From positions 1 to 64,000 of the forward strand of contig NZ_CP039964.1 in assembly GCF_005234135.1 (NCBI RefSeq): 64,000 bases of DNA. The letters are read 5' to 3'. The stretch is from Pseudorhodobacter turbinis (GTDB taxonomy: Bacteria; Pseudomonadota; Alphaproteobacteria; Rhodobacterales; Rhodobacteraceae). The position numbers were made by a program, and so were the translations under genes. Below, one piece after another: positions 1-64,000 of the stretch; the stretch's first letter is position 1, and each line of letters opens with the position of its first letter. The notes under the pieces were generated by a model. That model saw only the letters and a list, made by a program, of their open reading frames with translations. It was not told the DNA's origin and ran no database searches.

Positions 1-1
1 C

Positions 2-271
2 ACTTATCTCAGCTTTGACGATTGCGCCGAATGTTTCCGGCGGTCGTTGCTGGCGCCGGTTGTCGGGCACACGGTGATCTATGGCGTATCGGACAATACG
101 GTAAAGCTGGTCGATAACAGGAAATCCGCACATATCGGGTTCCGTCCCAAAGACAGCTCGGAGCCTTTCCGCGCGGAACTGGAGGCATCCACGCCAGAGC
201 CGTCCATTGACGACAAGTTCATCTCTACACATGGGGGAGGCTTTGCTTCGGCTGGCCATTTTGAGGACTAG
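2..271 (+). CDS. NAD(P)-dependent uronate-dehydrogenase-like oxidoreductase, C-terminal part
   Basis: The frame is open from base 2, so the gene begins before the window; only about 89 C-terminal residues are visible. They read like the end of an extended short-chain dehydrogenase of the uronate dehydrogenase/NAD-dependent epimerase group: SFDDC, then APVVGHTVIYGVSDN, then GFRPKDSSEPFR, which in this family follows the Rossmann core and contributes to the sugar-acid pocket. The family oxidises hexuronates to aldarolactones with NAD; the exact substrate cannot be read from this fragment. The stop lies 3 nt before the next ATG, so it is probably co-transcribed with the flavoprotein and amino-acid transporter that follow. 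Confidence 0.7.
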   Translation, partial: TYLSFDDCAECFRRSLLAPVVGHTVIYGVSDNTVKLVDNRKSAHIGFRPKDSSEPFRAELEASTPEPSIDDKFISTHGGGFASAGHFED

Positions 272-274
272 GCA

Positions 275-1492
275 ATGCAAGCGAAAAATTACAGAGCACC
301 GATGAAGGCATCCTATGATGTCGTCATCGTCGGTGGTGCGGTTATCGGATCATCTGTTGCATATTGGCTGGCCGAGAATACGGGCTTTGACGGCTCCATT
401 TTGGTGGTTGAGCGCGACAGTTCCTATACGTTTTCGTCAACCGCCCTTTCGACAAGTGCGATCCGGCAGCAGTATTCCAATCCGATCAACGTCAAGATCA
501 GCCAGTTCGGCGTCGAGTTTATCGAGGGCTTCCGCGAGAGGATGCAGAAATTTTATCCGGGAGAGAAATCACCCGACCTTGGCTTCAAAGAGCACGGCTA
601 TCTTTACTGTTATTCACCCGAAGGCGTTGAGCCAGCCAAAGAACGGGTCGAGCTGCAACGCAGTTTGGGCGCGCATACGGAGTTCCTCGCCCCCGGAGCT
701 TTGAAGGCGAAGTTCCCTTGGCTTAATGTTGATGATTTGGGCGGAGGCTCGTGGGGTGCCCGAAAAGAAGGCTGGTTTGACAGCATGGGTATGATGGGAG
801 GATTTAAGCGTGGTGCTCGCGCCATGGGTGTCGAATATATCGACAACGAGGTGCAGGGTGTGACGATCACTGGTGACAAGGTTTCAGGTGTTAAGCTTGC
901 CACAGGTGGTGTGATCGCCTGTGGGCTGCTGGTCAATGCGGCCGGTCCAAGGGCGAACAAAATCGCGAATATGGCTGGTCTGAATATACCTGTCGAGCCG
1001 CGCAAGCGTCACAGCTTTGTCTTTTCTTCCATGACGCCAATTCCCGGACGGATGCCAAATGTTATCGACATGAACGGAACATTTGTGCGCCCGGAGAACC
1101 AGCTTTTTCTAACAGGCAATACACCTACACCTGACGGGCCTGCGGACTATGATGATTTTGAAACCAAGCACGATGAGTTTGACGACTACATCTGGCCCAC
1201 GCTCTATAACCGCATTCCTCAGTTCGACGCGCTGAAGGTGCAGCAATTCTGGACGGGGCACTACGCTTATAACACTTTGGACCATAATGCGATAATGGGA
1301 TTCCACCCGAGAGTGACAAACTTCATGTTTGCCAACGGGTTCTCGGGCCATGGGCTGCAACAATCTCCGGCTGTTGGTCGCGGAGTAAGCGAGCTGATCG
1401 TAAGTGGTGAATACCAGACGCTTGATCTCTCACCACTTTCCTATGGGCGCGTGGAGCGAAACGAACCTTTCATGGAAGATGCCGTGATCTAA
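275..1492 (+). CDS. FAD-dependent oxidoreductase, DAO/FOXRED1-like family
   Basis: A 405-residue flavoprotein. The FAD-binding dinucleotide motif VVIVGGAVIGSS lies near residues 17-28, an ERD at the end of beta-2 contacts the ribose, and the C-terminal GFSGHGLQQSPAVGRG is the typical closing FAD loop of the D-amino-acid oxidase/sarcosine oxidase superfamily. ALSTSAIRQQ after the Rossmann fold resembles FOXRED1-like and glycine/sarcosine-oxidase-like enzymes, which oxidise secondary or primary amines to imines and pass electrons to oxygen or quinone. A GAGGA ribosome site 7 nt upstream supports the ATG at 275; the ATG at 302 is an alternative. Its position before an amino-acid transporter suggests an imported amino-acid-like substrate (inference). 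Confidence 0.8.
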   Translation: MQAKNYRAPMKASYDVVIVGGAVIGSSVAYWLAENTGFDGSILVVERDSSYTFSSTALSTSAIRQQYSNPINVKISQFGVEFIEGFRERMQKFYPGEKSPDLGFKEHGYLYCYSPEGVEPAKERVELQRSLGAHTEFLAPGALKAKFPWLNVDDLGGGSWGARKEGWFDSMGMMGGFKRGARAMGVEYIDNEVQGVTITGDKVSGVKLATGGVIACGLLVNAAGPRANKIANMAGLNIPVEPRKRHSFVFSSMTPIPGRMPNVIDMNGTFVRPENQLFLTGNTPTPDGPADYDDFETKHDEFDDYIWPTLYNRIPQFDALKVQQFWTGHYAYNTLDHNAIMGFHPRVTNFMFANGFSGHGLQQSPAVGRGVSELIVSGEYQTLDLSPLSYGRVERNEPFMEDAVI

Positions 1493-1509
1493 AGTTTTAG
1501 TTGATAAGT

Positions 1510-1530
1510 CATCATACATCATACATCATG
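1510..1530 (+). repeat. Three tandem heptamers in the aapJ leader
   Basis: CATCATA, CATCATA and CATCATG lie head to tail directly upstream of aapJ, about 30 nt before its start codon. Such short direct repeats in a leader can be slippage products or a regulator-binding array; nothing else in the sequence decides between these. Confidence 0.6.
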
Positions 1531-1560
1531 ACCTTGATATTTAACCGAAGGAGAAAAGCC

Positions 1561-2598
1561 ATGTTGACTGTTCTTACGAAATTCACAGCTATCGCGGGGT
1601 TGGGAGTTGCCGCCCTTGCAACCCCGGCGTTTGCGAATGTCGGGCCTACACTTGAGCAAGTAAAAGCGCGTGGCTCTCTCGAATGTTCCGGTCACAACGG
1701 GTCATTTCTGGGTTTTGCAGAAGTTGATGACAAGGGCGCCTGGAAAGGGCTCGATATTGACCTTTGCCGTGCTGTAGCTGCTGCGATCTTCGGTGACGCA
1801 AGCAAGCTTAACGTGGTTCCAATCAGCTGGGCGCAACGTTGGCCTGCCTTGCAGTCGGGCGATATTGATCTTGTCATCAAGGCGTCAGGCGGTACTTTTA
1901 GTCGTGACACGGAATTGGGTCTGCAGTTCTCCCGTGCGTATTTCCTCGGGACGACCAAGGCGATGGTGCGCAAAGATTCCGGGATCACAAGCTTGGAAGA
2001 AGCGGATGGCGGTTCGATCTGCATCCCTGCAGGGACCACAATCGAGCGTCAAGTCGCGTCCTATGCTGATCGCATCGGAATCACGCTTGAGCCAATCCTG
2101 TTTGAGAAGACAGAAGAGCTCCGTGAGGCCTATTTCTCAAGCCGTTGTGATATTTACGCACAATGGGGCCCAACTCTTGCGATCGACCGCAGCGTTTCTG
2201 ATGATCCATCAGCCCATATCCTTTTGCCTGACGTCATGGCCATGGAGCCCGAGGTTGCCATCCTGCGTCAGGGCGATGACCAATGGGTTGACCTTGTAAA
2301 CTGGGTATTTTCAGCGCTTTGGTTCGCTGAGCAAGAAGGCATCACACAGGCAAATGTGGATGAGATGAAGGCGAACCCGCCTACATCCGAAATCGGCAAG
2401 TTGCTGGGCGTAACACCTGGTCAGGGTGCTCCTTTGGGGTTGGATGATGATTGGGCTTACGACGTGATCAAGATTGTCGGGAATTACTCCGAAATCTATG
2501 AGCGTAATATTGGTTCGGGTTCGATTTACGACATGCCGCGCGAAATCAATAACCTCTGGAACAACGGCGGTGTCCTCTATCCGATGGTCTTCGATTGA
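1561..2598 (+). CDS. aapJ: General L-amino-acid ABC transporter, periplasmic binding protein
   Basis: A 345-residue periplasmic solute-binding protein of family 3, AapJ/BztA type. An N-terminal signal peptide (LTKFTAIAGLGVAALATPAFA) is followed by the mature start NVGPTLEQVKARGSLECSGHNG and the family block GAWKGLDIDLCRAVAAAIFGD. The start at 1561 is chosen over the in-frame TTG at 1501 because AAGGAG lies at 1548-1553 and the signal peptide begins there. It captures amino acids and delivers them to the AapQ/AapM permease pair encoded next. The order J-Q-M-P and the lengths match the four-gene alphaproteobacterial operon. Confidence 0.92.
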   Translation: MLTVLTKFTAIAGLGVAALATPAFANVGPTLEQVKARGSLECSGHNGSFLGFAEVDDKGAWKGLDIDLCRAVAAAIFGDASKLNVVPISWAQRWPALQSGDIDLVIKASGGTFSRDTELGLQFSRAYFLGTTKAMVRKDSGITSLEEADGGSICIPAGTTIERQVASYADRIGITLEPILFEKTEELREAYFSSRCDIYAQWGPTLAIDRSVSDDPSAHILLPDVMAMEPEVAILRQGDDQWVDLVNWVFSALWFAEQEGITQANVDEMKANPPTSEIGKLLGVTPGQGAPLGLDDDWAYDVIKIVGNYSEIYERNIGSGSIYDMPREINNLWNNGGVLYPMVFD

Positions 2599-2701
2599 TC
2601 ATGGCGGGCTAGTTTCAATCTGGCCAGAGTAAACAGAAGCACTTGTGGCGCACGTCTTGCGGTGCGCCACTTCAAACGACAAAATTTACGAGAAAGTCTC
2701 A

Positions 2702-3871
2702 ATGATCGCTTTGTGGAATAGCCAAGGTTTCAGACGGATCTTTTTACAGGTCGCTTATGTCGGCGGAATTTTGGCGCTCATTACAACCTGTGTCTTGGTC
2801 GCTCGACATAATCTGCAAGCACAGGGTATATCCTCTGGCTTTGATTTTCTCTATAAGTCGACGGGCTGGAACATCGGGTTCTCTCTGATCGATTTTAAGG
2901 CTGCTGATCCCTATTGGAAGGTCTTGGTAATTGGCCTTTTAAACACGCTGTTTCTGGGCACGATCGGTTTGGTGCTGGCAACGATCGTCGGTATGATCAT
3001 CGGTCTGGCGCGCACATCTGAAAACGATCTGGCGCGTTTGCTTGGCACAATCTATGTCGAGACATTCCGGAACATCCCGCTGATCGTTCAGGTGCTTTTC
3101 TGGTATGCGGTTGCGACACGCTTTCCGCCGGTTAAACAGGCATATTCTTTTGCCGATAGTATCTTCATAAGCAGTCGCGGGCTTTATGTTCCCGGCTTGA
3201 ATGTAACGGGGCTGGCCGCGTTTCTTGCGATTTGCGCAATATTACTGGCGCTTGGCCTGATCGTCTGGTTTAGCGCAGCAAACCGCTTCAAGCGTATGGA
3301 GCCCAAGCTCAAGCGCAAAACCCGTTGGTTGATTTTCGCAAGTGGCACCGTTGTCGCCATCGGTATTCTCTACTTGGGGCGCATCCCCGAGACACCGCTT
3401 GTTAGCACCCCTGCGCTGAAAGGGTTGAATTTCAGAGGCGGTATCCGCTTGACGCCCGAGTTCGCGGCGCTGGTCATTGCGATTGCAATCTATGGCGGCG
3501 GTTATATCGCTGAAATCGTTCGCGGCGGCTTCAAGGCTGTTGGAAGCGGACAAATAGAAGCGTCGCAATCACTGGGCCTGAACAGGTTTCAGATATTCAC
3601 ACGTGTCAAGTTTCCGTTGGCGCTAAGAGCGATGCTTCCGATCCTGACCAATCAATACGTCTGGCTGATGAAGGCGACAACGATGGGCATCGCAATCGGC
3701 TTCACCGACTTCTTCATGGTTGTCTCAATTTCTATCAACCAGTCGGGGCAAACGCTGGAGCTCATCGGGATTCTTATGGGGGGCTTCTTGCTTATCAACT
3801 TCACGCTGGCCGCAGTGTTGAACCGGATTAACAAGGCTATCGCCCTCAAGGGCGATCAGCTGCGGATGTGA
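2702..3871 (+). CDS. aapQ: General L-amino-acid ABC transporter permease (first subunit)
   Basis: A 389-residue inner-membrane permease. The N-terminal membrane segment near residues 13-33 is followed by the long periplasmic/membrane insert characteristic of AapQ/BztB, then the HisMQ-type permease core: NTLFLGTIGLVLATIVG, the FRNIPLIVQVLFWY segment and the EAA loop GGFKAVGSGQIEASQSLGLN, which docks on the ATPase. The in-frame GTG at 2645 is rejected because the encoded leader is not membrane-like and a GAGAAAG sits before the ATG at 2702. It pairs with AapM and overlaps functionally with AapJ and AapP in the same operon. Confidence 0.9.
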   Translation: MIALWNSQGFRRIFLQVAYVGGILALITTCVLVARHNLQAQGISSGFDFLYKSTGWNIGFSLIDFKAADPYWKVLVIGLLNTLFLGTIGLVLATIVGMIIGLARTSENDLARLLGTIYVETFRNIPLIVQVLFWYAVATRFPPVKQAYSFADSIFISSRGLYVPGLNVTGLAAFLAICAILLALGLIVWFSAANRFKRMEPKLKRKTRWLIFASGTVVAIGILYLGRIPETPLVSTPALKGLNFRGGIRLTPEFAALVIAIAIYGGGYIAEIVRGGFKAVGSGQIEASQSLGLNRFQIFTRVKFPLALRAMLPILTNQYVWLMKATTMGIAIGFTDFFMVVSISINQSGQTLELIGILMGGFLLINFTLAAVLNRINKAIALKGDQLRM

Positions 3872-3883
3872 GAGGGCATTGTT

Positions 3884-4960
3884 ATGGCTAGTGTAGATTA
3901 CATTCCCAAGAAAACACTTCTTCAATCGGTCCGGGATCGGTATTTTTCGACCCTGACAAATAGTGCGCTTACGTTGCTGTCAGCGTTTATAATCGGGATG
4001 ATCATCTGGAAGGTTCTGAACTGGGCCATTCTGGGGGCTGTTTTTTCAACGGAAGGCGGTGCCGAGGCTTGCCGCGCAGCGAGTGGCGCCTGCTGGTCTG
4101 TCATTACGGCCCGTTGGCGGCTCATTCTCTTTGGTCTGTATCCGCATGAGGAACACTGGCGTTCCGGGATTGCCTGCGTGGTTGTCGTCGTGATGACTAT
4201 TCTAAGCTGCCTGCCGAGGTTCTGGAGTGGCAGGGCAATCGCGATCATCTGGATCGGCGGGTTTCTGGCATTTTACTTCCTGATGAAGGGCGGAATACTG
4301 GGGCTGACTGTTGTCGATGAGGCGAAATGGGGTGGATTGTCTCTAACCGTGTTTATCTTCCTTACGACGGTATTGATCGGTATGCCGCTGTCGATCATCT
4401 GGGCGCTGCTTCGCCGTTCCGAACTACCATGGATATCCGGGACCACGGCAATCATTATCGACTCGATCCGGTCACTGCCGCTGCTGTCCATTCTTTTCAC
4501 CTTTGCGGTGGTGCTGCCATTCGTCTTGCCAAGCTGGGCCTCGGGCGACAAGCTTTACCGGGTGATCGTTGGCATGGCGCTTTTCTTTTCGGCCTATCAG
4601 GCCGAGATTATCCGGGGCGGTATGCAGGGTGTCCCGAAAGGGCAGGAAGAGGCCGCAAAGTCATTGGGGATAGCCTATCGGCACAGGGTTAGCCGTATTC
4701 TGTTGCCGCAAGCATTCAAGAATGCCCTGCCGGCAACCATCAACCAGATCGTCATTACCTTCAAGGAAACATCCTTGGTCATTATTATCGGGTTTTTTGA
4801 AATTCTGGCGTCGGGCAATGCAGCTTATGGCACCGGAGAGTGGACCTTTGCCTTTGTCGAAGTCTACGCCTTTATTGCCTTGGTCTACTTCGTATTCGTG
4901 TTCAGTCTGTCGCGATATGGCGCCTACCTTGAACGCCGTATGGCAGTAAGTGAAAGATAG
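3884..4960 (+). CDS. aapM: General L-amino-acid ABC transporter permease (second subunit)
   Basis: A 358-residue HisMQ-type permease, AapM/BztC. Hydrophobic segments near residues 20-42, 98-116 and 120-137 precede the conserved core [20 protein letters not shown], then [20 protein letters not shown] and the ATPase-docking loop [20 protein letters not shown]. The [20 protein letters not shown] segment after the loop is very typical of polar-amino-acid permeases. It starts 13 nt after aapQ and ends 12 nt before aapP, consistent with one transcript. No defects are visible. Confidence 0.92.
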
Positions 4961-4971
4961 GAAATCAAGAT

Positions 4972-5721
4972 ATGACCCAAGCAGATACTACCGCCGTTTC
5001 GATTGAGAATTTGCAGAAGTTCTACGGAAAATATCACGCGCTGAAGAATGTTAGCCTGAAGGTGAAAAAGGGCGAAAGAATTGTCATTTGCGGCCCGTCA
5101 GGATCGGGTAAATCGACATTGATCCGTTGCATAAACCATCTCGAAGAACATCAGGGTGGGCGGATCACCGTTTTGGGCACCGAACTGGATGACAATATCG
5201 CAAATATCGATGACATCCGCCGCGAGGTCGGCATGGTGTTTCAGCATTTCAACCTTTTTCCGCATATGACGGTGCTGGAAAACTGTGTTCTGGCCCCGAT
5301 GCTGGTGCGCAAAGAAAGCCGTGCCGATGCGGAGGCAACGGCGATGAAGTTTTTGGAAAAAGTCAAGATCCCCGAACAAGCCGAGAAATACCCGGGGCTA
5401 TTGTCGGGGGGGCAGCAGCAGCGCGTGGCGATTGCACGGTCACTTTGTATGAAGCCGGAGGTTTTGCTTTTTGACGAACCCACTTCCGCGCTTGATCCAG
5501 AGATGATCTCCGAAGTTCTGGATGTCATGGTTAGTCTTGCGGAGGAAGGCATCACTATGATCTGTGTGACCCATGAAATGGGGTTTGCGCGTAAAGTAGC
5601 CGATCGCGTTATCTTTATGGACGCTGGAGAAATTGTTGAGGAAAGCTCACCCAAAGAGTTTTTTGACAATCCACAGAATGAACGTACAAAAATGTTCTTG
5701 TCTCAAATCCTCGGGCACTAG
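4972..5721 (+). CDS. aapP: General L-amino-acid ABC transporter ATPase
   Basis: A 249-residue ABC ATPase of the GlnQ/HisP group. Walker [10 protein letters not shown] lies at about residues 41-49, the Q-loop in [13 protein letters not shown], the signature LSGGQQQR, Walker [14 protein letters not shown] and the switch histidine in [13 protein letters not shown]. It powers uptake through AapQM. AGGAAATCAAG upstream is the ribosome site. It closes the aapJQMP operon; no obvious rho-independent terminator follows before the IS110 copy. Confidence 0.93.
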
Positions 5722-6086
5722 GCGCACAGCCGACACCGATGGCATATTCTAGGCTCCAGACTTCGGTAACGGGGACGTCTCAGTCAAGTGCTTTTTGACA
5801 TACGCATCCGGCCGCATAGTTGCGGATTTGATGACAGTTGTTTTCTGAGCCGTTCTGCTTTCGCCACAGCCTTCTTTTGAGATCACCCCGGGTGCATGCT
5901 TCGGTCCGTGGTCAGCGCGATGGCTACCAACATGATGCTGGTTCAAATGCAATTCCGATGTGCCCATCTCATAGGCGTGCTCGATGTTGGTCGGCAACAG
6001 TCCGGAGCACGGCATCATCGGAACCACGTCCCTAGGGGACCTCGAAGGCCTGCAGTCAGGCGCGTGACGGCAGGAAAAGCAATTTT
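5722..6086. other. Intergenic stretch between aapP and IS110; no gene recognised
   Basis: About 365 bases. A 92-codon minus-strand open frame (5749-6027) has no family resemblance I can see, no good ribosome site and unusual composition (many His, Lys and Thr). It may be flanking sequence carried with the IS110 element, which lacks classical terminal inverted repeats, so the element boundary cannot be fixed by eye. Confidence 0.5.
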
Positions 6087-7118
6087 TTAGACCGCATGGG
6101 GCACGGCAGTGTCTGATCGAAAGTCTGTGTCATCAACCCACATCCGGTGCAGGATCACCCCGATGCGCCGGGCTAACGCGACCATGGCGCGCTTACCACC
6201 TCTGCGGCGGGCGACTTGCGCTGCCCATGTTCTCAGCCAGGTCGAACGCCCGCGGTGCAACATCACGGTCGCAGCCTGACATAGCGCGCGACGCAGGTTG
6301 ACATCACCTGCCTTGGTGATGCCGCCTGAGACATCGCGTTCGCCCGACTGGTTGCGTGATGGTGTCATGCCGACCCACGGGCCAACATTCTTGGAAGATG
6401 TGAACCGGGTGGGATCATCGACGGCTGATCTGTAGGTTAGCGCGACAACAGCTCCCACTCCAGGCATCGACATAAGTCGACGACAGACTGGGTCATCCTG
6501 AGCCATCTGACGGACAAGGCGTTCCAATCCCGCCAGCTCCTTTCGCAAGGATGCCCGTGCCAGAAGCATAGGGCCTGTCGCGGCCTCCAGCATCGAATTA
6601 CCGTCCGCCAATTCGCGGATTCGGTGTTCATACCTGCCCCGAGAGATAGCACCAACTTTCAACCCAAAGTTCCGCAACAGCCCACGCATAGACATTTCTA
6701 GGGCGATCATACCTTGCTGGATGGCCTTTCGGGCACCGAGCACGGCACGAACTTCTTGCGCCGAGACGGATTTGCAGTGAACGGGCCGGAACCAGCCAAG
6801 GTGAAGCAGGCGCGCAATGCCCTCGGCATCCCGCCGGTCCGTCTTGATTGGCATCGCCTTCAGGGCGCCTTTTACCTGGCGGGTTTCCATCAGGACGACT
6901 TCAAGCCCTGCAACGCTCATTGCGCGATGTAACCATTGAGACAATGGGCCAGCCTCGAGCCCAATGGCGGCAATAGTGCCGTCCTGTTCGCGGGCCCAAC
7001 GCACCAATTCTTCAGGTTCACTGGCGACCTGCGCTTCTTTCACGATCTTGCCATGCTCGCTGATCACGCAAATTGCGGTCTTTGCCAGCGATACATCCAA
7101 CCCAACAAACAGTCTCAT
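6087..7118 (-). CDS. IS110-family transposase, intact
   Basis: A 343-residue transposase. The N-terminal RuvC-like DEDD domain shows VGLDVSLAKT (first Asp), IGLEAG (Glu) and TDRRDAEGIARLL (Asp pair); the C-terminal transposase_20 domain has SMPGVGAVVALT, WVGMTPSRNQSG and the serine-bearing GGITKAGDVNLRRALCQAA. The start at 7118 is chosen because GGAGG lies just upstream in the transcript and MRLFVGLDVS is the usual family start; longer in-frame starts exist. The family integrates through a seeker-RNA-guided circular intermediate. This is the only transposase in the window without a visible disabling lesion. Confidence 0.9.
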   Translation of the reverse strand: MRLFVGLDVSLAKTAICVISEHGKIVKEAQVASEPEELVRWAREQDGTIAAIGLEAGPLSQWLHRAMSVAGLEVVLMETRQVKGALKAMPIKTDRRDAEGIARLLHLGWFRPVHCKSVSAQEVRAVLGARKAIQQGMIALEMSMRGLLRNFGLKVGAISRGRYEHRIRELADGNSMLEAATGPMLLARASLRKELAGLERLVRQMAQDDPVCRRLMSMPGVGAVVALTYRSAVDDPTRFTSSKNVGPWVGMTPSRNQSGERDVSGGITKAGDVNLRRALCQAATVMLHRGRSTWLRTWAAQVARRRGGKRAMVALARRIGVILHRMWVDDTDFRSDTAVPHAV

Positions 7119-7200
7119 CCTGTAGCCCTCCATGTGGATCCAATACGGGATGGTCGACAAATTGCCCCTGATCTTGCAAGCGGTAACAGGCAGTGTGCAA
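6087..7200 (-). mobile_element. IS110-family insertion sequence, approximate extent
   Basis: The element is defined by its intact transposase; IS110 members have no reliable inverted repeats, so both ends are estimates. It abuts IS5 wreckage on its right side. The non-coding flank in which IS110 members encode their seeker RNA would lie in 7119-7200 or 5722-6086. Confidence 0.55.
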
Positions 7201-7211
7201 CGCAGGCCCCG

Positions 7212-7451
7212 TTACGGCATCTCATTGATTTTCAAAGCCAGAACAAGACGGTTGCGGCGAGGTCGATGGCAGAGAGAAAGACTTTCGGACATCTGTCGTC
7301 GCGTGTTGCGACCCGTCGCCAGTCCTTCAAACGCCCGAACATGATTTCGATGTGTTACCTGGCAGCGCATGTTTACATGCGCGAGAAGGCGATTGCGACG
7401 TTTGTAACGGCGCTTGCGATACTGGCGGCGGCGATGTGTGCCATGCTTGCG
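7212..7451 (-). pseudogene. Hybrid IS5-family transposase remnant, C-terminal part
   Basis: Read on the minus strand, ARKHGTHRRRQYRK is followed by RRYKRRNR, then, after a short inserted element, IEIMFGRLKDWRRVATRDDR, CPKVFLSAI and a stop at the usual family end. The first part matches the IS5 type at 46989 (ARKHGTHRRRQYRKVHLAMD), while the second matches the other IS5 type seen at 48120-48305 (DKRRYRRRNRIEWMFGRLKDW), so the fragment is a recombinant of two IS5 subgroups. It lacks the N-terminus and is joined head to head with another IS5 remnant at 7451/7452. Confidence 0.8.
7353..7389 (-). repeat. Short hairpin element, copy D (37 bp)
   Basis: It is inserted in the minus-strand IS5 remnant between codons for NR and IE. 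In the minus orientation it begins CCTTCTCG, has a central stem GCGCATGT/ACATGCGC with loop AA, and ends TGCCAGGTAACA. The uninterrupted site is visible at 48174-48195. Removing 37 bp restores the transposase frame (shift of one base). Confidence 0.75.
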
Positions 7452-7462
7452 CGCAAGCATGG
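7441..7462. repeat. 22-bp perfect palindrome at an IS head-to-head junction
   Basis: CCATGCTTGC followed by GCGCAAGCATGG is a perfect inverted repeat. Each arm encodes the conserved RKHG of an IS5 transposase, one reading left and one right, so this is the joint between two inverted IS5 fragments and not a regulatory site. Confidence 0.8.
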
Positions 7463-8020
7463 CGGCTCCAAACGGCGGGTCTGGCGCAAGATCCATCTCG
7501 GAATTGATGAGAAAACACTGGAGATCCGCGCTGTCGAGGTCACCGGGAACCACATCGGTGATGCGCCGGTCCTGCCCGATCTGCTCAGCCAGATCCCGGC
7601 AAGCGAGGAGATCGGCAGCGTCACCGCTGACGGCGCCTATGATACCCGCAAGTGCCATGATGCGATTGCTAACTGCGGAGCGCATGCCGTCATCCCACCC
7701 CGCAAAAACGCTAAGCCGTGGAAGACCGTCACTGCGGGTGCCGTAGCCAGAAACGAGGCCCTTCGAGCCTCGAAATACCTCGGTCGCGCGCTCTGGCGAA
7801 ACTGGAGTGGATACCACCGCCGAAGCCGCGTCGAGACAAACCCTTTCGGGCTCATGCTTCGCATAACCCTGCCGGGCAGCGGATGCACTGTGTTAAACTT
7901 CTGGGGCAGCGCCTCATGGCGCGGGACTTTGACCGACAGGTCGCGGAGGTCCAGATCCGCATCGCCGTCATGAACCGCTACACCGCACTTGGCATACCGG
8001 TCACCGAAGCCGTGGCATGA
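7452..8020 (+). pseudogene. IS5-family transposase remnant, C-terminal two thirds
   Basis: RKHGGSKRRVWRKIHLGID, VTADGAYDTRKCHDAI, PPRKNAKPWK and YHRRSRVET are standard IS5-group DDE transposase blocks, including the second Asp (DGAYD) and the region of the catalytic Glu (VET). The frame then breaks at a 41-bp insertion and resumes one frame over as MHCVKLLGQRLMARDFD to a normal C-terminus near ALGIPVTE. The N-terminal third, including the first catalytic Asp, is missing because the fragment starts at the inverted junction. Apart from the insertion, the C-terminal part is open. Confidence 0.88.
7841..7881 (+). repeat. Short hairpin element, copy A (41 bp)
   Basis: It is inserted between GAGACAAA and GATGCACTG of an IS5 transposase. 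It begins CCCTTTCGGG, carries the small stem ATGC/GCAT with loop TTC, and ends CCCTGCCGGGCAGCG. Removing it joins RVET to KMHCVKLLGQ in frame, the expected family sequence. Confidence 0.8.
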
Positions 8021-8060
8021 GTCCGTCCGGGGAAAGGGGAGCGCGATCTTGATATCGCTC

Positions 8061-8258
8061 AGTTGCTGTCGAAGAAAAATCCACAGAGGCCGACGCTATT
8101 ATCGAAATCACCGAAGCGATTGCGCAAGGCGTGGTTGATCCTGCCGCGGAAGACGCGGAGGCCAAGATCAGCCCCGTGAAAGGGCGCGAGAAAGATGAAG
8201 CGTTCTTGCGGGCGCAGCGACTTGCAACGCGCTCTCCCAAAGGTGCAAGAGTCTGAAC
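8061..8258 (+). other. Unidentified open coding-like fragment between IS remnants
   Basis: The frame reads VEEKSTEADAIIEI, AQGVVDPAAEDAEAK, VKGREKDEAFLRAQRL and ends at a stop inside the adjoining IS3 fragment. It has no start codon or ribosome site and I do not recognise a family. Its even, acidic/basic composition looks like a truncated real protein trapped between the IS5 end and the IS3 end. It may be the tail of a chromosomal or phage gene broken by insertion. Confidence 0.35.
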
Positions 8259-8430
8259 AACATCACTCCCGCTGAGGTCTACTTGGGGCGCGACAACGTC
8301 AAGGGGAAAGATCAAAAAAACAGACAATCCGGCAACGCCGCTTGCAACATCAAAAACAAGCAGCATAATCAATCACACAAACGAGCCAGAGCCTCCAATG
8401 CGCAAGCGGCTCTGACGTCCAAATTTATAT
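8242..8430 (+). pseudogene. IS3-family orfB C-terminal remnant
   Basis: SLNNITPAEVYLGR is the canonical C-terminal block of IS3-type integrase-fold transposases; a frameshift later the sequence continues KKQTIRQRRLQHQKQAA, matching the terminal basic tail. Everything N-terminal, including the DDE residues, is absent. The end near 8430 abuts the stop of the next gene and may contain the right IS end. Confidence 0.7.
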
Positions 8431-8452
8431 GACGACGGACACGGTCCGGCCC

Positions 8453-9994
8453 CTAAAGAACGACCTCAATCAAGTATGGCCCCGGCTCCTTCACCACGGC
8501 ACGGATGAGTTTATAAAGCTCGGCTGGATCCGTCACCCTGCGCCCCGGAACGCCCATGCCGCGGGCCAATGAGACGAAGTCTAGTTCGGGGCGGTTAAGT
8601 TCCAGCATGTTCAGCGCATCCGGCCCGGGGTTCGCGCCCACCTTGAACAGTTCTTGCTTGAGGATCTGATATCCGCGATTGGCAAAGATAATCGTCGTGA
8701 CATTCAGCTCCTCGCGTGCCTGAGTCCAGAGTGCCTGTAGCGTGTACATGGCTGAGCCGTCCGCCTGAAGCCCGATGACAGGGCGGTCGGGGCAGGCGAC
8801 GGCGGCACCTGTGGCCATCGGGATTCCGATGCCAATTGCCCCGCCCGTCAGCGAAAGCCATGACATTGGCGGCGCGCCGGTGGAAAGTGCAGGAACATTG
8901 GTGGCGCTTGTCAGACGCTCATCCACCACAATAGCCCCCTCGGGCAGGGCGGCTGCGATGGCGGCAGACAGGGCGTCATTCGTCATTGCGCCCGCAGAGG
9001 GTGGAGGGCAGGGAGCAGCGGTGCGTGCGGGAGCCGGAGGGGCGCCAAGCGCGTCAACAAGTGCCTCTATCGCGGTGCGCCCGTCCTGATCGAAATCGGC
9101 AAGTGCGATTACTTCGCATTCTTCCGGCAGCAACAGGCTAGGGCGCTCGGGATAGGCAAAAAAGGCGACAGGGGGCAGTGCCTCGATCAAGACCGCGCGA
9201 CGGAACGGACGCAAAGCGGCCAGTGCATCATCTACTGGGTAAGGGATGCGCGGAATTTCAAACCGGCCAGCGCCGCGTTCCAGCCGCCGGATAGGGCCGG
9301 ATCCCATAATGCTTGTGCCCGTCGCCGCAGCCAGATCGGCCAGACCTGCGATGCTGTCGGGGGATTCCAGCACGGTACCGCCACACAAAATAACCGTATC
9401 GGGGCCAAGCGCCGTTGCCGCTTTCCGCAACAGATCGGAGTCGATATCGCGGGGGGCGCGGGTTTTTGCGCGTTCGGGGGGTTCGATCGTGGCACCCTCT
9501 TCCCAACCGATGTCTGCCGGGACAATCAGGGTGGCGATCTGGCCTGGGTGGCCCCAAGCGGCAGCAAGCGCATCCATCGCGTCGCCTGTAATCGACTGGG
9601 TGGAATGCACAGTCCGTACCCAGTCGGAAAAAACCGCTGCTGTGGCGGGAACATCCGCTGTCAGCGGTGCCTCATACCGCAGATGCCGGCGGGCGTGATC
9701 TCCGACAAGGTTCAACATCGGCGTGCGCGCCTTGCGGGCGTTGTGCAGGTTTGCCCCGGCATTGGCCAACCCCGGTGCCAGATGCAGCAAGGTCACGGCC
9801 GGCTTTTCAGCCATCCGCGCATAGCCATCTGCCGCGCCAGTCACCACACCTTCAAACAGGCCAAGTATGCAGCGCATCAATCGGGTGCGGTCCAGCGCGT
9901 CAACAAATTGCATCTCGGAGGTGCCGGGGTTGGCAAAGCAAACCTCTACACCCGCCTGATGCAAACTCCTCAGTAGGCTCTCTGCGCCGTTCAT
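8453..9994 (-). CDS. Acetolactate-synthase-like TPP-dependent enzyme (copy 1)
   Basis: A 513-residue TPP enzyme of the IlvB/benzoylformate-decarboxylase superfamily. The N-terminal PYR domain has the catalytic Glu in GLFEGVVTGAADGYAR (near residue 48), a central domain spans roughly 180-310, and the C-terminal PP domain has the Mg/TPP motif LQADGSAMYTLQ through TTIIFANRGY. ADGS replaces the common GDGS. Such proteins are annotated as acetolactate synthase large subunits, but no regulatory small subunit is nearby and the context (Dpp-type transporter, amidohydrolases) argues for 2-oxo-acid decarboxylation or carboligation in catabolism. It is the last gene of the minus-strand operon. A close paralogue lies at 54297-55859 in a second, similarly built cluster. 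Confidence 0.85.
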   Translation of the reverse strand: MNGAESLLRSLHQAGVEVCFANPGTSEMQFVDALDRTRLMRCILGLFEGVVTGAADGYARMAEKPAVTLLHLAPGLANAGANLHNARKARTPMLNLVGDHARRHLRYEAPLTADVPATAAVFSDWVRTVHSTQSITGDAMDALAAAWGHPGQIATLIVPADIGWEEGATIEPPERAKTRAPRDIDSDLLRKAATALGPDTVILCGGTVLESPDSIAGLADLAAATGTSIMGSGPIRRLERGAGRFEIPRIPYPVDDALAALRPFRRAVLIEALPPVAFFAYPERPSLLLPEECEVIALADFDQDGRTAIEALVDALGAPPAPARTAAPCPPPSAGAMTNDALSAAIAAALPEGAIVVDERLTSATNVPALSTGAPPMSWLSLTGGAIGIGIPMATGAAVACPDRPVIGLQADGSAMYTLQALWTQAREELNVTTIIFANRGYQILKQELFKVGANPGPDALNMLELNRPELDFVSLARGMGVPGRRVTDPAELYKLIRAVVKEPGPYLIEVVL

Positions 9995-10012
9995 GTCCGT
10001 TCCCTGCCCATG

Positions 10013-11092
10013 CTAAATCCTAACCTTGGATGCGGTTGTCGTTGCTGTATGCGCTCTTTGTAGCACTGCCAATCGCTCGGCGAGTTTTGCGCGCTCTACC
10101 GGCGCTGCATCGCGCTCGTGCAATTGATTGTCGGCGTGATGACAGGCAACACGGGTTTCGCCGATCTGCCGCTGCTCGGGGCGGTCAACGCGGCATATGT
10201 CGGTCGCCATCGGGCAACGGACGTGGAATGCACAGCCGGAGGGCGGCGAAAGCGCGCTCGGCATGTCACCGCGCAGCCCCAGTTTTTCGCCACGCAGGCT
10301 TGGGTCGGGCAGGGGCACGGCCTTGATCAGTGAGCGTGTGTAGGGATGTAGTGGCCGGGAAAAGAGCGTTTCCGCCGAGGCTTCCTCGACGAAACGCCCC
10401 AGATACATCACGGCGACGCGGTCTGCGATGTGGCGCACCACTGAAAGATCGTGGCTGATGAACACATAGGCCAGCCCGAATTCGTGCTTCAGGTCCTGCA
10501 ACAGATTGACGATCTGCGCTTGCAAGGACACGTCCAGCGCCGAAACGGGTTCGTCACAGACGATAATCCCGGGTCGGGTGGCCAAGGCGCGGGCAATGCC
10601 AACACGCTGGCGCTGGCCACCGGAAAACTCATGCGGATACCGTTCGGCGTGATAGCTGGACAGGCCTGAGAGGGACAGCACTTCGTCCACCTGCCGGTCA
10701 AGCGTTTCTGGCGTGGCAAGCCCGTGCAGCAGCAAAGGTTCGGCCAGTGTCTCACGTACGGTCATCCGCGGGTTAAGCGAGCCGTAGGGGTCTTGGAAAA
10801 TAATCTGCATGCGCCGCCGCGCTTCGCGCAACTCGGTCTTTGACATTGCGGTGACGTCTTGCCCGTCAAGCAGAACCCGGCCTGCGGTTGGCTCCATCAG
10901 GCGCATGATCGTGCGGCCCAATGTTGACTTCCCGCAACCGGATTCCCCTACAATTGCCAGCGTTTCTGCACGGTTCACCGTAAAGCTGATGTTGCTGACG
11001 GCCTGTATGTTGCCCACCAGTCGCCGCAATGCGCCGCGCCTGACCGGAAAGTGTTTCGACAGGTTTTCGACCTGCAACACAGGATTTGTCAT
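10013..11092 (-). CDS. Dpp/Opp-type ABC transporter ATPase (DppF-like)
   Basis: A 359-residue ABC ATPase. Walker [13 protein letters not shown], the Q-loop IIFQDPYGSLNPRM, signature FSGGQRQR, Walker B IIVCDEPVSALDVS and ISHDLSVVRHIAD are all present. The C-terminal oligopeptide-transporter domain (HPYTRSLIKAVP, then a Cys-rich CAFHVRCPMATDIC) is the FeS-type tail seen in DppD/DppF proteins. Its start overlaps the end of the preceding DppD-like gene by 4 bp, so the two subunits are translationally coupled. The substrate is unknown; neighbouring amidohydrolases suggest N-acyl or cyclic amide compounds. Confidence 0.9.
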   Translation of the reverse strand: MTNPVLQVENLSKHFPVRRGALRRLVGNIQAVSNISFTVNRAETLAIVGESGCGKSTLGRTIMRLMEPTAGRVLLDGQDVTAMSKTELREARRRMQIIFQDPYGSLNPRMTVRETLAEPLLLHGLATPETLDRQVDEVLSLSGLSSYHAERYPHEFSGGQRQRVGIARALATRPGIIVCDEPVSALDVSLQAQIVNLLQDLKHEFGLAYVFISHDLSVVRHIADRVAVMYLGRFVEEASAETLFSRPLHPYTRSLIKAVPLPDPSLRGEKLGLRGDMPSALSPPSGCAFHVRCPMATDICRVDRPEQRQIGETRVACHHADNQLHERDAAPVERAKLAERLAVLQRAHTATTTASKVRI

Positions 11093-12078
11093 CTGCTGAT
11101 CTCCTGCTTTTCAATGGGGGCATACCAGCAGGCCGCACGGTGGTTTGCGGCATCACCGACCTGTTCCAACGTGGGTTCTACCTCGTGGCATTGCGGGGTA
11201 GCGAGCGGGCAGCGGGGGGCAAAACGGCAGCCCTTTATGGTTGCCCAAGGCGGGGGCAGCGTGCCTGCAATGGTTGCCAGCTTTTCCGATTTATCGTCAA
11301 TGCGCGGAACGGCCGCCATCAGGCCGATGGTATAGGGATGCTGTGGGTTTTGAAACAGCTCGGCCGTGGGCGCGCTTTCCACCACGGCGCCCGCATACAT
11401 CACCACCACATCGTCGCAGGTCTGCGCAACAACCCCCAAATCATGGGTGACAAGAACGATCCCCATGCCTGTGCGCGCTTGCAGGTCGCGCATCAATTCA
11501 AGGATCTGCGCCTGAATTGTTACGTCCAATGCGGTTGTCGGCTCATCCGCGATCAGCAGATCGGGGTCGTTTGCCAGCGCCATAGCAATCATCACCCGCT
11601 GTCGTTGCCCGCCGGACAGTTGATGTGGATAATCATCCACCCGTTTGGCGGGGGAGGGCAGGCCGACAAGATCCATCAATTCCACCGCGCGGGCGCGCAG
11701 ATCACCCTTGTAGCCATGGGTGCGCAGGCTCTCGATAATCTGGGCGCCGCAGGTATAGACGGGATTGAGGCTGGTCATCGGTTCTTGAAAGATCATCCCG
11801 ATCCGCCCGCCCCGTAGGGCGCGCATTTCCTGAGGGGAAAGGTCAAGCAGGCTTTGGCCGTCAAAGGTGATACGCCCGCCATAGATTTCGCCGGGCGGCT
11901 GGGGGACGAGCCCCATGATAGCCAGCATTGCAATGGATTTCCCGCAGCCGGATTCCCCGACCACGCCCAGGGTCTTGCCCCGTTCTACGGTGAAGCTTGC
12001 GCCATCGACCGCGCGCAACCGGCGACCTCCGGTTCGAAATCCGACCTTCAGCTCTTGGACCGTCAGCAGCGCTGTCAT
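11089..12078 (-). CDS. Dpp/Opp-type ABC transporter ATPase (DppD-like)
   Basis: A 329-residue ABC ATPase with Walker [11 protein letters not shown] (about residues 41-50), Q-loop [14 protein letters not shown], signature LSGGQRQR, Walker [15 protein letters not shown] and [13 protein letters not shown]. The C-terminal oligopeptide_HPY extension includes [12 protein letters not shown] and [14 protein letters not shown]. It overlaps the amidohydrolase stop by 4 bp and the DppF-like start by 4 bp. It would energise the DppB/DppC-like permeases encoded at 15253-17081. Confidence 0.9.
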
Positions 12079-13517
12079 CCCTCAACCTCATAGACCAGCG
12101 GAGATGCTTCCAAATGTGTGCGACCGGCAAAATCCAGTTTGGCAAACCGCTGCTCTGCGCGGCGCTGTGCCTCTTGCAAGCGTGCGGTTGCGTCATCCAG
12201 ATCAAAGGCTGCGACCTTGCCGTCTGCCACGACTTGCGTGCCATCGACAAAGACGTCGCGCACCGCCCGCTCTGCCGCGACATAGACCAGCGAGCGGATC
12301 GGATCGCGCAGCGGGCGCATCGCGGGGTGGGTGATGTCGGCGATAAACAGATCTGCCTTCGCACCCTTTGCCAACCGCCCGATATCATCACGCCCCAGAA
12401 TCGCCGCCCCGCCCACGGTGGCCGCGTCAAATATGTGATGGGTGCGCAAGTCATAGGGATTGCCCGACATCAGGCGGGAATTGTAAAGCGCATTGCGCAT
12501 CTCTTCTAGCATGTTGTGGGGGTAGGTGTCGGTTCCGATACCCACCGGGATGCCTGCGCGGATATAGGCCCCAACGCTTTGCATGGCGATGCCGCGGCGC
12601 TGGAAAACAGTGGGGCAATGCGCCACCGCCGCGCCACTGTCGCGCAGCAAAGCGAAATCATCCGCCTCGGGCCAGTGAACCGATGAGTGGCTGTTGAGGA
12701 AGATGCCATGGCCGATGATGGCCCCTTTGCTCAGCACACCCAGATCATGCAACCACTCAATAGGCGTGCGGCCATGACGGCGGGTGATCTCGTGGAACTC
12801 TACCACCGATTGGGCGGCGTGAATTTGAAAGGGGATGCCGCGCGACTTTGCCTCGGCAAAGCTGTCGCGGATAAGATCGGCGGTGCAGGTGTCGATTTGG
12901 GAGGGTGCGATCATCCCGCTCATCCGGCCTGAGGCATGGGCGTTGGCGGCGTCAATCGTGGCAAGGGCTTGGTCCATCGCGGCCTTACCCGCCGCCTCGT
13001 CCCATTCATATTCAACCACATGGCCGTTTTTCGTGAACCAGCGCGCCGAGCGGTACATCGGGGCCAGAACCGCGCGGATACCCGACTGCGCGAGCAGATC
13101 AATCCAGTTGTCATAGGGCACGGACAGGTCGGTCAGCGTCGTCACACCCGACAGCAGCAATTCTGACAGCGCGACTTGTGTGCAGGCTGTGCGCCCTTCG
13201 GGATCGGCACCAAACAGCGGCATAAATTCGTAAAGTGAGCTCATATACAGGCGAGGGCTGCCGAGCTCATCCAGAAAACCCTTGTTCATCGGTTCTGAAA
13301 GGGGATGGGAATGGATATTGACCAAGCCCGGCGACACCAGCTTGCCACGCCCGTCAATTTCGCGCGTGACCTCGCTATCAAAGCGGCCGCCAACGCTGAC
13401 GATCTTATCACCTGAAAAGGCGACATCGGCATCTTGCAAATAATGGTGGCGTTGCTGTTCTTCATCCCAGGCGATGATCCAGCTGGCGTTGCGGATAACG
13501 GTTGTTCCGGTTGTCAT
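12075..13517 (-). CDS. Metal-dependent amidohydrolase, TrzA/AtzB/SsnA-like
   Basis: A 480-residue amidohydrolase-superfamily protein. Metal ligands are visible in order: NIHSHP (HxH), FQIHAAQ, GHGIFLN and GTDTYPHN. The subgroup hydrolyses C-N or C-Cl bonds on heterocycles and amino-purine/guanidine-like compounds (chlorohydrolases, guanine and S-adenosylhomocysteine deaminases). The ATG at 13517 has a strong GAGGGGACG upstream; the longer frame to 13556 does not. Together with the YtcJ-like amidohydrolase at the operon head it brackets the transporter genes, implying that the imported molecule is cleaved at amide or amidine bonds. The exact substrate is not deducible. Confidence 0.82.
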   Translation of the reverse strand: MTTGTTVIRNASWIIAWDEEQQRHHYLQDADVAFSGDKIVSVGGRFDSEVTREIDGRGKLVSPGLVNIHSHPLSEPMNKGFLDELGSPRLYMSSLYEFMPLFGADPEGRTACTQVALSELLLSGVTTLTDLSVPYDNWIDLLAQSGIRAVLAPMYRSARWFTKNGHVVEYEWDEAAGKAAMDQALATIDAANAHASGRMSGMIAPSQIDTCTADLIRDSFAEAKSRGIPFQIHAAQSVVEFHEITRRHGRTPIEWLHDLGVLSKGAIIGHGIFLNSHSSVHWPEADDFALLRDSGAAVAHCPTVFQRRGIAMQSVGAYIRAGIPVGIGTDTYPHNMLEEMRNALYNSRLMSGNPYDLRTHHIFDAATVGGAAILGRDDIGRLAKGAKADLFIADITHPAMRPLRDPIRSLVYVAAERAVRDVFVDGTQVVADGKVAAFDLDDATARLQEAQRRAEQRFAKLDFAGRTHLEASPLVYEVEG

Positions 13518-13540
13518 AACGTCCCCTCGCTTTCTGGTGA

Positions 13541-13568
13541 TGGCGGGCCAACTCATGTCGGCCCGCCA
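13541..13568 (-). other. Stem-loop downstream of the binding-protein gene (second of two)
   Basis: TGGCGGGCC and GGCCCGCCA form a perfect 9-bp stem around a 10-nt loop, between the binding-protein stop and the amidohydrolase start. No U-run follows, so it more likely stabilises the upstream mRNA end or attenuates than terminates. Confidence 0.65.
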
Positions 13569-13575
13569 GTTTGTG

Positions 13576-13602
13576 CCTGCCCCGATACGGGTTCGGGGCA
13601 GG
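13576..13602 (-). other. Stem-loop directly after the binding-protein stop (first of two)
   Basis: CCTGCCCCG and CGGGGCAGG form a perfect 9-bp stem with a 9-nt loop, about 5 nt past the stop codon at 13607. Together with the next hairpin it probably sets the higher expression usual for a periplasmic binding protein relative to downstream genes (inference). Confidence 0.65.
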
Positions 13603-13606
13603 GGCT

Positions 13607-15202
13607 TTATTCCTTGAACTTCAGGCCAAGCCCTTTGTAGAGACCAGCGCCATAGTTGTTATGCGGCGCGATCGATTCCAGCTTGGCGCTTTGCACGATG
13701 AACATAGGCTCGTGATAAAGCGGCAACCAAAGCGCAGCATCGTGAACCTTTTTCAAGACCTTGCCGTAAGAGCTTGCCCGTGCTTCCGCGCTTAGCGCAG
13801 CCTTGCCTTCGCTCAACAACTGGTCGGTTTCGGCATCGTCCCAGTTCATGCGGTTTGGCGTCGGTATGTTCTCCGAGCGGAAATAAAGGTTTAGCGCGTC
13901 GCCTGCAGAGATATAGGGATAGGACATCGCGAAGACGTCAAATTCCTGGGTCGCCATTTTGCCCCAAGCAACTGTCGCGTCAAAGGTCTGGATTTCCATA
14001 TTGATCCCGACCTTCAGCAATTCGGCCTGTACAAATTCCGAAACCTTCTGCCAGGTCGAGCCGCCGAAAACATAGACGAGCGGGCGCAGCTCCACCCCGT
14101 CTTTTTGCCGGATGCCGTCAGGGCCGGGCAACCAGCCTGCGTCATCCAGTATGGCCTTGGCCTTTTCCGGATCGTAGCGCAGCAACCCGTCGTCAAGGTC
14201 CTTGTTCCAGTCCAAAGTCGCTTGACTGATGTAGCTATAGGCAGGCTCCACCTCGCCAAACATCATATCCTCGGCAAGCGCTTCTTGATTTACGGCAAGG
14301 TTGATTGCGGCGCGAACGGCCTGATCGGACACGGTTTCCTTGTCAATCTTGAACCCCATGAAGTAGGTCCAGAACGCCTCGTCCGAACGGTGTACTTCGA
14401 GGTTGGGCTGGGTCCGCATCTGGGACAGGGCAATGGCCGGAATATATTGCGTCACGTCGGACTGACCTGTTACCAGCGCAACGGTACGGGTGTTTTCTTC
14501 GGGTACGACCTGCCAGGTTATCTTGGCCATATGCGCCGCGCCGTCGTTGCCATAAAAGGCCGGACCCCAGTTATAGCCTTCGTGGCGCGTCATCACCATT
14601 TTGTCGCGCGGTGTCCAGCTTTCCCAGCAATAGGGGCCGGTGCCATTGAACCCATTGACGCCAAAATCATCGCCCAAGGCTTCGACATTATCCTTGTCGA
14701 TTATTGTCGCGAAACTTTGGGTCAGTTGATAAAGAAGTTCGGAAAAAGGCTCTTTCAGGCGGTATTCCACGGTTTTGTCATCCACCGCGACAACATCGTC
14801 CACAACGCCCGCTCGCCACGCAACGGGCGAATTGGTGGCAGGATCGACCCAGCGTTTCATTGTATAGGCCACATCTTGGGCTGTCAGCGGCTTGCCGTCA
14901 CAGAACTTGATGCCGTCCTTCAGGTGGAAGGTGTAGGTCAACTGATCGTCCGACACTTCCCATTCCCGTGCCAGCCCGTCAGAGATGGTCCGCATATCGG
15001 GCGAAAGGGAAACCAGCGTGTCACCGATCATAAACAGAACTTCGGCGGCGGCGCGTGCGGTGGATTTTTGCGGCTCGTAGTTATTCGAATCAACCTCGCG
15101 CACGATGGTGATTTCTTGCGCGCTAAGCAGTCCGGGCAGGGCCGTGGTGGCAGCCAGGCAAGCCAACCCCATAGCAAGGGGGCGTTTGATATTACGCGTC
15201 AT
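13607..15202 (-). CDS. Dpp-type ABC transporter periplasmic binding protein
   Basis: A 531-residue family-5 extracytoplasmic solute-binding protein. The signal peptide is MTRNIKRPLAMGLACLAATT followed by a hydrophobic stretch to LLSAQ. Family blocks include LVSLSPDMRTISDGLAREWEV, TYTFHLKDGIKFCDGKPL and ADVAYTMKR-like helix AQDVAYTMKRWVD. These proteins bind peptides, opines, nickel-chelates or small amines. It sits between permeases (upstream) and ATPases (downstream), and two strong hairpins follow it. Confidence 0.9.
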   Translation of the reverse strand: MTRNIKRPLAMGLACLAATTALPGLLSAQEITIVREVDSNNYEPQKSTARAAAEVLFMIGDTLVSLSPDMRTISDGLAREWEVSDDQLTYTFHLKDGIKFCDGKPLTAQDVAYTMKRWVDPATNSPVAWRAGVVDDVVAVDDKTVEYRLKEPFSELLYQLTQSFATIIDKDNVEALGDDFGVNGFNGTGPYCWESWTPRDKMVMTRHEGYNWGPAFYGNDGAAHMAKITWQVVPEENTRTVALVTGQSDVTQYIPAIALSQMRTQPNLEVHRSDEAFWTYFMGFKIDKETVSDQAVRAAINLAVNQEALAEDMMFGEVEPAYSYISQATLDWNKDLDDGLLRYDPEKAKAILDDAGWLPGPDGIRQKDGVELRPLVYVFGGSTWQKVSEFVQAELLKVGINMEIQTFDATVAWGKMATQEFDVFAMSYPYISAGDALNLYFRSENIPTPNRMNWDDAETDQLLSEGKAALSAEARASSYGKVLKKVHDAALWLPLYHEPMFIVQSAKLESIAPHNNYGAGLYKGLGLKFKE

Positions 15203-15252
15203 CTTTTTATCTCTCCCATTTTTGTTTCAGCACAAATTTTCCCTGCGGTTTG

Positions 15253-16143
15253 TTAGGACCTCAGGCGTGGATCAAGAACGTCGCGGATTGCATCGCCGGT
15301 TATATTCGCGGCCAGCACGATGATCAGAATTGCCATCGACGGGATGAAGGCGATATGCGGTGCGAAAAGCAGGAAATCACGGCCTTGCGATGCCATCATG
15401 CCCAGTTCTGCCGCGGGGGGGCGCGCCCCCAGTCCCAAAAAGCTGAGCGCGGCACCAAGCAAAATGATCTGGCCAAAGCGCAGGCTGATAAAGATCATGA
15501 TTTCCGAGATGCAGTTGCGCACCAGATAGCGCCAAAACAGCACGCGATCGGAAAGGCCAACGGCGCGGCCTGCCTCTATAAACTCCTGCTCCATCACCCC
15601 GAGCGCTATGGAACGGGCAATGCGGGCACTGTCGGGCACGGTGGAAATTGAAAGGGCAATGATGACCGGCAACGCACCCGGCCCCAGCACAGCGACCAAT
15701 GCCAGGCCCAGCAAGATGGCAGGAAACGATAACATCACATCCGCCGAACGCATCACATAGGCATCAAGGCGCGGATAAAATGCCGCGAGCAATCCCAAAA
15801 GGGAGCCTAAAGAGCCGCCAACGCCTACGGATACGATACCGATCAGCAACGTCAGGCGGGTGCCGTAAAGCAGGCGGCTTAGAATGTCGCGACCTTGGCC
15901 GTCGGTCCCAAGGATATATATCCAGTCGCCCCGTTCGGCCCAAACGGGCGGCTGCATCACTTTTCGGGTTCCCTCAAACGGGTCATGCGGCGCGATCAAT
16001 GGTGCAAGAAGCGATGCGAGGATGATCACAGCCAGCACAAAAAGCGATAGGGCGGCGGCGCGGTCTCGCAGCAGCTCTTGCCACCACGCGCTGCGCCGTT
16101 CAGAGGTTTCTGCCTGCGTGTCGGGTTCGGTTGCTGCTGTCAT
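15253..16143 (-). CDS. Dpp-type ABC transporter permease (DppC-like)
   Basis: A 296-residue inner-membrane permease with the cytoplasmic N-terminal tail typical of DppC/OppC. The first membrane segment is near residues 31-52, HDPFEGTRKVMQPP follows in the periplasmic OppC_N region, then LGTDGQGRDILSRLLYGTRLTL and the EAA loop EFIEAGRAVGLSDRVLFWRYL. The start overlaps the end of the DppB-like gene by 4 bp. Confidence 0.92.
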   Translation of the reverse strand: MTAATEPDTQAETSERRSAWWQELLRDRAAALSLFVLAVIILASLLAPLIAPHDPFEGTRKVMQPPVWAERGDWIYILGTDGQGRDILSRLLYGTRLTLLIGIVSVGVGGSLGSLLGLLAAFYPRLDAYVMRSADVMLSFPAILLGLALVAVLGPGALPVIIALSISTVPDSARIARSIALGVMEQEFIEAGRAVGLSDRVLFWRYLVRNCISEIMIFISLRFGQIILLGAALSFLGLGARPPAAELGMMASQGRDFLLFAPHIAFIPSMAILIIVLAANITGDAIRDVLDPRLRS

Positions 16144-17081
16144 TTTCCTTGCATCCTCGGGTCAAGAAGCGCGTAAAGCATGTCAACGATCATGTTGATC
16201 AGAACGAAGGCCAGTGCGAGAACCAGAATACAGCCCTGCGCCTGCGGAAAATCTGCGGACAGGATTGCGCCAACCGAAAGCCGCCCGATGCCGGGGTAGG
16301 AAAATATGGTTTCGGTCACCACCGCACCGCCCAGCAAATAGCCTGCCTGCAAGCCAACCAGCGTCACCACCGGCACCAGCGCATTCCGCAATCCGTGGCT
16401 TAAAATCACCCGCCATTCCGGCAAGCCTTTGGACCGCGCCGTCCGCACATGGTCCAATTGCAACACTTCCAATACGCTTGAACGGGTCATGCGCGCGACG
16501 GGGCCGATGAAGATCAACCCCAGCGACAGGGCGGGCAGGGCAATGTGGCGCAAGCCGTCCACTGTCCAAAGCGGGCCACCGCGGCCGATGAAGGGAAACA
16601 ACTGCCATTTCACGCCAAACCACTGGATCAGCAGCAAGCAGATGAAAAAGATCGGAAGCGAAACGCCCGCCACCGAAATTGCCATGATGGCCCGATCCAC
16701 CAAGGAGCCGCGCCAGACACCGGCCAGCGTGCCCATCGCAATCCCGAGCGGGATCGACCAGATAAGGCATGCGAACATCAGCTCCAGCGTTGGCACGATT
16801 GCCGCACCCAGCTCGCTGACAACGCTTTTGTTCGAGATCAGAGAGCGCCCTAGGTCACCTTGCAGGACACGGCCGGTATAGCTCCAGAATTGCACCCAGA
16901 GCGAGCGGTCCAGCCCCATCTTCTCGCGGATTTGCTCGACCACCTCGGGGGGGGCCATGGCGCCTGCGTAAACGCGCGCCGGATCGCCGGGCGATAGCTG
17001 CACCAGCACAAAGCCAAGGACCAGCACACCGATCAAAACCGGGATGGACTGCAGGAGGCGTCTGATGATGGTTTCAAACAT
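16140..17081 (-). CDS. Dpp-type ABC transporter permease (DppB-like)
   Basis: A 313-residue permease beginning with IIRRLLQSIPVLIGVLVLGF, the standard DppB N-terminal segment, then LSPGDPARVYAG, RMTRSSVLEVLQLDHVRTARSKGL (EAA loop), HGLRNALVPVVTLVGLQAG and VVTETIFSYPGIGRL. It forms the translocation channel with the DppC-like protein. Three nucleotides separate it from the upstream amidohydrolase stop, consistent with one operon. Confidence 0.92.
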   Translation of the reverse strand: MFETIIRRLLQSIPVLIGVLVLGFVLVQLSPGDPARVYAGAMAPPEVVEQIREKMGLDRSLWVQFWSYTGRVLQGDLGRSLISNKSVVSELGAAIVPTLELMFACLIWSIPLGIAMGTLAGVWRGSLVDRAIMAISVAGVSLPIFFICLLLIQWFGVKWQLFPFIGRGGPLWTVDGLRHIALPALSLGLIFIGPVARMTRSSVLEVLQLDHVRTARSKGLPEWRVILSHGLRNALVPVVTLVGLQAGYLLGGAVVTETIFSYPGIGRLSVGAILSADFPQAQGCILVLALAFVLINMIVDMLYALLDPRMQGK

Positions 17082-17084
17082 GGT

Positions 17085-18716
17085 CTATGTACGCTGAAAG
17101 GCAAGTTTGCCGTCAAGAATGGTCATGTCGCAGCGGGTGTTCAGGATGTCTTCTGCGTCGATCTCAAACAGGTCGCGGTCAAATACGGCAACATCGCCCA
17201 GTTGGCCGGGCACAAGCTGCCCTTTGATCGTCTCTTCGCTTGCGGCATAGGCAGAAGCCCAGGTGTAGGCGTGCAGCGCCTCCTCCATAGAGAGCACCTG
17301 ATCCGCCCCCAGAACGGCGCCCTGCTTTGTCTTGCGGGTGACCATGTTGTAGATTACCGGCATGGGTGCGATTTCCGTGACAGGGCAATCGGTTGATGCC
17401 GAAGGATGAAGGCCCGCATCAATCCACTCCCGCATCGGGTGGGAGGCGTGGACCCGTGCCTCCTCCAGCACGGTCAGGTATAGATCGCCAAACCAATACA
17501 TGAACGACGGCTGCGGCACGGGCAGCACATGCATCCGTTTCATCCGGTCCATCTGGTCGCCGCTAAGCCAGCCGCAATGCTCGATCCGGTGCCTGCGATC
17601 GGGTGCAGGGGTATCGGCCAAAGCGGCCTCGTAGGCGATCAGGACCTGTTCGATGGCCGCGTCACCGATGGCGTGGATCGCCATTTGATAGCCCGCACGA
17701 TGTGCCTCCAGCACCATCGCGTTCAATTCGGTCTGATCGGGAATGCACAAGAGGCCCTTGTCGTCGGGATCATTGCCCAGATAGGGCTGCTTCATCGCGG
17801 CGGTGCGGCCGCCCGCGCTGCCATCGGTAAATATCTTGACCGGTCCGATACGAAACATGTCGTCGCCGGTGCCGGTGACAAACCCCGAGTCAATGGACTT
17901 CGCCAGAATAGAGCGTGTTTTGTCACCCATCAGGCAGCCATAGACACGAAGCGGCAAGCGCCCTTCGGCATGGGCGCGCTGATAGGCCTCCATCTCGGTC
18001 CAGCCGTCGCGGATACCAATTGCGGCGTCCATGCAGGAGGTAATGCCATAGGACAGCAAGTCGTGGCCGCCCTTTTCGATGGAGACCATCAGCTCATCGA
18101 CGGATTTCGTCGGCAGCGCTGCCATAAGCGGCTCGCGCCCGGTTTCGGCAACAAGGCCGGTCAGCGTGCCGTTTTTCTTCTCGATCAGGCCACCTTCGGG
18201 GGATGGCGTCGCGTTGGAGATACCCGCCAGCTTGAACGCGTGGGAGTTGGCCACGGCCAGATGCCCGTCAGTGCGCACGATGTAGACCGGATGATCGGGG
18301 CAGGTTGCATCCAGCTCCTCGATCTGCGGATGGCGCTTTTCAGCGAAGGCGAAATGATCATATCCCCGACCAACGATCCAGTCGCCCTTGGGGGTAATGG
18401 CCGCACGGTCGCTCAGCGCTTTTTTCAATGCATCAAGGGTCGGCGCGACGCTGGGACGAAGATCCACCTCCGACATGGTGGTGCCATAGGGCAAAAGGTG
18501 CATATGTGCATCATTCAGACCCGGTGTCGCCAAACGCCCTGCAAGATCGATGACTTGCGTATTGGCGGTTCTCAGTGCGTCTATTTCTTTGGTGCTTCCG
18601 GTGGCAAGGACCTTGCCGCCCTGAAAGGCAATCGCTTCGGCAAAACCCAAACCTTGACCCAGCCATATCTTGCCACCTGTCAGGATTAAGTCGACCATTC
18701 TGGTTTGCGCACACAT
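17085..18716 (-). CDS. YtcJ-like amidohydrolase
   Basis: A 543-residue metal-dependent hydrolase of the YtcJ/NfdA group. The N-terminal beta-sandwich (LILTGGKIWLGQGLGFAEAIA), the HxH metal site in GLNDAHMHLLP, MAIHAIGDAAIEQ, HRIEHCGWL and STDCPVTEIAPM are visible. Family members cleave N-substituted formamides, amides or similar bonds. The ATG at 18716 follows a GGGGAAG ribosome site; 18731 (GTG) and 18698 are alternatives. As the first gene of the operon, it lies directly downstream of the presumed LysR-controlled promoter. Confidence 0.82.
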   Translation of the reverse strand: MCAQTRMVDLILTGGKIWLGQGLGFAEAIAFQGGKVLATGSTKEIDALRTANTQVIDLAGRLATPGLNDAHMHLLPYGTTMSEVDLRPSVAPTLDALKKALSDRAAITPKGDWIVGRGYDHFAFAEKRHPQIEELDATCPDHPVYIVRTDGHLAVANSHAFKLAGISNATPSPEGGLIEKKNGTLTGLVAETGREPLMAALPTKSVDELMVSIEKGGHDLLSYGITSCMDAAIGIRDGWTEMEAYQRAHAEGRLPLRVYGCLMGDKTRSILAKSIDSGFVTGTGDDMFRIGPVKIFTDGSAGGRTAAMKQPYLGNDPDDKGLLCIPDQTELNAMVLEAHRAGYQMAIHAIGDAAIEQVLIAYEAALADTPAPDRRHRIEHCGWLSGDQMDRMKRMHVLPVPQPSFMYWFGDLYLTVLEEARVHASHPMREWIDAGLHPSASTDCPVTEIAPMPVIYNMVTRKTKQGAVLGADQVLSMEEALHAYTWASAYAASEETIKGQLVPGQLGDVAVFDRDLFEIDAEDILNTRCDMTILDGKLAFQRT

Positions 18717-18731
18717 TTGGTTCTTCCCCAC

Positions 18732-18906
18732 GATTGATTACCAGTACGTTAATCTAGCCAGACGGTCGCGGTTTGTGTCAATTGCGGTCAGGAAGCGTGA
18801 ATTGGATAAGCGAAGACAGGCCGCGCTCACATATCAATTTGATTACAATGAAAAATTATTTTTGAGACGTTCGAATTTAATTATAAGTAATCTTATTAGA
18901 GCGACG
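18732..18906 (-). promoter_or_regulatory. Promoter region of the amidohydrolase/Dpp operon
   Basis: An AT-rich 175-bp gap between the LysR gene and the operon it probably controls. It holds ATAAG-TAAT-CTTAT (18883-18896), a 5-bp inverted repeat of the T-N11-A type LysR proteins use. No unambiguous -35/-10 pair could be picked by eye. Confidence 0.5.
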
Positions 18907-19851
18907 TCAGATGTTATACATGTCTGCGCGGTGCTGATATGCCATTGCGGGCGCTTGCTCAATCGCGGCGCGAAAGGCTTTGAGGTAGGTATCGATCACG
19001 GCGCGCTTCGCCTCGTCTGGTGATGCTGAAATAAGGGTCTGTGCCGGCAGATGTGTCGGCGGATAGAAGCGGCGGATTGAACAGCGGCTATTGGCGAAAA
19101 GTTCGGCGGACAGGACATCCACGACCGCCACGCCAAGACCCTCTTGCACCATCGAGCAAGCGGTTTGTGCATAGCCGGTTTCAATTTGTGGACGGTATGC
19201 GACCCCTTGCCGCGCGAATGCCCCCGCAACAAGCGGTGCAATGACCTTGCCCGCCCCGATTAGTGTTTCCGTCACCAGATCAGCCGGGCCGATCATGGCA
19301 CGTTTCACCAGCGCATGGTCGCGGGGCACCAGCACAACCAAAGGCGCGCGTGCGATCGGCAATACTGTAAGGTTGCGCGGTGTGACCGTGCCCAGCATCA
19401 GGCCCAGATCGGCTTGCCCCAGCTCGATCGCAGCTTGTACATGGGCGTTGTCATGGACCCGCAAGCTTGCCTGAAGCGTGGGCATCTCACGCATCATTTC
19501 GCGCAATGCCACCAGTGCCACGCCATGCCCAAGCGAGGCGGTCGCGATAATGCGCAGTTCGGCCGTGCCCATCCCTACGATGCGATCCACATCGCCGGTC
19601 AGATCCCCCATCACATCAAATATCGGGCCTGTTGAGGCAGCCAGCCGCCGGGCCATTGGCGTAGGGATAAGGCTGCGGCCATCGCGCTGAAACAGGCTTA
19701 TGCCCAGCTGCTCTTCCAATGTGCGCAGTGATTGTGAAACGGCAGGTTGTGACACACCCAAATGCGCCGCAGCGCCACGGGTCGTGCCTGTGCGAAGCAC
19801 CGCGTCAAAGACTTCCAGCAGCCGAATTTTAATCTGGGGGCGTTCCGCCAT
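18907..19851 (-). CDS. LysR-family transcriptional regulator
   Basis: A 314-residue LysR protein when started at the ATG of MAERPQIKIRLLEVFDAV; the longer frame to 19944 adds a non-family leader. The N-terminal winged HTH is clear (GTTRGAAAHLGVSQPAVSQSL, residues about 20-40), followed by the type-2 periplasmic-binding-like effector domain to the end. It lies head-on to the amidohydrolase/Dpp operon on the same strand, with an inverted repeat in the gap, and is the likely activator. Confidence 0.9.
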   Translation of the reverse strand: MAERPQIKIRLLEVFDAVLRTGTTRGAAAHLGVSQPAVSQSLRTLEEQLGISLFQRDGRSLIPTPMARRLAASTGPIFDVMGDLTGDVDRIVGMGTAELRIIATASLGHGVALVALREMMREMPTLQASLRVHDNAHVQAAIELGQADLGLMLGTVTPRNLTVLPIARAPLVVLVPRDHALVKRAMIGPADLVTETLIGAGKVIAPLVAGAFARQGVAYRPQIETGYAQTACSMVQEGLGVAVVDVLSAELFANSRCSIRRFYPPTHLPAQTLISASPDEAKRAVIDTYLKAFRAAIEQAPAMAYQHRADMYNI

Positions 19852-20155
19852 TCTGGCATACTCCTGTTCAGTGGCACATTCAGGCCAGTTCGCAAGTAAG
19901 TCTGACAGCAGCTTTGCCCCTTCGGCAACCGATGTTTGAGCCAAACGCGACTTTGTGCCTTTTGTCGCTGGAATCAGACCCCGTGGATTTCAGCCGCGCG
20001 GATGCACAGATGCCTGACTATCCCGCAACCGCTATCTATTGGCGATGGGCGCGGGTCCTGAGGCGCAAATCATGGATCAACGAACGCGATGGAAATCCCG
20101 ACGATGCCGATGGTCGCTTTTTCGGGCTGTCATCACCGGCGGGCAGGCTTTAGCC
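19852..20155. other. Gap upstream of the LysR gene; no recognisable gene
   Basis: About 300 bases before the helicase fragment. Short open frames exist on both strands but none resembles a known protein or has a convincing ribosome site. It presumably includes the LysR promoter. Confidence 0.4.
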
Positions 20156-20790
20156 ATCGCCAGCGTGCTACAGGCGCGTTTACCACAAGGACAAGCCCGC
20201 AAGCTTGAACGCATGGAAGCGTGCATTCGGTAGTCAACTCGATCTCAGCTTCTCGACGGCTCATGCCTCGAACGGCCTGATGGGTTTTCCCAGTCAAATT
20301 GTTGATGATCCGGTGCTGCAGTTGGCAATGCCAGAGCCTGATGATTTCCCATTAGCTGAAGAACGTCGCTTATTCTATGTTGCGCTGACGCGCGCCCGTC
20401 GCCAAACACGTATCTACTCCCCGCAAGACAAGCCTTCACGGTTTGTTATCGAGCTCGCAAAGGATGGCCATACCGAGATTAAAATAGACAGGGCCACGAT
20501 GAAGCTCTGCCCAAAATGCGAAACGGGCACATTGAGTCAGAAAACTGGTAGGTATGGTCCATTCGAAGCCTGTAGCACGCACCCAGGATGTGATTACACC
20601 AAAAGACTTTTGTCTTTTAACTCAAATGAAACCACGTCAGCTCATACGGTTCGACTGAAAAAGTCCATATTCGATGGTGCTACATGTCCAACCTGCATTC
20701 AAGGAACGATGGTGGAGAGAAGTGGGTAGAATAATCAGCCGTTTCTCGGATGTTCGTCGTTTCCTAGATGCCGTACAACCGCACCTATAG
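20156..20790 (+). pseudogene. UvrD/Rep-type helicase C-terminus with zinc fingers, decayed
   Basis: KDKPASLNAWKRAFGSQLDLSFSTAHAS matches helicase domain 2A of UvrD-like (helicase IV type) proteins, GFPSQIVDDPVLQLAMPE and EERRLFYVALTRARRQT the final helicase motifs, and CPKCETGTLSQKTGRYGPF plus a second CPTC block the topoisomerase-type zinc fingers of the tail. Three lesions are seen. The N-terminal two thirds are missing. The usual KGLEADYV segment between TAHAS and NGLMGF is deleted in frame. An in-frame TAG at 20727 interrupts the last zinc finger, whose remaining half (NNQPFLGCSSFPRC) still follows. Confidence 0.82.
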
Positions 20791-20887
20791 CCGATCCGCG
20801 AGATGCCATGGAGAACACTAATCGAAGCAAATAACAGGCCATTGACACTTAAGCACGTGCGTATATCTGAGATAGAAATTATCACCG

Positions 20888-21304
20888 ATGGCGATCGTTG
20901 TCGGCGCTGGTCTGCGGCGATAAGCTGGCGCCGCAAACCAAAGACCAAAGTTCAGGTGCATTCCCCCTCTCGGGCATCGCTGCGCAATACCCTGCCGGAC
21001 AGCGGACCAGGGCTCACAATTTACCAGCTACGAGTGGCAAGAGTTCCTCGAACAGCACAATCTGACGCAAAGCATGAGCCGTCGCGGGAACTGTTGGGAT
21101 AATGCAGTGGCGGAAAGCTTCTTCAACCTGCTCAAACGCGAACGCATCCGACGCAGAAAGTATAAAACGCGCGCAGAAGCCCGTCAGGACGTGTTCGACT
21201 ACATCGAGTTTTTCTACAACCCACAGCGCAAACACGTTAGGAACGCGATGCTGTAACCGATCGACTTCGAACAGCAGCAGAAACTGAAGCTGCAAGGTGT
21301 CTAG
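20888..21304 (+). pseudogene. IS3-family orfB remnant
   Basis: WRRKPKTKVQVHS, then after a 40-bp insertion DQGSQFTSYEWQEFLEQHNL, SRRGNCWDNAVAESFFNLLK and YIEFFYNPQRKH are the integrase-core blocks of IS3 transposases; the second Asp (HSDQGSQF) and the catalytic Glu (NAVAESFF) are recognisable. It lacks the first third and carries a further in-frame TAA at NAML before PIDFEQQQ. It is not functional. Confidence 0.88.
20965..21004 (+). repeat. Short hairpin element, copy B (40 bp)
   Basis: It is inserted between CATTCC and GACCAG of the IS3 transposase, exactly at the conserved VHS-DQGSQF. It begins CCCTCTCGGGC, has an imperfect central stem ATCGC/GCAAT with loop TGC, and ends CCCTGCCGGACAGCG. 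Precise removal restores the frame. Confidence 0.82.
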
Positions 21305-21417
21305 GAAACTGGGGGCTATTCACCTTGCGCGGAAAGGGGAACCACGTTCAAACGCTGATTTGGCAACAAAGCCCTTGCAAAGACTGGTTCGCATTGGTCT
21401 GACAGCACCCACCTTGA
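21305..21417. other. IS flank between the IS3 remnant and the AraC gene
   Basis: It holds the probable right end of the IS3 remnant (GGAAACTGGGGGCTATTCA) and, near 21358-21376, TTTGGCAACAAAGCCC, which resembles the terminal repeat seen at 46921 (GGCGTTGTTGCAAAAC, read on the opposite strand). This suggests another deleted IS end. Confidence 0.4.
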
Positions 21418-22428
21418 TTAAATGGCATTTGTAGATGCTCGGCGGGTGTTTAGGGTATCGCAGCTTTCGCTGGGCCTGTGGCCAAAGCGGTCGCGGTAGT
21501 AGGATGAAAATCTGCCAAGATGTGAAAAGCCGCTAGAATAGGCGGTGTCAGAGACGCTTGGGGTATCGCGGCGGGCAGCCAACAGATAATGCGCCGTATC
21601 GAGCCGCGCGTTGCGCAACGCCTGCATCGGCGTCTGACCAAGGATCTGGCGAAAGCTCTTTTGCAAGGTGCGTATGTTCACATCGGCCGCTTGAGCGATG
21701 TCGCTAATGGTGATGGGCTCGCTTAGATTGGCATGCATATACTCAATCGCGCGACGAATATCACGGGGGCGCGCTACGTCTCCGGCACGCGTAATGATGT
21801 GGCTGATATTGCTGTTTTGCTGGGTCAGAAGGGTCTGCACCAGATCGAATTCAACCTGAGCATCCATACTCGACAATGGGCGGTGGAATATGGCGCCCCG
21901 CTCTACCGCTTGGGCGCAGGCCATAAAGCTGCGGTATATTTTTTGCCCGCCTGCAGTTGAAAAATTCACGGACGTGTCAAACCTGACGGGGCCAGGAAGC
22001 GGCGTGCCTGTCAGCGCTTGTGCAACGGTTTCCAGATGGCTCCGGTCAATCTGGAACAGGAGCTGGCAGCACTCTGCATCCCATTGCAGCCGTGAGGGGC
22101 GGTCGGGGTTTAACAGGATTCCGGCGGTTGAATGCGTGGTAAGCTCGTCGCCACGGTGACGGAACCGTGCCTTCCCCGACAGCGGTATCTGGAACAGATA
22201 GAACGAGCCCAGATAGCCCGGATCAACATCTACTTCCGCCCCATATGAAAGATAATGTACCGACAGATGCCTGCCTCGCACCGCGTTATGCGCCACACTG
22301 AGAAGCGCAGCCCGATTGGCCATTCCCAGACGATGATCGCAAAGTTTTGCCGAAACGCTTGACCGAGCCTCGTCCAGATCACGGGTCCGTAGGACGGGAT
22401 GCTGTGAAAAATATGGCTGGTGGATCAT
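21418..22428 (-). CDS. AraC-family regulator with cupin-like sensor domain
   Basis: A 336-residue regulator. The N-terminal half (about 1-200) resembles the AraC_binding_2-type domain of regulators of aromatic dioxygenases (YGAEVDVDPGYLGSFYLFQIPLSG); the C-terminal double HTH is clear in SEPITISDIAQAADVNIRTLQKSF and SDTAYSSGFSHLGRFSSYYRDRFG. The ATG at 22428 is chosen; a TTG at 22437 is the only longer option. It is transcribed divergently from the cupin/hydrolase/monooxygenase cluster and is its likely activator. Confidence 0.88.
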   Translation of the reverse strand: MIHQPYFSQHPVLRTRDLDEARSSVSAKLCDHRLGMANRAALLSVAHNAVRGRHLSVHYLSYGAEVDVDPGYLGSFYLFQIPLSGKARFRHRGDELTTHSTAGILLNPDRPSRLQWDAECCQLLFQIDRSHLETVAQALTGTPLPGPVRFDTSVNFSTAGGQKIYRSFMACAQAVERGAIFHRPLSSMDAQVEFDLVQTLLTQQNSNISHIITRAGDVARPRDIRRAIEYMHANLSEPITISDIAQAADVNIRTLQKSFRQILGQTPMQALRNARLDTAHYLLAARRDTPSVSDTAYSSGFSHLGRFSSYYRDRFGHRPSESCDTLNTRRASTNAI

Positions 22429-22472
22429 CGGGGGCAAGGTCTCCTTTCCTTCAGATTAGAGAACGCCACTGA

Positions 22473-22490
22473 TATTTCAAGCTTGAAATA
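22473..22490. promoter_or_regulatory. Perfect 18-bp palindromic operator between araC-type gene and cupin cluster
   Basis: TATTTCAAGCTTGAAATA is fully self-complementary and sits in the divergent 156-bp promoter region. TTCAA/TTGAA arms are typical of MarR-type repressors of CoA-dependent aromatic catabolism. A 14/18 match occurs at 41417-41434 before the 2-aminobenzoyl-CoA operon, which encodes a MarR protein. Confidence 0.7.
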
Positions 22491-22584
22491 GACGAGACCA
22501 AGTTGCGTTCGTTTTATGGATATCCGGTTTTGCCTAACCCGTGCAGAGTGACAGGCAGAAAAGCGCAACCGAAGGGAATTAAAG

Positions 22585-23028
22585 ATGCAAAAAGGTGTAA
22601 CAGAGGCAAAAAGCGGATTAAATAACCATAGCTGGAACGTTGTGGGCCAAACCTATGTGCCCAAGCTTTTGACCGATGAGGCGTTTGTGTGGCATGCCAC
22701 GCTTCCGGCCGACAGTTTCGTGCCGCCCCACATTCACACGCATCAGGATGAATGGATTTACGTCATCAGCGGCGCGCTGGAGGTGGAGTTCATGCAAGAT
22801 ATCCACAAGGCCGCAGCGGGGGACACCGTCAAGATGCCGCGCGGCGAGGCGCATGGCATTTTCAACCGCTCGGGGCAGGTGGCCACCTGTATCTTTGGCG
22901 TGGCTCCTTCGCGCAAGCTTTATGATCTGTTTGTGCATCTGGACGGTGTCACTGACCCAGCTGAATTGACCCGGATTTCGGCCCTGTACGAGGTAAATTT
23001 CCTGCCGCCCCCTGACGTGGCGGAATAA
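22585..23028 (+). CDS. Cupin-domain protein (first of two paralogues)
   Basis: A 147-residue single cupin. Motif 1 FVPPHIHTHQDEWIYVISG gives two His and a Glu as metal ligands, and motif 2 MPRGEAHGIFN gives the last His. Such small cupins act as dioxygenases, isomerases or lyases on small ring compounds, or as sensors; no specific reaction is indicated. The protein is clearly related to the cupin at 23873 (shared GQTYVPK, WHATLP, VPPHIH, PRG..HGIFN, LYDLF). It is the first gene of the cluster and follows the palindromic operator. Confidence 0.82.
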   Translation: MQKGVTEAKSGLNNHSWNVVGQTYVPKLLTDEAFVWHATLPADSFVPPHIHTHQDEWIYVISGALEVEFMQDIHKAAAGDTVKMPRGEAHGIFNRSGQVATCIFGVAPSRKLYDLFVHLDGVTDPAELTRISALYEVNFLPPPDVAE

Positions 23029-23033
23029 AGAGG

Positions 23034-23876
23034 ATGTCGGTCATTGATTGGGACGATGCCTTTGCCAATATGGCATATGTCGAGAATTCCCATGAGCTGC
23101 CCGCGTTCTGGGCCAAGCGCGCGGCGGCCTACCGCGCCGCGCTGGCGTCGGCGCGGCTGGAACAGGACATCGCTTATGGCAACGCAGAGCGGCAAAAGCT
23201 GGATATTATATGGCCTGATGGCCCCGTACAGGGGTTGGCCGTGTTTGTGCATGGCGGCTACTGGATGCGGCTTGATAAGTCACATTGGAACGATCTGGCC
23301 GAAGGGGCGCGTGCGCGTGGCTGGGCGGTGTGCATTCCCAGCTATACGCTGACCCCCGACGCCCGAATTCATCAGATCACCGCTGAAATCGGTGCCGCAA
23401 TCACCACTGCAGCAGGGCGGGCGGGCGGTCCGATCTGTCTGGCCGGTCATTCGGCGGGGGGCCATCTGGTCAGCAGGATGCTCTGCGATGACAGCCCGCT
23501 GCCGGATGCCGTCCGGGCGCGTGTTGTCCATACCCTGTCGATCAGCGGCCTGCACGATCTGCGCCCGCTGATGCACACGAAAATGAACGACACCCTGCAT
23601 CTCGACCCACCAGAGGCGACACTGGAGAGCGCTGTGTTGCACAGGCCGTTCGGGTCCAGCCCGCTGACCTGCTGGGTCGGCGGCGGTGAGCGTCCGGAAT
23701 TCCTCCGCCAGTCGCAGTTGATGACGATGATCTGGGCGGGTCTGGACGTGCCAACGCACTGCCGGATCGACGGGATGCACAACCACTTTAGCGTTTTGGA
23801 TGGATTGAAGGACCCTGACGCGGCGATCACCGCGGCCTTTCTGGGAAACCCCGCTATCGAAGGAACAAGCACATGA
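23034..23876 (+). CDS. Alpha/beta hydrolase, arylformamidase-like
   Basis: A 280-residue alpha/beta hydrolase. HGGYW near residue 72 is the oxyanion motif that defines kynurenine-formamidase (AFMID/BNA7)-type and hormone-sensitive-lipase-like enzymes, GHSAGGH carries the nucleophile Ser, and GMHNHFSVLDG supplies the catalytic His. The expected reaction is hydrolysis of an N-formyl or N-acyl arylamine or an ester. Only 5 nt separate it from the preceding cupin, and it overlaps the next cupin by 4 bp. In context it could release an anthranilate-type product feeding the downstream CoA pathway (inference). Confidence 0.8.
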   Translation: MSVIDWDDAFANMAYVENSHELPAFWAKRAAAYRAALASARLEQDIAYGNAERQKLDIIWPDGPVQGLAVFVHGGYWMRLDKSHWNDLAEGARARGWAVCIPSYTLTPDARIHQITAEIGAAITTAAGRAGGPICLAGHSAGGHLVSRMLCDDSPLPDAVRARVVHTLSISGLHDLRPLMHTKMNDTLHLDPPEATLESAVLHRPFGSSPLTCWVGGGERPEFLRQSQLMTMIWAGLDVPTHCRIDGMHNHFSVLDGLKDPDAAITAAFLGNPAIEGTST

Positions 23877-24337
23877 TCAAGATGGAAGCGGGAATTGTCC
23901 GCGCACAAGACAGCCTTGACGGGATTCGCTGGAACATTCTGGGCCAGACTTATGTGCCCAAACAGCACACAGAGGACTGTTTGTCGTGGCACGCGACCTT
24001 GCCGCCGGGCACTTTTGTGCCACCCCATATCCACCCCGAACAGGACGAGTTTCTATATATCCTCGAAGGGAAATTCGATTTTGTTCTGGACGGCCATGAG
24101 ATGACGGGCGAGCCGGGCGATCTGGTGAAACTGCCGCGCGGCATCCCGCACGGGATTTTCAACACGTCAGATCGCACCATCAAGACCCTGTTTTGGGTCA
24201 CGCCGGCGCTGCGGCTTTATGATTTGTTCTGGGCGCTGAACAACTTGGGGCCGAACCCCAATCCGGCGGAGGTTGTCGCGGTGTCTGCTGCCCATGCCGT
24301 TGATTTTCTGCCACCTCCCGAGGGAGAAAATGCATGA
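23873..24337 (+). CDS. Cupin-domain protein (second paralogue)
   Basis: A 154-residue cupin with motif 1 FVPPHIHPEQDEFLYILEG and motif 2 LPRGIPHGIFN, so the full His-His-Glu-His metal set is present. It overlaps both neighbours by 4 bp. Keeping two paralogues around the hydrolase suggests either a heteromeric enzyme or two consecutive steps; the sequence does not say which. Confidence 0.82.
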   Translation: MIKMEAGIVRAQDSLDGIRWNILGQTYVPKQHTEDCLSWHATLPPGTFVPPHIHPEQDEFLYILEGKFDFVLDGHEMTGEPGDLVKLPRGIPHGIFNTSDRTIKTLFWVTPALRLYDLFWALNNLGPNPNPAEVVAVSAAHAVDFLPPPEGENA

Positions 24338-25560
24338 CCGTATTACTCGCAGGGGCGGGCATTGGCGGGCTGACCGCCGCCCTGATGCTGCACCAACGCG
24401 GCATTAAGGTCCAGGTGGTCGAACAAGCGCCGCAGGTACGCGAAGTGGGCGTAGGGATCAACATGCTGCCCCATTCCATAGCAGAGCTGGCCGCACTGAA
24501 TTTGCTGCCGCGCCTGGACGAAGTTGGCCTGCGCACACGCGAATTGCGGTACTTGACCCGCACGGGGCAGGAGGTGTGGCGTGAGACACGCGGGATGCAT
24601 GCGGGGCACGCCCATCCGCAATTTTCCATCCACCGCGGCCGGTTGCAAAAGCTGCTGCTGGATGCCGTGCTGGAGCGTTTGGGGCCTGATGCGGTGCAGA
24701 CAGGTTTGCGCCTATCGGGGTTTGTGCAGGACGAGGCGGGTGTGACCTCGCATTTCACTGACACCGCTGACGGATGCGGATCGCGTACATTCCGTAGCGA
24801 GGTGCTGGTTTGTGCTGACGGTATCCACAGCGTCGGCCGCAGGCAGTTCTTTCCCGATGAGGGCCCGCCAAGCTGGCCCGGTGTTGTGATGTGGCGCGGG
24901 GCTGCCGAATGGCCGGTCTGGGAAGATGGCCAGACGATGGCCATCGCGGGCGGGCTGGCGGGTAAGCTGGTGCTCTATCCCATAGCGCCCGCCAAGGATG
25001 GCAAGCAGTTGATGAACTGGGTCGTCAATGTGCGCGTGGCCGATCCCAGCGTCTCTACCCCGCCACCCGAGAGCTGGTCCAAGATGGCACAGTTGTCGCG
25101 TGTGCTGCCCTATGCCAAACGCTTCCATATCCCCGGCATCGATCTGGAAGATCTGGTACGCAGCAGCGGAGCAATCTTTGAATACCCTATGGCCGACCGG
25201 GACCCGCTGCCGCGCTGGACCCATGGCCGTGTCACCCTGTTGGGGGATGCCGCGCATCCAATGTATCCCGTTGGCTCGAACGGATCGGCGCAGGCGATTC
25301 TGGACGCCCGCTGTCTTGCGGATCTGCTGGCGCGGGCCGAGCATCCACGAGAGGCGCTTTACCGCTATGAGTTGGAACGATTGCCGAAAACCGCCGAAGT
25401 GGTTCGCACCAATCGTCTTGGTGGGCCAGAGCGGGTGATTGACGAGGTTGAAAAGCGCGCGCCAGCAGGATTCGAGCGGATTGATGATGTTCTGAGCCAT
25501 GATGAGCGTGCAGCAATCGTGAAGGGCTATGCACAAATTGCCGGTTTTGCGTCAAAATAA
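24334..25560 (+). CDS. FAD-dependent aromatic monooxygenase, PhzS/salicylate-hydroxylase-like
   Basis: A 408-residue class A flavoprotein monooxygenase. GAGIGGLTAALMLHQRG (residues about 6-22) binds FAD, EQAPQVREVGVGINM follows, the DG motif is in CADGIHSVGR, and the GD motif is GRVTLLGDAAHPMYPVGSNG. The C-terminal GGPERVIDEVEKRAP segment resembles PhzS-like and related flavin-dependent oxidoreductases acting on N-heteroaromatics or hydroxybenzoates. These enzymes use NAD(P)H and O2 to hydroxylate, sometimes decarboxylatively. It is the last enzyme gene before the ABC transporter of the same cluster. Confidence 0.87.
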   Translation: MTVLLAGAGIGGLTAALMLHQRGIKVQVVEQAPQVREVGVGINMLPHSIAELAALNLLPRLDEVGLRTRELRYLTRTGQEVWRETRGMHAGHAHPQFSIHRGRLQKLLLDAVLERLGPDAVQTGLRLSGFVQDEAGVTSHFTDTADGCGSRTFRSEVLVCADGIHSVGRRQFFPDEGPPSWPGVVMWRGAAEWPVWEDGQTMAIAGGLAGKLVLYPIAPAKDGKQLMNWVVNVRVADPSVSTPPPESWSKMAQLSRVLPYAKRFHIPGIDLEDLVRSSGAIFEYPMADRDPLPRWTHGRVTLLGDAAHPMYPVGSNGSAQAILDARCLADLLARAEHPREALYRYELERLPKTAEVVRTNRLGGPERVIDEVEKRAPAGFERIDDVLSHDERAAIVKGYAQIAGFASK

Positions 25561-25580
25561 TCAGATCACGCAGAAAAAGG

Positions 25581-25609
25581 CTGACAATCGAAAAAGTTGA
25601 CGCAATACT
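25581..25609 (+). promoter_or_regulatory. Candidate sigma-70 promoter for the binding-protein gene
   Basis: CTGACA (25581-25586) and AATACT (25604-25609) are spaced by 17 bp. The palindrome at 25614-25628 falls at the expected transcription start, as for a repressor site. Confidence 0.45.
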
Positions 25610-25613
25610 GAGA

Positions 25614-25628
25614 TATGCTTTAAGCATA
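25614..25628. promoter_or_regulatory. Palindromic operator candidate
   Basis: TATGCTT and AAGCATA are perfect 7-bp arms around one T, 46 bp before the binding-protein start. It differs from the palindrome at 22473, so it may bind another regulator. Confidence 0.55.
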
Positions 25629-25636
25629 AACAAATA

Positions 25637-25654
25637 GCCCCGTCAAAAAGGGGC
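25637..25654 (+). other. Leader stem-loop before the binding-protein gene
   Basis: GCCCC and GGGGC enclose an 8-nt A-rich loop, 20 nt before the start codon and just ahead of the GGGAG ribosome site. It could modulate translation or mRNA stability. Confidence 0.45.
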
Positions 25655-25674
25655 AACCAACGGGAGAATGAAGA

Positions 25675-26844
25675 ATGAAGAATTACCTTGGCTATCTGAA
25701 GGCCGGGCTTGCCATGAGCCTTTTGATGGGTACGACCGCGCTGGCCGAAGACCTTAAAATCGGAATGGTTGTCACGCTTTCGGGACCGCCTGCCGCCCTT
25801 GGTCAGCAGATCGTGGACGGTTTCCAGTTGGCGCTGGATGAAAAAGACGGCATGCTGGGTGGCAGAAAAGTTACGATGGTCATCGAGGATGACGAGCTGA
25901 AGCCGGATGTCGCTCTGCTCAAGGCGACGTCACTGGTTGAAAAGGACGAAGTGGATTTCGTTGTCGGCACGGTCTTCTCAAACATGTTGCAGGCGATCTT
26001 CAAGCCAGTTGTTGGATCAGACACATTCTTGATCAGCCCGAATGCCGGCCCTTCGACCTTTGCGGGTAAAAACTGCAACCCCTATTTCTTTGTGACCTCC
26101 TACCAGAACAACCAGAATGCCGAAGTTAGCGGGATGATCGCAAATGAAGAAGGCTACGAGAGCGTCTTTGCCATCGTACCAAACTATCAGGCGGGGCGCG
26201 ACAACGTCGAAGGGTTCAAGCAAACCTTTGAGGGTACGCTAAGCGGTGAGGTGTTCACCCCACTGGGCCATCAAGACTTCTCGGCCGAGCTTGCGCGTAT
26301 TTCCACATCGGGAGCGGATGCTGTGTTCAGCTTTATGCCCGGCGGGATGGGAGTACGTCTTGTCAACCAATTCGCCAATGCCGGCCTGTCTGACAGCATG
26401 AAATTCATGTCGGTCTTTACCACGGATGAGACAACACTGCCCGGCCAGAAAGATGCTGCAGTCGGGTTTTTGTCCGCAGGACCATGGGCCCCCGATATGG
26501 ACAATGACGCGAGCAAGGCCTTTGTCGCAGCATTTGAGACGAAATACGGGTATGTCCCCGGTTCCTATGCGATGCAGGCCTATGATACGGCCAGCCTGAT
26601 CGACAGCGCCGTGGCCAAAACGGGCGGGGACCTTACCGATAAGGACGCTGTACGCGCCGCCCTCAAAGAAGCTGATTTCACGTCTTTGCGCGGCAATTTT
26701 TCCTTCAATAATAACCATTATCCGGTGCAGGATTTCCACATGCTCACCGTGGTAAAACGTGATGATGGCCAATTCCAGACGTCCTTTGTGCGGACCGTAG
26801 CACCGGCCTATATGGATAGTTTCCACCAAGATTGCAAAATGTGA
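25675..26844 (+). CDS. Branched-chain-type ABC transporter binding protein (LivK-like)
   Basis: A 389-residue periplasmic type-1 binding protein. A signal peptide ends near TTALAED; LKIGMVVTLSGPPAALGQQI and KVTMVIEDDELKPDVA are the usual first strands of the Peripla_BP_6 fold. Homologues bind branched-chain amino acids, amides, urea or aromatic acids; in this cluster an aromatic or N-heteroaromatic acid is likely (inference). It is separated from the enzymes by 114 bp with its own promoter signals, and is followed by the permease and ATPase genes. Confidence 0.9.
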   Translation: MKNYLGYLKAGLAMSLLMGTTALAEDLKIGMVVTLSGPPAALGQQIVDGFQLALDEKDGMLGGRKVTMVIEDDELKPDVALLKATSLVEKDEVDFVVGTVFSNMLQAIFKPVVGSDTFLISPNAGPSTFAGKNCNPYFFVTSYQNNQNAEVSGMIANEEGYESVFAIVPNYQAGRDNVEGFKQTFEGTLSGEVFTPLGHQDFSAELARISTSGADAVFSFMPGGMGVRLVNQFANAGLSDSMKFMSVFTTDETTLPGQKDAAVGFLSAGPWAPDMDNDASKAFVAAFETKYGYVPGSYAMQAYDTASLIDSAVAKTGGDLTDKDAVRAALKEADFTSLRGNFSFNNNHYPVQDFHMLTVVKRDDGQFQTSFVRTVAPAYMDSFHQDCKM

Positions 26845-26917
26845 AGCGATAGACGGCGAAAAGGGGCCTGCGCGTAAATCCCGCGGGCCACTAACCCTTT
26901 AAATTGGAGAAAACCCA

Positions 26918-27844
26918 ATGTCGTTGACCCTCTTTTTGATCCTGTGCCTGAACGGGCTACAATATGGTATGCTGTTGTTCTTGATTGCTGCGGGGCTGAC
27001 GCTGGTATTTGGGGTCATGGGCTTCATCAATCTGGCCCACGGGGTGCAATATATGGTGGGGGCCTATCTGGCCTTTGCCTATACGGCCCTGACGGGCAAT
27101 TTTTTGCTGGCTGTGGTGCTGTCGCTGGGCACGGCGCTGTTGTTCGGCCTTTTGCTGGAATATTTCGTGTTCCGGCATCTTTATTCGCGCAGTCACCTTG
27201 ACCAAGTGCTGGCCACCTTCGGGATTATCATTTTCCTGAACGAGCTGGCCAAGGTTATCTTTGGCCCCACTACCCTGACCATTGCTCCGCCCGAATTTCT
27301 GTCCGGCTCCATCCAGTTAACGGACACGCTGCGCTATCCCGTCTACCGGTTTTTCACCATCTTTGCGGGTCTTGCGGTGGCGCTGCTGTTGTTCGTTACG
27401 GTAAGCTATACGCGGATCGGGATGCTGATCCGTGCAGGCGCCACAACGCCGGAAATGGTTGCGGCGTTGGGGGTGAACATCAAGCGGCTGTTTATGATTG
27501 TCTTTGGTGTCGGGGCAATGCTGGCGGGTTTTGCCGGCGTAATCGCCGCGCCGATTTTCGCGATAGAGCCGGGGATGGGGGATAACATCCTGATCGTGGC
27601 CTTTGTGGTGATTATCATCGGCGGGATTGGGTCCATTGGGGGCGCGTTTGTTGCGGCCTTGCTGGTGGGGCTGATCGACACACTGGGCCGTAGCCTTGCG
27701 ACTGATGTACTGTCGTTTGTGTTCAACCCGTCCTTCGCCAACCAGATCGGACCTGCGCTGGCCTCGATGATGATTTATCTGCTCATGGCCGCAATCCTTG
27801 TGTTCCGCCCCAAAGGGCTGTTGCCCGCCAAAGGAGTCGCATGA
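26918..27844 (+). CDS. Branched-chain-type ABC transporter permease (LivH-like)
   Basis: A 308-residue membrane protein with about eight hydrophobic segments. NGLQYGMLLFLIAAGLTLVFG and MGFINLAHGVQYMVGAYLA are the canonical LivH start, GATTPEMVAALGVNIKRLFMIVFG is the cytoplasmic loop contacting the ATPase, and IGGIGSIGGAFVAALLVG follows. It overlaps the LivM-like gene by 4 bp. Confidence 0.92.
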   Translation: MSLTLFLILCLNGLQYGMLLFLIAAGLTLVFGVMGFINLAHGVQYMVGAYLAFAYTALTGNFLLAVVLSLGTALLFGLLLEYFVFRHLYSRSHLDQVLATFGIIIFLNELAKVIFGPTTLTIAPPEFLSGSIQLTDTLRYPVYRFFTIFAGLAVALLLFVTVSYTRIGMLIRAGATTPEMVAALGVNIKRLFMIVFGVGAMLAGFAGVIAAPIFAIEPGMGDNILIVAFVVIIIGGIGSIGGAFVAALLVGLIDTLGRSLATDVLSFVFNPSFANQIGPALASMMIYLLMAAILVFRPKGLLPAKGVA

Positions 27845-28791
27845 TGGATCGCTCTTTGCTGATCGGTGGGGTGATCTTTGCACTTCTGCTTGCGATGCCG
27901 TTCGTCATGCCGCTGCTGGGTGCCGGATATCTTGCAGGGCTGATTATCAAGGCGATGCTGATGGCGATTGCCGCACTGTCGCTGGAATTGCTTATTGGCT
28001 ATGGCGGGCTGGTCAGTCTGGGACATGCCGCCTTTATCGGAGTAGGGGCTTATGCGGGAGCCATCGCGCTTGAAAGCGGGATCGAGAATATTCTGGTGCT
28101 GCTGGCCATTACACTTGTGGTTACGGGTGTGGTGGCGCTGATCACCGGCGTACTTGCCCTGCGCACTACCGGCATTTATTTCTTGATGATTACGCTGGCT
28201 TTCGGGCAGATGATCTATTTCACGCTGACCTCGCTGGCGGCTTACGGCGGCGATGACGGGCTGACGCTGTGGACGCTTGGCACGTTCTTTGGCAGTGATA
28301 TCGTTCAGAACGATGGCGGACTTTATTTCGTGGTGCTGGGGGTGTTGTTCCTGACATGGTGGGGCGTGTTTCGGATCAGCCGCTCGCGGTTTGGCAGGGT
28401 GTTGCGGGCCGCGCGCGATAATCCGGCACGGGCTGAGGTCATGGGCTATTCCGTGAACCGTTACCGGCTGGTCGCCTATGTTGTCGCGGCGCTGATTGCC
28501 GGCGTTTCGGGCTTGTTGATGATGCAGCACGCCGAATTTGTCAGCCCGGCGATTGCGACGTGGCAACACTCGGGCGATCTGATTGTTGTGCTGGTATTGG
28601 GCGGTTTGGCCACACGCAATGGGGCAATTCTGGGCGCCTTTTTCGTTGTGATCATTGAGGAGGTGCTTGGGTCTTTCTTCACCGAATGGCGGCTGATCTA
28701 CGGTCCATTGCTGGTGCTGATGGTTCTGTTTGCCAAAGGCGGGATAAGCGACCTTCTTGTGCCCCGTCAGACACAGGGAAAAACGCCATGA
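27841..28791 (+). CDS. Branched-chain-type ABC transporter permease (LivM-like)
   Basis: A 316-residue membrane protein. SLELLIGYGGLVSLGHAAFIGVGAYA and LRTTGIYFLMITLAFGQMIYF are LivM hallmarks; RAARDNPARAEVMGYSVNRYRL is the ATPase-contact loop. It is translationally coupled to the genes on both sides through 4-bp overlaps. Confidence 0.92.
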   Translation: MMDRSLLIGGVIFALLLAMPFVMPLLGAGYLAGLIIKAMLMAIAALSLELLIGYGGLVSLGHAAFIGVGAYAGAIALESGIENILVLLAITLVVTGVVALITGVLALRTTGIYFLMITLAFGQMIYFTLTSLAAYGGDDGLTLWTLGTFFGSDIVQNDGGLYFVVLGVLFLTWWGVFRISRSRFGRVLRAARDNPARAEVMGYSVNRYRLVAYVVAALIAGVSGLLMMQHAEFVSPAIATWQHSGDLIVVLVLGGLATRNGAILGAFFVVIIEEVLGSFFTEWRLIYGPLLVLMVLFAKGGISDLLVPRQTQGKTP

Positions 28792-29534
28792 ACTCTTTGG
28801 AAATCCGCAAACTGAACAAGAGTTTCGGCGCTCTGCATGTAAGCCGCGATGTTTCTGTCAGCATCCCCGAGGGCGAGTGCCACGCGCTGATCGGCCCCAA
28901 CGGGGCGGGCAAATCAACGCTTATCCATCAAATTTCGGGCGTTTTGCGGTCTGACTCTGGCCAGATCCTGCTGGACGGTCAGGATATCTCGAACCTTTCC
29001 GTTTCTGCGCGGGTTCAGGCCGGGCTGGGCCGGACGTTTCAGATCACTTCGGTTTTGCCAAGCTTTACCGTTCTGGAAAACCTTGCCATCGCAGCGCAGG
29101 CCAAATCCGGCTCCAGCATGCGGTTCTTTGGCGATGCCAGCCGCGAGACGGCGTTGAACGAGCTGGCGCAATCCACGCTGGAACGTGTGGGCCTTGCCAA
29201 ACGTGCCCATATCCGTGCCGGGGACATGTCCCACGGTGAATTGCGACTCCTCGAATTGGGCCTTGCACTGGTGGCCAAGCCCAAGTTTTTGCTGCTGGAC
29301 GAGCCGATGGCAGGCCTTGGCCGTGCTGAGGGGATGGTGCTGGTGGAATTGCTGGCCGAGTTGCGCGCCAGCATTCCGATGCTGTTGGTGGAACATGATA
29401 TGGACGCGATTTTCCAGCTGGCCCAAACGGTTTCCGTGCTGGTCGAGGGCGGAATTGTGGCACAGGGCACCCCCGACGAAGTCCGGGCCAGCCCCGCCGC
29501 CCGCGCCGCTTATTTGGGAGGAGATGCCGAATGA
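28788..29534 (+). CDS. Branched-chain-type ABC transporter ATPase (LivG-like)
   Basis: A 248-residue ABC ATPase. Walker A GPNGAGKST, Q-loop FQITSVLPSFTVLEN, signature MSHGELRLLELGLAL (LivG-type S-H-G-E), Walker B FLLLDEPMAGLG and VEHDMDAIFQLAQ are present. The start at 28788 is chosen because it overlaps the LivM stop (ATGA); the longer frame is not family-like. Confidence 0.92.
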   Translation: MNSLEIRKLNKSFGALHVSRDVSVSIPEGECHALIGPNGAGKSTLIHQISGVLRSDSGQILLDGQDISNLSVSARVQAGLGRTFQITSVLPSFTVLENLAIAAQAKSGSSMRFFGDASRETALNELAQSTLERVGLAKRAHIRAGDMSHGELRLLELGLALVAKPKFLLLDEPMAGLGRAEGMVLVELLAELRASIPMLLVEHDMDAIFQLAQTVSVLVEGGIVAQGTPDEVRASPAARAAYLGGDAE

Positions 29535-30232
29535 CTACGCTTGTAGACATCAGCGGGCTAAAGGCCGGCTACGGCAATACCAAGGTGCTTTTTGGCATTG
29601 ATATGGACATCACGGCGGGTCAGGTCAGCACCCTGATGGGGCGCAACGGGATGGGCAAGACAACCACCGTGCGCTGTCTGATGGGGTTATTGAAAGCGTC
29701 CGCTGGCAAGATCTCGATCAACGGCAAGGATATGACTGGCGCGCCGCCCTATGCGGTGGCACGGGCAGGATTGGGTCTGGTGCCCGAAGGCCGCCGCATC
29801 TTTCCCTCGCTCAGCGTAAGTGAGAACCTGCGCGCCACCGCCCGCCCTGTGGCCGAGGGCTGGACCGAAGCGCGCGTCTACGACACGTTTCCGCGTCTGG
29901 GCCAGCGCAAGAAGAACTTTGGCTTCCAGCTATCGGGTGGAGAGCAGCAGATGCTGGCCATCGGCCGCGCATTGATGACCAATCCAAGTCTTCTGATCCT
30001 CGACGAGGCGACCGAAGGTCTGGCGCCGCTGATCCGTGAGGAAATCTGGAGCATGCTGGGGATGCTCAAGCGTCAGGGATTGACGATCTTGTTAATTGAT
30101 AAAAATCTGGACGAGCTGAGCCGGATTTCAGACCGCTATTTCTTAATTGAAAAGGGCGAGATCGCGTGGAAAGGCGATGCGGCGGATTTTGCGTCACAAA
30201 GGTCGCACGTCGAGCAGTTCCTGCACCTCTAA
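29531..30232 (+). CDS. Branched-chain-type ABC transporter ATPase (LivF-like)
   Basis: A 233-residue ABC ATPase with Walker A GRNGMGKTT, GLGLVPEGRRIFPSLSVSENL (the LivF block), signature LSGGEQQML, Walker B LLILDEATEGLAP and LLIDKNLDELSRISD. In the last block the usual switch His is replaced (DKNLD), as is common in LivF proteins. It closes the operon; IS debris begins immediately after the stop. Confidence 0.92.
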   Translation: MTTLVDISGLKAGYGNTKVLFGIDMDITAGQVSTLMGRNGMGKTTTVRCLMGLLKASAGKISINGKDMTGAPPYAVARAGLGLVPEGRRIFPSLSVSENLRATARPVAEGWTEARVYDTFPRLGQRKKNFGFQLSGGEQQMLAIGRALMTNPSLLILDEATEGLAPLIREEIWSMLGMLKRQGLTILLIDKNLDELSRISDRYFLIEKGEIAWKGDAADFASQRSHVEQFLHL

Positions 30233-30440
30233 TAGGGCGGCACCTCTGATTGACATCAAGGTCGCGGTCGTTCCCATTTCCGGTGATCCGTGTATTCGCG
30301 AGGATGGCGAATATTCGGATGGCAGCAGTTACCGCGACCTTGAAAAGCTTCGCGTTGGTTCTGAGCTTTTCATTGAAGGCAGCGAACCCCTTGTTGGAGC
30401 GCGCGACGGCGTCGGTGGCCATGTCGAGGGGCTTGTTGCA
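30232..30440 (-). pseudogene. IS110/IS1111-type transposase C-terminal remnant
   Basis: On the minus strand MATDAVARSNKGFAAF, NEKLRTNAKLFKVAVTAA and IRIFAILANTRI match the last 60 residues of IS110/IS1111 transposases (MA..A.R.NP...F..RL...GK..KVA..A..RK...I.N). The catalytic domains are absent. The fragment is fused upstream to the IS5-like fragment described next. Confidence 0.6.
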
Positions 30441-30479
30441 CGGATGCTCTCCTTTGCGCTTTTTGCATTGCTGGATTAC

Positions 30480-30870
30480 TCTCACGCATGCGCTGAGTGT
30501 ATCCGCGGCTCACCTGCCAAGCCATGCGGCGACCGATAGCTATGACGGCAATACGCTGATGGCGGAACGTTGGATTGTCATCTGCGTATATGAGCTTAAA
30601 AAGGTGCTGCACAAACCCTGCGGGTCGGCGCAGCGGTTGTTTGTGACCCGTGCCAAGTGCCAGGCGGACTGTGATCGCCAGATCGGAATAGGCCGGCTAG
30701 GCCAGCCCATGTCTTGCAGCGATCTGGGCGTAAGCAGTTTCGATCTTAGGCTTTAGCCAATCCGTCACATCGCCGCGCTGGGCAGGCCCTCATTATACGG
30801 GGGCCAGTTCGAAGCTCGATACCGTTCCTCTCGAAGTGGTACGGCGTCAGTTGGACCCAATCCATCCTGA
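30480..30870 (-). pseudogene. IS5-like transposase N-terminal remnant
   Basis: On the minus strand RYRASNWPPYNEGL, then in another frame QRGDVTDWLKPKIETAYAQ, and after a stop PAYSDLAITVRLALGTGHKQPLRRPAGFVQHL. These are the N-terminal blocks of IS5/IS903-group transposases (NW..YN..L..RGD...W; YSD.AI...L.L....PLRQ..GF). One base is missing around NEGL and a TAG lies before PAYSD. It is long dead. Confidence 0.62.
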
Positions 30871-31088
30871 AAGCCCTTTCCAACAGAACCGGCAGGGTTC
30901 GCGCAATAGCGCTCTGCCGCTGGGGCGTTGGGCGCAGCCTTGCATGGCTCAATCGCGGCTGTCCTTGTCAAAGGAATGGGATTAATCGATAGCTCGTGCC
31001 GAGGCTTGGGCCCTTATTGTACAGACTCTATGCTTCCCCTGCCATATCGCAAGAATCTGAAAATATACGGTTAATGTTGAATCCGACC
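30871..31088. other. Gap between IS debris and the FadJ-like gene
   Basis: No gene is recognised. It may contain the outer end of the IS remnant. No clear hairpin terminator for the convergent transcripts was seen. Confidence 0.35.
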
Positions 31089-33194
31089 CTAAGAGGTGGC
31101 GACGATACTTGTGTTCAGATCCGCAAAGCTCTGGCCCTTCGTTTGCATCTCTCGCAAAAGTTGGGGGACTTGCCAGAAATAGGGGTCTTGGGTGGCATAG
31201 GTTTCGATCCTTTGGATCAGGATATCGATGCCTATCAAATCGGCCAAATGCATCGGGCCGCCGCGGTGACGGGGAAAGCCATAGCCAAACAATTCGACCG
31301 CGTCGATATCGACCGGACGCAGGGCGATGCCGTCTTCCAGCACCCGAACGGCCTCGGCGATCATCGCCGTCAGGCAGCGCGCGACAATATCCTCATCACT
31401 GAAATCCTGCGCAGCTATGCCCAAGGTGCGCCGCTCATTGGCGACAATCTCCATTGCGCCCGGGTTTGCGATACGTGACTTGGACCCGTCATAAAGATAA
31501 TACCCCGTGCCCGTCTTGCGCCCCAACCAACCTTGATCGCAAATCAGATCAGAGACGCGGGAATAGCGTTCCTCGGCCGGGCGTGTGGACGCTTTGCGTT
31601 GACGAGTCATGCGCCCAATATCCAAGCCCGCCATGTCGGACACGGCAAACGGACCCATGGCAAAGCCGAAACCCTCAAGCGCGGCGTCGATCCGGTCATA
31701 ATCCACGCCATCCAACAGCAAATACTCGGTCGCCTTGCGGTATTCCGTTAGAATGCGGTTGCCGATGAACCCGTCACAGACCCCGGCCCGCACCGCGACC
31801 TTGCCAAGTTTACCCGCAAGGGCAAAGCTGGTGGCCACCCACTCCGGTGCTGTCTTGTCGGCGACAACCACCTCGACCAACCGCATGATGTGCGCGGGAG
31901 AAAAGAAATGCAGCCCTATCACGTCAGCGGGCCGCGACGTGGCCGCCGCAATCGTGTTTACATCCAGATAAGAGGTGTTCGTCGCCAGCAAAGCCCCGGG
32001 TTTGCAAATCGCATCCAGCTTGCCGAAAAGATCAATTTTGGCGGCCATATCCTCAAAGATCGCCTCGACCACCAGATCGCATTTCGAAACGCTTTCAAGC
32101 GCATCGGTGCAGGTCAGCTTTTCCGATGCGGCGGCATATGCGCTGTCTGAAAGCTTGCCTCGTTTCAGCGCACCTTGCAGGTTTTTTTCTATCCCCGCAC
32201 GGGCCTGTGCCACGCGATTGACTTGGACTTCGATCAGATGAACCGAAAGCCCGCCAAGCAAAAAAGCGGTTGCGATGCCGATCCCCATCGTACCGCCGCC
32301 GATCACCGCAACCGACGCGATATCCCGCGCTTGGAGGCCGACTTCGGGGATTTTACTTGTCGCGCGCTCGGCCAGAAAGGCGTGGGTCAAGCCGACATGT
32401 TCGGGACCCTCCATCAGGTCCAGGAACAACTTTCGTTCAAGGGCCAGCCCTTCATCAATGGGCAGGGTCGCGGCACAAACAGCCTCTAGCGCCTTTAGCG
32501 GGGCCGCTAGCGCGGGGCGCATTGCCGTCAGGCGTTTGCGCGCAGCCTCCACTGCTTCGGGGGTGGGGGCCACGGTCAGCCCATCGGTCTGGCGCGCGGG
32601 CAGCGCACCCGATAGGACTTCCTGCGCAGCAGCCAAGCCAGCCTCGCGCGGCGATCCATCGGCCAATCGATCAACGATCCCCAGCGTTTTAGCCTCAGCC
32701 ACGTTTACCTCACGTCCTGTGCAGATGACATCGATGGCGGCGGCCAGCCCGGTCAGTCGCGGCAACCGCTGTGACCCACCTGCACCCGGCAACAAGCCCA
32801 GCTTTACTTCGGGCAGCGCGACCTTAAGTCCCGCCATTCCGACACGCACCTGTGTGGCCAAGGCCAGCTCTAACGCGCCCCCGAATGCAATACCATGCAA
32901 CACCGAAATCACGGGTTTCGCGCTGTCATTCAGAGATTTCAGAACCTCGGGCAAGGTGGGGTGAACGCCTGAATTGCCAAAATCCCGAATATCGGCCCCG
33001 GCAGAAAAGAACCGTCCTTCGCCATAAATCACAATTGCTTTGATTGTGGGGTCAGTCAACAATTCGGAGTGGGCATCGTGAACGGCTTTGCGCAGCGCGA
33101 AGCCCAAGGCATTGACCGGTGGCTTGGCCAGAGCAATCAAGCCAACTTCGCCCGCTTTTTCGACTCGCAGAATTTCCATGGTATTTTCTTTCAT
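31089..33194 (-). CDS. Bifunctional enoyl-CoA hydratase / 3-hydroxyacyl-CoA dehydrogenase (FadJ-like)
   Basis: A 701-residue fusion. The N-terminal crotonase domain (about 1-185) has GEGRFFSAGADIRDF for the oxyanion hole and both catalytic Glu positions (GALELALA and ALPEVKLGLLPGAGGSQRL). The NAD-binding domain begins at VAVIGGGTMGIGIATAFLLGG (near 295), HFFSPAHIMRLVEVV carries the catalytic His, and two 3HCDH C-terminal repeats finish the protein. It hydrates and oxidises enoyl-CoAs. In this operon it would process the ring-opened product of 2-aminobenzoyl-CoA. The ATG at 33194 follows GGGGAG. A 219-bp gap with an inverted repeat separates it from the upstream genes, so it may also have its own promoter. 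Confidence 0.9.
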   Translation of the reverse strand: MKENTMEILRVEKAGEVGLIALAKPPVNALGFALRKAVHDAHSELLTDPTIKAIVIYGEGRFFSAGADIRDFGNSGVHPTLPEVLKSLNDSAKPVISVLHGIAFGGALELALATQVRVGMAGLKVALPEVKLGLLPGAGGSQRLPRLTGLAAAIDVICTGREVNVAEAKTLGIVDRLADGSPREAGLAAAQEVLSGALPARQTDGLTVAPTPEAVEAARKRLTAMRPALAAPLKALEAVCAATLPIDEGLALERKLFLDLMEGPEHVGLTHAFLAERATSKIPEVGLQARDIASVAVIGGGTMGIGIATAFLLGGLSVHLIEVQVNRVAQARAGIEKNLQGALKRGKLSDSAYAAASEKLTCTDALESVSKCDLVVEAIFEDMAAKIDLFGKLDAICKPGALLATNTSYLDVNTIAAATSRPADVIGLHFFSPAHIMRLVEVVVADKTAPEWVATSFALAGKLGKVAVRAGVCDGFIGNRILTEYRKATEYLLLDGVDYDRIDAALEGFGFAMGPFAVSDMAGLDIGRMTRQRKASTRPAEERYSRVSDLICDQGWLGRKTGTGYYLYDGSKSRIANPGAMEIVANERRTLGIAAQDFSDEDIVARCLTAMIAEAVRVLEDGIALRPVDIDAVELFGYGFPRHRGGPMHLADLIGIDILIQRIETYATQDPYFWQVPQLLREMQTKGQSFADLNTSIVATS

Positions 33195-33225
33195 CGCCAA
33201 CTCCCCTCGGCTTATCCAAAGTCGA

Positions 33226-33239
33226 TATACATCGGTATA
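33226..33239. promoter_or_regulatory. Inverted repeat upstream of the FadJ-like gene
   Basis: TATAC-ATCG-GTATA, 32 bp ahead of the start codon in the 219-bp gap after the RidA-like gene. Position and symmetry suit a repressor operator (TetR, GntR or MarR); the regulator is unknown. Confidence 0.45.
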
Positions 33240-33413
33240 CAGCGAAACCGCCCGCCCCGGAATTCAAACTGGCATAGGTGGGTCAGGATTAACCGTGCGC
33301 CAGATGACCCCAGAGGATGGCCTGTCGCAGTTGCGCCGCTATTCCGGTTTAACCGAATGTGTATTGGCATGACTGGGGCACTTGCACCCTGTCCTGTCTG
33401 TTTGGGTAACCGC

Positions 33414-33809
33414 TCAATTTATAACGGCGGTTGCCTCGATCTCGATCAAAGCTTCATCTTCGATCAGGGCAGAGACAACGACCATCGTCATGGCAGGAAA
33501 ATGTTTGCCAAGCACCTTGCGATAGGCTGCGCCCACTTCGGACTGACGCGCGGCATATTCCTTTTTGTCGACCACAAACCATGTCAGGCGTGTGATGCTT
33601 TCGGCGGTGCCGCCGGCGGCTACGACCACATCAAGGATATTGCGCAGGGTCTGTTCCATCTGGCCGATAAAATCATTGGTCTCGAACACCTGATCGGTGT
33701 TCCAGCCGATTTGCCCGCCAACGAACAAAAGCCCGTCTTTGGTCAGAACCCCGTTTGCATAGCCTTTGGCGGGGGCCCATCCGTCGGGTGCGATAAGGGA
33801 ATGTGTCAT
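33414..33809 (-). CDS. RidA-family (YjgF/YER057c/UK114) protein
   Basis: A 131-residue Rid protein when started at MTHSLIAPDGWAPAKGYANG; the longer frame to 33911 adds a non-family leader. GLLFVGGQIGWN, MEQTLRNILDVVVAAGG and IEIEATAVIN are family blocks. The position of the catalytic Arg of RidA (PARSCVEV) reads PAMTMVVV here, so it belongs to a non-archetypal Rid subgroup without the imine-deaminase Arg. Rid genes are frequent in aromatic-amine pathways, where enamine or imine products arise. It begins 1 nt after the thioesterase stop. Confidence 0.82.
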   Translation of the reverse strand: MTHSLIAPDGWAPAKGYANGVLTKDGLLFVGGQIGWNTDQVFETNDFIGQMEQTLRNILDVVVAAGGTAESITRLTWFVVDKKEYAARQSEVGAAYRKVLGKHFPAMTMVVVSALIEDEALIEIEATAVIN

Positions 33810-33810
33810 T

Positions 33811-34215
33811 TCAAGCCTCGTTATTAAGATAGGGAGTGAGCGCCGCACGCAGATCATCCGTCCATGGCGTGGACTTTCCGTGTGCGTCAATGAAAATAAG
33901 TGTTGCGGCATAGGTCATGCGGGGGGCGCCATCACATGTGGTCACGATTGTGAAATCAAATGTGGAGCGGGTGATCCGTTTGCCCGTCAACGTAAGCGAC
34001 AGGTGGTCGCCATGGCGCGACGGTGCGTGGAACCGCGCCTCGATCTTGCCGGTGGGGACGCCGCCATCTTTGTGCAGTGTCTCGAACGGATGGCCGATTT
34101 GGTCGAAAAACGCCTCGACGCAATCGTTCATCATCTCGAAATACCTGGGAAAGAAGACGATGCCTGCCGGATCGCAGTATTTGAACAGGACTTTCTGCTT
34201 ATAGGTAAATGTCAT
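33811..34215 (-). CDS. Acyl-CoA thioesterase, 4-hydroxybenzoyl-CoA thioesterase-like
   Basis: A 134-residue hotdog-fold protein. VLFKYCDPAGIVFFPRYFEMMND contains the catalytic Asp of the 4-hydroxybenzoyl-CoA thioesterase group (YCDPAGIVFFPRYF). It probably releases CoA from stalled aromatic or ring-cleaved thioesters of this pathway. It overlaps the CoA-ligase stop by 4 bp. Confidence 0.85.
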   Translation of the reverse strand: MTFTYKQKVLFKYCDPAGIVFFPRYFEMMNDCVEAFFDQIGHPFETLHKDGGVPTGKIEARFHAPSRHGDHLSLTLTGKRITRSTFDFTIVTTCDGAPRMTYAATLIFIDAHGKSTPWTDDLRAALTPYLNNEA

Positions 34216-35831
34216 TGGTCTGCTCTTAGGCGAAAGCGTTGAACCTTGCCGGTTGCGGTCTTGGGCAGTTCGGAAATGAACTTGACCGAGCGGGGGTATT
34301 TATAGGGGGCGATGGTGTTTTTGACATGGTCCTGCAGGGCGCGCACCGTCTCTGCATCCGGGGCATATCCTTCGGTAAGCACCACATGGGCCTCGACGAT
34401 GTTGCCGCGCGCCTCGTCGGGGGCGGCGGTCACGACGCATTCCAGCACGGCAGGATGGGCCAGCAAGGCCGCTTCCACCTCGGGCCCCGCAATGTTGTAG
34501 CCGGAGGAAACGATCATATCATCGTTGCGGGCCGCGAAATGCAAATAGCCGTCTTCGTCCATCACAAACGTATCGCCGGTTATGTTCCAGCCGTCTTGGA
34601 CATAGACCTTCTGACGATCATCCGCGAGGTAACGACAGCCGGTCGGGCCCCGCACCGCCAGACGCCCCGCCGTGCCGCGCGGCACCTCACCTCCGTCATC
34701 GCCGATCACTTTGGCCTCAAACCCTGTCACGGGTTTGCCGGTGCAAGCGGGGCGGTGATCGTCAAAGCGGTTGGTCACAAAGATATGCAGCATCTCGGTT
34801 GCGCCAATGCCGTCCAGCATCGGCTTGCCGGTCTTTGCGATCCATTCGTCATAGACGGGTTTGGGCAGGGTTTCGCCCGCCGAAACGGCCGCACGCAAGG
34901 AAGACAGATCCGCACCCTCTTCCATCGCGCGCAACATGAAGCGGTAGGCGGTGGGGGCGGTAAAGCAGATCGTCGCGCGGTATTTCTCGATGATCTCGAT
35001 CATATTGGGCGGGCTTGCCGTTTCCAACAGCGTGGCCGCTGCCCCAAAGCGCAGCGGAAAAATCGCCAACCCGCCAAGGCCAAAGGTAAAGGCCAGGGGT
35101 GGCGAGCCGACAAAGATATCTTCGGGCTGCACATCCAGCACTTCGCGAGCATAGCTGTCGGCGATGATGAGCAGGTCGCGGTGAAAATGCATCGTCGCCT
35201 TGGCGTCGCCAGTGGTACCCGAGGTGAACCCCAGTAGCGCCACATCATCGCGCCCGGTATCGACAGCCGTAAAGGCCACGGTTTTTTCCAACGCAAGGCG
35301 GTCCAACTCGGCGTCATGATTGGAGGTTCCGTCAAACCCCACAACTGATTTCAGGAATTTACTGTCCTTCGCGCAGGCGACCATATCTTCCATCAACCGT
35401 GTGTCACAAAGCGCGTGGGTGATCTCGGCCTTGTCAACGATCTTGCTCAATTCGCCGGCGCGGAGCATTGGCATGGTGTTCACGACCACCGCACCGACCT
35501 TGGTTGCAGCCAGCCAGCAGGCCACCATCGCAGGGTTGTTGGCAGAGCGGATCAGCACGCGGTTGCCCGGCTTGACGCCCAGATCCTCAACCAGCACATT
35601 GGCCAGCCGGTTGGTCCAATCCGTCAGCTCCTTGTAGGTGCGGCGCCGGCCATTCCCGATAAGCGCTATGCGGTCGCCAAAGCCGCGCGCAACCATCGCA
35701 TCGGTTAACTCGACAGCAGCGTTTAGGTGCTCGGGGTAGTCAAACCTGTCCAGCAGGAAGGTGGGATGCTCGCTCTCGGGGGGAAGGTTGTCGCGCGTGA
35801 AACTGTCGGTGTGACCGGTATACCCTAGCAT
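34212..35831 (-). CDS. 2-aminobenzoate-CoA ligase / benzoate-CoA-ligase-family enzyme
   Basis: A 539-residue ANL-superfamily ligase. The P-loop LLGFTSGTTGDAKATMHFHRDLL, the A5-type block DGIGATEMLHIF, YVQDGWNITGDTF and the C-terminal PKTATGKVQRFRL with the catalytic Lys are present. The benzoate/2-aminobenzoate ligase subgroup has GSPPLAFTFGLGGLAIFPLRFG, also present here. It activates the aromatic acid with ATP and CoA, the first step of aerobic CoA-dependent anthranilate breakdown described in Azoarcus evansii. Co-location with a 2-aminobenzoyl-CoA monooxygenase/reductase makes anthranilate the best guess. Confidence 0.85.
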   Translation of the reverse strand: MLGYTGHTDSFTRDNLPPESEHPTFLLDRFDYPEHLNAAVELTDAMVARGFGDRIALIGNGRRRTYKELTDWTNRLANVLVEDLGVKPGNRVLIRSANNPAMVACWLAATKVGAVVVNTMPMLRAGELSKIVDKAEITHALCDTRLMEDMVACAKDSKFLKSVVGFDGTSNHDAELDRLALEKTVAFTAVDTGRDDVALLGFTSGTTGDAKATMHFHRDLLIIADSYAREVLDVQPEDIFVGSPPLAFTFGLGGLAIFPLRFGAAATLLETASPPNMIEIIEKYRATICFTAPTAYRFMLRAMEEGADLSSLRAAVSAGETLPKPVYDEWIAKTGKPMLDGIGATEMLHIFVTNRFDDHRPACTGKPVTGFEAKVIGDDGGEVPRGTAGRLAVRGPTGCRYLADDRQKVYVQDGWNITGDTFVMDEDGYLHFAARNDDMIVSSGYNIAGPEVEAALLAHPAVLECVVTAAPDEARGNIVEAHVVLTEGYAPDAETVRALQDHVKNTIAPYKYPRSVKFISELPKTATGKVQRFRLRADQ

Positions 35832-35834
35832 GGC

Positions 35835-36992
35835 TTAAATTCCCTGATGATTGGCAATGGTCTGACGCGCGATGATAACTCGCTGCACGTCGGAGGCACC
35901 TTCATAGATGCGCAGCGCGCGGATATCGCGGTAGAGCTGCTCTACTTTCATGCCGTGGCGCACGCCGTCGCCACCATGTAGCTGCACGGCCTTATCAATG
36001 ACCTTTTGTGCCTGATCTGTGGAAAACAGCTTGGCCATTGCCGCCTCGCGGGTGATCCGTGGGGCGCCGGAATCCTTGGTCCATGCAGCGCGATAGATCA
36101 GCAGCGCAGAGGCGTCGATGTCCAGCGCCATATCGGCAATATGGCCTTGCACCATTTGCAATTCAAACAGCGGCGCGCCTTGGACATGGCGCGTGGTGAC
36201 GCGGTCCAGCGCCTCGTCCAGCGCGCGGCGGGCAAACCCCAGCGCCGCAGCCGCCACGGTAGATCGGAACACATCAAGAACTCCCATAGCGATCTTGAAA
36301 CCTTGGCCGCTGCCCCCCAGTATTGCGCTGGCAGGGATCCGGCAATCGGTAAAGCGTAGGGTCGCCAGCGGATGCGGTGCGATCACTTGCAAGCGTTCCA
36401 CGACCTCGAACCCCCGCAGGCCCGCAGGCACAACAAAGGCCGACAATCCGCGCGCGCCCGGCGCATCGCCCGTACGTGCAAACAGGGTATAGACATCGGC
36501 GATGCCGCCGTTTGAGATCCACGTTTTCTCGCCGTTGAGGATATAGTCATTGCCATCGCGCGTGGCGGTCATGGTCGAATTCGCCACGTCGGAACCCGAT
36601 TGCGGCTCGGTCAGGGCAAAGGCCGATATCGCCTTGCCGCGCTGGGTAAGGGGCAGCCACTCATCCCGCTGTGCCGACGTGCCGAACAGCGAAATCGCAC
36701 CCGTGCCCAAGCCCTGCATCGCAAAGACAAAATCTGCCAGCCCGTCATGGCGCGCCAGCGTTTCGCGGCTTAGGCACAGCTTGCGCACATCCAGCGGGGC
36801 CCCGTCCGGCGCGCTGGTTTGCATCAGCCACCCCGCATCGCCCATCGACCGTACCAGATTGCGGCAGGCCTGGTCGGTGTCCGAATGATCGACCGCGGCC
36901 AAAGCGCCGGATGCCCAAGCGTCCAGGTCTTGCGCATGGCTGCGGTGGCGGTCTTCGAAAAACGGCCACTCTAGGAACGATTTATCTGCCAT
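35835..36992 (-). CDS. Acyl-CoA dehydrogenase
   Basis: A 385-residue FAD-dependent acyl-CoA dehydrogenase. AFALTEPQSGSDVANSTMTA and YILNGEKTWISNGG bind FAD and substrate, and RIYEGASDVQRVIIARQ carries the catalytic Glu. It oxidises an acyl-CoA to the enoyl-CoA in the beta-oxidation of the ring-derived product. It lies 3 nt upstream of the CoA ligase within the operon. Confidence 0.92.
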   Translation of the reverse strand: MADKSFLEWPFFEDRHRSHAQDLDAWASGALAAVDHSDTDQACRNLVRSMGDAGWLMQTSAPDGAPLDVRKLCLSRETLARHDGLADFVFAMQGLGTGAISLFGTSAQRDEWLPLTQRGKAISAFALTEPQSGSDVANSTMTATRDGNDYILNGEKTWISNGGIADVYTLFARTGDAPGARGLSAFVVPAGLRGFEVVERLQVIAPHPLATLRFTDCRIPASAILGGSGQGFKIAMGVLDVFRSTVAAAALGFARRALDEALDRVTTRHVQGAPLFELQMVQGHIADMALDIDASALLIYRAAWTKDSGAPRITREAAMAKLFSTDQAQKVIDKAVQLHGGDGVRHGMKVEQLYRDIRALRIYEGASDVQRVIIARQTIANHQGI

Positions 36993-37029
36993 TACTTGGG
37001 GCTCTCCTTAGTTGTTCAGCGGTCCGCGT

Positions 37030-37830
37030 TCAGTTGCCCTCAAAAACGGGGCGTTCTTTTGCGACGAAGGCGTTGTAGGCACGCTCGAAATCGGCGGTTT
37101 TCATACAGATCGCCTGTGCCTGCGCTTCGGCCTCGATGGCCTGCTCAATGGACATGGACCACTCCTGCGCCAGCATCGTCTTGGTCATCATATTGCCAAA
37201 GTTCGGGCCTGCGGCGATGCGCAACGCCATCTCGCGCGCGGCGCGGTCAAGATCCTCGGCGGGCACCAGCTTGTTGTGAAAGCCCCATGCGTGGCCTTCA
37301 TCCGCGCTCATTGAGCGGCCGGTATAAAGCAGCTCTGCGGCGCGGCCCTGACCGATGATACGCGGCAGGATGGCACAAGCGCCCATGTCACAGCCCGCAA
37401 GGCCCACACGGGTAAACAGAAACGCAGTCTTGGCTTCGGGTGTGGCAATGCGCAGATCAGAGGCCATGGCGATAATCGCCCCCGCACCCACGCAAACCCC
37501 GTCGATGGCCGCAATGACGGGCTTGCCGCAATTGATGATCGCCTTGACCAGATCGCCGGTCATGCGAGTGAAGGACAGCAGCTCTTTCATGCTCATTCTT
37601 GTCAGCGGGCCGATGATGTCATGCACATCCCCGCCCGAACTGAAATTGCCACCGTTGGACGCGAAAACTACGGCATCCACGTCATCGGAATAATGCAGGT
37701 CGCGGAACCAATCGCGCAGTTCGGCATAGCTGTCAAAGGTCAGCGGGTTTTTCCGGTCGGGGCGGTCCAGCGCGACCGTTGCAATACGGTCCGCGATATC
37801 AAGTTTGAAGTGCTTGGGTTCGGTGTTCAT
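37030..37830 (-). CDS. Enoyl-CoA hydratase/isomerase-family protein with unusual active site
   Basis: A 266-residue crotonase-fold protein. The oxyanion segment [16 protein letters not shown] is normal, but the two hydratase Glu positions are changed. [17 protein letters not shown] has Ile where GG.ELA has Glu, and [21 protein letters not shown] has Arg where PE..LG has Glu, with an Asp in CDMGA. It may therefore act as a hydrolase, isomerase or ring-opening enzyme on the alicyclic CoA thioester instead of hydrating by the classical route. It overlaps the MarR gene end by 4 bp. Confidence 0.83.
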
Positions 37831-38312
37831 GTCTTGTCCTTTATGGCGGTCGCGCGCGCAGCGGTGAGCAATTGAAGCGCAACGCTGCAGTTATCCTTGT
37901 CTAGCCCGCCGAGCAGCTCTGCGACCCATGCTTCATGGGCAGTAGCCTGTTTTTTGAATTCGGTGCGCCCTTTGGCTGTCAGCCGTGCGCGCGCGGCGCG
38001 GCGATCTCCGGGTACGGCCTCTCGCAGGATCAGCCCGTCTGTTGTCAGCCGGTCCACGATGCCCGTCACATTGCCGTTCGATACCATCAGCAGACGGCTT
38101 AGCTCACTCATTTTTAGGCCGTTTTTGCGGCGATAAAGCGCTGACATCACGTCAAAGCGGGGCAGGGTTGTGGCAAACTGCGTGCGCAATCTTTCGCGCA
38201 ATTCGGCCTGCACCGCCTTGTCGACCTTGAGCAGCTGTAACCAGACTCTGAGCAGCTGCTTGGAGTCACTCTGGGGCGGGGCGACAGGGCGTAACGTCGG
38301 TTCTGAATTCAT
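37827..38312 (-). CDS. MarR-family regulator of the aromatic-CoA operon
   Basis: A 161-residue MarR protein. The winged HTH is visible in [35 protein letters not shown] (residues about 67-101) and [14 protein letters not shown] forms the wing. The start at 38312 overlaps the SDR stop (ATGA) and has GGGGCGAGG upstream. MarR proteins inside such operons are usually CoA-thioester-responsive repressors; its binding sites may be the TTCAA/TTGAA palindromes at 22473 and 41417. Confidence 0.88.
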
Positions 38313-39082
38313 ACCTCGCCCCCCGACAGGGCCAGCGCGTGGCCATTGACGCTGATTGCGGACTCGCTGCACAGCCACAGGGCGGCGCCCGCAACTTCGG
38401 ATGTTTGCACAAAGCGTTTTTGCGGATTTCCGGTCAACAGCGAGGCGCGCGCCTCATCCTCGGACATACCGGTGCTGGCGATAATTTTCTCTATGGATTT
38501 CTCTAGCAAGGGTGTTTCGATAAATCCGGGGCAAATCGCGTTGACGGTGATGTTTTTCGGTCCAAGCTCCAACGCCAGCGCGCGGGTCAGCCCGACAACG
38601 CCATGTTTTGCCGCGCAATAGTGGCTGACATAGGAATAGCCCTTCATGCCGGCGGTTGAGGCCACGGCAATCATGCGCCCGCTGCGCCGTTCCAACATGT
38701 CGGGCAAGGTGGCCTGCCACAGGTTGAACACCCCCGCCAGATTGACATCGAGCGAGGATTGAAACGCCGCCAGCGTCATTTTGGCAAACGGCACACTGTC
38801 GGCAGAACCTGCATTGGCGATGGCGATGCTGACGGGCCCATGGGTGGCGCGGGCACGGTCAAGGGCGGCATCCAGCGATGCGCGGTCGGTCACATCCGCC
38901 GTTAGCGCCAGCGCGCCGGTCTGGTCGGCAACCGCTTGCAACGGCTCTGCCCGACGACCAAGGACCGTCACACGCGCGCCAAGTTCGGCAAAGGCCACGG
39001 CGATTTCTGCGCCCACACCAGTGCCGCCACCCGTGATCACCACATGATCCATTTGCATGGGCTGACTCGGTGCGGTTGTCAT
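38309..39082 (-). CDS. Short-chain dehydrogenase/reductase
   Basis: A 257-residue classical [21 protein letters not shown] is the TGxxxGxG cofactor site, IANAGSA the NAG motif, [14 protein letters not shown] the YxxxK catalytic pair preceded by Ser, and PGFIETP the C-terminal substrate-loop start. It probably oxidises or reduces a hydroxyacyl-CoA or alicyclic hydroxyl in the 2-aminobenzoyl-CoA route. It overlaps both neighbours by 4 bp. Confidence 0.88.
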
Positions 39083-41367
39083 ACCTTTTCCACTTCGGTT
39101 TCCTTGTCGGCAAGGCGCCAGCTTTGGTCGCGGCCTGCCTCATAGGGTAGGGGCCATACCATCTCGCGGTCGCCGATTGCGGTGGCCGCATGCAGCGTCC
39201 AATAGGGATCGGCCAAATGCGGACGGGCCAGACAGACCAGATCGGCGCGCCCGGCCATCAGGATCGAATTGACGTGATCGGCCTCGTAAATATTGCCGAC
39301 TGCCATGGTGGCCACGCCCGCCTCGTTGCGGATCCTGTCCGAGAACGGGGTCTGAAACATGCGCCCGTAAACGGGATGGCCTTGGGTGGAGGTTTGGCCG
39401 GCAGAGACGTCGATAATATCGGCTCCCGCCTCGGAGAAGGCGCGTGCGATCAACACCGCTTCTTCGGGGGTTACCCCATCGGGACCCGCCCAGTCATTGG
39501 CCGAGATCCGCACCGACATCGGCTTGGCCGCAGGCCATACCGCCCGCATCGCGCGGAAAACCTCTAACGGATAGCGCATCCGGTTTTCAAGACTGCCACC
39601 GTATTCATCGTCGCGCGTGTTGGACAGCGGCGAGATGAATGAGGACACCAGATAGCCATGCGCCGCATGCAGCTCGATCATATCAAATCCCGCACGTTCG
39701 GCCATTTCAGCGGCTGCGACAAAATCGGCCTTTACGGCATCCATATCATCGCGTGTCATAGCACGCGGGACGGCGTTGCCTTTGGCCCATGCGATTGCAG
39801 AGGCAGACAGCAAATCCCAGTTGCCTGAGGCCAGCGGCTTATCCATGCCATCCCACCCCAGATTGGTAGAGCCTTTGCGCCCCGCATGGCCGATCTGGCA
39901 GCAAATCTTGGCGCGTGTTTCGGCATGCACAAACCGTGTAAGTCGCGCCCATTCCGCCTCATGTTGGGGGCTATAAAGCCCGGGACAGCCCGGTGTGATC
40001 CGCCCGTCCGCGCTAACGCAGGTCATCTCGGTATAGACCAGACCGGCGCCGCCTTTGGCACGTTCTGCATAGTGGACAAAATGCCAATCGGTGGGGTTGC
40101 CGTTCACCGCCTTATATTGCGCCATAGGCGAGACAACGATACGGTTGTCCAGATCCATCTCGCGCAGCTTGAAGGGGGCGAACATCGGCGCGCGCACCTT
40201 GGTTTCCGTGCTTCCCGAACGGATCTGGAACCATTTCTCCGCGCTTTCCAGCCACTCGGGGTCGCGCAGGCGCAGGTTTTCATGGCTGATCCGCTGACTG
40301 CGTGTCAGCAGCGAGTAATTGAACTGAACCGGGTCCAGATGCAAATAGCGGTGTATATCCTCAAACCATTCTAAGGAGTTGCGCGCCGCTGATTGCAGAC
40401 GCAAAACCTGAATGCGGCGCTCATCTTCGTAAAGCGCAAATGCCTCGGCGAGGGTGTCTTTTTGGGTCACATATTCGGCCAGCGCAATGGCGCTTTCCAA
40501 CGCCAGCTTGCTTCCCGACCCGATAGAGAAATGCGCCGAGGCAGAGGCATCGCCCATCAGGACGATATTCCCATGGCTCCATTTTTCACACAATACGCGC
40601 GGGAAATTGATCCAGGCGGAACCGCGGATGTGGTGCGCATTGGTCATCAACGCATGGCCGCCGAGATGGTTTTTAAAGATCTCCTCGCAGGTGGCAATGC
40701 TGTCTTGCTGGGACATCTCGCCAAAGCCGTAGGCGTCAAAGGTTGCCTGATCACATTCGATAATGAAGGTCGATGTGGTGTCATCAAAGCTGTAGGCATG
40801 CGCCCAGACCCAGCCTTTGTCGGTCTCTTCGAAGATAAAGGTAAAGGCGTCATCGAATTTCTGATGCGTGCCCAGCCAGACAAATTTGCAAGTGCGCAAC
40901 TCGATATTAGGCTTGAAAATATCGGCGAATTCAGTCCGCGTGGCAGAGTTAAGACCATCGGAGGCGACAACCAGATCAAAACCCTTGGCAAAGGCGCCGA
41001 TGTCGGTGACGTTGTGTTCAAACTCCAGCACGACGCCCAGATCGACTGCGCGGGCCTGCAAATCCAGTAGCAATTGCTTACGCCCGATGCCGCAGAACCC
41101 GTGCCCCGTAGAAAGCTGTTTGGTGCCACGGTAATGCACCGCGATATCATCCCAATAGGCGAAATTGCTTTCGATCGCTTTGGCGCTGATCGGATCATTC
41201 GCGGCCAGATTACCCAGCGTCTCATCCGATAGAACCACCCCCCAGCCAAAGGTATCGTCGGGTTTGTTGCGCTCGAATACGGTGATATCCACATCAGGCT
41301 GACGCAGTTTCATGGAAATTGCAAAGTATAGACCGGCTGGCCCACCCCCTAGACAAGCAATACGCAT
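39079..41367 (-). CDS. 2-aminobenzoyl-CoA monooxygenase/reductase (bifunctional flavoprotein)
   Basis: A 762-residue fusion. The N-terminal half (about 1-380) is a class A flavin monooxygenase: [19 protein letters not shown] for FAD, the DG-type block [15 protein letters not shown], and [19 protein letters not shown] as the GD motif. The C-terminal half (about 395-750) is an old-yellow-enzyme-type FMN reductase: [26 protein letters not shown] and [21 protein letters not shown]. This architecture is known for 2-aminobenzoyl-CoA monooxygenase/reductase and salicylyl-CoA 5-hydroxylase, which hydroxylate and then dearomatise the ring without ring-cleaving dioxygenases. The start at MRIACLGGG is chosen; the frame to 41517 is not family-like. 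It is the first gene of the minus-strand operon. Confidence 0.9.
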
Positions 41368-41416
41368 CGGGACTCTCCTGATCAAATATAGGAAAGAGTG
41401 TATCGGGCGACTTAAA

Positions 41417-41434
41417 TATTTCAAGCCTAAAGTT
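41417..41434. promoter_or_regulatory. Degenerate copy of the 22473 palindrome before the 2-aminobenzoyl-CoA operon
   Basis: TATTTCAAGC matches the left arm of the operator at 22473 exactly; the right arm is weaker (14 of 18 positions overall). It lies 50 bp upstream of the monooxygenase start codon, a normal operator position. Confidence 0.5.
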
Positions 41435-41639
41435 TTAAAAGTGAAGGGTCGGGTCTGGGTCGGAAGATCGTATACGATTTTTTTAAATAAAGTCAAAACC
41501 TTAGAATGGTGGGACAATCAGATTGTCCCGGCCTTGCCAAGGTGTTGGCTTGAGGATGTCATGTCTCAGGTTGAGCAAGTCTTGGCTTCATTGAGAGGGC
41601 GTATTCAGCCCATAGGTTGAATGCATCGCTCCGGACGTG
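41435..41639. other. Upstream gap of the monooxygenase operon; nothing recognised
   Basis: Short plus-strand frames here are not family-like. An AT-rich part near 41440-41510 is plausible promoter sequence for the minus-strand operon. Confidence 0.35.
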
Positions 41640-41830
41640 CCGATAGGCTTTGGCATTGCGCCCCAATTTTGTTGACCAAAGCCACGAGCTTCGCGGCTGA
41701 CGATGACGCCTCGCTCAGCAAGAAAGCCCTAGACATCGGCGATGCTAAGCGCAAAGCGATGATCAGCTTGGACCGCATCGGTGACGATCAGGCGGGGAAA
41801 ACGAATAGCTCTCACGCACGGCATTGACGG
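41640..41830 (-). pseudogene. IS6-family transposase N-terminal remnant
   Basis: On the minus strand IRFPRLIVTDAVQADHRFALSIADV, a TAG, GFLAERGVIVSREA and, one frame over, LWSTKLGRNAKAYR. These match the N-terminal blocks of IS6/IS26-type transposases (RFPREII..AVWLY.RF.LS.RDVE.LLAERG..VS.E....W..KFG). The catalytic core is absent. It lies between the monooxygenase and thiolase promoters. Confidence 0.6.
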
Positions 41831-41902
41831 CAGTATCGTCATGCCTCAACCTACCAAGTCAAAAACCACAAACAACTTGGCAATGCCCTCCGGAGCTATA
41901 AT

Positions 41903-43099
41903 ATGACCGATGTTTATATCTGTGACTATATCCGCACGCCGATTGGTCGTTTCGGCGGCAGCCTCGCGTCAGTACGCGCCGATGATCTGGGTGCGATCCC
42001 GATCAAGGCGCTTATCGCGCGCAATCTGAACGTAGATTGGGCAGCGGTTGACGAGGTGATTTTCGGCTGCGCCAACCAAGCGGGCGAAGATAACCGCAAC
42101 ATCGCCCGGATGTCGGCACTGCTTGCGGGGTTACCCGCGGAGGTGCCCGGCACCACGATGAACCGCCTTTGCGGATCGGGGATGGATGCGGTGATTACAG
42201 CTGCGCGGACAATTAAAGCAGGCGAAGCGGAGATCATCATCGCAGGCGGAGTTGAGAGCATGTCGCGCGCGCCGTTCGTGATGCCCAAAGCCGAAAGTGC
42301 GTATTCCCGCGCCTCGGAAATTCATGATACCACCATCGGTTGGCGGTTCATCAACCCGCTGATGAAAGGGCAATACGGTGTAGATTCGATGCCGGAAACC
42401 GCCGAAAACGTCGCTGAGGATTTCGGAATCTCGCGCGCCGACCAAGACATCTTTGCGCTGCGGTCGCAGGAAAAAGCCGCCCTCGCCCAGAGCAACGGCA
42501 GGCTTGCCCAAGAAATCACGCCCGTCGAGATAGCGCAACGCAAGGGCGACCCCAAGGTCATCAGAGCCGATGAGCATCCCCGCGCCACCACGCTTGAAAC
42601 GCTCGCTGGTTTGCGCGCCCCCTTCCGCGCGGGCGGGTCGGTGACGGCTGGCAACGCGTCGGGGGTCAATGACGGCGCGGCGGCACTGATCATCGCCTCG
42701 GCGGCGGCGGCAAAAAAATATGGTCTTACCCCGATAGCCCGTATTTTGGGCGGCGCGACCGCGGGTGTGGCGCCTCGGATCATGGGCATTGGCCCTATTT
42801 CGGCATCGAACAAGCTGATGGCGCGGCTTGGCCTGCGCCAGATCGATTTCTCGGTAATTGAATTGAACGAGGCGTTTGCTTCGCAGGGGCTTGCGACGCT
42901 ACGCGCTCTCGGGATCGTGGATGGCGATCCTCGTGTAAATCCCAACGGCGGCGCGATTGCGCTGGGTCATCCGCTGGGCATGTCGGGCGCACGAATCACC
43001 GGATCGGCAGCACTTGAGCTGCAGGCCAGGCAAAAGTCGCTTTCGACGATGTGCATTGGCGTTGGCCAAGGCATCGCCATTGCCCTTGAAGGCTGCTGA
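41903..43099 (+). CDS. Acetyl-CoA acetyltransferase / beta-ketoadipyl-CoA thiolase-like
   Basis: A 398-residue thiolase. The acylated Cys90 lies in MNRLCGSGMDAV, GNASGVNDGAAALI and NPNGGAIALGHPLGMSGAR (catalytic His) are conserved, and MCIGVGQGIAIALE holds the second Cys. The sequence resembles PcaF/PaaJ-type thiolases that cleave 3-oxoadipyl-CoA or similar dicarboxylyl-CoA to acetyl-CoA and succinyl-CoA, which fits as the last step of the neighbouring CoA pathway. GGAG lies 7 nt before the ATG. It is transcribed away from the operon and separated from it by IS6 debris. Confidence 0.92.
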   Translation: MTDVYICDYIRTPIGRFGGSLASVRADDLGAIPIKALIARNLNVDWAAVDEVIFGCANQAGEDNRNIARMSALLAGLPAEVPGTTMNRLCGSGMDAVITAARTIKAGEAEIIIAGGVESMSRAPFVMPKAESAYSRASEIHDTTIGWRFINPLMKGQYGVDSMPETAENVAEDFGISRADQDIFALRSQEKAALAQSNGRLAQEITPVEIAQRKGDPKVIRADEHPRATTLETLAGLRAPFRAGGSVTAGNASGVNDGAAALIIASAAAAKKYGLTPIARILGGATAGVAPRIMGIGPISASNKLMARLGLRQIDFSVIELNEAFASQGLATLRALGIVDGDPRVNPNGGAIALGHPLGMSGARITGSAALELQARQKSLSTMCIGVGQGIAIALEGC

Positions 43100-43128
43100 T
43101 GGGCGGGGCAAGTCACCTCGACTAGGGA

Positions 43129-43641
43129 TCAGCCTCTGCACGAACCCGAGTTTCCAGCTTGGCTAACCCCAGCGGTTGCAAGCGCGGTCATCGTTCGATC
43201 CCCATCATAGGTGAGGTCTAGGCAAGTTTGCAAAACCGCGCCGTCTCCATCCTGATCGAGACGATTGGCGAATGCAACAAGACAGCCATAACCGGCAATC
43301 GCATAATGCACCATGCGCTGGTACTGCGTAACGATTACCGCATCACGGACCTTATCCGAGCCGAAGTCCGCGTCAAGCACGTGCGCTTTCGCCTCTGCGG
43401 CCAAACCCTGCATTCCTTTACAATGCTCGCCATCGGGCGATATTCCGTGTTGATTGCAGATTTCCGCAATTTTCTCCATCCCATCGTTGATGCCGTTGGC
43501 CCCCGCAATCAAAGCTTTTGACAGATCCTTGTCGTGCGCCGTACGCCCTAGCGCTGTGACGATATCGAGCGACTGTTTGTTGGCGCTCCACATGTCTTGA
43601 AGTTGGTCATGGTAAACGTCTTTGAGGGAGTTCATCGTCAT
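43129..43641 (-). CDS. DUF892 (YciE/YciF) ferritin-like stress protein
   Basis: A 170-residue helical protein: MNSLKDVYHDQLQDMWSANKQ, HGISPDGEHCKGMQGLAAEA and DAVIVTQYQRMVHYAIAGYG are the DUF892 blocks, with the Glu/His/Asp residues expected to line the di-metal site of a ferritin-like four-helix bundle. The family is linked to general stress. AGGAGG directly precedes the ATG at 43641. It converges on the thiolase gene, and no strong terminator is seen between them. Confidence 0.85.
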   Translation of the reverse strand: MTMNSLKDVYHDQLQDMWSANKQSLDIVTALGRTAHDKDLSKALIAGANGINDGMEKIAEICNQHGISPDGEHCKGMQGLAAEAKAHVLDADFGSDKVRDAVIVTQYQRMVHYAIAGYGCLVAFANRLDQDGDGAVLQTCLDLTYDGDRTMTALATAGVSQAGNSGSCRG

Positions 43642-43798
43642 ATTGGCCTCCTGCCGTTGATTTGATCTGTCCAGACAAACGCCCGACCACGTGTTACGTT
43701 CCAAGCAATCCTTCTGAATCGAAATGACCTCCTCCCCACGGTGGGTGGGAATAGGCTACATTTTCGCAATGGCCGAACCGCCGCAGAAAGGACAAGAC

Positions 43799-43870
43799 AT
43801 GGCAGATGTTAAAAATGCGAAAGATCCTGATCATGTCGACAAACGGGTTTGAGCAATCTGAGCTCTCAAG
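43799..43870 (+). pseudogene. PfpI/DJ-1-family protein, N-terminal remnant with frameshift
   Basis: The authentic start reads MADVKNAK and then, after one extra base, continues in the next frame as ILIMSTNGFEQSELS, the standard first strand and Glu-containing nucleophile-elbow partner of PfpI-type stress proteins. Homology stops abruptly after SELS, so the gene is both frameshifted and truncated. PfpI and DUF892 proteins are often in the same stress clusters. Confidence 0.72.
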
Positions 43871-44131
43871 GGGAAAGAGCGGGTTTTGTATTGAGGGTAT
43901 AAGAACCGTCCGGCGCAGAGCCACGACAGTTTGCAGATGCTTTCTCAGTGCATTAGCGCGGTCCTGCCAGACGCACATTAGCGATGTCATCGGCTGAACC
44001 TTCGTCATCCCGCTGAAAGTTTTAGCTACCGCGTCCCGCCTCACATGTTAATGTCGAGGCGGATCGCACCAGCTAAATCCTGCGGAATTACTTTTCGAAG
44101 CAGGGCTTTCTGACTTAACCATGAGGCCTTG
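43871..44131. other. Gap before the sensor kinase; no gene recognised
   Basis: It follows the truncated PfpI fragment. Small open frames on both strands (for example minus-strand MTSLMCVWQDRANALRK) do not resemble known proteins. It should contain the kinase promoter. Confidence 0.35.
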
Positions 44132-46354
44132 ATGCTGAGTAACGACATAGACCTTAAAACCCTGATTGGAGCTTTCGACTGGTCCAGCACCTCGCTTGGA
44201 CCAAAGACGGATTGGCCTGCGCATATTCGCAGTGCGGTCGCGCTGATCCTTCACGCCAAGATACCCATGGTCACGCTCTGGGGTCAGGAGGGCATCATGA
44301 TCTATAATGATGCCTATGCCGAGTTTGCATTGAAAAGGCACCCTGCGTCGCTTGGGGCCCCTGTGCGCGAAGCTTGGCCCGAAGTTGCAGAGTTTAATGA
44401 CGGCATTCTCAAGACCGTTTTGGCTGGTGGCTCGACGAGTTTTAAGGATCAGGAGTTTTCGCTTCTGCGCAAGGGCATTGCAGAGCAACTGTGGCTTGAT
44501 CTGGACTATTCGCCCGTCATCGACGATGCGGGCAGCCCTGTCGGGGTCTTTGCGATCGTGACTGAAACAACCGCTAAGGTGAAAGCCGAACGTCGACTGG
44601 CGGCCGAGCGCGACCGTTTGCGCCAGATGTTCGAGCAAGCACCGGGTTTTATTGCCGTGCTCGATGGGGCAAATCACCGTTTCGAAATCACAAATGCCGC
44701 TTACCGACAGTTGATCGGCCATCGAGACGTTGTCGGCTTGCCTGTCCGCAACGCTTTGCCCGAGCTTGTAGGGCAGGGGTTCTACGAGTTGCTGGATAAC
44801 GTTTATAACACAGGAGAGTCCTTTATCGGCTCTGCAATGCCTGTGCTTTTGAAGCGGTCTTCCGACGCCACGGCCGTCGAGCGGTTTGTTGATTTTATCT
44901 TCCAGCCAATGCGGGATGCTGATGGCTATGTCGGCGGTATTTTTGTGCAGGGCACTGATATCACTGAAAGAATTGCAACAGAACGCGCGTTGCAAGTCAG
45001 CGAGCGCCAGTTTCGCACCTTCGCCGAAGCGATGCCTAACCACGTCTGGTCTGCCGGACCGGATGGCCAACTTGATTGGTTTAACGACCGGGTCTATGAA
45101 TACAGCGGGACCGCGCGGGGTGATCTGGACCATGGCGCATGGGTCAGGCTCTTGCACCCTGAAGACGTTGCCGAAGCAGTCGAGGTCTGGGGCGAGGCCG
45201 TCGCAACCGGCGAGTCTTATGAGATCGAATTTCGCCTGCGCCGGGCCGACGGGACGTGGCGCTGGCATCTGTCGCGCGCCGAGATGTTGCGCGACGAAGA
45301 CGGCGAACCGCACCGCTGGGTCGGCACCAATACGGATATTGAGGACCAAAAGCGCGACCGCCAACAGCTGCAGGACAGCGAGCGGCGGCTGCGGTTGTCA
45401 CAGCAGGCGGCCGGCATCGCCTCGATCGAGATCGACTTGGCGACTGACTGCATCCTTGCCTCCGACAGTTTCTGGACAATGTTCGGGCTCGCCAATGAGG
45501 GACCTGTCTCGGCAAAGGACATTGAGGCGCTGGTCGTACCAGAGGATCGTCACTTGATATCGACCGCGCAGTCTCGCCTTACCGGAACGGCCGCGTTGGA
45601 CGCGACCTATCGGATCAAACGGGCTAGCACCGATGACATCCGCTGGATTGCGCGCCACATAGAAGTGCTGCGCGGCCAAGACGGTGCGCCCGCGAAGATC
45701 TATGGCGCATTGCGCGACGTGACCCATGAGAAACTTGCGGAAGAGCGCCAGATCATGCTGACACATGAACTAGAGCATCGCATCAAGAATATCTTGGCGA
45801 CCGTCTCGGCGATTGCTTCGCAGACTTTGCGCAACACCGATATCGAAACCGGACGCAATACATTGAGCGAACGCTTTCAAGCTTTGGGGAAAGCGCACTC
45901 ACTGCTTTCGAACACGCACTGGACGTCTGCGGTGCTCGCAGACGTGGTTCGCGTCGCCACCGTACCACTGCCCGTCGCCCGCATCGATCTTGCAGGACCC
46001 TTTGTGCAACTTGGGCCAAAGCAAGCATTGTCGCTGGCACTGGCTGTCAACGAGCTTGGGACGAACTCTTTGAAATACGGGGCGCTTTCGGTCCCCGAAG
46101 GTCGTGTCAATATCGCTTGGTCCAGATCTGTGTCCGGCGACGGCGAAGAGCAGTTGCGCTGGTCTTGGACAGAGTCAGGCGGCCCTGAGGTGACCGCGCC
46201 GACACGCCGAGGGTTTGGGCGTGTTTTGATCGAGCAAGTTCTAGCGGGCGATTTTAATGGCACTGTTCGGATCCAATTTGACACTTCGGGCGTTGAATGT
46301 GTATTGGAGGCGCCTATGCCCGACCTAACCTCAGACGAGCAGGACATAAAGTGA
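44132..46354 (+). CDS. HWE-family sensor histidine kinase with four PAS domains
   Basis: A 740-residue soluble kinase. Four PAS-like domains are read at roughly residues 1-150, 160-285, 295-415 (with the PAC block RRADGTWRWHLSRAEML) and 425-535. The HWE kinase core begins at LTHELEHRIKNILATVSAIA (phospho-acceptor His), followed by LALAVNELGTNSLKYGAL (N box) and LRWSWTESGGP, the WxE that names the family. HWE kinases in alphaproteobacteria often sense light, oxygen or stress. No Cys of a LOV motif (NCRFLQ) or phytochrome domain is seen, so the signal is unknown. It overlaps its response regulator by 4 bp (GTGA). Confidence 0.9.
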   Translation: MLSNDIDLKTLIGAFDWSSTSLGPKTDWPAHIRSAVALILHAKIPMVTLWGQEGIMIYNDAYAEFALKRHPASLGAPVREAWPEVAEFNDGILKTVLAGGSTSFKDQEFSLLRKGIAEQLWLDLDYSPVIDDAGSPVGVFAIVTETTAKVKAERRLAAERDRLRQMFEQAPGFIAVLDGANHRFEITNAAYRQLIGHRDVVGLPVRNALPELVGQGFYELLDNVYNTGESFIGSAMPVLLKRSSDATAVERFVDFIFQPMRDADGYVGGIFVQGTDITERIATERALQVSERQFRTFAEAMPNHVWSAGPDGQLDWFNDRVYEYSGTARGDLDHGAWVRLLHPEDVAEAVEVWGEAVATGESYEIEFRLRRADGTWRWHLSRAEMLRDEDGEPHRWVGTNTDIEDQKRDRQQLQDSERRLRLSQQAAGIASIEIDLATDCILASDSFWTMFGLANEGPVSAKDIEALVVPEDRHLISTAQSRLTGTAALDATYRIKRASTDDIRWIARHIEVLRGQDGAPAKIYGALRDVTHEKLAEERQIMLTHELEHRIKNILATVSAIASQTLRNTDIETGRNTLSERFQALGKAHSLLSNTHWTSAVLADVVRVATVPLPVARIDLAGPFVQLGPKQALSLALAVNELGTNSLKYGALSVPEGRVNIAWSRSVSGDGEEQLRWSWTESGGPEVTAPTRRGFGRVLIEQVLAGDFNGTVRIQFDTSGVECVLEAPMPDLTSDEQDIK

Positions 46355-46716
46355 CATTAACGCCTATCGTTTTGCTAGTAGAGGATGAAGCAATCATTCG
46401 AATTTCCACCGCTGATGTCCTTAGAGATCAGGGTTGGGAGGTGCGTGAGGCGGCAAACGCCGCCGACGCTTTGAAGATGCTGGAACAGGACGAGGACATA
46501 GAGCTGATTTTTACGGACATCGATATGCCTGGGGCGACCAATGGTCTTGGCCTTGCCCATGTTGTATCCGAACGTTGGCCAACCGTACAAATCGTTATCA
46601 CCTCCGGCATGAGCCAGCCATCAGCTAACGAACTTCCGCTTAGTGCCACCTTTGTCCCCAAGCCTTACATGGTCGAGGAGCTTGTCATCGACTTTCGCAC
46701 GCGCCTGATTGCATGA
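46351..46716 (+). CDS. Single-domain response regulator
   Basis: A 121-residue receiver domain: VLLVEDEAIIR (acidic pair), phospho-acceptor Asp56 in FTDIDMPG, ITSG switch residue and FVPKPY with the invariant Lys. No output domain is present. The GTG start overlaps the kinase stop, and AGGA lies upstream. Stand-alone receivers paired with HWE kinases typically relay phosphate or act as sinks in general-stress signalling. Confidence 0.92.
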   Translation: MTLTPIVLLVEDEAIIRISTADVLRDQGWEVREAANAADALKMLEQDEDIELIFTDIDMPGATNGLGLAHVVSERWPTVQIVITSGMSQPSANELPLSATFVPKPYMVEELVIDFRTRLIA

Positions 46717-46785
46717 AGATTAACTCTTGGGGGCGCCGCAGTTACGTCTCGGCCTTCCGTGCGTTTGCGCGACAGCATTAAAAAA

Positions 46786-46800
46786 GGCCTGTACAAGGCC
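46786..46800 (+). terminator. Probable terminator after the response regulator
   Basis: GGCCT-GTACA-AGGCC, preceded by a run of A and followed by ATTTTA. The stem is short and the U-run imperfect, so termination strength is uncertain. Confidence 0.5.
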
Positions 46801-47075
46801 ATTTTACCCCAACTACGCTCCACATCTACATCAGTTCATTCCTGCTGTTATATTATCCCGTACATAGCCTAAATACCACGTTGGGCCGCTAATTTTCAGG
46901 ACTTTTTAGGCTCGTGGAACCGGCGTTGTTGCAAAACTCTGACGGCAGGCGATTCACAAGGTGAAACAATGCGGTTAGACAGGCTTTCATGAGCAAGCCC
47001 CCAATCGCCCGCTATCGCACGACGAACTGGAAATCCTACAACGATGCGCTGAAGCGCCGTTGTTCACTGTTGATC

Positions 47076-47112
47076 CGTTGCCCGGCAACGCATGCCTGCA
47101 TGCGTGAGAGGG
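47076..47112 (-). repeat. Short hairpin element, copy E (37 bp)
   Basis: It is inserted between codons for LLI and WLDKD of the IS5 transposase, in the orientation opposite to the gene. In its own orientation it begins CCCTCTC, has a perfect 8-bp stem ACGCATGC/GCATGCGT with loop AG, and ends TTGCCGGGCAACG. Its removal restores the frame. Confidence 0.82.
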
Positions 47113-47419
47113 TGGTTGGACAAGGACATGATGTGGCTCGCCCCGAAGGCGGGCCGCCCTGGTCGCCCACCAGTGTTTTCTCTCGCCGCGATACAGTTCT
47201 GCCTCATGGTGAAGGTTCTGTTCAGTCTACCACTGCGGCAAGCGACTGGCATGGTGGGCAGCATCCTGCAGATGGCAGGCCTGGACTAGACGGTGCCCGA
47301 CTTTTCGACCCTGAGCCGGCGACAAAAGACCATCACGGTGCAAATGTCGAACCGCCGTGCGCCGGGGCCTATGAACCTGCTGGTGGACAGCACGGGGATC
47401 AAGTTCTTGGGCGATGGCG

Positions 47420-47460
47420 CCCTCTCGGGCGATTGCGATGCAATCCCCTGCCGGGTAACA
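47420..47460 (+). repeat. Short hairpin element, copy C (41 bp)
   Basis: It is inserted between GGCGATGGCG and AATGGCTTGC, splitting the GDGEWLARKHG codons. It begins CCCTCTCGGGC, has the perfect stem GATTGC/GCAATC with loop GAT, and ends CCCTGCCGGGTAACA. Its removal restores the frame. Confidence 0.85.
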
Positions 47461-47554
47461 AATGGCTTGCACGCAAGCATGGCACACATCGCCGCCGCCA
47501 GTATCGTAAGGTGCATCTGGCGATGGATACTGCCACCGACGACATCCGGCAACG

Positions 47555-48118
47555 GTGTCGGGGTCAATGTGCTTTCAGGGGCGGCAGCTGGACCTGTCAG
47601 ACAAACGCGCTGTCGCACAACTGCGCGGGCCAAGCCTCTCAATGATTTTCCAAGACCCGATGAGCGCTCTGGATCCGGTCATGACAGTGCGTCGGCACTT
47701 GGCCTTGCGAACAAAATCCGACCCTATTCCAATCCTTCAGCAAGCAGGGTTGGCAGATCCTGAGCCACTGTTGGAAAGTTATGCCCATCAGCTTTCGGGC
47801 GGCCAATGCCAGCGCATCGCCATCGCCTGCGCGCTCGCACATAATCCCAAAGTTCTCATCGCTGATGAGCCGACAACTGCGCTTGACGTCACCGTTCAGG
47901 CGGGCATTCTCAAGCAGCTGAATCGCTTGGCTTCCGATCGCGATATGGCAATTATCATCGTCACACATGACCTCGGGGTGGTTTACCAGCTTTGCGACCG
48001 TGTCTTGGTCATGCAGCAAGGACGGGTGGTGGAGCAAGGCTGCGTTCAAACAGTCCTCACCGCCCCGCAACATGTCTACACCAAACAGATGATTGCAGCG
48101 CTTCCGCAGCCCTGCATC
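47555..48118 (+). pseudogene. Dpp/Opp-type ABC ATPase, truncated at both ends
   Basis: FQGRQLDLSDKRAVAQLRG, SMIFQDPMSALDPVMTV (Q-loop), LSGGQCQRIAIACAL (signature), [14 protein letters not shown] (Walker B) and [15 protein letters not shown] are clear, but Walker A and the first 60 or so residues are missing and the protein is cut after YTKQMIAALP. The frame runs on into IS5 sequence, giving a chimeric 292-codon open frame. Without a P-loop it cannot hydrolyse ATP. Confidence 0.88.
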
Positions 48119-48312
48119 CCAGGTCGTAAGTCCCGCAATAAGGGCATCAGATACGACAAGCGCCGCTACAGACGTCGCAACCGTATTGAATGGATGTTCG
48201 GCAGGCTCAAAGACTGGCGACGCGTCTCAACCCGATATGACCGATGTCCCAAGGTCTTCCTGTCAGCTATCGCTCTGGCCGCAACCCTCTTATTTTGGTT
48301 ATATGTCCTGAA
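48119..48312 (+). pseudogene. IS5-family (second subgroup) transposase C-terminal remnant
   Basis: GRKSRNKGIRYDKRRYRRRNRIEWMFGRLKDWRR is followed by STRYDRCPKVFLSAIALAA, the C-terminal block with the catalytic Glu (NRIEWMF) of a different IS5 subgroup from the one at 46989. This copy shows the uninterrupted sequence at which element D is inserted at 7353. Confidence 0.82.
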
Positions 48313-48365
48313 CCTAGGCTGGGCAAAAGGTTGCGCTGTATCGGGGCGATCCTTTCGTTTGGCGG

Positions 48366-49586
48366 TTAGCGATTGCGGCAAGCGGGCTGATAGGCCAAAC
48401 GCCTTTGTTTGCGCAGCAAATTGCTTACGATAACCAGATTTAGAACCCCCGCCAGGGCGGCCACGGCGTAAGATGCTGTATAATTACCCGTTAGATCGTA
48501 CAGCGCGCCGCCTTGGTATCCGCCGATGGCATGGCCGAACCAGCCGAACATGGTTACGATGCCAAAGGCCGAAGCCCGGTGCGCGGGCGAGACAAGCACC
48601 CGGATCGACACAAGAACGCCCGTCATCACGCCTGCATATCCAAAGCCATAGATGACTGCGTAAACATAAAAGGTGCTGAGGCGCTCGACATAAGTAAAGC
48701 CGAAGACCATCAGCGTCATCCATGCGGTTGCGGTCATATAGGCGGGCAGGGCGCCGATTATATCTGCCAGCTTGCCAAAGGCCAAACGGCCCAGGATGGC
48801 CACAATCAGCATCACGAATATCACGCTGCCCGCTTGCTCTGGCGCAAAGCCGCGATCCTGGATGAGCGGGACAAGATGCATCAATGGTACGGCCATACAG
48901 GTGCAACACAGAATGATTGCCGCGCTCAGGTATAGGATTACGACATTTGTCGGCAATTCGGCCTGCGGTGTTGCGTTCCGGGTGTTGGTTTGCGCAGCAC
49001 TTAGCGCGGGCGGTTGGCGCAATAGAAAGCTGAGCGGGATCATCGTGGCAAGCATAAACGCCCCGATCGCAGCAAAGGCACCTTTGATGCCAAGCGAAGC
49101 GATAAGCATCGAGGAAACAAACGGAACCGCCCCTTGGCCCAAGGCTTGGCCCGCAGAGGCGATGCCGATGGCCATACCCGCACCGACAAAAAACCAATTG
49201 CCCACTGCCGCCATAACCGGCGGAAAGATGGCACCGGCACCAAAGAAGCCCGCGATGAAAAACAGCAGGTAAAACTGCCAAAGTGAGGTCAAAACAGAGG
49301 CTAGAACATAGCAAAGCCCCAGCACGATTACACCGAACAAGACAACCGGGCGGGTGCCGCGACGGTCCGCTTGTGGCCCCATGACCAAGCCGCCAAAGGC
49401 GAGGCCCAGAATGCCTGCAAAGTTGATCAGGGTCGTGTCACCCCTGCTCCACCCAAAGTTTTCTTGCATGGGGATGATAAAGGCGGACATGCCATTGACG
49501 ATCGCGCCCATGGACACCGCCAAGATCAGGGCTGCTGCGGTCACAACAACCCAACGGTATGCGGGCTGGGGATCTGAAGTGTTCAT
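48366..49586 (-). CDS. MFS transporter, OFA-like
   Basis: A 406-residue major facilitator with about 12 membrane segments. NFGWSRGDTTLINFAGILGLAFGGLVMGPQADRRGTRPV is the TM2-loop-TM3 region with the RxGxR signature, and FGKLADIIGALPAYM is the equivalent in the second half. Monocarboxylate/oxalate-formate-type facilitators have this N-terminal pattern. It is the last gene of the minus-strand arm and may export or import an acid from the pathway. Confidence 0.87.
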   Translation of the reverse strand: MNTSDPQPAYRWVVVTAAALILAVSMGAIVNGMSAFIIPMQENFGWSRGDTTLINFAGILGLAFGGLVMGPQADRRGTRPVVLFGVIVLGLCYVLASVLTSLWQFYLLFFIAGFFGAGAIFPPVMAAVGNWFFVGAGMAIGIASAGQALGQGAVPFVSSMLIASLGIKGAFAAIGAFMLATMIPLSFLLRQPPALSAAQTNTRNATPQAELPTNVVILYLSAAIILCCTCMAVPLMHLVPLIQDRGFAPEQAGSVIFVMLIVAILGRLAFGKLADIIGALPAYMTATAWMTLMVFGFTYVERLSTFYVYAVIYGFGYAGVMTGVLVSIRVLVSPAHRASAFGIVTMFGWFGHAIGGYQGGALYDLTGNYTASYAVAALAGVLNLVIVSNLLRKQRRLAYQPACRNR

Positions 49587-49644
49587 ATGCGTACTGCCTT
49601 AAGTTTTGTGAAAGCTCGCGAACCTGTGCCGTGAAAGGGGTCGT

Positions 49645-50535
49645 TCAGTTGGCAGCCATTCGTGGTTTTATGACTGTAATTGCGATTGATGTGACGATGA
49701 GAACAAGGGCAATGATCTTTTCCCAAGACAAGACCTCTTCCAACACCCATACCGAAGATAGTACGCCCACAACCGGCGCGATCAGTATCGAAATGGCGGC
49801 GACGGTTGCGGAAAGACGGCCCAGCAATACCGTCCAAAGCACATAGCAGGCAACCATTGGGCCGCAGACATGAAAGGCAAAGACCCATAGGGTTGCCGTG
49901 CTGGGCATAGTAACCGCGCCCGCGGGTTGCACGGCCCACATCAGCGGCCATGACAACGCGGCGGATATGGTGAAAAACCACGCCGCCCGCGCCAAGGGCG
50001 AGAGCGTCCACCGCCGCGCTTGCATCAAGACGTTGCCAATAGCCCAAGACAGCGCAGCGCACAGCATAAGGACAGGCCCCAGCGGTGCCGCAATCAGCGC
50101 AGGCAGATCGGCAGAGGCGAGCAACCCAAGCCCCGCCAAACTGATCCCTATCGCGAGGATCAATCGACCGCGCAAAACGTCGCCCAGAAACACAACAGAC
50201 AAGAGCGCCGTCATGGAAGGCATGGTGTAGGCAATGATCGCCGCATTTGAAGAGGGTGTGAAAAGCTGACCCAATGCGGTAAGGGTGTTAAAGCCGAACA
50301 GTACAAAAAACGCGGTGAGAAATAGCGATGTAAACTCACCCTCAGCGGGCCGGAGCCGGTGGCCGAGGCCGCAAGCGACCGCCATAAGCGCCAGCGCCGC
50401 AATGCTGAACCCCGCCGCGCGCAGTGTCAGCGGCGGGATTTCTGCCAGCATAAATTTGACGGCCGGCCAGTTCCATCCCCAAAGCAGACCGATGCTGATC
50501 ACCATGAACAATGTAACTGGAAAGGCCGTTTTCAT
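49645..50535 (-). CDS. EamA-family (DMT) transporter
   Basis: A 296-residue protein with ten hydrophobic segments arranged as two EamA repeats (first about 8-140, second about 150-290; ISILIAPVVGVLSSVWVLEEVLSWEK is the typical second-repeat end). DMT permeases of this type export amino acids or metabolites. It overlaps the aminotransferase stop by 4 bp, placing it in the operon. Confidence 0.88.
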   Translation of the reverse strand: MKTAFPVTLFMVISIGLLWGWNWPAVKFMLAEIPPLTLRAAGFSIAALALMAVACGLGHRLRPAEGEFTSLFLTAFFVLFGFNTLTALGQLFTPSSNAAIIAYTMPSMTALLSVVFLGDVLRGRLILAIGISLAGLGLLASADLPALIAAPLGPVLMLCAALSWAIGNVLMQARRWTLSPLARAAWFFTISAALSWPLMWAVQPAGAVTMPSTATLWVFAFHVCGPMVACYVLWTVLLGRLSATVAAISILIAPVVGVLSSVWVLEEVLSWEKIIALVLIVTSIAITVIKPRMAAN

Positions 50536-51872
50536 CGAGAGGGCGCCAATCTTAGGTCCGCTGCGGCAAACGCGGTTTCGACGGCATCCAGAAACAATTG
50601 CGCCTCGGGGCGTTGCAAGACGAGCGGCGGACGGATTTTGAGGATATTTGCGCCCGGACCTGTGGCGCTGATCAAAACACCGTTTTCGCGAAGGTGATTG
50701 ACAATGAAGCCTGCGCGCCCGGCATCGGGGGTGTTTGTCTCATGGTCGGTCACACATTCCACCGCCAAAAACAGCCCCGCGCCGCGCACATCACCGATGG
50801 CGCTGCGGCGTGTTGCAATGTCGTGCAACCCCTCTTTTATAAAGGCACCCGTGCGTGACGCATTGGCCTGTAACGCTTCGTCCTCAATCACGTCAAGAAC
50901 CGCCATACCAGCGGCAGCCGCCACGGGATTGCCGCCGAACGTGTTGAAATATCTTGCCTTCTCTCCGAAATCTTTCACCAACTCAGGGCGCATTGCCACC
51001 CCTGAAACCGGAAACCCGTTGCCCATCGGCTTGCCCATCGTGACCATGTCGGGGACCAGCCCGTGGCGCTGGAACCCCCAAAAAGCGTCACCAGTCCGTG
51101 CGAAACCCGGCTGTACTTCATCCGCGATAAAGATACCGCCCTCGGCGCGGATCAGATCGACGGCTGGCTTCAAAAACCCTGCTGGATCGGGCTGCAAGCC
51201 ATCGCTTGAAAAGATCGTATCGACGATAAAGGCTGCCGGTTCTATCCCGTCAGCGCGCATTTCTGCAATGGCTTTGCCCAGATCGGCCGCAAGCTTGGCC
51301 GCTTGGTCTTGGGGCGGCACACGAAGGGTGTCGGGCGCGTCAATCAACCGGATGCGCGCGCCGCGCGGCGCGAATGCGCCCAAGGATGGGGACATCTCTG
51401 CTACCGCCTCGGTCAGCCCATGATAGGCTAGCCGCGTGACGATAACGCCCTGCCGTTTGGTATAGCTGCGCGCCACCCGTAGGGCGATGTCATTCGCCTC
51501 TGATCCGGTGCAGGTGAACATGACATGCCCCAAGGCATCCGGCATCGTCGCAAGGAGCCGCTCGGCGTAGGCGACCACATCTTCGTGCAAATATCGGGTA
51601 TGGGTGTTCAGCACGCCAAGCTGCCCCGAGATGGCTTGCACAACACGCGGGTGACAATGCCCGACGGATGCGACGTTGTTATAGGCATCCAGATATTTCT
51701 TGCCGGACTTGTCCCACAGCCAGACACCTTCGCCGCGCACGATATGCAGCGGCTTTTCGTAAAACAGCCGATAGGCGGGGCCAAGCGCCCGGGCACGGCG
51801 GTCGATTAGCGTTTTATCGTCAGGGTCCAGCGCCCCCGCGCTGGCAGTGTCATAGGCGTTGATCATGGTCAT
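50532..51872 (-). CDS. Class-III PLP aminotransferase / phospho-lyase-like
   Basis: A 446-residue fold-type I PLP enzyme. GSEANDIALRVARSY binds the cofactor phosphate, FIADEVQPGFARTG carries the PLP-contacting Asp, and TMGKPMGNGFPVSG contains the Schiff-base Lys. The DAYNNVASVGHCHPRVVQAI N-terminus and lack of a strict ornithine-type pattern resemble the AGXT2L/ethanolamine-phosphate phospho-lyase branch. Pairing with an APH-type kinase (next gene) supports phospho-lyase activity on an O-phosphorylated amino alcohol over transamination (inference). GGAGTG precedes the ATG at 51872. Confidence 0.85.
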   Translation of the reverse strand: MTMINAYDTASAGALDPDDKTLIDRRARALGPAYRLFYEKPLHIVRGEGVWLWDKSGKKYLDAYNNVASVGHCHPRVVQAISGQLGVLNTHTRYLHEDVVAYAERLLATMPDALGHVMFTCTGSEANDIALRVARSYTKRQGVIVTRLAYHGLTEAVAEMSPSLGAFAPRGARIRLIDAPDTLRVPPQDQAAKLAADLGKAIAEMRADGIEPAAFIVDTIFSSDGLQPDPAGFLKPAVDLIRAEGGIFIADEVQPGFARTGDAFWGFQRHGLVPDMVTMGKPMGNGFPVSGVAMRPELVKDFGEKARYFNTFGGNPVAAAAGMAVLDVIEDEALQANASRTGAFIKEGLHDIATRRSAIGDVRGAGLFLAVECVTDHETNTPDAGRAGFIVNHLRENGVLISATGPGANILKIRPPLVLQRPEAQLFLDAVETAFAAADLRLAPSR

Positions 51873-51879
51873 GGGGTGT

Positions 51880-52992
51880 TCACTCCGTTCCTGCGGCGGC
51901 GTGCAGGGCATTGATTGCGGCTGCATCGCCAAGCCGGTCAAGCGCATCCAGACCCCGCAGCGAAGCGGCCGCGTTGCGCAAAATATAGTCCGCGTTATCG
52001 GGGTACCGCTGCGCCCGCGCTGCGCCTATCGCAAGGGTGGTGGCATGGCGCAACCGGATGAGCGTTGGCAAAAGCGCCACCTCTTCGTGTTCAAGCGGCA
52101 GCTTGCCGGAATAGCCGGCGACCATCGCACACACTTGGCGCAGCGGGTCCGCCCCCTCGCCAATTTGGTAGGAGCAGGCAACCGCGAGATCGCAGACAAT
52201 CGGCGTATGCACCATATCGCCAAAATCAATCAACCCGATGGGATGTGTAGCCTCCGGCGCGTTGACCAAGACATTGTGGGGGTTGAAATCATTATGCACC
52301 ACCTGCGCGCGCAAATGGGGGAGGCGCGGCACGATCATTGCATCAAAGCGATCAAGGGCTTCTTCCAGTCGATTGCGCAGATCGGCGTCCTGCACCGCGC
52401 GTATCAAAGGGCGCAACTGCCCCGCCTGTTTGATGTCCCATTGCAAGACATGGCCGGCGGCAGGATGAAAGAACCCGCGCAGGCCCAGCGTTACGCGCGC
52501 CAGAAAATCGCCCAAGGCATGATGCAGGCCGGGGGTGGCGGTCGCACTGCTTAGTATAGTGCCGCCGAGATAGGTCATCAGCCGCACAACATGGTTTTGA
52601 CCATCGGCAGCCGTCACGGTCTCACTGGCATTGCCGTTGAGGCTGGCACAGATGCGCTGGACGGGCAGGGTCGGATCGGCCGAGGCAAGATGCATCAGCG
52701 CAGCGGTCTGCATGTCGGTGACGCCGCGGTCTTCAACTGCGTTGGTGACTTTCAACAGGGCTTCTTCGCCCGTCGGAAGAACAATGAGGAAATTAGCATC
52801 CTTTTCCGCCGACAGCGGCTTGATCGTCCCCGACACACCGTAAAACCGCAAAGCGACCTCTGCCGCCATTGTCGTGTCAAATGCAGGCGGATCATGGGCC
52901 AGAAGATCGGCTTTATCCGATCCAGATTCGACCAGAACCCCAGCAAGAAACGGGGGAAGGCCGGCCGCAGCCGTTGCTTGGGTGTTGGTCAT
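51880..52992 (-). CDS. APH-family small-molecule kinase (hydroxylysine/choline-kinase-like)
   Basis: A 370-residue aminoglycoside-phosphotransferase-fold protein. VVHNDFNPHNVLVN is the catalytic loop (Brenner motif) and IGLIDFGDMVHTP holds the Mg-binding Asp. Bacterial relatives of hydroxylysine kinase are encoded next to class-III aminotransferase-fold phospho-lyases, as here. The start at 52992 overlaps the M20 stop (ATGA). It probably phosphorylates an amino alcohol or hydroxyamino acid taken up by the divergent Dpp system (inference). Confidence 0.82.
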   Translation of the reverse strand: MTNTQATAAAGLPPFLAGVLVESGSDKADLLAHDPPAFDTTMAAEVALRFYGVSGTIKPLSAEKDANFLIVLPTGEEALLKVTNAVEDRGVTDMQTAALMHLASADPTLPVQRICASLNGNASETVTAADGQNHVVRLMTYLGGTILSSATATPGLHHALGDFLARVTLGLRGFFHPAAGHVLQWDIKQAGQLRPLIRAVQDADLRNRLEEALDRFDAMIVPRLPHLRAQVVHNDFNPHNVLVNAPEATHPIGLIDFGDMVHTPIVCDLAVACSYQIGEGADPLRQVCAMVAGYSGKLPLEHEEVALLPTLIRLRHATTLAIGAARAQRYPDNADYILRNAAASLRGLDALDRLGDAAAINALHAAAGTE

Positions 52993-54278
52993 GATTTGAT
53001 ATCCTCGGTCCCGCACCATTCGGCGATGAACAGCGCCATCGCTTGCGTGATCTTTTTAACAGAGCTGATGCTGACAGATTCGTTGATGCCGTGAATGTTG
53101 CGCGACTTCGGGCCGTAACACAGCGCCGGTATCTTGTTATAAAGCGCGTAAACGCGGGTATCGAGGTAACTTGCCGACATGAAGGATTGCAGGGGCGCGC
53201 CAATGGCGGCCTCATGGGCGCGCTCTAGTACCGCTTCGGCCTCGCTGCCCTGCTCCAGCACATAGCCTTCGGCGTGAAAGCCGTTAAAGACAACCTTAGG
53301 CGGGTTATTGGACAAGAACCCGTCTGTTTGCGCAAAGGCGTTGACCCGTTCGGTGATTTCGCGCGCGGCATCTTCTGCACCACGCCCGGGATAGATCGAA
53401 ACGCGGCAATCAATGTTGCACCATGACGGCACCGAAGAGGCCCAATCGCCACCCTCAATCTTGCCGATGTTAAGGTTTATCGGATGCGCTTCATCCTCGA
53501 AATGCGGATGATCGCCCTTTTCGGCGTTCCAGTCCTCTTCCATCTCGCGCAGAGCCGTGATGACGCGATTGGCGGCGTCGATGGCATTGGCGCCTTCGCC
53601 CATTTCGCGCACATGGACAGGCACACCGCGCAGCTGGACCTGAAACCAGATCACGCCGGTATTGGCGCGCACCAGCATTTCCTCTTCTGGCTCAGGGATG
53701 AAAACCGCATCTGCGGTGTAGCCTTGCAGATAGGTTTGCAGCGCGCCGTTACCGGTGGATTCTTCCTCGACCACGGATTGTACATAGACCGTCGCCGCCG
53801 GTTGCAGCCCGATGCGGCGCAGCGCGTCCAAGGCAAAGATATTTGCCGCAGCGCCTGCCTTCATGTCCCCTGCGCCGCGCCCAAACATCCAGTCGCCGTC
53901 GATCTTGGCCGAAAACGGCGGATCATCCCACATGTCGTGCAGCCCTTCCGGCACCACATCAAGATGCGATTGCAAGATGAGCGAGCGGCCCGCCTCTTTG
54001 CGGGGGCGGTGGATGCCCACCACGATGGGGGCGTCGGAATGATCTTGCGAATATTTCGACCCGCCGGGATGCGCCTCAATCGCGGCACGGTCCATCTTGA
54101 ACCGGTCCATTGCATAGCCACGCGTTTGCAGCGTTTTGAAAAGCAGGTCCTGGATGGCGTGTTCATGCCCCCGCAAAGAGGGGATCTGCACCAGTTGTTG
54201 TGTGAACGAAATCTGGTCAGAAAACCCGTCTTCAACGGCCTGAATGATCCGGTTCTTGAGGTCTGCACTTAATGCCAC
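52989..54278 (-). CDS. M20-family metallo-hydrolase (ArgE/DapE-like)
   Basis: A 429-residue zinc hydrolase. LILQSHLDVVPEG gives the HxD pair, GRGAGDMKAGAAA the bridging Asp, VVEEESTGNGALQ the catalytic Glu pair and IPEPEEEML the next ligand; a dimerisation domain occupies about 210-330. The family deacylates N-acyl amino acids or cleaves dipeptides and carbamoyl compounds. It uses a GTG start with AAGGAAA upstream. It probably removes an N-acyl group from the substrate before kinase and lyase action (inference). Confidence 0.87.
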   Translation of the reverse strand: MALSADLKNRIIQAVEDGFSDQISFTQQLVQIPSLRGHEHAIQDLLFKTLQTRGYAMDRFKMDRAAIEAHPGGSKYSQDHSDAPIVVGIHRPRKEAGRSLILQSHLDVVPEGLHDMWDDPPFSAKIDGDWMFGRGAGDMKAGAAANIFALDALRRIGLQPAATVYVQSVVEEESTGNGALQTYLQGYTADAVFIPEPEEEMLVRANTGVIWFQVQLRGVPVHVREMGEGANAIDAANRVITALREMEEDWNAEKGDHPHFEDEAHPINLNIGKIEGGDWASSVPSWCNIDCRVSIYPGRGAEDAAREITERVNAFAQTDGFLSNNPPKVVFNGFHAEGYVLEQGSEAEAVLERAHEAAIGAPLQSFMSASYLDTRVYALYNKIPALCYGPKSRNIHGINESVSISSVKKITQAMALFIAEWCGTEDIKS

Positions 54279-54296
54279 GTCGTTTCCTTTCAGAGG

Positions 54297-55859
54297 TCAG
54301 ACCGCCGCTTCGATGAGATAGGGGCCAGGTTCTTTTGCCGCGTCCTTGATCGCACGCATCAGGTCTGTCACGTCTTCGACCCGGCGGCCCGGCACACCCA
54401 TCCCCTTGGCCAATGCCACAAAGTCGAGGTGGGGGCGGTCGAGGTTAAGCATGCTCAACGCGTCGGGGCCGGGCTGGGCGCCGACATTGTGCAACTCCCC
54501 CTTAAGGATTTCATAGGACCGGTTCGCAAGAATGATCGTTGTCACATTTGCGTTCTCGCGCGCTTGGGTCCAGAGCGCCTGAATGGTATACATCGCAGAG
54601 CCATCCGCCTGCAGCGTGATGACCGGACGGTCCGGGCATGCGATGGCCGCCCCCGCCGACAGCGGGATGCCGATGCCGATTGACCCGCCTGTCAGGGCCA
54701 GCCAGGTATTGGGCGCGGCGGTGTCGCCTGCCTCAAATGTGGCCCCGCCGGAAGAGACGGCCTCATCCACAATGATCGCGTTGTCTGGCAATGCGTGGGC
54801 CAGCGCAGCGGCGATGTTCTTAAGCGTGATCGCGCCTGCCTGCGGCACCGGCAGCGCCGGAAGGTCGCGCGGCTGGCTGCGCTTGGCACCGATGCGATCT
54901 GCAAGTGCGGCGAGTGCGGAAGGGCCATGGCCATCGACATCGGCCAGCGTGACCGTGTTGCAGCCAACCGGCAGCAGCAGGCTTGGCTTGCCCGGATAGG
55001 CAAAGAAGGCCACGGGCGGCGGCGCCTCAACCAGAATGGCGCGCGTGTAGGGGGCCAGCGTCTCAAGTGCGGCGTTGATTGGGTAGGGGATCTTGTCCAC
55101 GGCAAAGCGACCGCGCCCACGTTCCATGCGGCGGTTTGATGTTGGCGCAAGAATGTCCGCGCCGGTTTTTTCCGCGATGCCGTGCAAAAGGGCAAGCGCA
55201 TCGGTGTCCTCTAGCACAGTGTTGCCTGCGATGATGACGGTTCTTTCACCACTTTCCAACGCGGCGACGGCGGCGGATAATGCGTGTTCGTCCAATGGGG
55301 TAGGGCCCTTGGGCGCAATAACTTCGGCCATTTTACCGCCTGCGTCCCAGCCGATATCGGCCGGCGCGATGAGCGTGGCAATGCGCCCCGGTTGGCCCTT
55401 GGCCACAGCCAAAGCTGTCATCGCATCGGCGGCAAAGCTGCCCGCATCGCGGCCAGAGCGCAGCCAGTCACTGAAGGGCGCGCAGGCCCCTTCGACATCC
55501 GCAGACAGTGGCGCGTCAAACTTTTGGTGGCGCAGCGCATGGTCGCCCACCAAGTTTAGCATCGGCACCCGAGCCTTGCGGGCGTTGTGCAGGTTCGCGG
55601 CGGCATTGGCAAAACCCGGCGCGAGGTGCAACAGCGTGACCGCCGGTTTGCCTGCCATGCGGGCATAGCCATCGGCCGCGCCAGTGACCACACCTTCGAA
55701 AAGGCCCAATACGCAACGCATCAGTTTGGTCCGGTCCAGCGCATCCACGAATTGCATCTCGGATGTGCCGGGGTTGGCAAAACATACGTCGACCCCGCCT
55801 GCATGCAGGCTGCGTACAACGCTTTCGGCGCCGTTCATGTCTTTGGGTGCTGTGCTCAT
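54297..55859 (-). CDS. Acetolactate-synthase-like TPP-dependent enzyme (copy 2)
   Basis: A 520-residue paralogue of the protein at 8453-9994, nearly identical in many blocks (VCFANPGTSEMQFVDALDRT, GLFEGVVTGAADGYARM, LQADGSAMYTIQALWTQARE). The same ADGS variant of the TPP/Mg motif is present. The start at 55859 overlaps the amidohydrolase stop; the ATG at 55838 (MNGAES) aligns with copy 1 and is an alternative. Two copies in two differently equipped Dpp clusters point to a shared catabolic chemistry. Confidence 0.87.
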   Translation of the reverse strand: MSTAPKDMNGAESVVRSLHAGGVDVCFANPGTSEMQFVDALDRTKLMRCVLGLFEGVVTGAADGYARMAGKPAVTLLHLAPGFANAAANLHNARKARVPMLNLVGDHALRHQKFDAPLSADVEGACAPFSDWLRSGRDAGSFAADAMTALAVAKGQPGRIATLIAPADIGWDAGGKMAEVIAPKGPTPLDEHALSAAVAALESGERTVIIAGNTVLEDTDALALLHGIAEKTGADILAPTSNRRMERGRGRFAVDKIPYPINAALETLAPYTRAILVEAPPPVAFFAYPGKPSLLLPVGCNTVTLADVDGHGPSALAALADRIGAKRSQPRDLPALPVPQAGAITLKNIAAALAHALPDNAIIVDEAVSSGGATFEAGDTAAPNTWLALTGGSIGIGIPLSAGAAIACPDRPVITLQADGSAMYTIQALWTQARENANVTTIILANRSYEILKGELHNVGAQPGPDALSMLNLDRPHLDFVALAKGMGVPGRRVEDVTDLMRAIKDAAKEPGPYLIEAAV

Positions 55860-56884
55860 TGTGTGGCCTTCCGAAATGTTGTGAGAAAGGATTTTGCGTT
55901 GTCGGCCAGCGATGGCCCAAGATAGCCACCCTCCTGCACCAGCGCGGTTGGAATGTTCAAACCCGCAAGACGGCGCGCCATTTCGGCAAAGCCTTCGGGA
56001 TAGACGGCAACCGCCGCCAAAGGATCATCGACAGCCATGTCGAACCCCAGCGAAATGACCAGCGCCTCGGCACCGAAATCACGGATCGCCTCTATGCCCT
56101 TGTCCAAGACTGCAAGCACATCGTCCTGGCTGGCACCTTGTTCAAGCAAAAGGTTCAGCGACGTACCTTCGCCTTCGCCCTCGCCAGTTTCATCTGCGTG
56201 GCCAAGATAGAAGGTGGGGTAGGTGGCGGGGTCGGGATGCAGCGAGCAAAAGAAAATGTCGCCGCGCTCATATAGAATGTCGAGCGAGCCGTTGCCGGTA
56301 TGTACGTCCACGTCGATCAAGGCGACCTTCTTGAACTTTCGGGTCAGATGGTGCGCCACGATGGAGGCGTTATTGAAAAAGCAAAACCCGTTAGAACAGT
56401 CGCGCATCGCATGGTGACCCGGCGGGCGGCACAGGGCATAGGCCGCGCGGTCGCCTGCCAAAATGGCCTCGGCGGTTTCAATCGCGGTTTGGGCGGACCA
56501 ATAGGCGGCCTCCCATGTGCCTTCGGTCAGGGGCGTTGATGTGTCTGTCATCCACCAGCCCAACTGGCCGTGAATATCTTTGGGCTCTTTGCCGCGCCGC
56601 ACACCGGGGTGCATTGTCGGAATTGCCAGCGCCTCTGTTCCGGCGCTGGCGACAAAACGGCTGTGCGCCGTTGGCAAGAAATCAACATAATCGGGGTTAT
56701 GCACGGCCTTGATCGGGGCCAGTCCGTGGTCTTGGGGTTTTGAAATCTCAAACCCTTCGCCAATTAACATATCGCGCAAAATTTCAGCACGTTGCGGCTG
56801 TTCTTGATGCGGCATCGCCGCGCCGCGACGAAAGTAATGTGTCGGCGCGTGGCGCAGCTGGCGTTCGTCGAAAAAGACCTTCAT
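55856..56884 (-). CDS. HDAC-family acetylpolyamine-amidohydrolase-like protein
   Basis: A 342-residue class II HDAC-like deacetylase. RPPGHHAMRD has the charge-relay His pair, ALIDVDVHTGNG the zinc-binding Asp/His, SLGFDMAVDDPL the second zinc Asp and QEGGYLG the catalytic Tyr. The length and the FDERQLRHAPTHYFRRG start match acetylpolyamine amidohydrolases, which deacetylate acetylated polyamines or similar acylamines. It is the first gene of the minus-strand arm, 68 bp from the palindromic operator. Confidence 0.87.
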   Translation of the reverse strand: MKVFFDERQLRHAPTHYFRRGAAMPHQEQPQRAEILRDMLIGEGFEISKPQDHGLAPIKAVHNPDYVDFLPTAHSRFVASAGTEALAIPTMHPGVRRGKEPKDIHGQLGWWMTDTSTPLTEGTWEAAYWSAQTAIETAEAILAGDRAAYALCRPPGHHAMRDCSNGFCFFNNASIVAHHLTRKFKKVALIDVDVHTGNGSLDILYERGDIFFCSLHPDPATYPTFYLGHADETGEGEGEGTSLNLLLEQGASQDDVLAVLDKGIEAIRDFGAEALVISLGFDMAVDDPLAAVAVYPEGFAEMARRLAGLNIPTALVQEGGYLGPSLADNAKSFLTTFRKATQ

Positions 56885-56951
56885 CGTAATCCCCGTGATA
56901 TGATGTTGTTGGGCAGAGCATTGCAGTTTTTATTTGCAGGTTCAACAAGAA

Positions 56952-56968
56952 TGATGCATCATGCATCA
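56952..56968. promoter_or_regulatory. Perfect palindromic operator in the divergent promoter
   Basis: TGATGCAT-C-ATGCATCA is a perfect inverted repeat with a one-base centre, between the HDAC-like gene (minus) and the GntR gene (plus). Size and position suit binding by the GntR protein encoded at 57009, regulating both directions. It overlaps the upstream in-frame start at 56961, favouring the start at 57009. Confidence 0.72.
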
Positions 56969-57008
56969 AAACAAGGTCCCGACACTGGCCGAGAAGCGCG
57001 AGGATGTG

Positions 57009-57668
57009 ATGAATCAAATTAGTCAGGTTTCGCTAGGCGACGCTATTTATGAGCGGGTGTACCAAGACTTGGTTGGCGGAAAATTGCGCCCGAATGAAAA
57101 AGTAACGATCAGAGGTTTGGCTGCCGCTTTGGGGACCAGCTCCACCCCGGTGCGTGATGCCGTACAGCGGCTTTTGCGGGATGAGGCGCTGGAGCAGCGC
57201 AGCGTGCGCGATGTGCGTGTGCCGGTGCTGACTGTGGCGAAATACCTAGAGATTGCGAGCATCCGGCGAGAGCTGGAAGGTTATGCAGCAGGGCGCGCGG
57301 CTGAGATGGTGGGGCCAAAAGATATACAGCGGCTCAAGCGTGTTGTAGAAAAGAATGAGGTTGCTGCCCGCGCCTGTCGTTGGCCGCAGGCGGTTCGGTA
57401 TAATCAACAATTCCATTTCGCCTTGGCCGAAATTGCCGACATGCCCATTTTGCTTAGGATACTGGGGGGCTTGTGGCTGCGCATGGGGCCTTTGATTGCA
57501 GGGTATTATGGCCAAGGAAAAGTTGCGCTTGTTGTGCGCCATCAGGCGATCATTGTCGCCTGCGAAAAAGGCGATGCAGCGGCCGCTACTGCCGAAATGC
57601 GCGCCGATATAGACGATTCAAGGGAGGGGATTGTCAGGTACATTGAATCGTTCACCGAAGAAGAATAA
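57009..57668 (+). CDS. GntR-family (FCD) transcriptional regulator
   Basis: A 219-residue FadR-subfamily regulator. The winged HTH spans about 8-75 (GKLRPNEKVTIRGLAAALGTSSTPVRDAVQRLL) and the C-terminal all-helical FCD domain has the metal-binding pattern in RRELEGYAAG, NQQFHFALAE and VVRHQAIIVA. The start at 57009 follows GCGAGG. It heads the transporter arm, and a perfect palindrome lies upstream. Confidence 0.9.
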   Translation: MNQISQVSLGDAIYERVYQDLVGGKLRPNEKVTIRGLAAALGTSSTPVRDAVQRLLRDEALEQRSVRDVRVPVLTVAKYLEIASIRRELEGYAAGRAAEMVGPKDIQRLKRVVEKNEVAARACRWPQAVRYNQQFHFALAEIADMPILLRILGGLWLRMGPLIAGYYGQGKVALVVRHQAIIVACEKGDAAAATAEMRADIDDSREGIVRYIESFTEEE

Positions 57669-57783
57669 ACGGCGCAAAGACCGGCAAGCCGCACAGGCTT
57701 TCCGGCGTCGGGGGCGATATTTGACACCAAGTCAAGACGCTTTTGCAACAGCAATAACCAACAGATAACAATGGGGAATATCA

Positions 57784-59349
57784 ATGCTTAAACCAGTGAA
57801 ATTAACCGCCGCCATTTTGGCGCTGGCATTTGCCGGCCCGCTGGCCGCGCAGGACGGAGAGCCGAAAGCGGGTGGCACTCTTAACGTTGTGATCCAGCCG
57901 GAACCGTCCAGCCTGATGCTGGGTCTTGTACAAAACGGGGCGACCCAGATGGTCGGCGGGGATATCTACGAGAGCCTGCTGCGCTATGACCTTGATCTCA
58001 CCCCTCATGGTCAGCTTGCTGAATCCTGGGAAGTCTCCGAAGATGGCAAAACCTACACGTTCAAGCTGCGCGAAGGTGTTGTGTTCCACGATGGCAAGCC
58101 ATTCACCTCTGCGGATGTCGAATTTTCGATGGATAAGTTCTTGCGTGAAAGCCACTCACGCATGCGGACCTATATGGAGCATGTCGAAAGCATCGACACG
58201 CCCGATGACTTCACCGTTGTCTTTAACCTAAAGCAGCCATTCGGCCCCTTCATCGGCATTTTTGAACCCGGTACGGCGCCGATGATCCCCAAGCACCTCT
58301 ATGAGGGGACTGATTTTGCCAGCAACGAGGCGAACAATACGCCCATCGGGACCGGTCCTTTCAAGTTCGACACTTGGGAAAAGGGCAGCTTTATCCACCT
58401 TGTGAAGAACGAAGACTACTACATTGAAAACAGGCCTCACGTGGACGAGGTGTACTATCACGTCATCCCCGATGCCGCCTCGCGCGCCGTTGCTTATGAG
58501 ACGGGCCAGGTTGACGTTCTGCCCGGCGGATCTGTGGAAAACTTTGACGTGGGGCGTATTCAGGCGCTGGACAACACCTGCATCACCGACAAGGGCTGGG
58601 AATATTTCGGGCCGCTGTCATGGCTGTGGGTTAACAACGACAACAAGCCGCTGGACGATCTGAAAGTGCGCCAAGCCATCATGCACGGGATCGACCGCGA
58701 GTTTGCCAAGAACGCGCTTTGGAACGGTTTGGGCAAGGTTTCGACGGGTCCGTTTTCTTCGGCCACCCGGTTCTGGGATGGCGGCACGCCCGACATCTCT
58801 TATGACCCTGAAAAAGCCAAAGCCCTGTTGGCAGACAGCAGCTATAACGGCGAAAGCATCCGCATCCTTGGCTTGCCATATGGTGAGACGTGGCAGCGCT
58901 GGGCCGAAGCGGTCAAACAAAACCTGAGCGAGATTGGCATGACGACCGAGATCGTGCCGACGGATGTGGCGGGCTGGAACCAGAAGGTCTCGGATCGTGA
59001 CTATGACCTTGCCTTCACATATCTCTATCAGTACGGCGATCCGGCACTTGGCGTTTCACGGACCTACATGGGCGACAACGCAGCACCCGGTTCGCCTTGG
59101 AACAACGTGGCGAACTATCAAAACCCCGAAACGGACAAGCTGTTCAGCGACGCGGCGCTGATGGCCAACCCCGAAGACCGCAAGGCAGCCTATAAGGTAA
59201 TCCAGGATAAGATCGTATCGGACGTGCCGAACATCTGGTTGCTGGAACTGGGTTTCCCGACGATCTATCGCTGTGACATCAAGAACCCCGTAAACACCGC
59301 CTTTGGTGTAAACGACGGTTTCCGCGATGTGTGGATCGACAAGAAGTAA
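57784..59349 (+). CDS. Dpp-type ABC transporter periplasmic binding protein
   Basis: A 521-residue family-5 binding protein. The signal peptide is LTAAILALAFAGPLAAQ; GGTLNVVIQPEPSSLMLGL, YESLLRYDLDLTPHGQLAESWEV and YTFKLREGVVFHDGKPF are family blocks. It follows GntR after 115 bp and precedes the permeases. A hairpin downstream may separate its mRNA level from the rest of the operon. Confidence 0.92.
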   Translation: MLKPVKLTAAILALAFAGPLAAQDGEPKAGGTLNVVIQPEPSSLMLGLVQNGATQMVGGDIYESLLRYDLDLTPHGQLAESWEVSEDGKTYTFKLREGVVFHDGKPFTSADVEFSMDKFLRESHSRMRTYMEHVESIDTPDDFTVVFNLKQPFGPFIGIFEPGTAPMIPKHLYEGTDFASNEANNTPIGTGPFKFDTWEKGSFIHLVKNEDYYIENRPHVDEVYYHVIPDAASRAVAYETGQVDVLPGGSVENFDVGRIQALDNTCITDKGWEYFGPLSWLWVNNDNKPLDDLKVRQAIMHGIDREFAKNALWNGLGKVSTGPFSSATRFWDGGTPDISYDPEKAKALLADSSYNGESIRILGLPYGETWQRWAEAVKQNLSEIGMTTEIVPTDVAGWNQKVSDRDYDLAFTYLYQYGDPALGVSRTYMGDNAAPGSPWNNVANYQNPETDKLFSDAALMANPEDRKAAYKVIQDKIVSDVPNIWLLELGFPTIYRCDIKNPVNTAFGVNDGFRDVWIDKK

Positions 59350-59369
59350 GGGCAGATAATGTCCAAAAG

Positions 59370-59393
59370 GCCGGGCTGCCACTGTGGCCCGGC
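59370..59393 (+). other. Stem-loop between binding protein and permease genes
   Basis: GCCGGGC and GCCCGGC form a perfect 7-bp stem with a 10-nt loop, 20 nt after the binding-protein stop. There is no U-run, so partial termination or 3'-end protection is more likely than full termination. Confidence 0.6.
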
Positions 59394-59422
59394 TCTCTCA
59401 AAACAAGAACGGGGCGGATAGC

Positions 59423-60394
59423 GTGATACGATTCATATTGGGCAGGTTGATCAAGGCGGTGTTTATCCTGCTGGCAATCCTCGTCTTCAATTTCTTGCTG
59501 ATACATGCAGCCCCGGGCGATCCCGCAGCGGTTATAGCTGGTGAAGCCGGTGCTGCGGATGAAAAATTCCTTCTCGATTTGCGCGCCCGCTTCGGGCTTG
59601 ATCAGCCACTTTACATACAGCTGTGGCTTTATATCAAAGGGGCGGTCCAACTGGACCTTGGCTATTCCTTCCGGCAGCAGATGTCGGTGGCCGAGATGAT
59701 CGGTGACCGTTTGCCCGCGACGCTTTTGCTGACAGGCGTAGCATTTGTCTTGTCTTTGGTGTTGGGGGTGACTGCCGGTGTCGCCGCCTCTGCCCGTCAG
59801 GGCAGCTGGGGAGATACGATCATTTCGATCTTTGCACTGCTGTTTTATGCAACCCCGCTGTTTTGGGTTGCGTTGATGGCGACTTTGGTCTTTTCCGTCT
59901 GGCTGGAATGGCTGCCGGGCTTTGGGTATTCGACCATCGGGGCAGGCTATACGGGCATGGCCCATGCGCTGGACGTGGCCAAACACCTTATACTTCCGGC
60001 CTCGACGCTAGGGTTGTTCTTTATGGCGATCTACATGCGCATGACCCGTGCATCGATGCTCGAAGTTTCACGGCTCGACTTTGTGAAAACCGCGCGCGCC
60101 AAAGGGCTGACGCGCAGCGTTATCCAGCGGCGGCATATCCTGCGCAACGCGCTTTTGCCGGTAATTACTTTGGCAGGTCTTCAGGCGGGCCAAATTTTCG
60201 GCGGTGCGATCCTGACAGAGACGGTGTTTGCCTGGCCGGGCATCGGGCGGCTGATGTTCGAAGCGATCAACCAAAGAGACTATAACGTGATCCTTGGCGT
60301 ATTTTACATCTCGGCGGCGATGGTGCTGCTGTTCAACCTGATCACGGACGTTGTCTATGTCATTGTCGATCCGCGGATAAGGCTTACAACATGA
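59423..60394 (+). CDS. Dpp-type ABC transporter permease (DppB-like)
   Basis: A 323-residue permease starting at a GTG (IRFILGRLIKAVFILLAILV) with GGGGCGGA upstream; the longer frame to 59384 would run through the hairpin. HAAPGDPAAVIAGEAG, RMTRASMLEVSRLDFVKTARAKG (EAA loop) and ILTETVFAWPGIGRLM are the DppB hallmarks. It overlaps the DppC-like gene by 4 bp. Confidence 0.92.
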   Translation: MIRFILGRLIKAVFILLAILVFNFLLIHAAPGDPAAVIAGEAGAADEKFLLDLRARFGLDQPLYIQLWLYIKGAVQLDLGYSFRQQMSVAEMIGDRLPATLLLTGVAFVLSLVLGVTAGVAASARQGSWGDTIISIFALLFYATPLFWVALMATLVFSVWLEWLPGFGYSTIGAGYTGMAHALDVAKHLILPASTLGLFFMAIYMRMTRASMLEVSRLDFVKTARAKGLTRSVIQRRHILRNALLPVITLAGLQAGQIFGGAILTETVFAWPGIGRLMFEAINQRDYNVILGVFYISAAMVLLFNLITDVVYVIVDPRIRLTT

Positions 60395-61230
60395 TGAGTT
60401 TTTGGAAACGTTTCAGCTATAATCGCGGTGCCGTGATCGGCTTGGTCATTCTGGCCTTTGTGATTGCAACAGCCATCCTGGCCCCGGTCCTTTTCCCGCA
60501 AAGCCCGTGGAAGATGGTGCAACGGCCCTTCTTGCCACCTTTCACGCAAGACGGCCTGATGCTGGGTACAGATGCGCTGGGGCGCGATGTTCTGGCGGGG
60601 TTGGCGCATGGGGCTTATGTCAGCCTTTTGGTCGGTTTGGTATCGACGATTGTCGCCCTTGCGATCGGTGTGCCGGTTGGCGCGATGGCGGGGTATTTTG
60701 CAGGGCGTACGGATGATGCGCTTATGCGCTTTACGGAGTTCTTCCAGACGATCCCCAGCTTTGCGCTGGCCATCGTTCTCTTGGCGATCTTCCAGCCCAG
60801 TCTGACATTTGTGATCATCGCGATCTCTGTCGTCTCATGGCCCCCTGTGGCACGGCTCGTCCGAGGTGAAGTTCTGTCGCTGCGCACGCGCGAATTTGTT
60901 GAGGCCGCGACCCTGTCGGGCCTTGGCAATCTGCAAATCATCACGCGTCATATTCTGCCCAACGCCCTGCCGCCGATCATCGTGTTGGCCTCGCTTATGG
61001 TGGCGCAGGCGATCTTGCTTGAAAGCTCGCTTTCCTTCCTTGGCTTGGGCGACCCCAATATCATGTCTTGGGGGTATATGATTGGTGCTGCCCGCACCGT
61101 AATCCGCACCGCGTGGTGGCTGTCGTTCCTGCCGGGGATGGCGATCTTGTTGACCGTGCTGGCGCTGAATTTGATCGGCGAGGGCCTGAATGATGCGCTC
61201 AATCCGCGTTTGATGAGGAAATCCGAATGA
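60391..61230 (+). CDS. Dpp-type ABC transporter permease (DppC-like)
   Basis: A 279-residue permease with the OppC_N segment, LGTDALGRDVLAGLAHGAYVSL, and the EAA loop EFVEAATLSGLGNLQIITRHILPN. SSLSFLGLGDPNIMSWG is the conserved DppC tail region. It overlaps both neighbours by 4 bp. Confidence 0.92.
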   Translation: MMSFWKRFSYNRGAVIGLVILAFVIATAILAPVLFPQSPWKMVQRPFLPPFTQDGLMLGTDALGRDVLAGLAHGAYVSLLVGLVSTIVALAIGVPVGAMAGYFAGRTDDALMRFTEFFQTIPSFALAIVLLAIFQPSLTFVIIAISVVSWPPVARLVRGEVLSLRTREFVEAATLSGLGNLQIITRHILPNALPPIIVLASLMVAQAILLESSLSFLGLGDPNIMSWGYMIGAARTVIRTAWWLSFLPGMAILLTVLALNLIGEGLNDALNPRLMRKSE

Positions 61231-62849
61231 CCTTGCTGAGTATCCGCGACCTATCCATTGCCTTGCCCGCCGGGGCGGACCGCCACTATGCGGCCAAGGA
61301 TATCAACTTTGACCTCGCACCCGGCGAAATCCTCTGCATCGTGGGGGAGAGCGGTTCAGGCAAATCCATGTCCGCCAACGCGGTGATGGGGCTGCTGCCA
61401 CAGGGTGTTGTGCCCGATAAAGGCAGTATCACTTTTGACGGGCAGTCGATTTTGGGCCTGTCGGAAAAAGAGATGCTCAAGCTGCGCGGCAGCCGCATTT
61501 CGATGATCTTTCAAGAACCCTTGAGCGCGTTAAACCCGCTGATGCGTGTTGGTGCACAGATCGCGGAGGTATTCGAGGCCCACGGCGCGCTTACCGGGGC
61601 CGAACGGCGTGCGCGCGCGCTAAAGCTGTTGGAAGAAGTGGGCATCCCCGATCCGCAGGCTGCGATCCGGGCCTATCCTTTCCAGCTTTCAGGTGGCCAG
61701 CGCCAGCGCGTGATGATCGCTATGGCACTGGCGCTGGAGCCGGACATCTTGATTGCGGATGAGCCGACAACCGCGCTGGATGTCACGACGCAAGCGCAGA
61801 TCCTGAAGCTGATCGAAGATCTGCGCCGTGCGCGTGGCATGGCAGTTATTTTCATCACCCATGATTTTGGCGTTGTGGCCGATATCGCGGATCGGGTGAT
61901 TGTGATGAAAAAGGGTGAAATTGTCGAAACCGGTACTGCGCATGACGTGTTGCTAAAACCGCAGCACCCCTACACCCGCGCATTGATCGACGCGATACCC
62001 CGACTGACCCACCCCCATGAAGTACAAGAGGCTGAACAGACGCCGATCCTGACTGTGGAGGGTTTGCAAAAAACCTTCTCGACCGGGTCGGGCACGTTTT
62101 TTGGCAAGCGCCGCGTGGTGAAGGCCGTTCAGGACGTGAACTTTGAGCTTTATGCAGGCGAAACCATTGGTATCGTGGGGGAATCCGGGTCGGGAAAATC
62201 CACAGTGGGGCGCTGTCTTGTGCGGCTGTTGGACCCTGATGGCGGGCGCGTCTTGATGAACGGTGTCGATATTGCCGGTATGTCGGGGGCGGACCTGCGC
62301 AACCAGCGGCGCAAGATGCAGATGATTTTTCAAGACCCGTATTCGTCTTTGAATCCGCGTGCGCGGGTCTCACGCATCCTGACCGAGGGGCTCATCGCCT
62401 ATGGCACCTCCAAAAGCGATGCGCAGGCCAAGGCGCGGGAGCTTCTTGAAATGGTTGGGCTTGATGCCTCCGCGATGCAGCGTTTCCCGCATGAGTTTTC
62501 TGGCGGACAACGGCAAAGGATCGGGATCGCGCGCGCATTGGCATTGGAGCCGTCCATTATCATCGCGGACGAGGCGGTCTCGGCGCTTGATGTGTCGATT
62601 CAGGCCCAAGTGCTGGACCTTCTGGCAGAGCTGAAAAGCCGACTGCATCTTTCCATGCTCTTTATCACCCATGATCTTCGCGTGGCCGCGCGCATTTGTG
62701 ATCGGATCATTGTGATGCAAAAAGGCAAGATTGTCGAAGCGGGGCCGGTGGGCAAAGTGTTGCATGACCCCGACACCGCCTATACCCGCAGTCTGCTGGA
62801 CGCGATTCCGGGTCAGGAATATGAGCGTGCATTGGCGGCGGCAGACTAA
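61227..62849 (+). CDS. Dpp-type ABC transporter double ATPase (GsiA/YejF-like)
   Basis: A 540-residue fusion of DppD- and DppF-like ATPases. The first half has [39 protein letters not shown] and [13 protein letters not shown]; the second has [39 protein letters not shown] and [13 protein letters not shown]. The linker around residue 265 joins them. Both Walker A sites look intact. It completes the transporter, in contrast to the first Dpp cluster, where the two ATPases are separate genes. Confidence 0.92.
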
Positions 62850-62885
62850 AGCTCGCCGCCACCAACAGGTCCCACAGGACAAGCG

Positions 62886-63389
62886 CTATGCCGGATAATT
62901 AAAATCGCGGATAATTGTCCAACACTTTCTGTTCAACTGGCCAAGATCGGCAATTGCCGTCTCGATGTCCGTGATCGCGGCTAAGTTGATTTTATCACTC
63001 CGCCCTATCTTCAGGCCATCTTTACGGTCGGCAATACGCATCATGATCGTCCGTGCATCACCACTTTCAGGATCAAAAGCATAGATACTGTGGCTGTAGC
63101 GATTACGTAGACTTGCGTATTTCATCATCGCCTGGGTGAATTCCAGCACGCGTGCTTTCTGGGCTGCGGGCGTGTCGTCAAGCTTGGCGAGCCGTTCGAC
63201 CAAATCAACCCGCGCACGGGTTGTGTTGAGCGTCAGAAAAATCACGACCGCGCGATCCTTGTCGGTCTTTGCCAGACCTGCAATGAGATGGATCAGCAGG
63301 CTTTCCGTATTGGTCCAGGCATAGTTCAGCCTGCCGGTCAAAAGCAGTAGACTGTCGAAACTGGCCGCAGGATTTTTACGATCCGCCAT
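62886..63389 (-). CDS. Small uncharacterised protein with HEPN-like RxxxxH motif
   Basis: A 167-residue protein when started at MADRKNPAASFDSLLLL; an earlier TTG (63470) would overlap the LuxR gene by 95 bp. It looks all-helical: LTGRLNYAWTNTESLLIHLIAGL, then TTRARVDLVERLAKLDD, then KYASLRNRYSHSIYAFD. RNRYSH fits the R-X4-6-H motif of HEPN RNases, and the polar Asn/Glu helix before it resembles their first helix. I do not recognise a named family. It follows the LuxR gene on the same strand with a short overlap. Confidence 0.6.
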   Translation of the reverse strand: MADRKNPAASFDSLLLLTGRLNYAWTNTESLLIHLIAGLAKTDKDRAVVIFLTLNTTRARVDLVERLAKLDDTPAAQKARVLEFTQAMMKYASLRNRYSHSIYAFDPESGDARTIMMRIADRKDGLKIGRSDKINLAAITDIETAIADLGQLNRKCWTIIRDFNYPA

Positions 63390-64000
63390 GCGCGCCGCGG
63401 TGCGGGTCAGGCTGTCCGCTGTGATGTTCCATAAACCAGCTTGCGGCACAGGTTCTGTTGGAAACGCCAATCTTTCTTAGCAGATTATGAATGTGAAGTT
63501 TCACTGTATGAATGGACAGATCCAGATCGGCTGCAATGTTCTTGTTCGCAGCGCCCTGTGCCACCATGTGCAATACTTCCCATTCCCGCGTGGTCAAACC
63601 GGGTTGTAATCCATCCTCTCTCGCTGCCTGAGCACAGTGATTTATCAGTGCATCGGCAATCTCGTGCGGCATAAAACTTTGTCCACACAGAAAAAGATAC
63701 ATGATCGATATCCAAACATCCATTGGACCATTTAGCGGCAGGAAACCAACATTATCCAATCCTGAATGTCGTTCGCGTGCTAAAAGGAACCGTGCCGCAT
63801 CCTGCGGGTCCGACATCGAAAAGATGGTCCTTGCTGCACCAACCGCATCCACAAAGCGTTGCGTATCGTCCAGGGCGGATTGCATCATATCTGCTTCAAA
63901 GATCACAAGCTGCACATCGTTATGCACGCTGCGCATAACCGAGAGTTCGGCCAGCGTCGCAATGCGGAAAAAGTCGTAGTCCGTAAACTCTGCGCGGTAG
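63376..64000 (-). CDS. LuxR-type transcriptional regulator, 5' end beyond the window
   Basis: The frame is open to the window edge (FTDYDFFRIATLAELSVM precedes the first internal ATG at 63936), so the start is outside. The C-terminal HTH is typical LuxR/NarL: LTTREWEVLHMVAQGAANKNIAADLDLSIHTVKLHIHNLL. The N-terminal part resembles a degenerate receiver-like domain (LVIFEADMMQSALDD, VDAVGAARTIFSM). The target is unknown. Confidence 0.8.
   Translation of the reverse strand, partial: YRAEFTDYDFFRIATLAELSVMRSVHNDVQLVIFEADMMQSALDDTQRFVDAVGAARTIFSMSDPQDAARFLLARERHSGLDNVGFLPLNGPMDVWISIMYLFLCGQSFMPHEIADALINHCAQAAREDGLQPGLTTREWEVLHMVAQGAANKNIAADLDLSIHTVKLHIHNLLRKIGVSNRTCAASWFMEHHSGQPDPHRGAHGGS

Follow-up and report, generated by a model that had tools for sequence, protein, structure and literature searches.

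Very short mobile hairpins reside inside organellar genes as byp elements, and mini-elements derived from IS200/IS605 are recognised as hairpins and inserted without target duplication. The GTAG type of REP repeats, with its RAYT enzyme, comprises short repeated hairpins in both orientations, for which movement in trans via a folded strand has been proposed, and PMC3733652 describes REP repeats as mostly intergenic. The same paper presents the CGTC repeats as 20-40 bp palindromes of alphaproteobacteria without known transposase, with a tag varying to CCTC or TGTC, an almost invariable A/T first stem pair and a CCA-like tail, and reports just a fortuitous association with transposase genes. Rickettsia palindromic elements (RPEs) are described in PMC2229807 as palindromes of 105-146 bp fused in frame to conserved genes.

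The DNA analysed here, hereafter the window, is the whole stretch of 64,000 nucleotides from Pseudorhodobacter turbinis (genome G000), in which the original prediction had placed five different short insertions, each splitting a transposase frame of an insertion sequence (IS). A pattern scan of the window retrieved exactly five stretches (37, 41, 40, 37 and 41 bp), and a covariance model trained on 12 copies, the window's five among them, returned the same five at E values of 1.6e-9 to 1.6e-6 and none further up to E=1; the five insertions are therefore real, with the coordinates and lengths given in Table 1. Further IS copies of the genome carry an identical or near-identical hairpin at all four of the window's IS5-type sites, and the hairpin at 20965 has one related copy there. 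No Rfam 15 match was obtained in the window at the gathering score, and assignment to a known RNA family was rejected on this ground. The stretch 47555-48433 is a single open frame in which an ABC-transporter-ATPase-like portion, so read by homology to other window frames, is fused with IS5- and IS110-like pieces, and which contains an IEIMFG site without hairpin at about 48183.

Table 1. Positions of the hairpins and of two of their host remnants in the window
Feature	Position	Strand	Context
Hairpin, 37 bp	7353..7389	-	Sense to minus-strand IS5-type transposase remnant; junction NR / IEIMFG
Hairpin, 41 bp	7841..7881	+	Sense; IS5-type transposase remnant; junction RVET / KMHC, K codon shared
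Hairpin, 40 bp	20965..21004	+	Sense; IS3-type transposase remnant; junction VHS / DQGSQF
Hairpin, 37 bp	47076..47112	-	Antisense to IS5-type transposase remnant; junction LLI / WLDKD
Hairpin, 41 bp	47420..47460	+	Sense; same IS5-type remnant as 47076..47112; junction GDG / EWLARKHG
IS5-type remnant with two hairpins	46922..47549	+	98.7-99.0% identity over 628 bp to three copies on contig C2
IS5-type remnant around the 7841 hairpin	7500..8044	+	77% identity to another copy with identical hairpin

The unit measures 37-45 bp, has nearly invariant arms and reads CCCTCTC, a variable stem-loop, TGCCGGG and then CARYG or TAACA, which gives a two-stem hairpin of the form CCC-TCTC-[variable stem-loop]-TGCC-GGG-CARYG. 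The 351 instances gathered reduce to 252 distinct contexts and, at a flank identity of 70%, to 182 sites. Compensatory changes preserve both stems, the inner one and the short outer one, and covariation is strong. The named set was fetched by a pattern through the constant arms, so that arm constancy is partly a selection effect; in its 103 distinct sequences, pairing holds in 94.1% of cells, changes occur on both sides in 12 of 13 pairs, and covariation scores 0.376, compared with 0.094 for shuffled and at most 0.043 for slid alignments; the first inner pair is G-C in 80 of the sequences and A-U in 8. The alignment was guided by the inner stem and not by the outer stem or the tail pair. Over 211 contexts, the first base covaries with the sixth-last (C-G 185, G-C 8) and the fifth-last with the last (C-G 190, T-A 13). 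There are 179 distinct inner stems, 150 of them at a single site. The tail is linked to the base ahead of the insertion: all ten TAACA tails are preceded by a G just outside the element, a base found there in 16 contexts overall, CARYG follows mostly C, T or A, and inner stems vary in both classes. At L083:1732-1768 the far arm reads GAGAGGG, CCCTCTC thus lying on both sides as in a head-to-head fusion.

The genome scan proposed with the original prediction yielded further copies rather than none. The 4.25 Mb genome of P. turbinis (4 contigs) holds at least 98 model matches at E<0.01 and at least 115 at E<=0.5, all on contigs C1 and C2, these counts being lower bounds obtained by scoring 150 of 3437 first-look candidates. 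Matches at E<=0.001 were found in 21 of 61 genomes surveyed under stricter filters than the P. turbinis scan, with at most 107 candidates scored per genome; they comprise all nine genomes of the genus (P. turbinis included), 12 of 28 from other genera of the family and none of 24 outside it. A gapped pattern searched in species genomes fetched at least 120 stretches, and the model confirmed 70 of the 80 tried, the ten failures all standing under names outside Rhodobacterales. Among the confirmed stretches, three bear non-Rhodobacterales names (Kitasatospora at E=0.0054, a Haliea MAG and a Niveispirillum MAG), three are labelled just “Alphaproteobacteria bacterium”, and the remaining names are those of organisms we take to be Rhodobacterales. 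One composite query matched 98 plasmid records, 93 of which are covered by the ten organism names listed, all Roseobacter-group genera, while a second query variant matched 10 records with Hoeflea and Pantoea among them. The same type of search with one composite query gave no match among INPHARED phage records, and a phage-borne element was rejected as a candidate on that result. The distribution is lineage-restricted, and we read the element as a Rhodobacterales family. A literature search, open-access and limited in extent, retrieved no description of it, and we regard the family as genuine and, within the searches made, undescribed.

Most hosts are transposase genes, which belong to many IS families. 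Pfam matches of the host frames (rve, DDE_Tnp_1, DDE_Tnp_IS240, Transposase_mut, DUF772, IstB_IS21 and HTH_Tnp_1) led us to recognise IS3 (rve), IS5 (DDE_Tnp_1), IS6 (DDE_Tnp_IS240), IS66, IS91, IS110, IS256 (Transposase_mut) and IS1182 (DUF772); in three batches of ten host proteins, 4, 1 and 5 gave no Pfam match. A transposase homologue lies within 30 bp of 60 of the 86 named sites and of 23 of 400 random positions in the same stretches, and within 450 bp of 72 of the 86 and of 60 of the 400; the named sites were fetched by sequence pattern alone, and the contrast with random positions is overstated since the transposase panel was drawn from frames matching element flanks and then Pfam-checked, though every match is still a transposase. 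In P. turbinis, where sites were gathered around model hits and not IS hits, save for the first loci, 44 of 61 sites lie within 30 bp of a homologue and 56 within 450 bp; for the sites of its relatives these numbers are 17 and 29 of 34. The three sets omit one of the 182 sites. A first panel, by which 67 of the 86 named sites adjoined a transposase, was contaminated by an ABC-transporter/IS fused frame and was replaced; the 59:49 orientation count and the frame, dN/dS and flank-tract figures given below rest on this older panel or on panel-independent groupings. A few contexts lie outside transposase genes or are unassigned, e.g. L126 (two elements between other genes), L102 and L246, and some leftover contexts read, by eye only, as IS3 helper genes. 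With 182 distinct sites sampled, covarying stems and a general association with transposases, the earlier reading of a family of different hairpins, each splitting a transposase frame, is supported.

Insertion is precise and without target duplication where it was checked closely. Using as queries the contexts with 40 bp on both sides, the joined flanks align across the junction to an insert-free sequence in 172 of 252 contexts, some of these alignments being weak, with about 66% identity at the lowest, and one or more false (for L253:2563, part of an element lies in the subject). The existence of relatives without the insert goes against the possibility, raised with the original prediction, that intact, active members of these IS families carry the same bases at the same sites. 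At the cleanest case, IS91 site A, the gap is 0 in eight hairpin-free copies (seven of the genus and L189) and 41 in three hairpin-bearing copies, with no target duplication, in line with the first impression that none was obvious; this also separates the element from a target-duplicating MITE. The net gain at IS91 site B is 40 or 41, one C-run base being uncertain, the hairpin-free alleles at two IS5 sites are seamless, and at some sites next to a C-run the ends of the element can be placed only to within about one base. The target leans towards C|GAY, with C in 66% before the insertion and G in 77%, A in 54% and T or C in 82% after it (182 sites).

Both orientations occur: among the 108 of 182 sites with a joined reading across the junction, some of whose matches are frames themselves containing the element, 59 hairpins are sense and 49 antisense to the gene, and a second count over 98 sites gave 62 sense, 35 antisense and one mixed. 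The claim that the length is never a multiple of three holds for the window's five but not for the family, 38 of the 182 site representatives being divisible by three; insertion nevertheless usually breaks the frame. In the 137 contexts whose two sides are both assigned on a single strand, exact removal joins the frames in 78, above the one third expected (p 1e-8), and leaves them off by one or two in 59; 55 would be in frame with the element retained. A stop is present in 48 of 344 aligned flanks.

At 19 of 33 sites sampled more than once, a single position carries two or more stem types, a few of the 19 being doubtful under a crude rule by which any length difference makes a new type. In the trees built for one IS91 site and two IS5 sites, hairpin-free copies fall between copies that bear a hairpin, and a minimum of two gains or losses is required at supported branches; in the IS91 tree, L291 and L144 were counted as hairpin-free although their site A is unreadable. 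Repeated gain at a site is the simpler reading, repeated precise loss the alternative. L028, a hairpin-free IS5 copy, nests weakly inside the hairpin clade of the IEIMFG tree and is possibly a precise excision. The proposal that the window's hairpins are not one duplicated allele holds, with the nuance that a single hairpin is often common to several IS copies at one site, so the copies are not all independent insertions. Such shared hairpins show less divergence than the flanking DNA (means 0.029 vs 0.20) in 24 of 25 groups, which were picked for a hairpin identity of at least 88%, and this low divergence suggests retention, conversion or recurrent insertion. Flank identity near shared hairpins is 0.83-0.84 within 20 bp and 0.72-0.75 beyond 60 bp, against 0.74-0.78 and 0.70-0.71 in control pairs with different hairpins. 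Broad gene-conversion tracts were rejected, the rise near shared hairpins being slight; the L220/L251 pair looks like a short conversion tract.

Several interrupted copies have multiplied. A hairpin-bearing IS256 occurs in two copies of 1208 bp at 100% identity, an IS91 with hairpins in two copies of 1743 bp at unrelated places and 99.94% identity, and an IS5 with hairpins in three copies at 99-100%, one over 979 of 1171 bp. The nearest P. turbinis relatives of this amplified IS5 (67%, two copies) each hold an in-frame 39-bp element; a hairpin-free IS91 relative exists there in three copies at 75%, and no hairpin-free IS256 relative was shown in this comparison. In the amplified IS256 copy, a further degenerate hairpin, absent from the model output, was seen by eye (L219:2188-2419). 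Close interrupted copies are under relaxed selection: in a set of 42 non-independent pairs, the 13 close ones (pS<0.3) have dN/dS of 0.24-1.30 with a median of 0.65, and among the other 29, 26 range from 0.03 to 0.38 and three are saturated. Low values are confined to distant pairs and can therefore predate insertion. Hairpins aside, the IS91 frames of G000 and G002 read open (save that a C-run base is missing from one G000 copy, L226) and have a mutual dN/dS of 0.03, and their hairpin sites look separately gained or repeatedly lost. The three-hairpin IS5 copy also has a stop, and the IS256 copy has a frameshift by eye. The relaxed dN/dS, the stops and frameshifts and the occurrence of both orientations together favour an inactivating insertion with later mobilisation in trans, and the hairpin probably inactivates its host transposase.

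The mobilising enzyme was sought among known candidates. The Y1/RAYT transposase (PF01797) gave no match in P. turbinis and is absent from five of the seven genomes with at least 11 hairpins, one or more being found in G006 (weak) and G015; RAYT/IS200-type mobilisation was rejected because no match was found in P. turbinis, a result that classical REP mobilisation does not fit. Reverse transcriptase (PF00078) occurs in 22 of 61 genomes, P. turbinis included, and was discarded as the mover because it was not found in the hairpin-rich G006, G007, G008 and G010. An origin from IS91 ends was likewise discarded, the ends of two IS91 copies being unlike the element by eye.

We favour, with a probability of roughly 55%, the view that these hairpins form a family of mobile mini-elements in Rhodobacterales, non-autonomous and recognised by their structure, which are moved in trans and partly prefer transposase genes. 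The folded single strand would be the substrate of a trans-acting enzyme with a logic like that of IS200/IS605 or REP elements, even though no Y1 enzyme was found in P. turbinis. This enzyme would place the hairpin without target duplication, the insertion would knock out the host transposase, and the interrupted IS could later be mobilised in trans. The least certain step is that the excess in transposase genes may reflect, at least partly, a true preference beyond tolerance. A stronger version, in which a system targets frame-breaking hairpins to transposase genes of many unrelated IS families, as a hyperparasite or a host silencing device with an enzyme unlike the Y1 of REP elements, is tentative and in our view rather doubtful. 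Tolerance by itself, i.e. hairpins inserting everywhere, purged from useful DNA and surviving and being copied in dead IS, we consider unlikely: many hosts do carry other lesions (the flanks with a stop and the 59 contexts out of frame after exact removal), close interrupted pairs evolve under relaxed selection, some elements are intergenic, and the multiplied interrupted copies fit tolerance as well as mobilisation in trans, but intergenic DNA, partly dispensable too, holds few elements, with 72 of the 86 pattern-fetched sites within 450 bp of transposase sequence.

Still less probable is a byp-like behaviour, in which translation would pass over the hairpin, or the hairpin would be excised from RNA or DNA, and the interrupted transposase would stay functional. 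The multiplied IS256, IS91 and IS5 copies speak in its favour, as do the otherwise open IS91 frames of G000 and G002 with their low mutual dN/dS and the low divergence of shared hairpins in 24 of the 25 groups picked for at least 88% hairpin identity. It is opposed by the two orientations, by the median of 0.65 in the 13 close pairs, low values occurring just in distant pairs where they can predate insertion, by the separate gains or repeated losses suggested for the IS91 sites, and by the stop in the three-hairpin IS5 copy and the frameshift seen by eye in the IS256 copy. That the hairpins are an unusual subfamily of CGTC-tagged REP repeats appears very improbable. Size, hairpin form and alphaproteobacterial hosts are similar, neither has a known transposase, and PMC3733652 allows the tag to vary to CCTC or TGTC; CCTC does occur inside CCCTCTC, yet the four bases beside the inner stem are TCTC. 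The A/T stem start and CCA-like tail described in that paper contrast with a G-C first inner pair in 80 of 103 sequences and a CARYG or TAACA tail, and the mostly intergenic location of REPs and the merely fortuitous association of CGTC repeats with transposases contrast with transposase genes as the main hosts.

Returning to the mobile mini-element reading, the family differs in at least one defining feature from each system tested. It shares with the GTAG REP/RAYT system short repeated hairpins in both orientations and, as proposed for that system in PMC3733652, possible movement in trans via a folded strand, but its consensus arms, CCCTCTC and TGCCGGG with CARYG or TAACA, lack the GTAG tag and its Y1 enzyme was not found in P. 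turbinis; for both REP superfamilies a mostly intergenic location is described in that paper, whereas 60 of the 86 pattern-fetched sites adjoin transposase sequence here. RPEs are also palindromes inside genes of alphaproteobacteria, from which the present elements are set apart by their 37-45 bp, their mostly out-of-frame position and their transposase hosts (compared with PMC2229807). The byp and mitochondrial hairpins resemble them as very short mobile hairpins but are organellar, and bypass is unsupported here. Mini-elements derived from IS200/IS605 differ in that the present element is a single hairpin with a weak C|GAY target and no Y1 enzyme found in P. turbinis. Short mobile palindromes as such are already known, and the novelty lies in the main hosts, the architecture and the lineage.

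If the preference is real, this would be a family of short palindromic repeats defined by its host genes, acting as a parasite of transposons or as a brake on them. The family is in addition a natural experiment for studying how hairpins some 40 bp long can move with no target duplication, a question open for REP-like and mitochondrial hairpins, and this movement can be traced through gains that can be counted, precisely defined empty sites and stems that covary. For annotation, many seemingly dead IS copies in these genomes hold the same kind of insertion.

In-frame cases of 39 bp also exist. Plasmid stretches of Leisingera methylohalidivorans (L211), Loktanella salsilacus (L212) and Sulfitobacter indolifex (L213) carry matches to the 39-bp variant within apparently intact transposases, which the annotation of the three plasmids assigns to the IS5 or IS256 family, and some elements may therefore be translated as part of the host protein.
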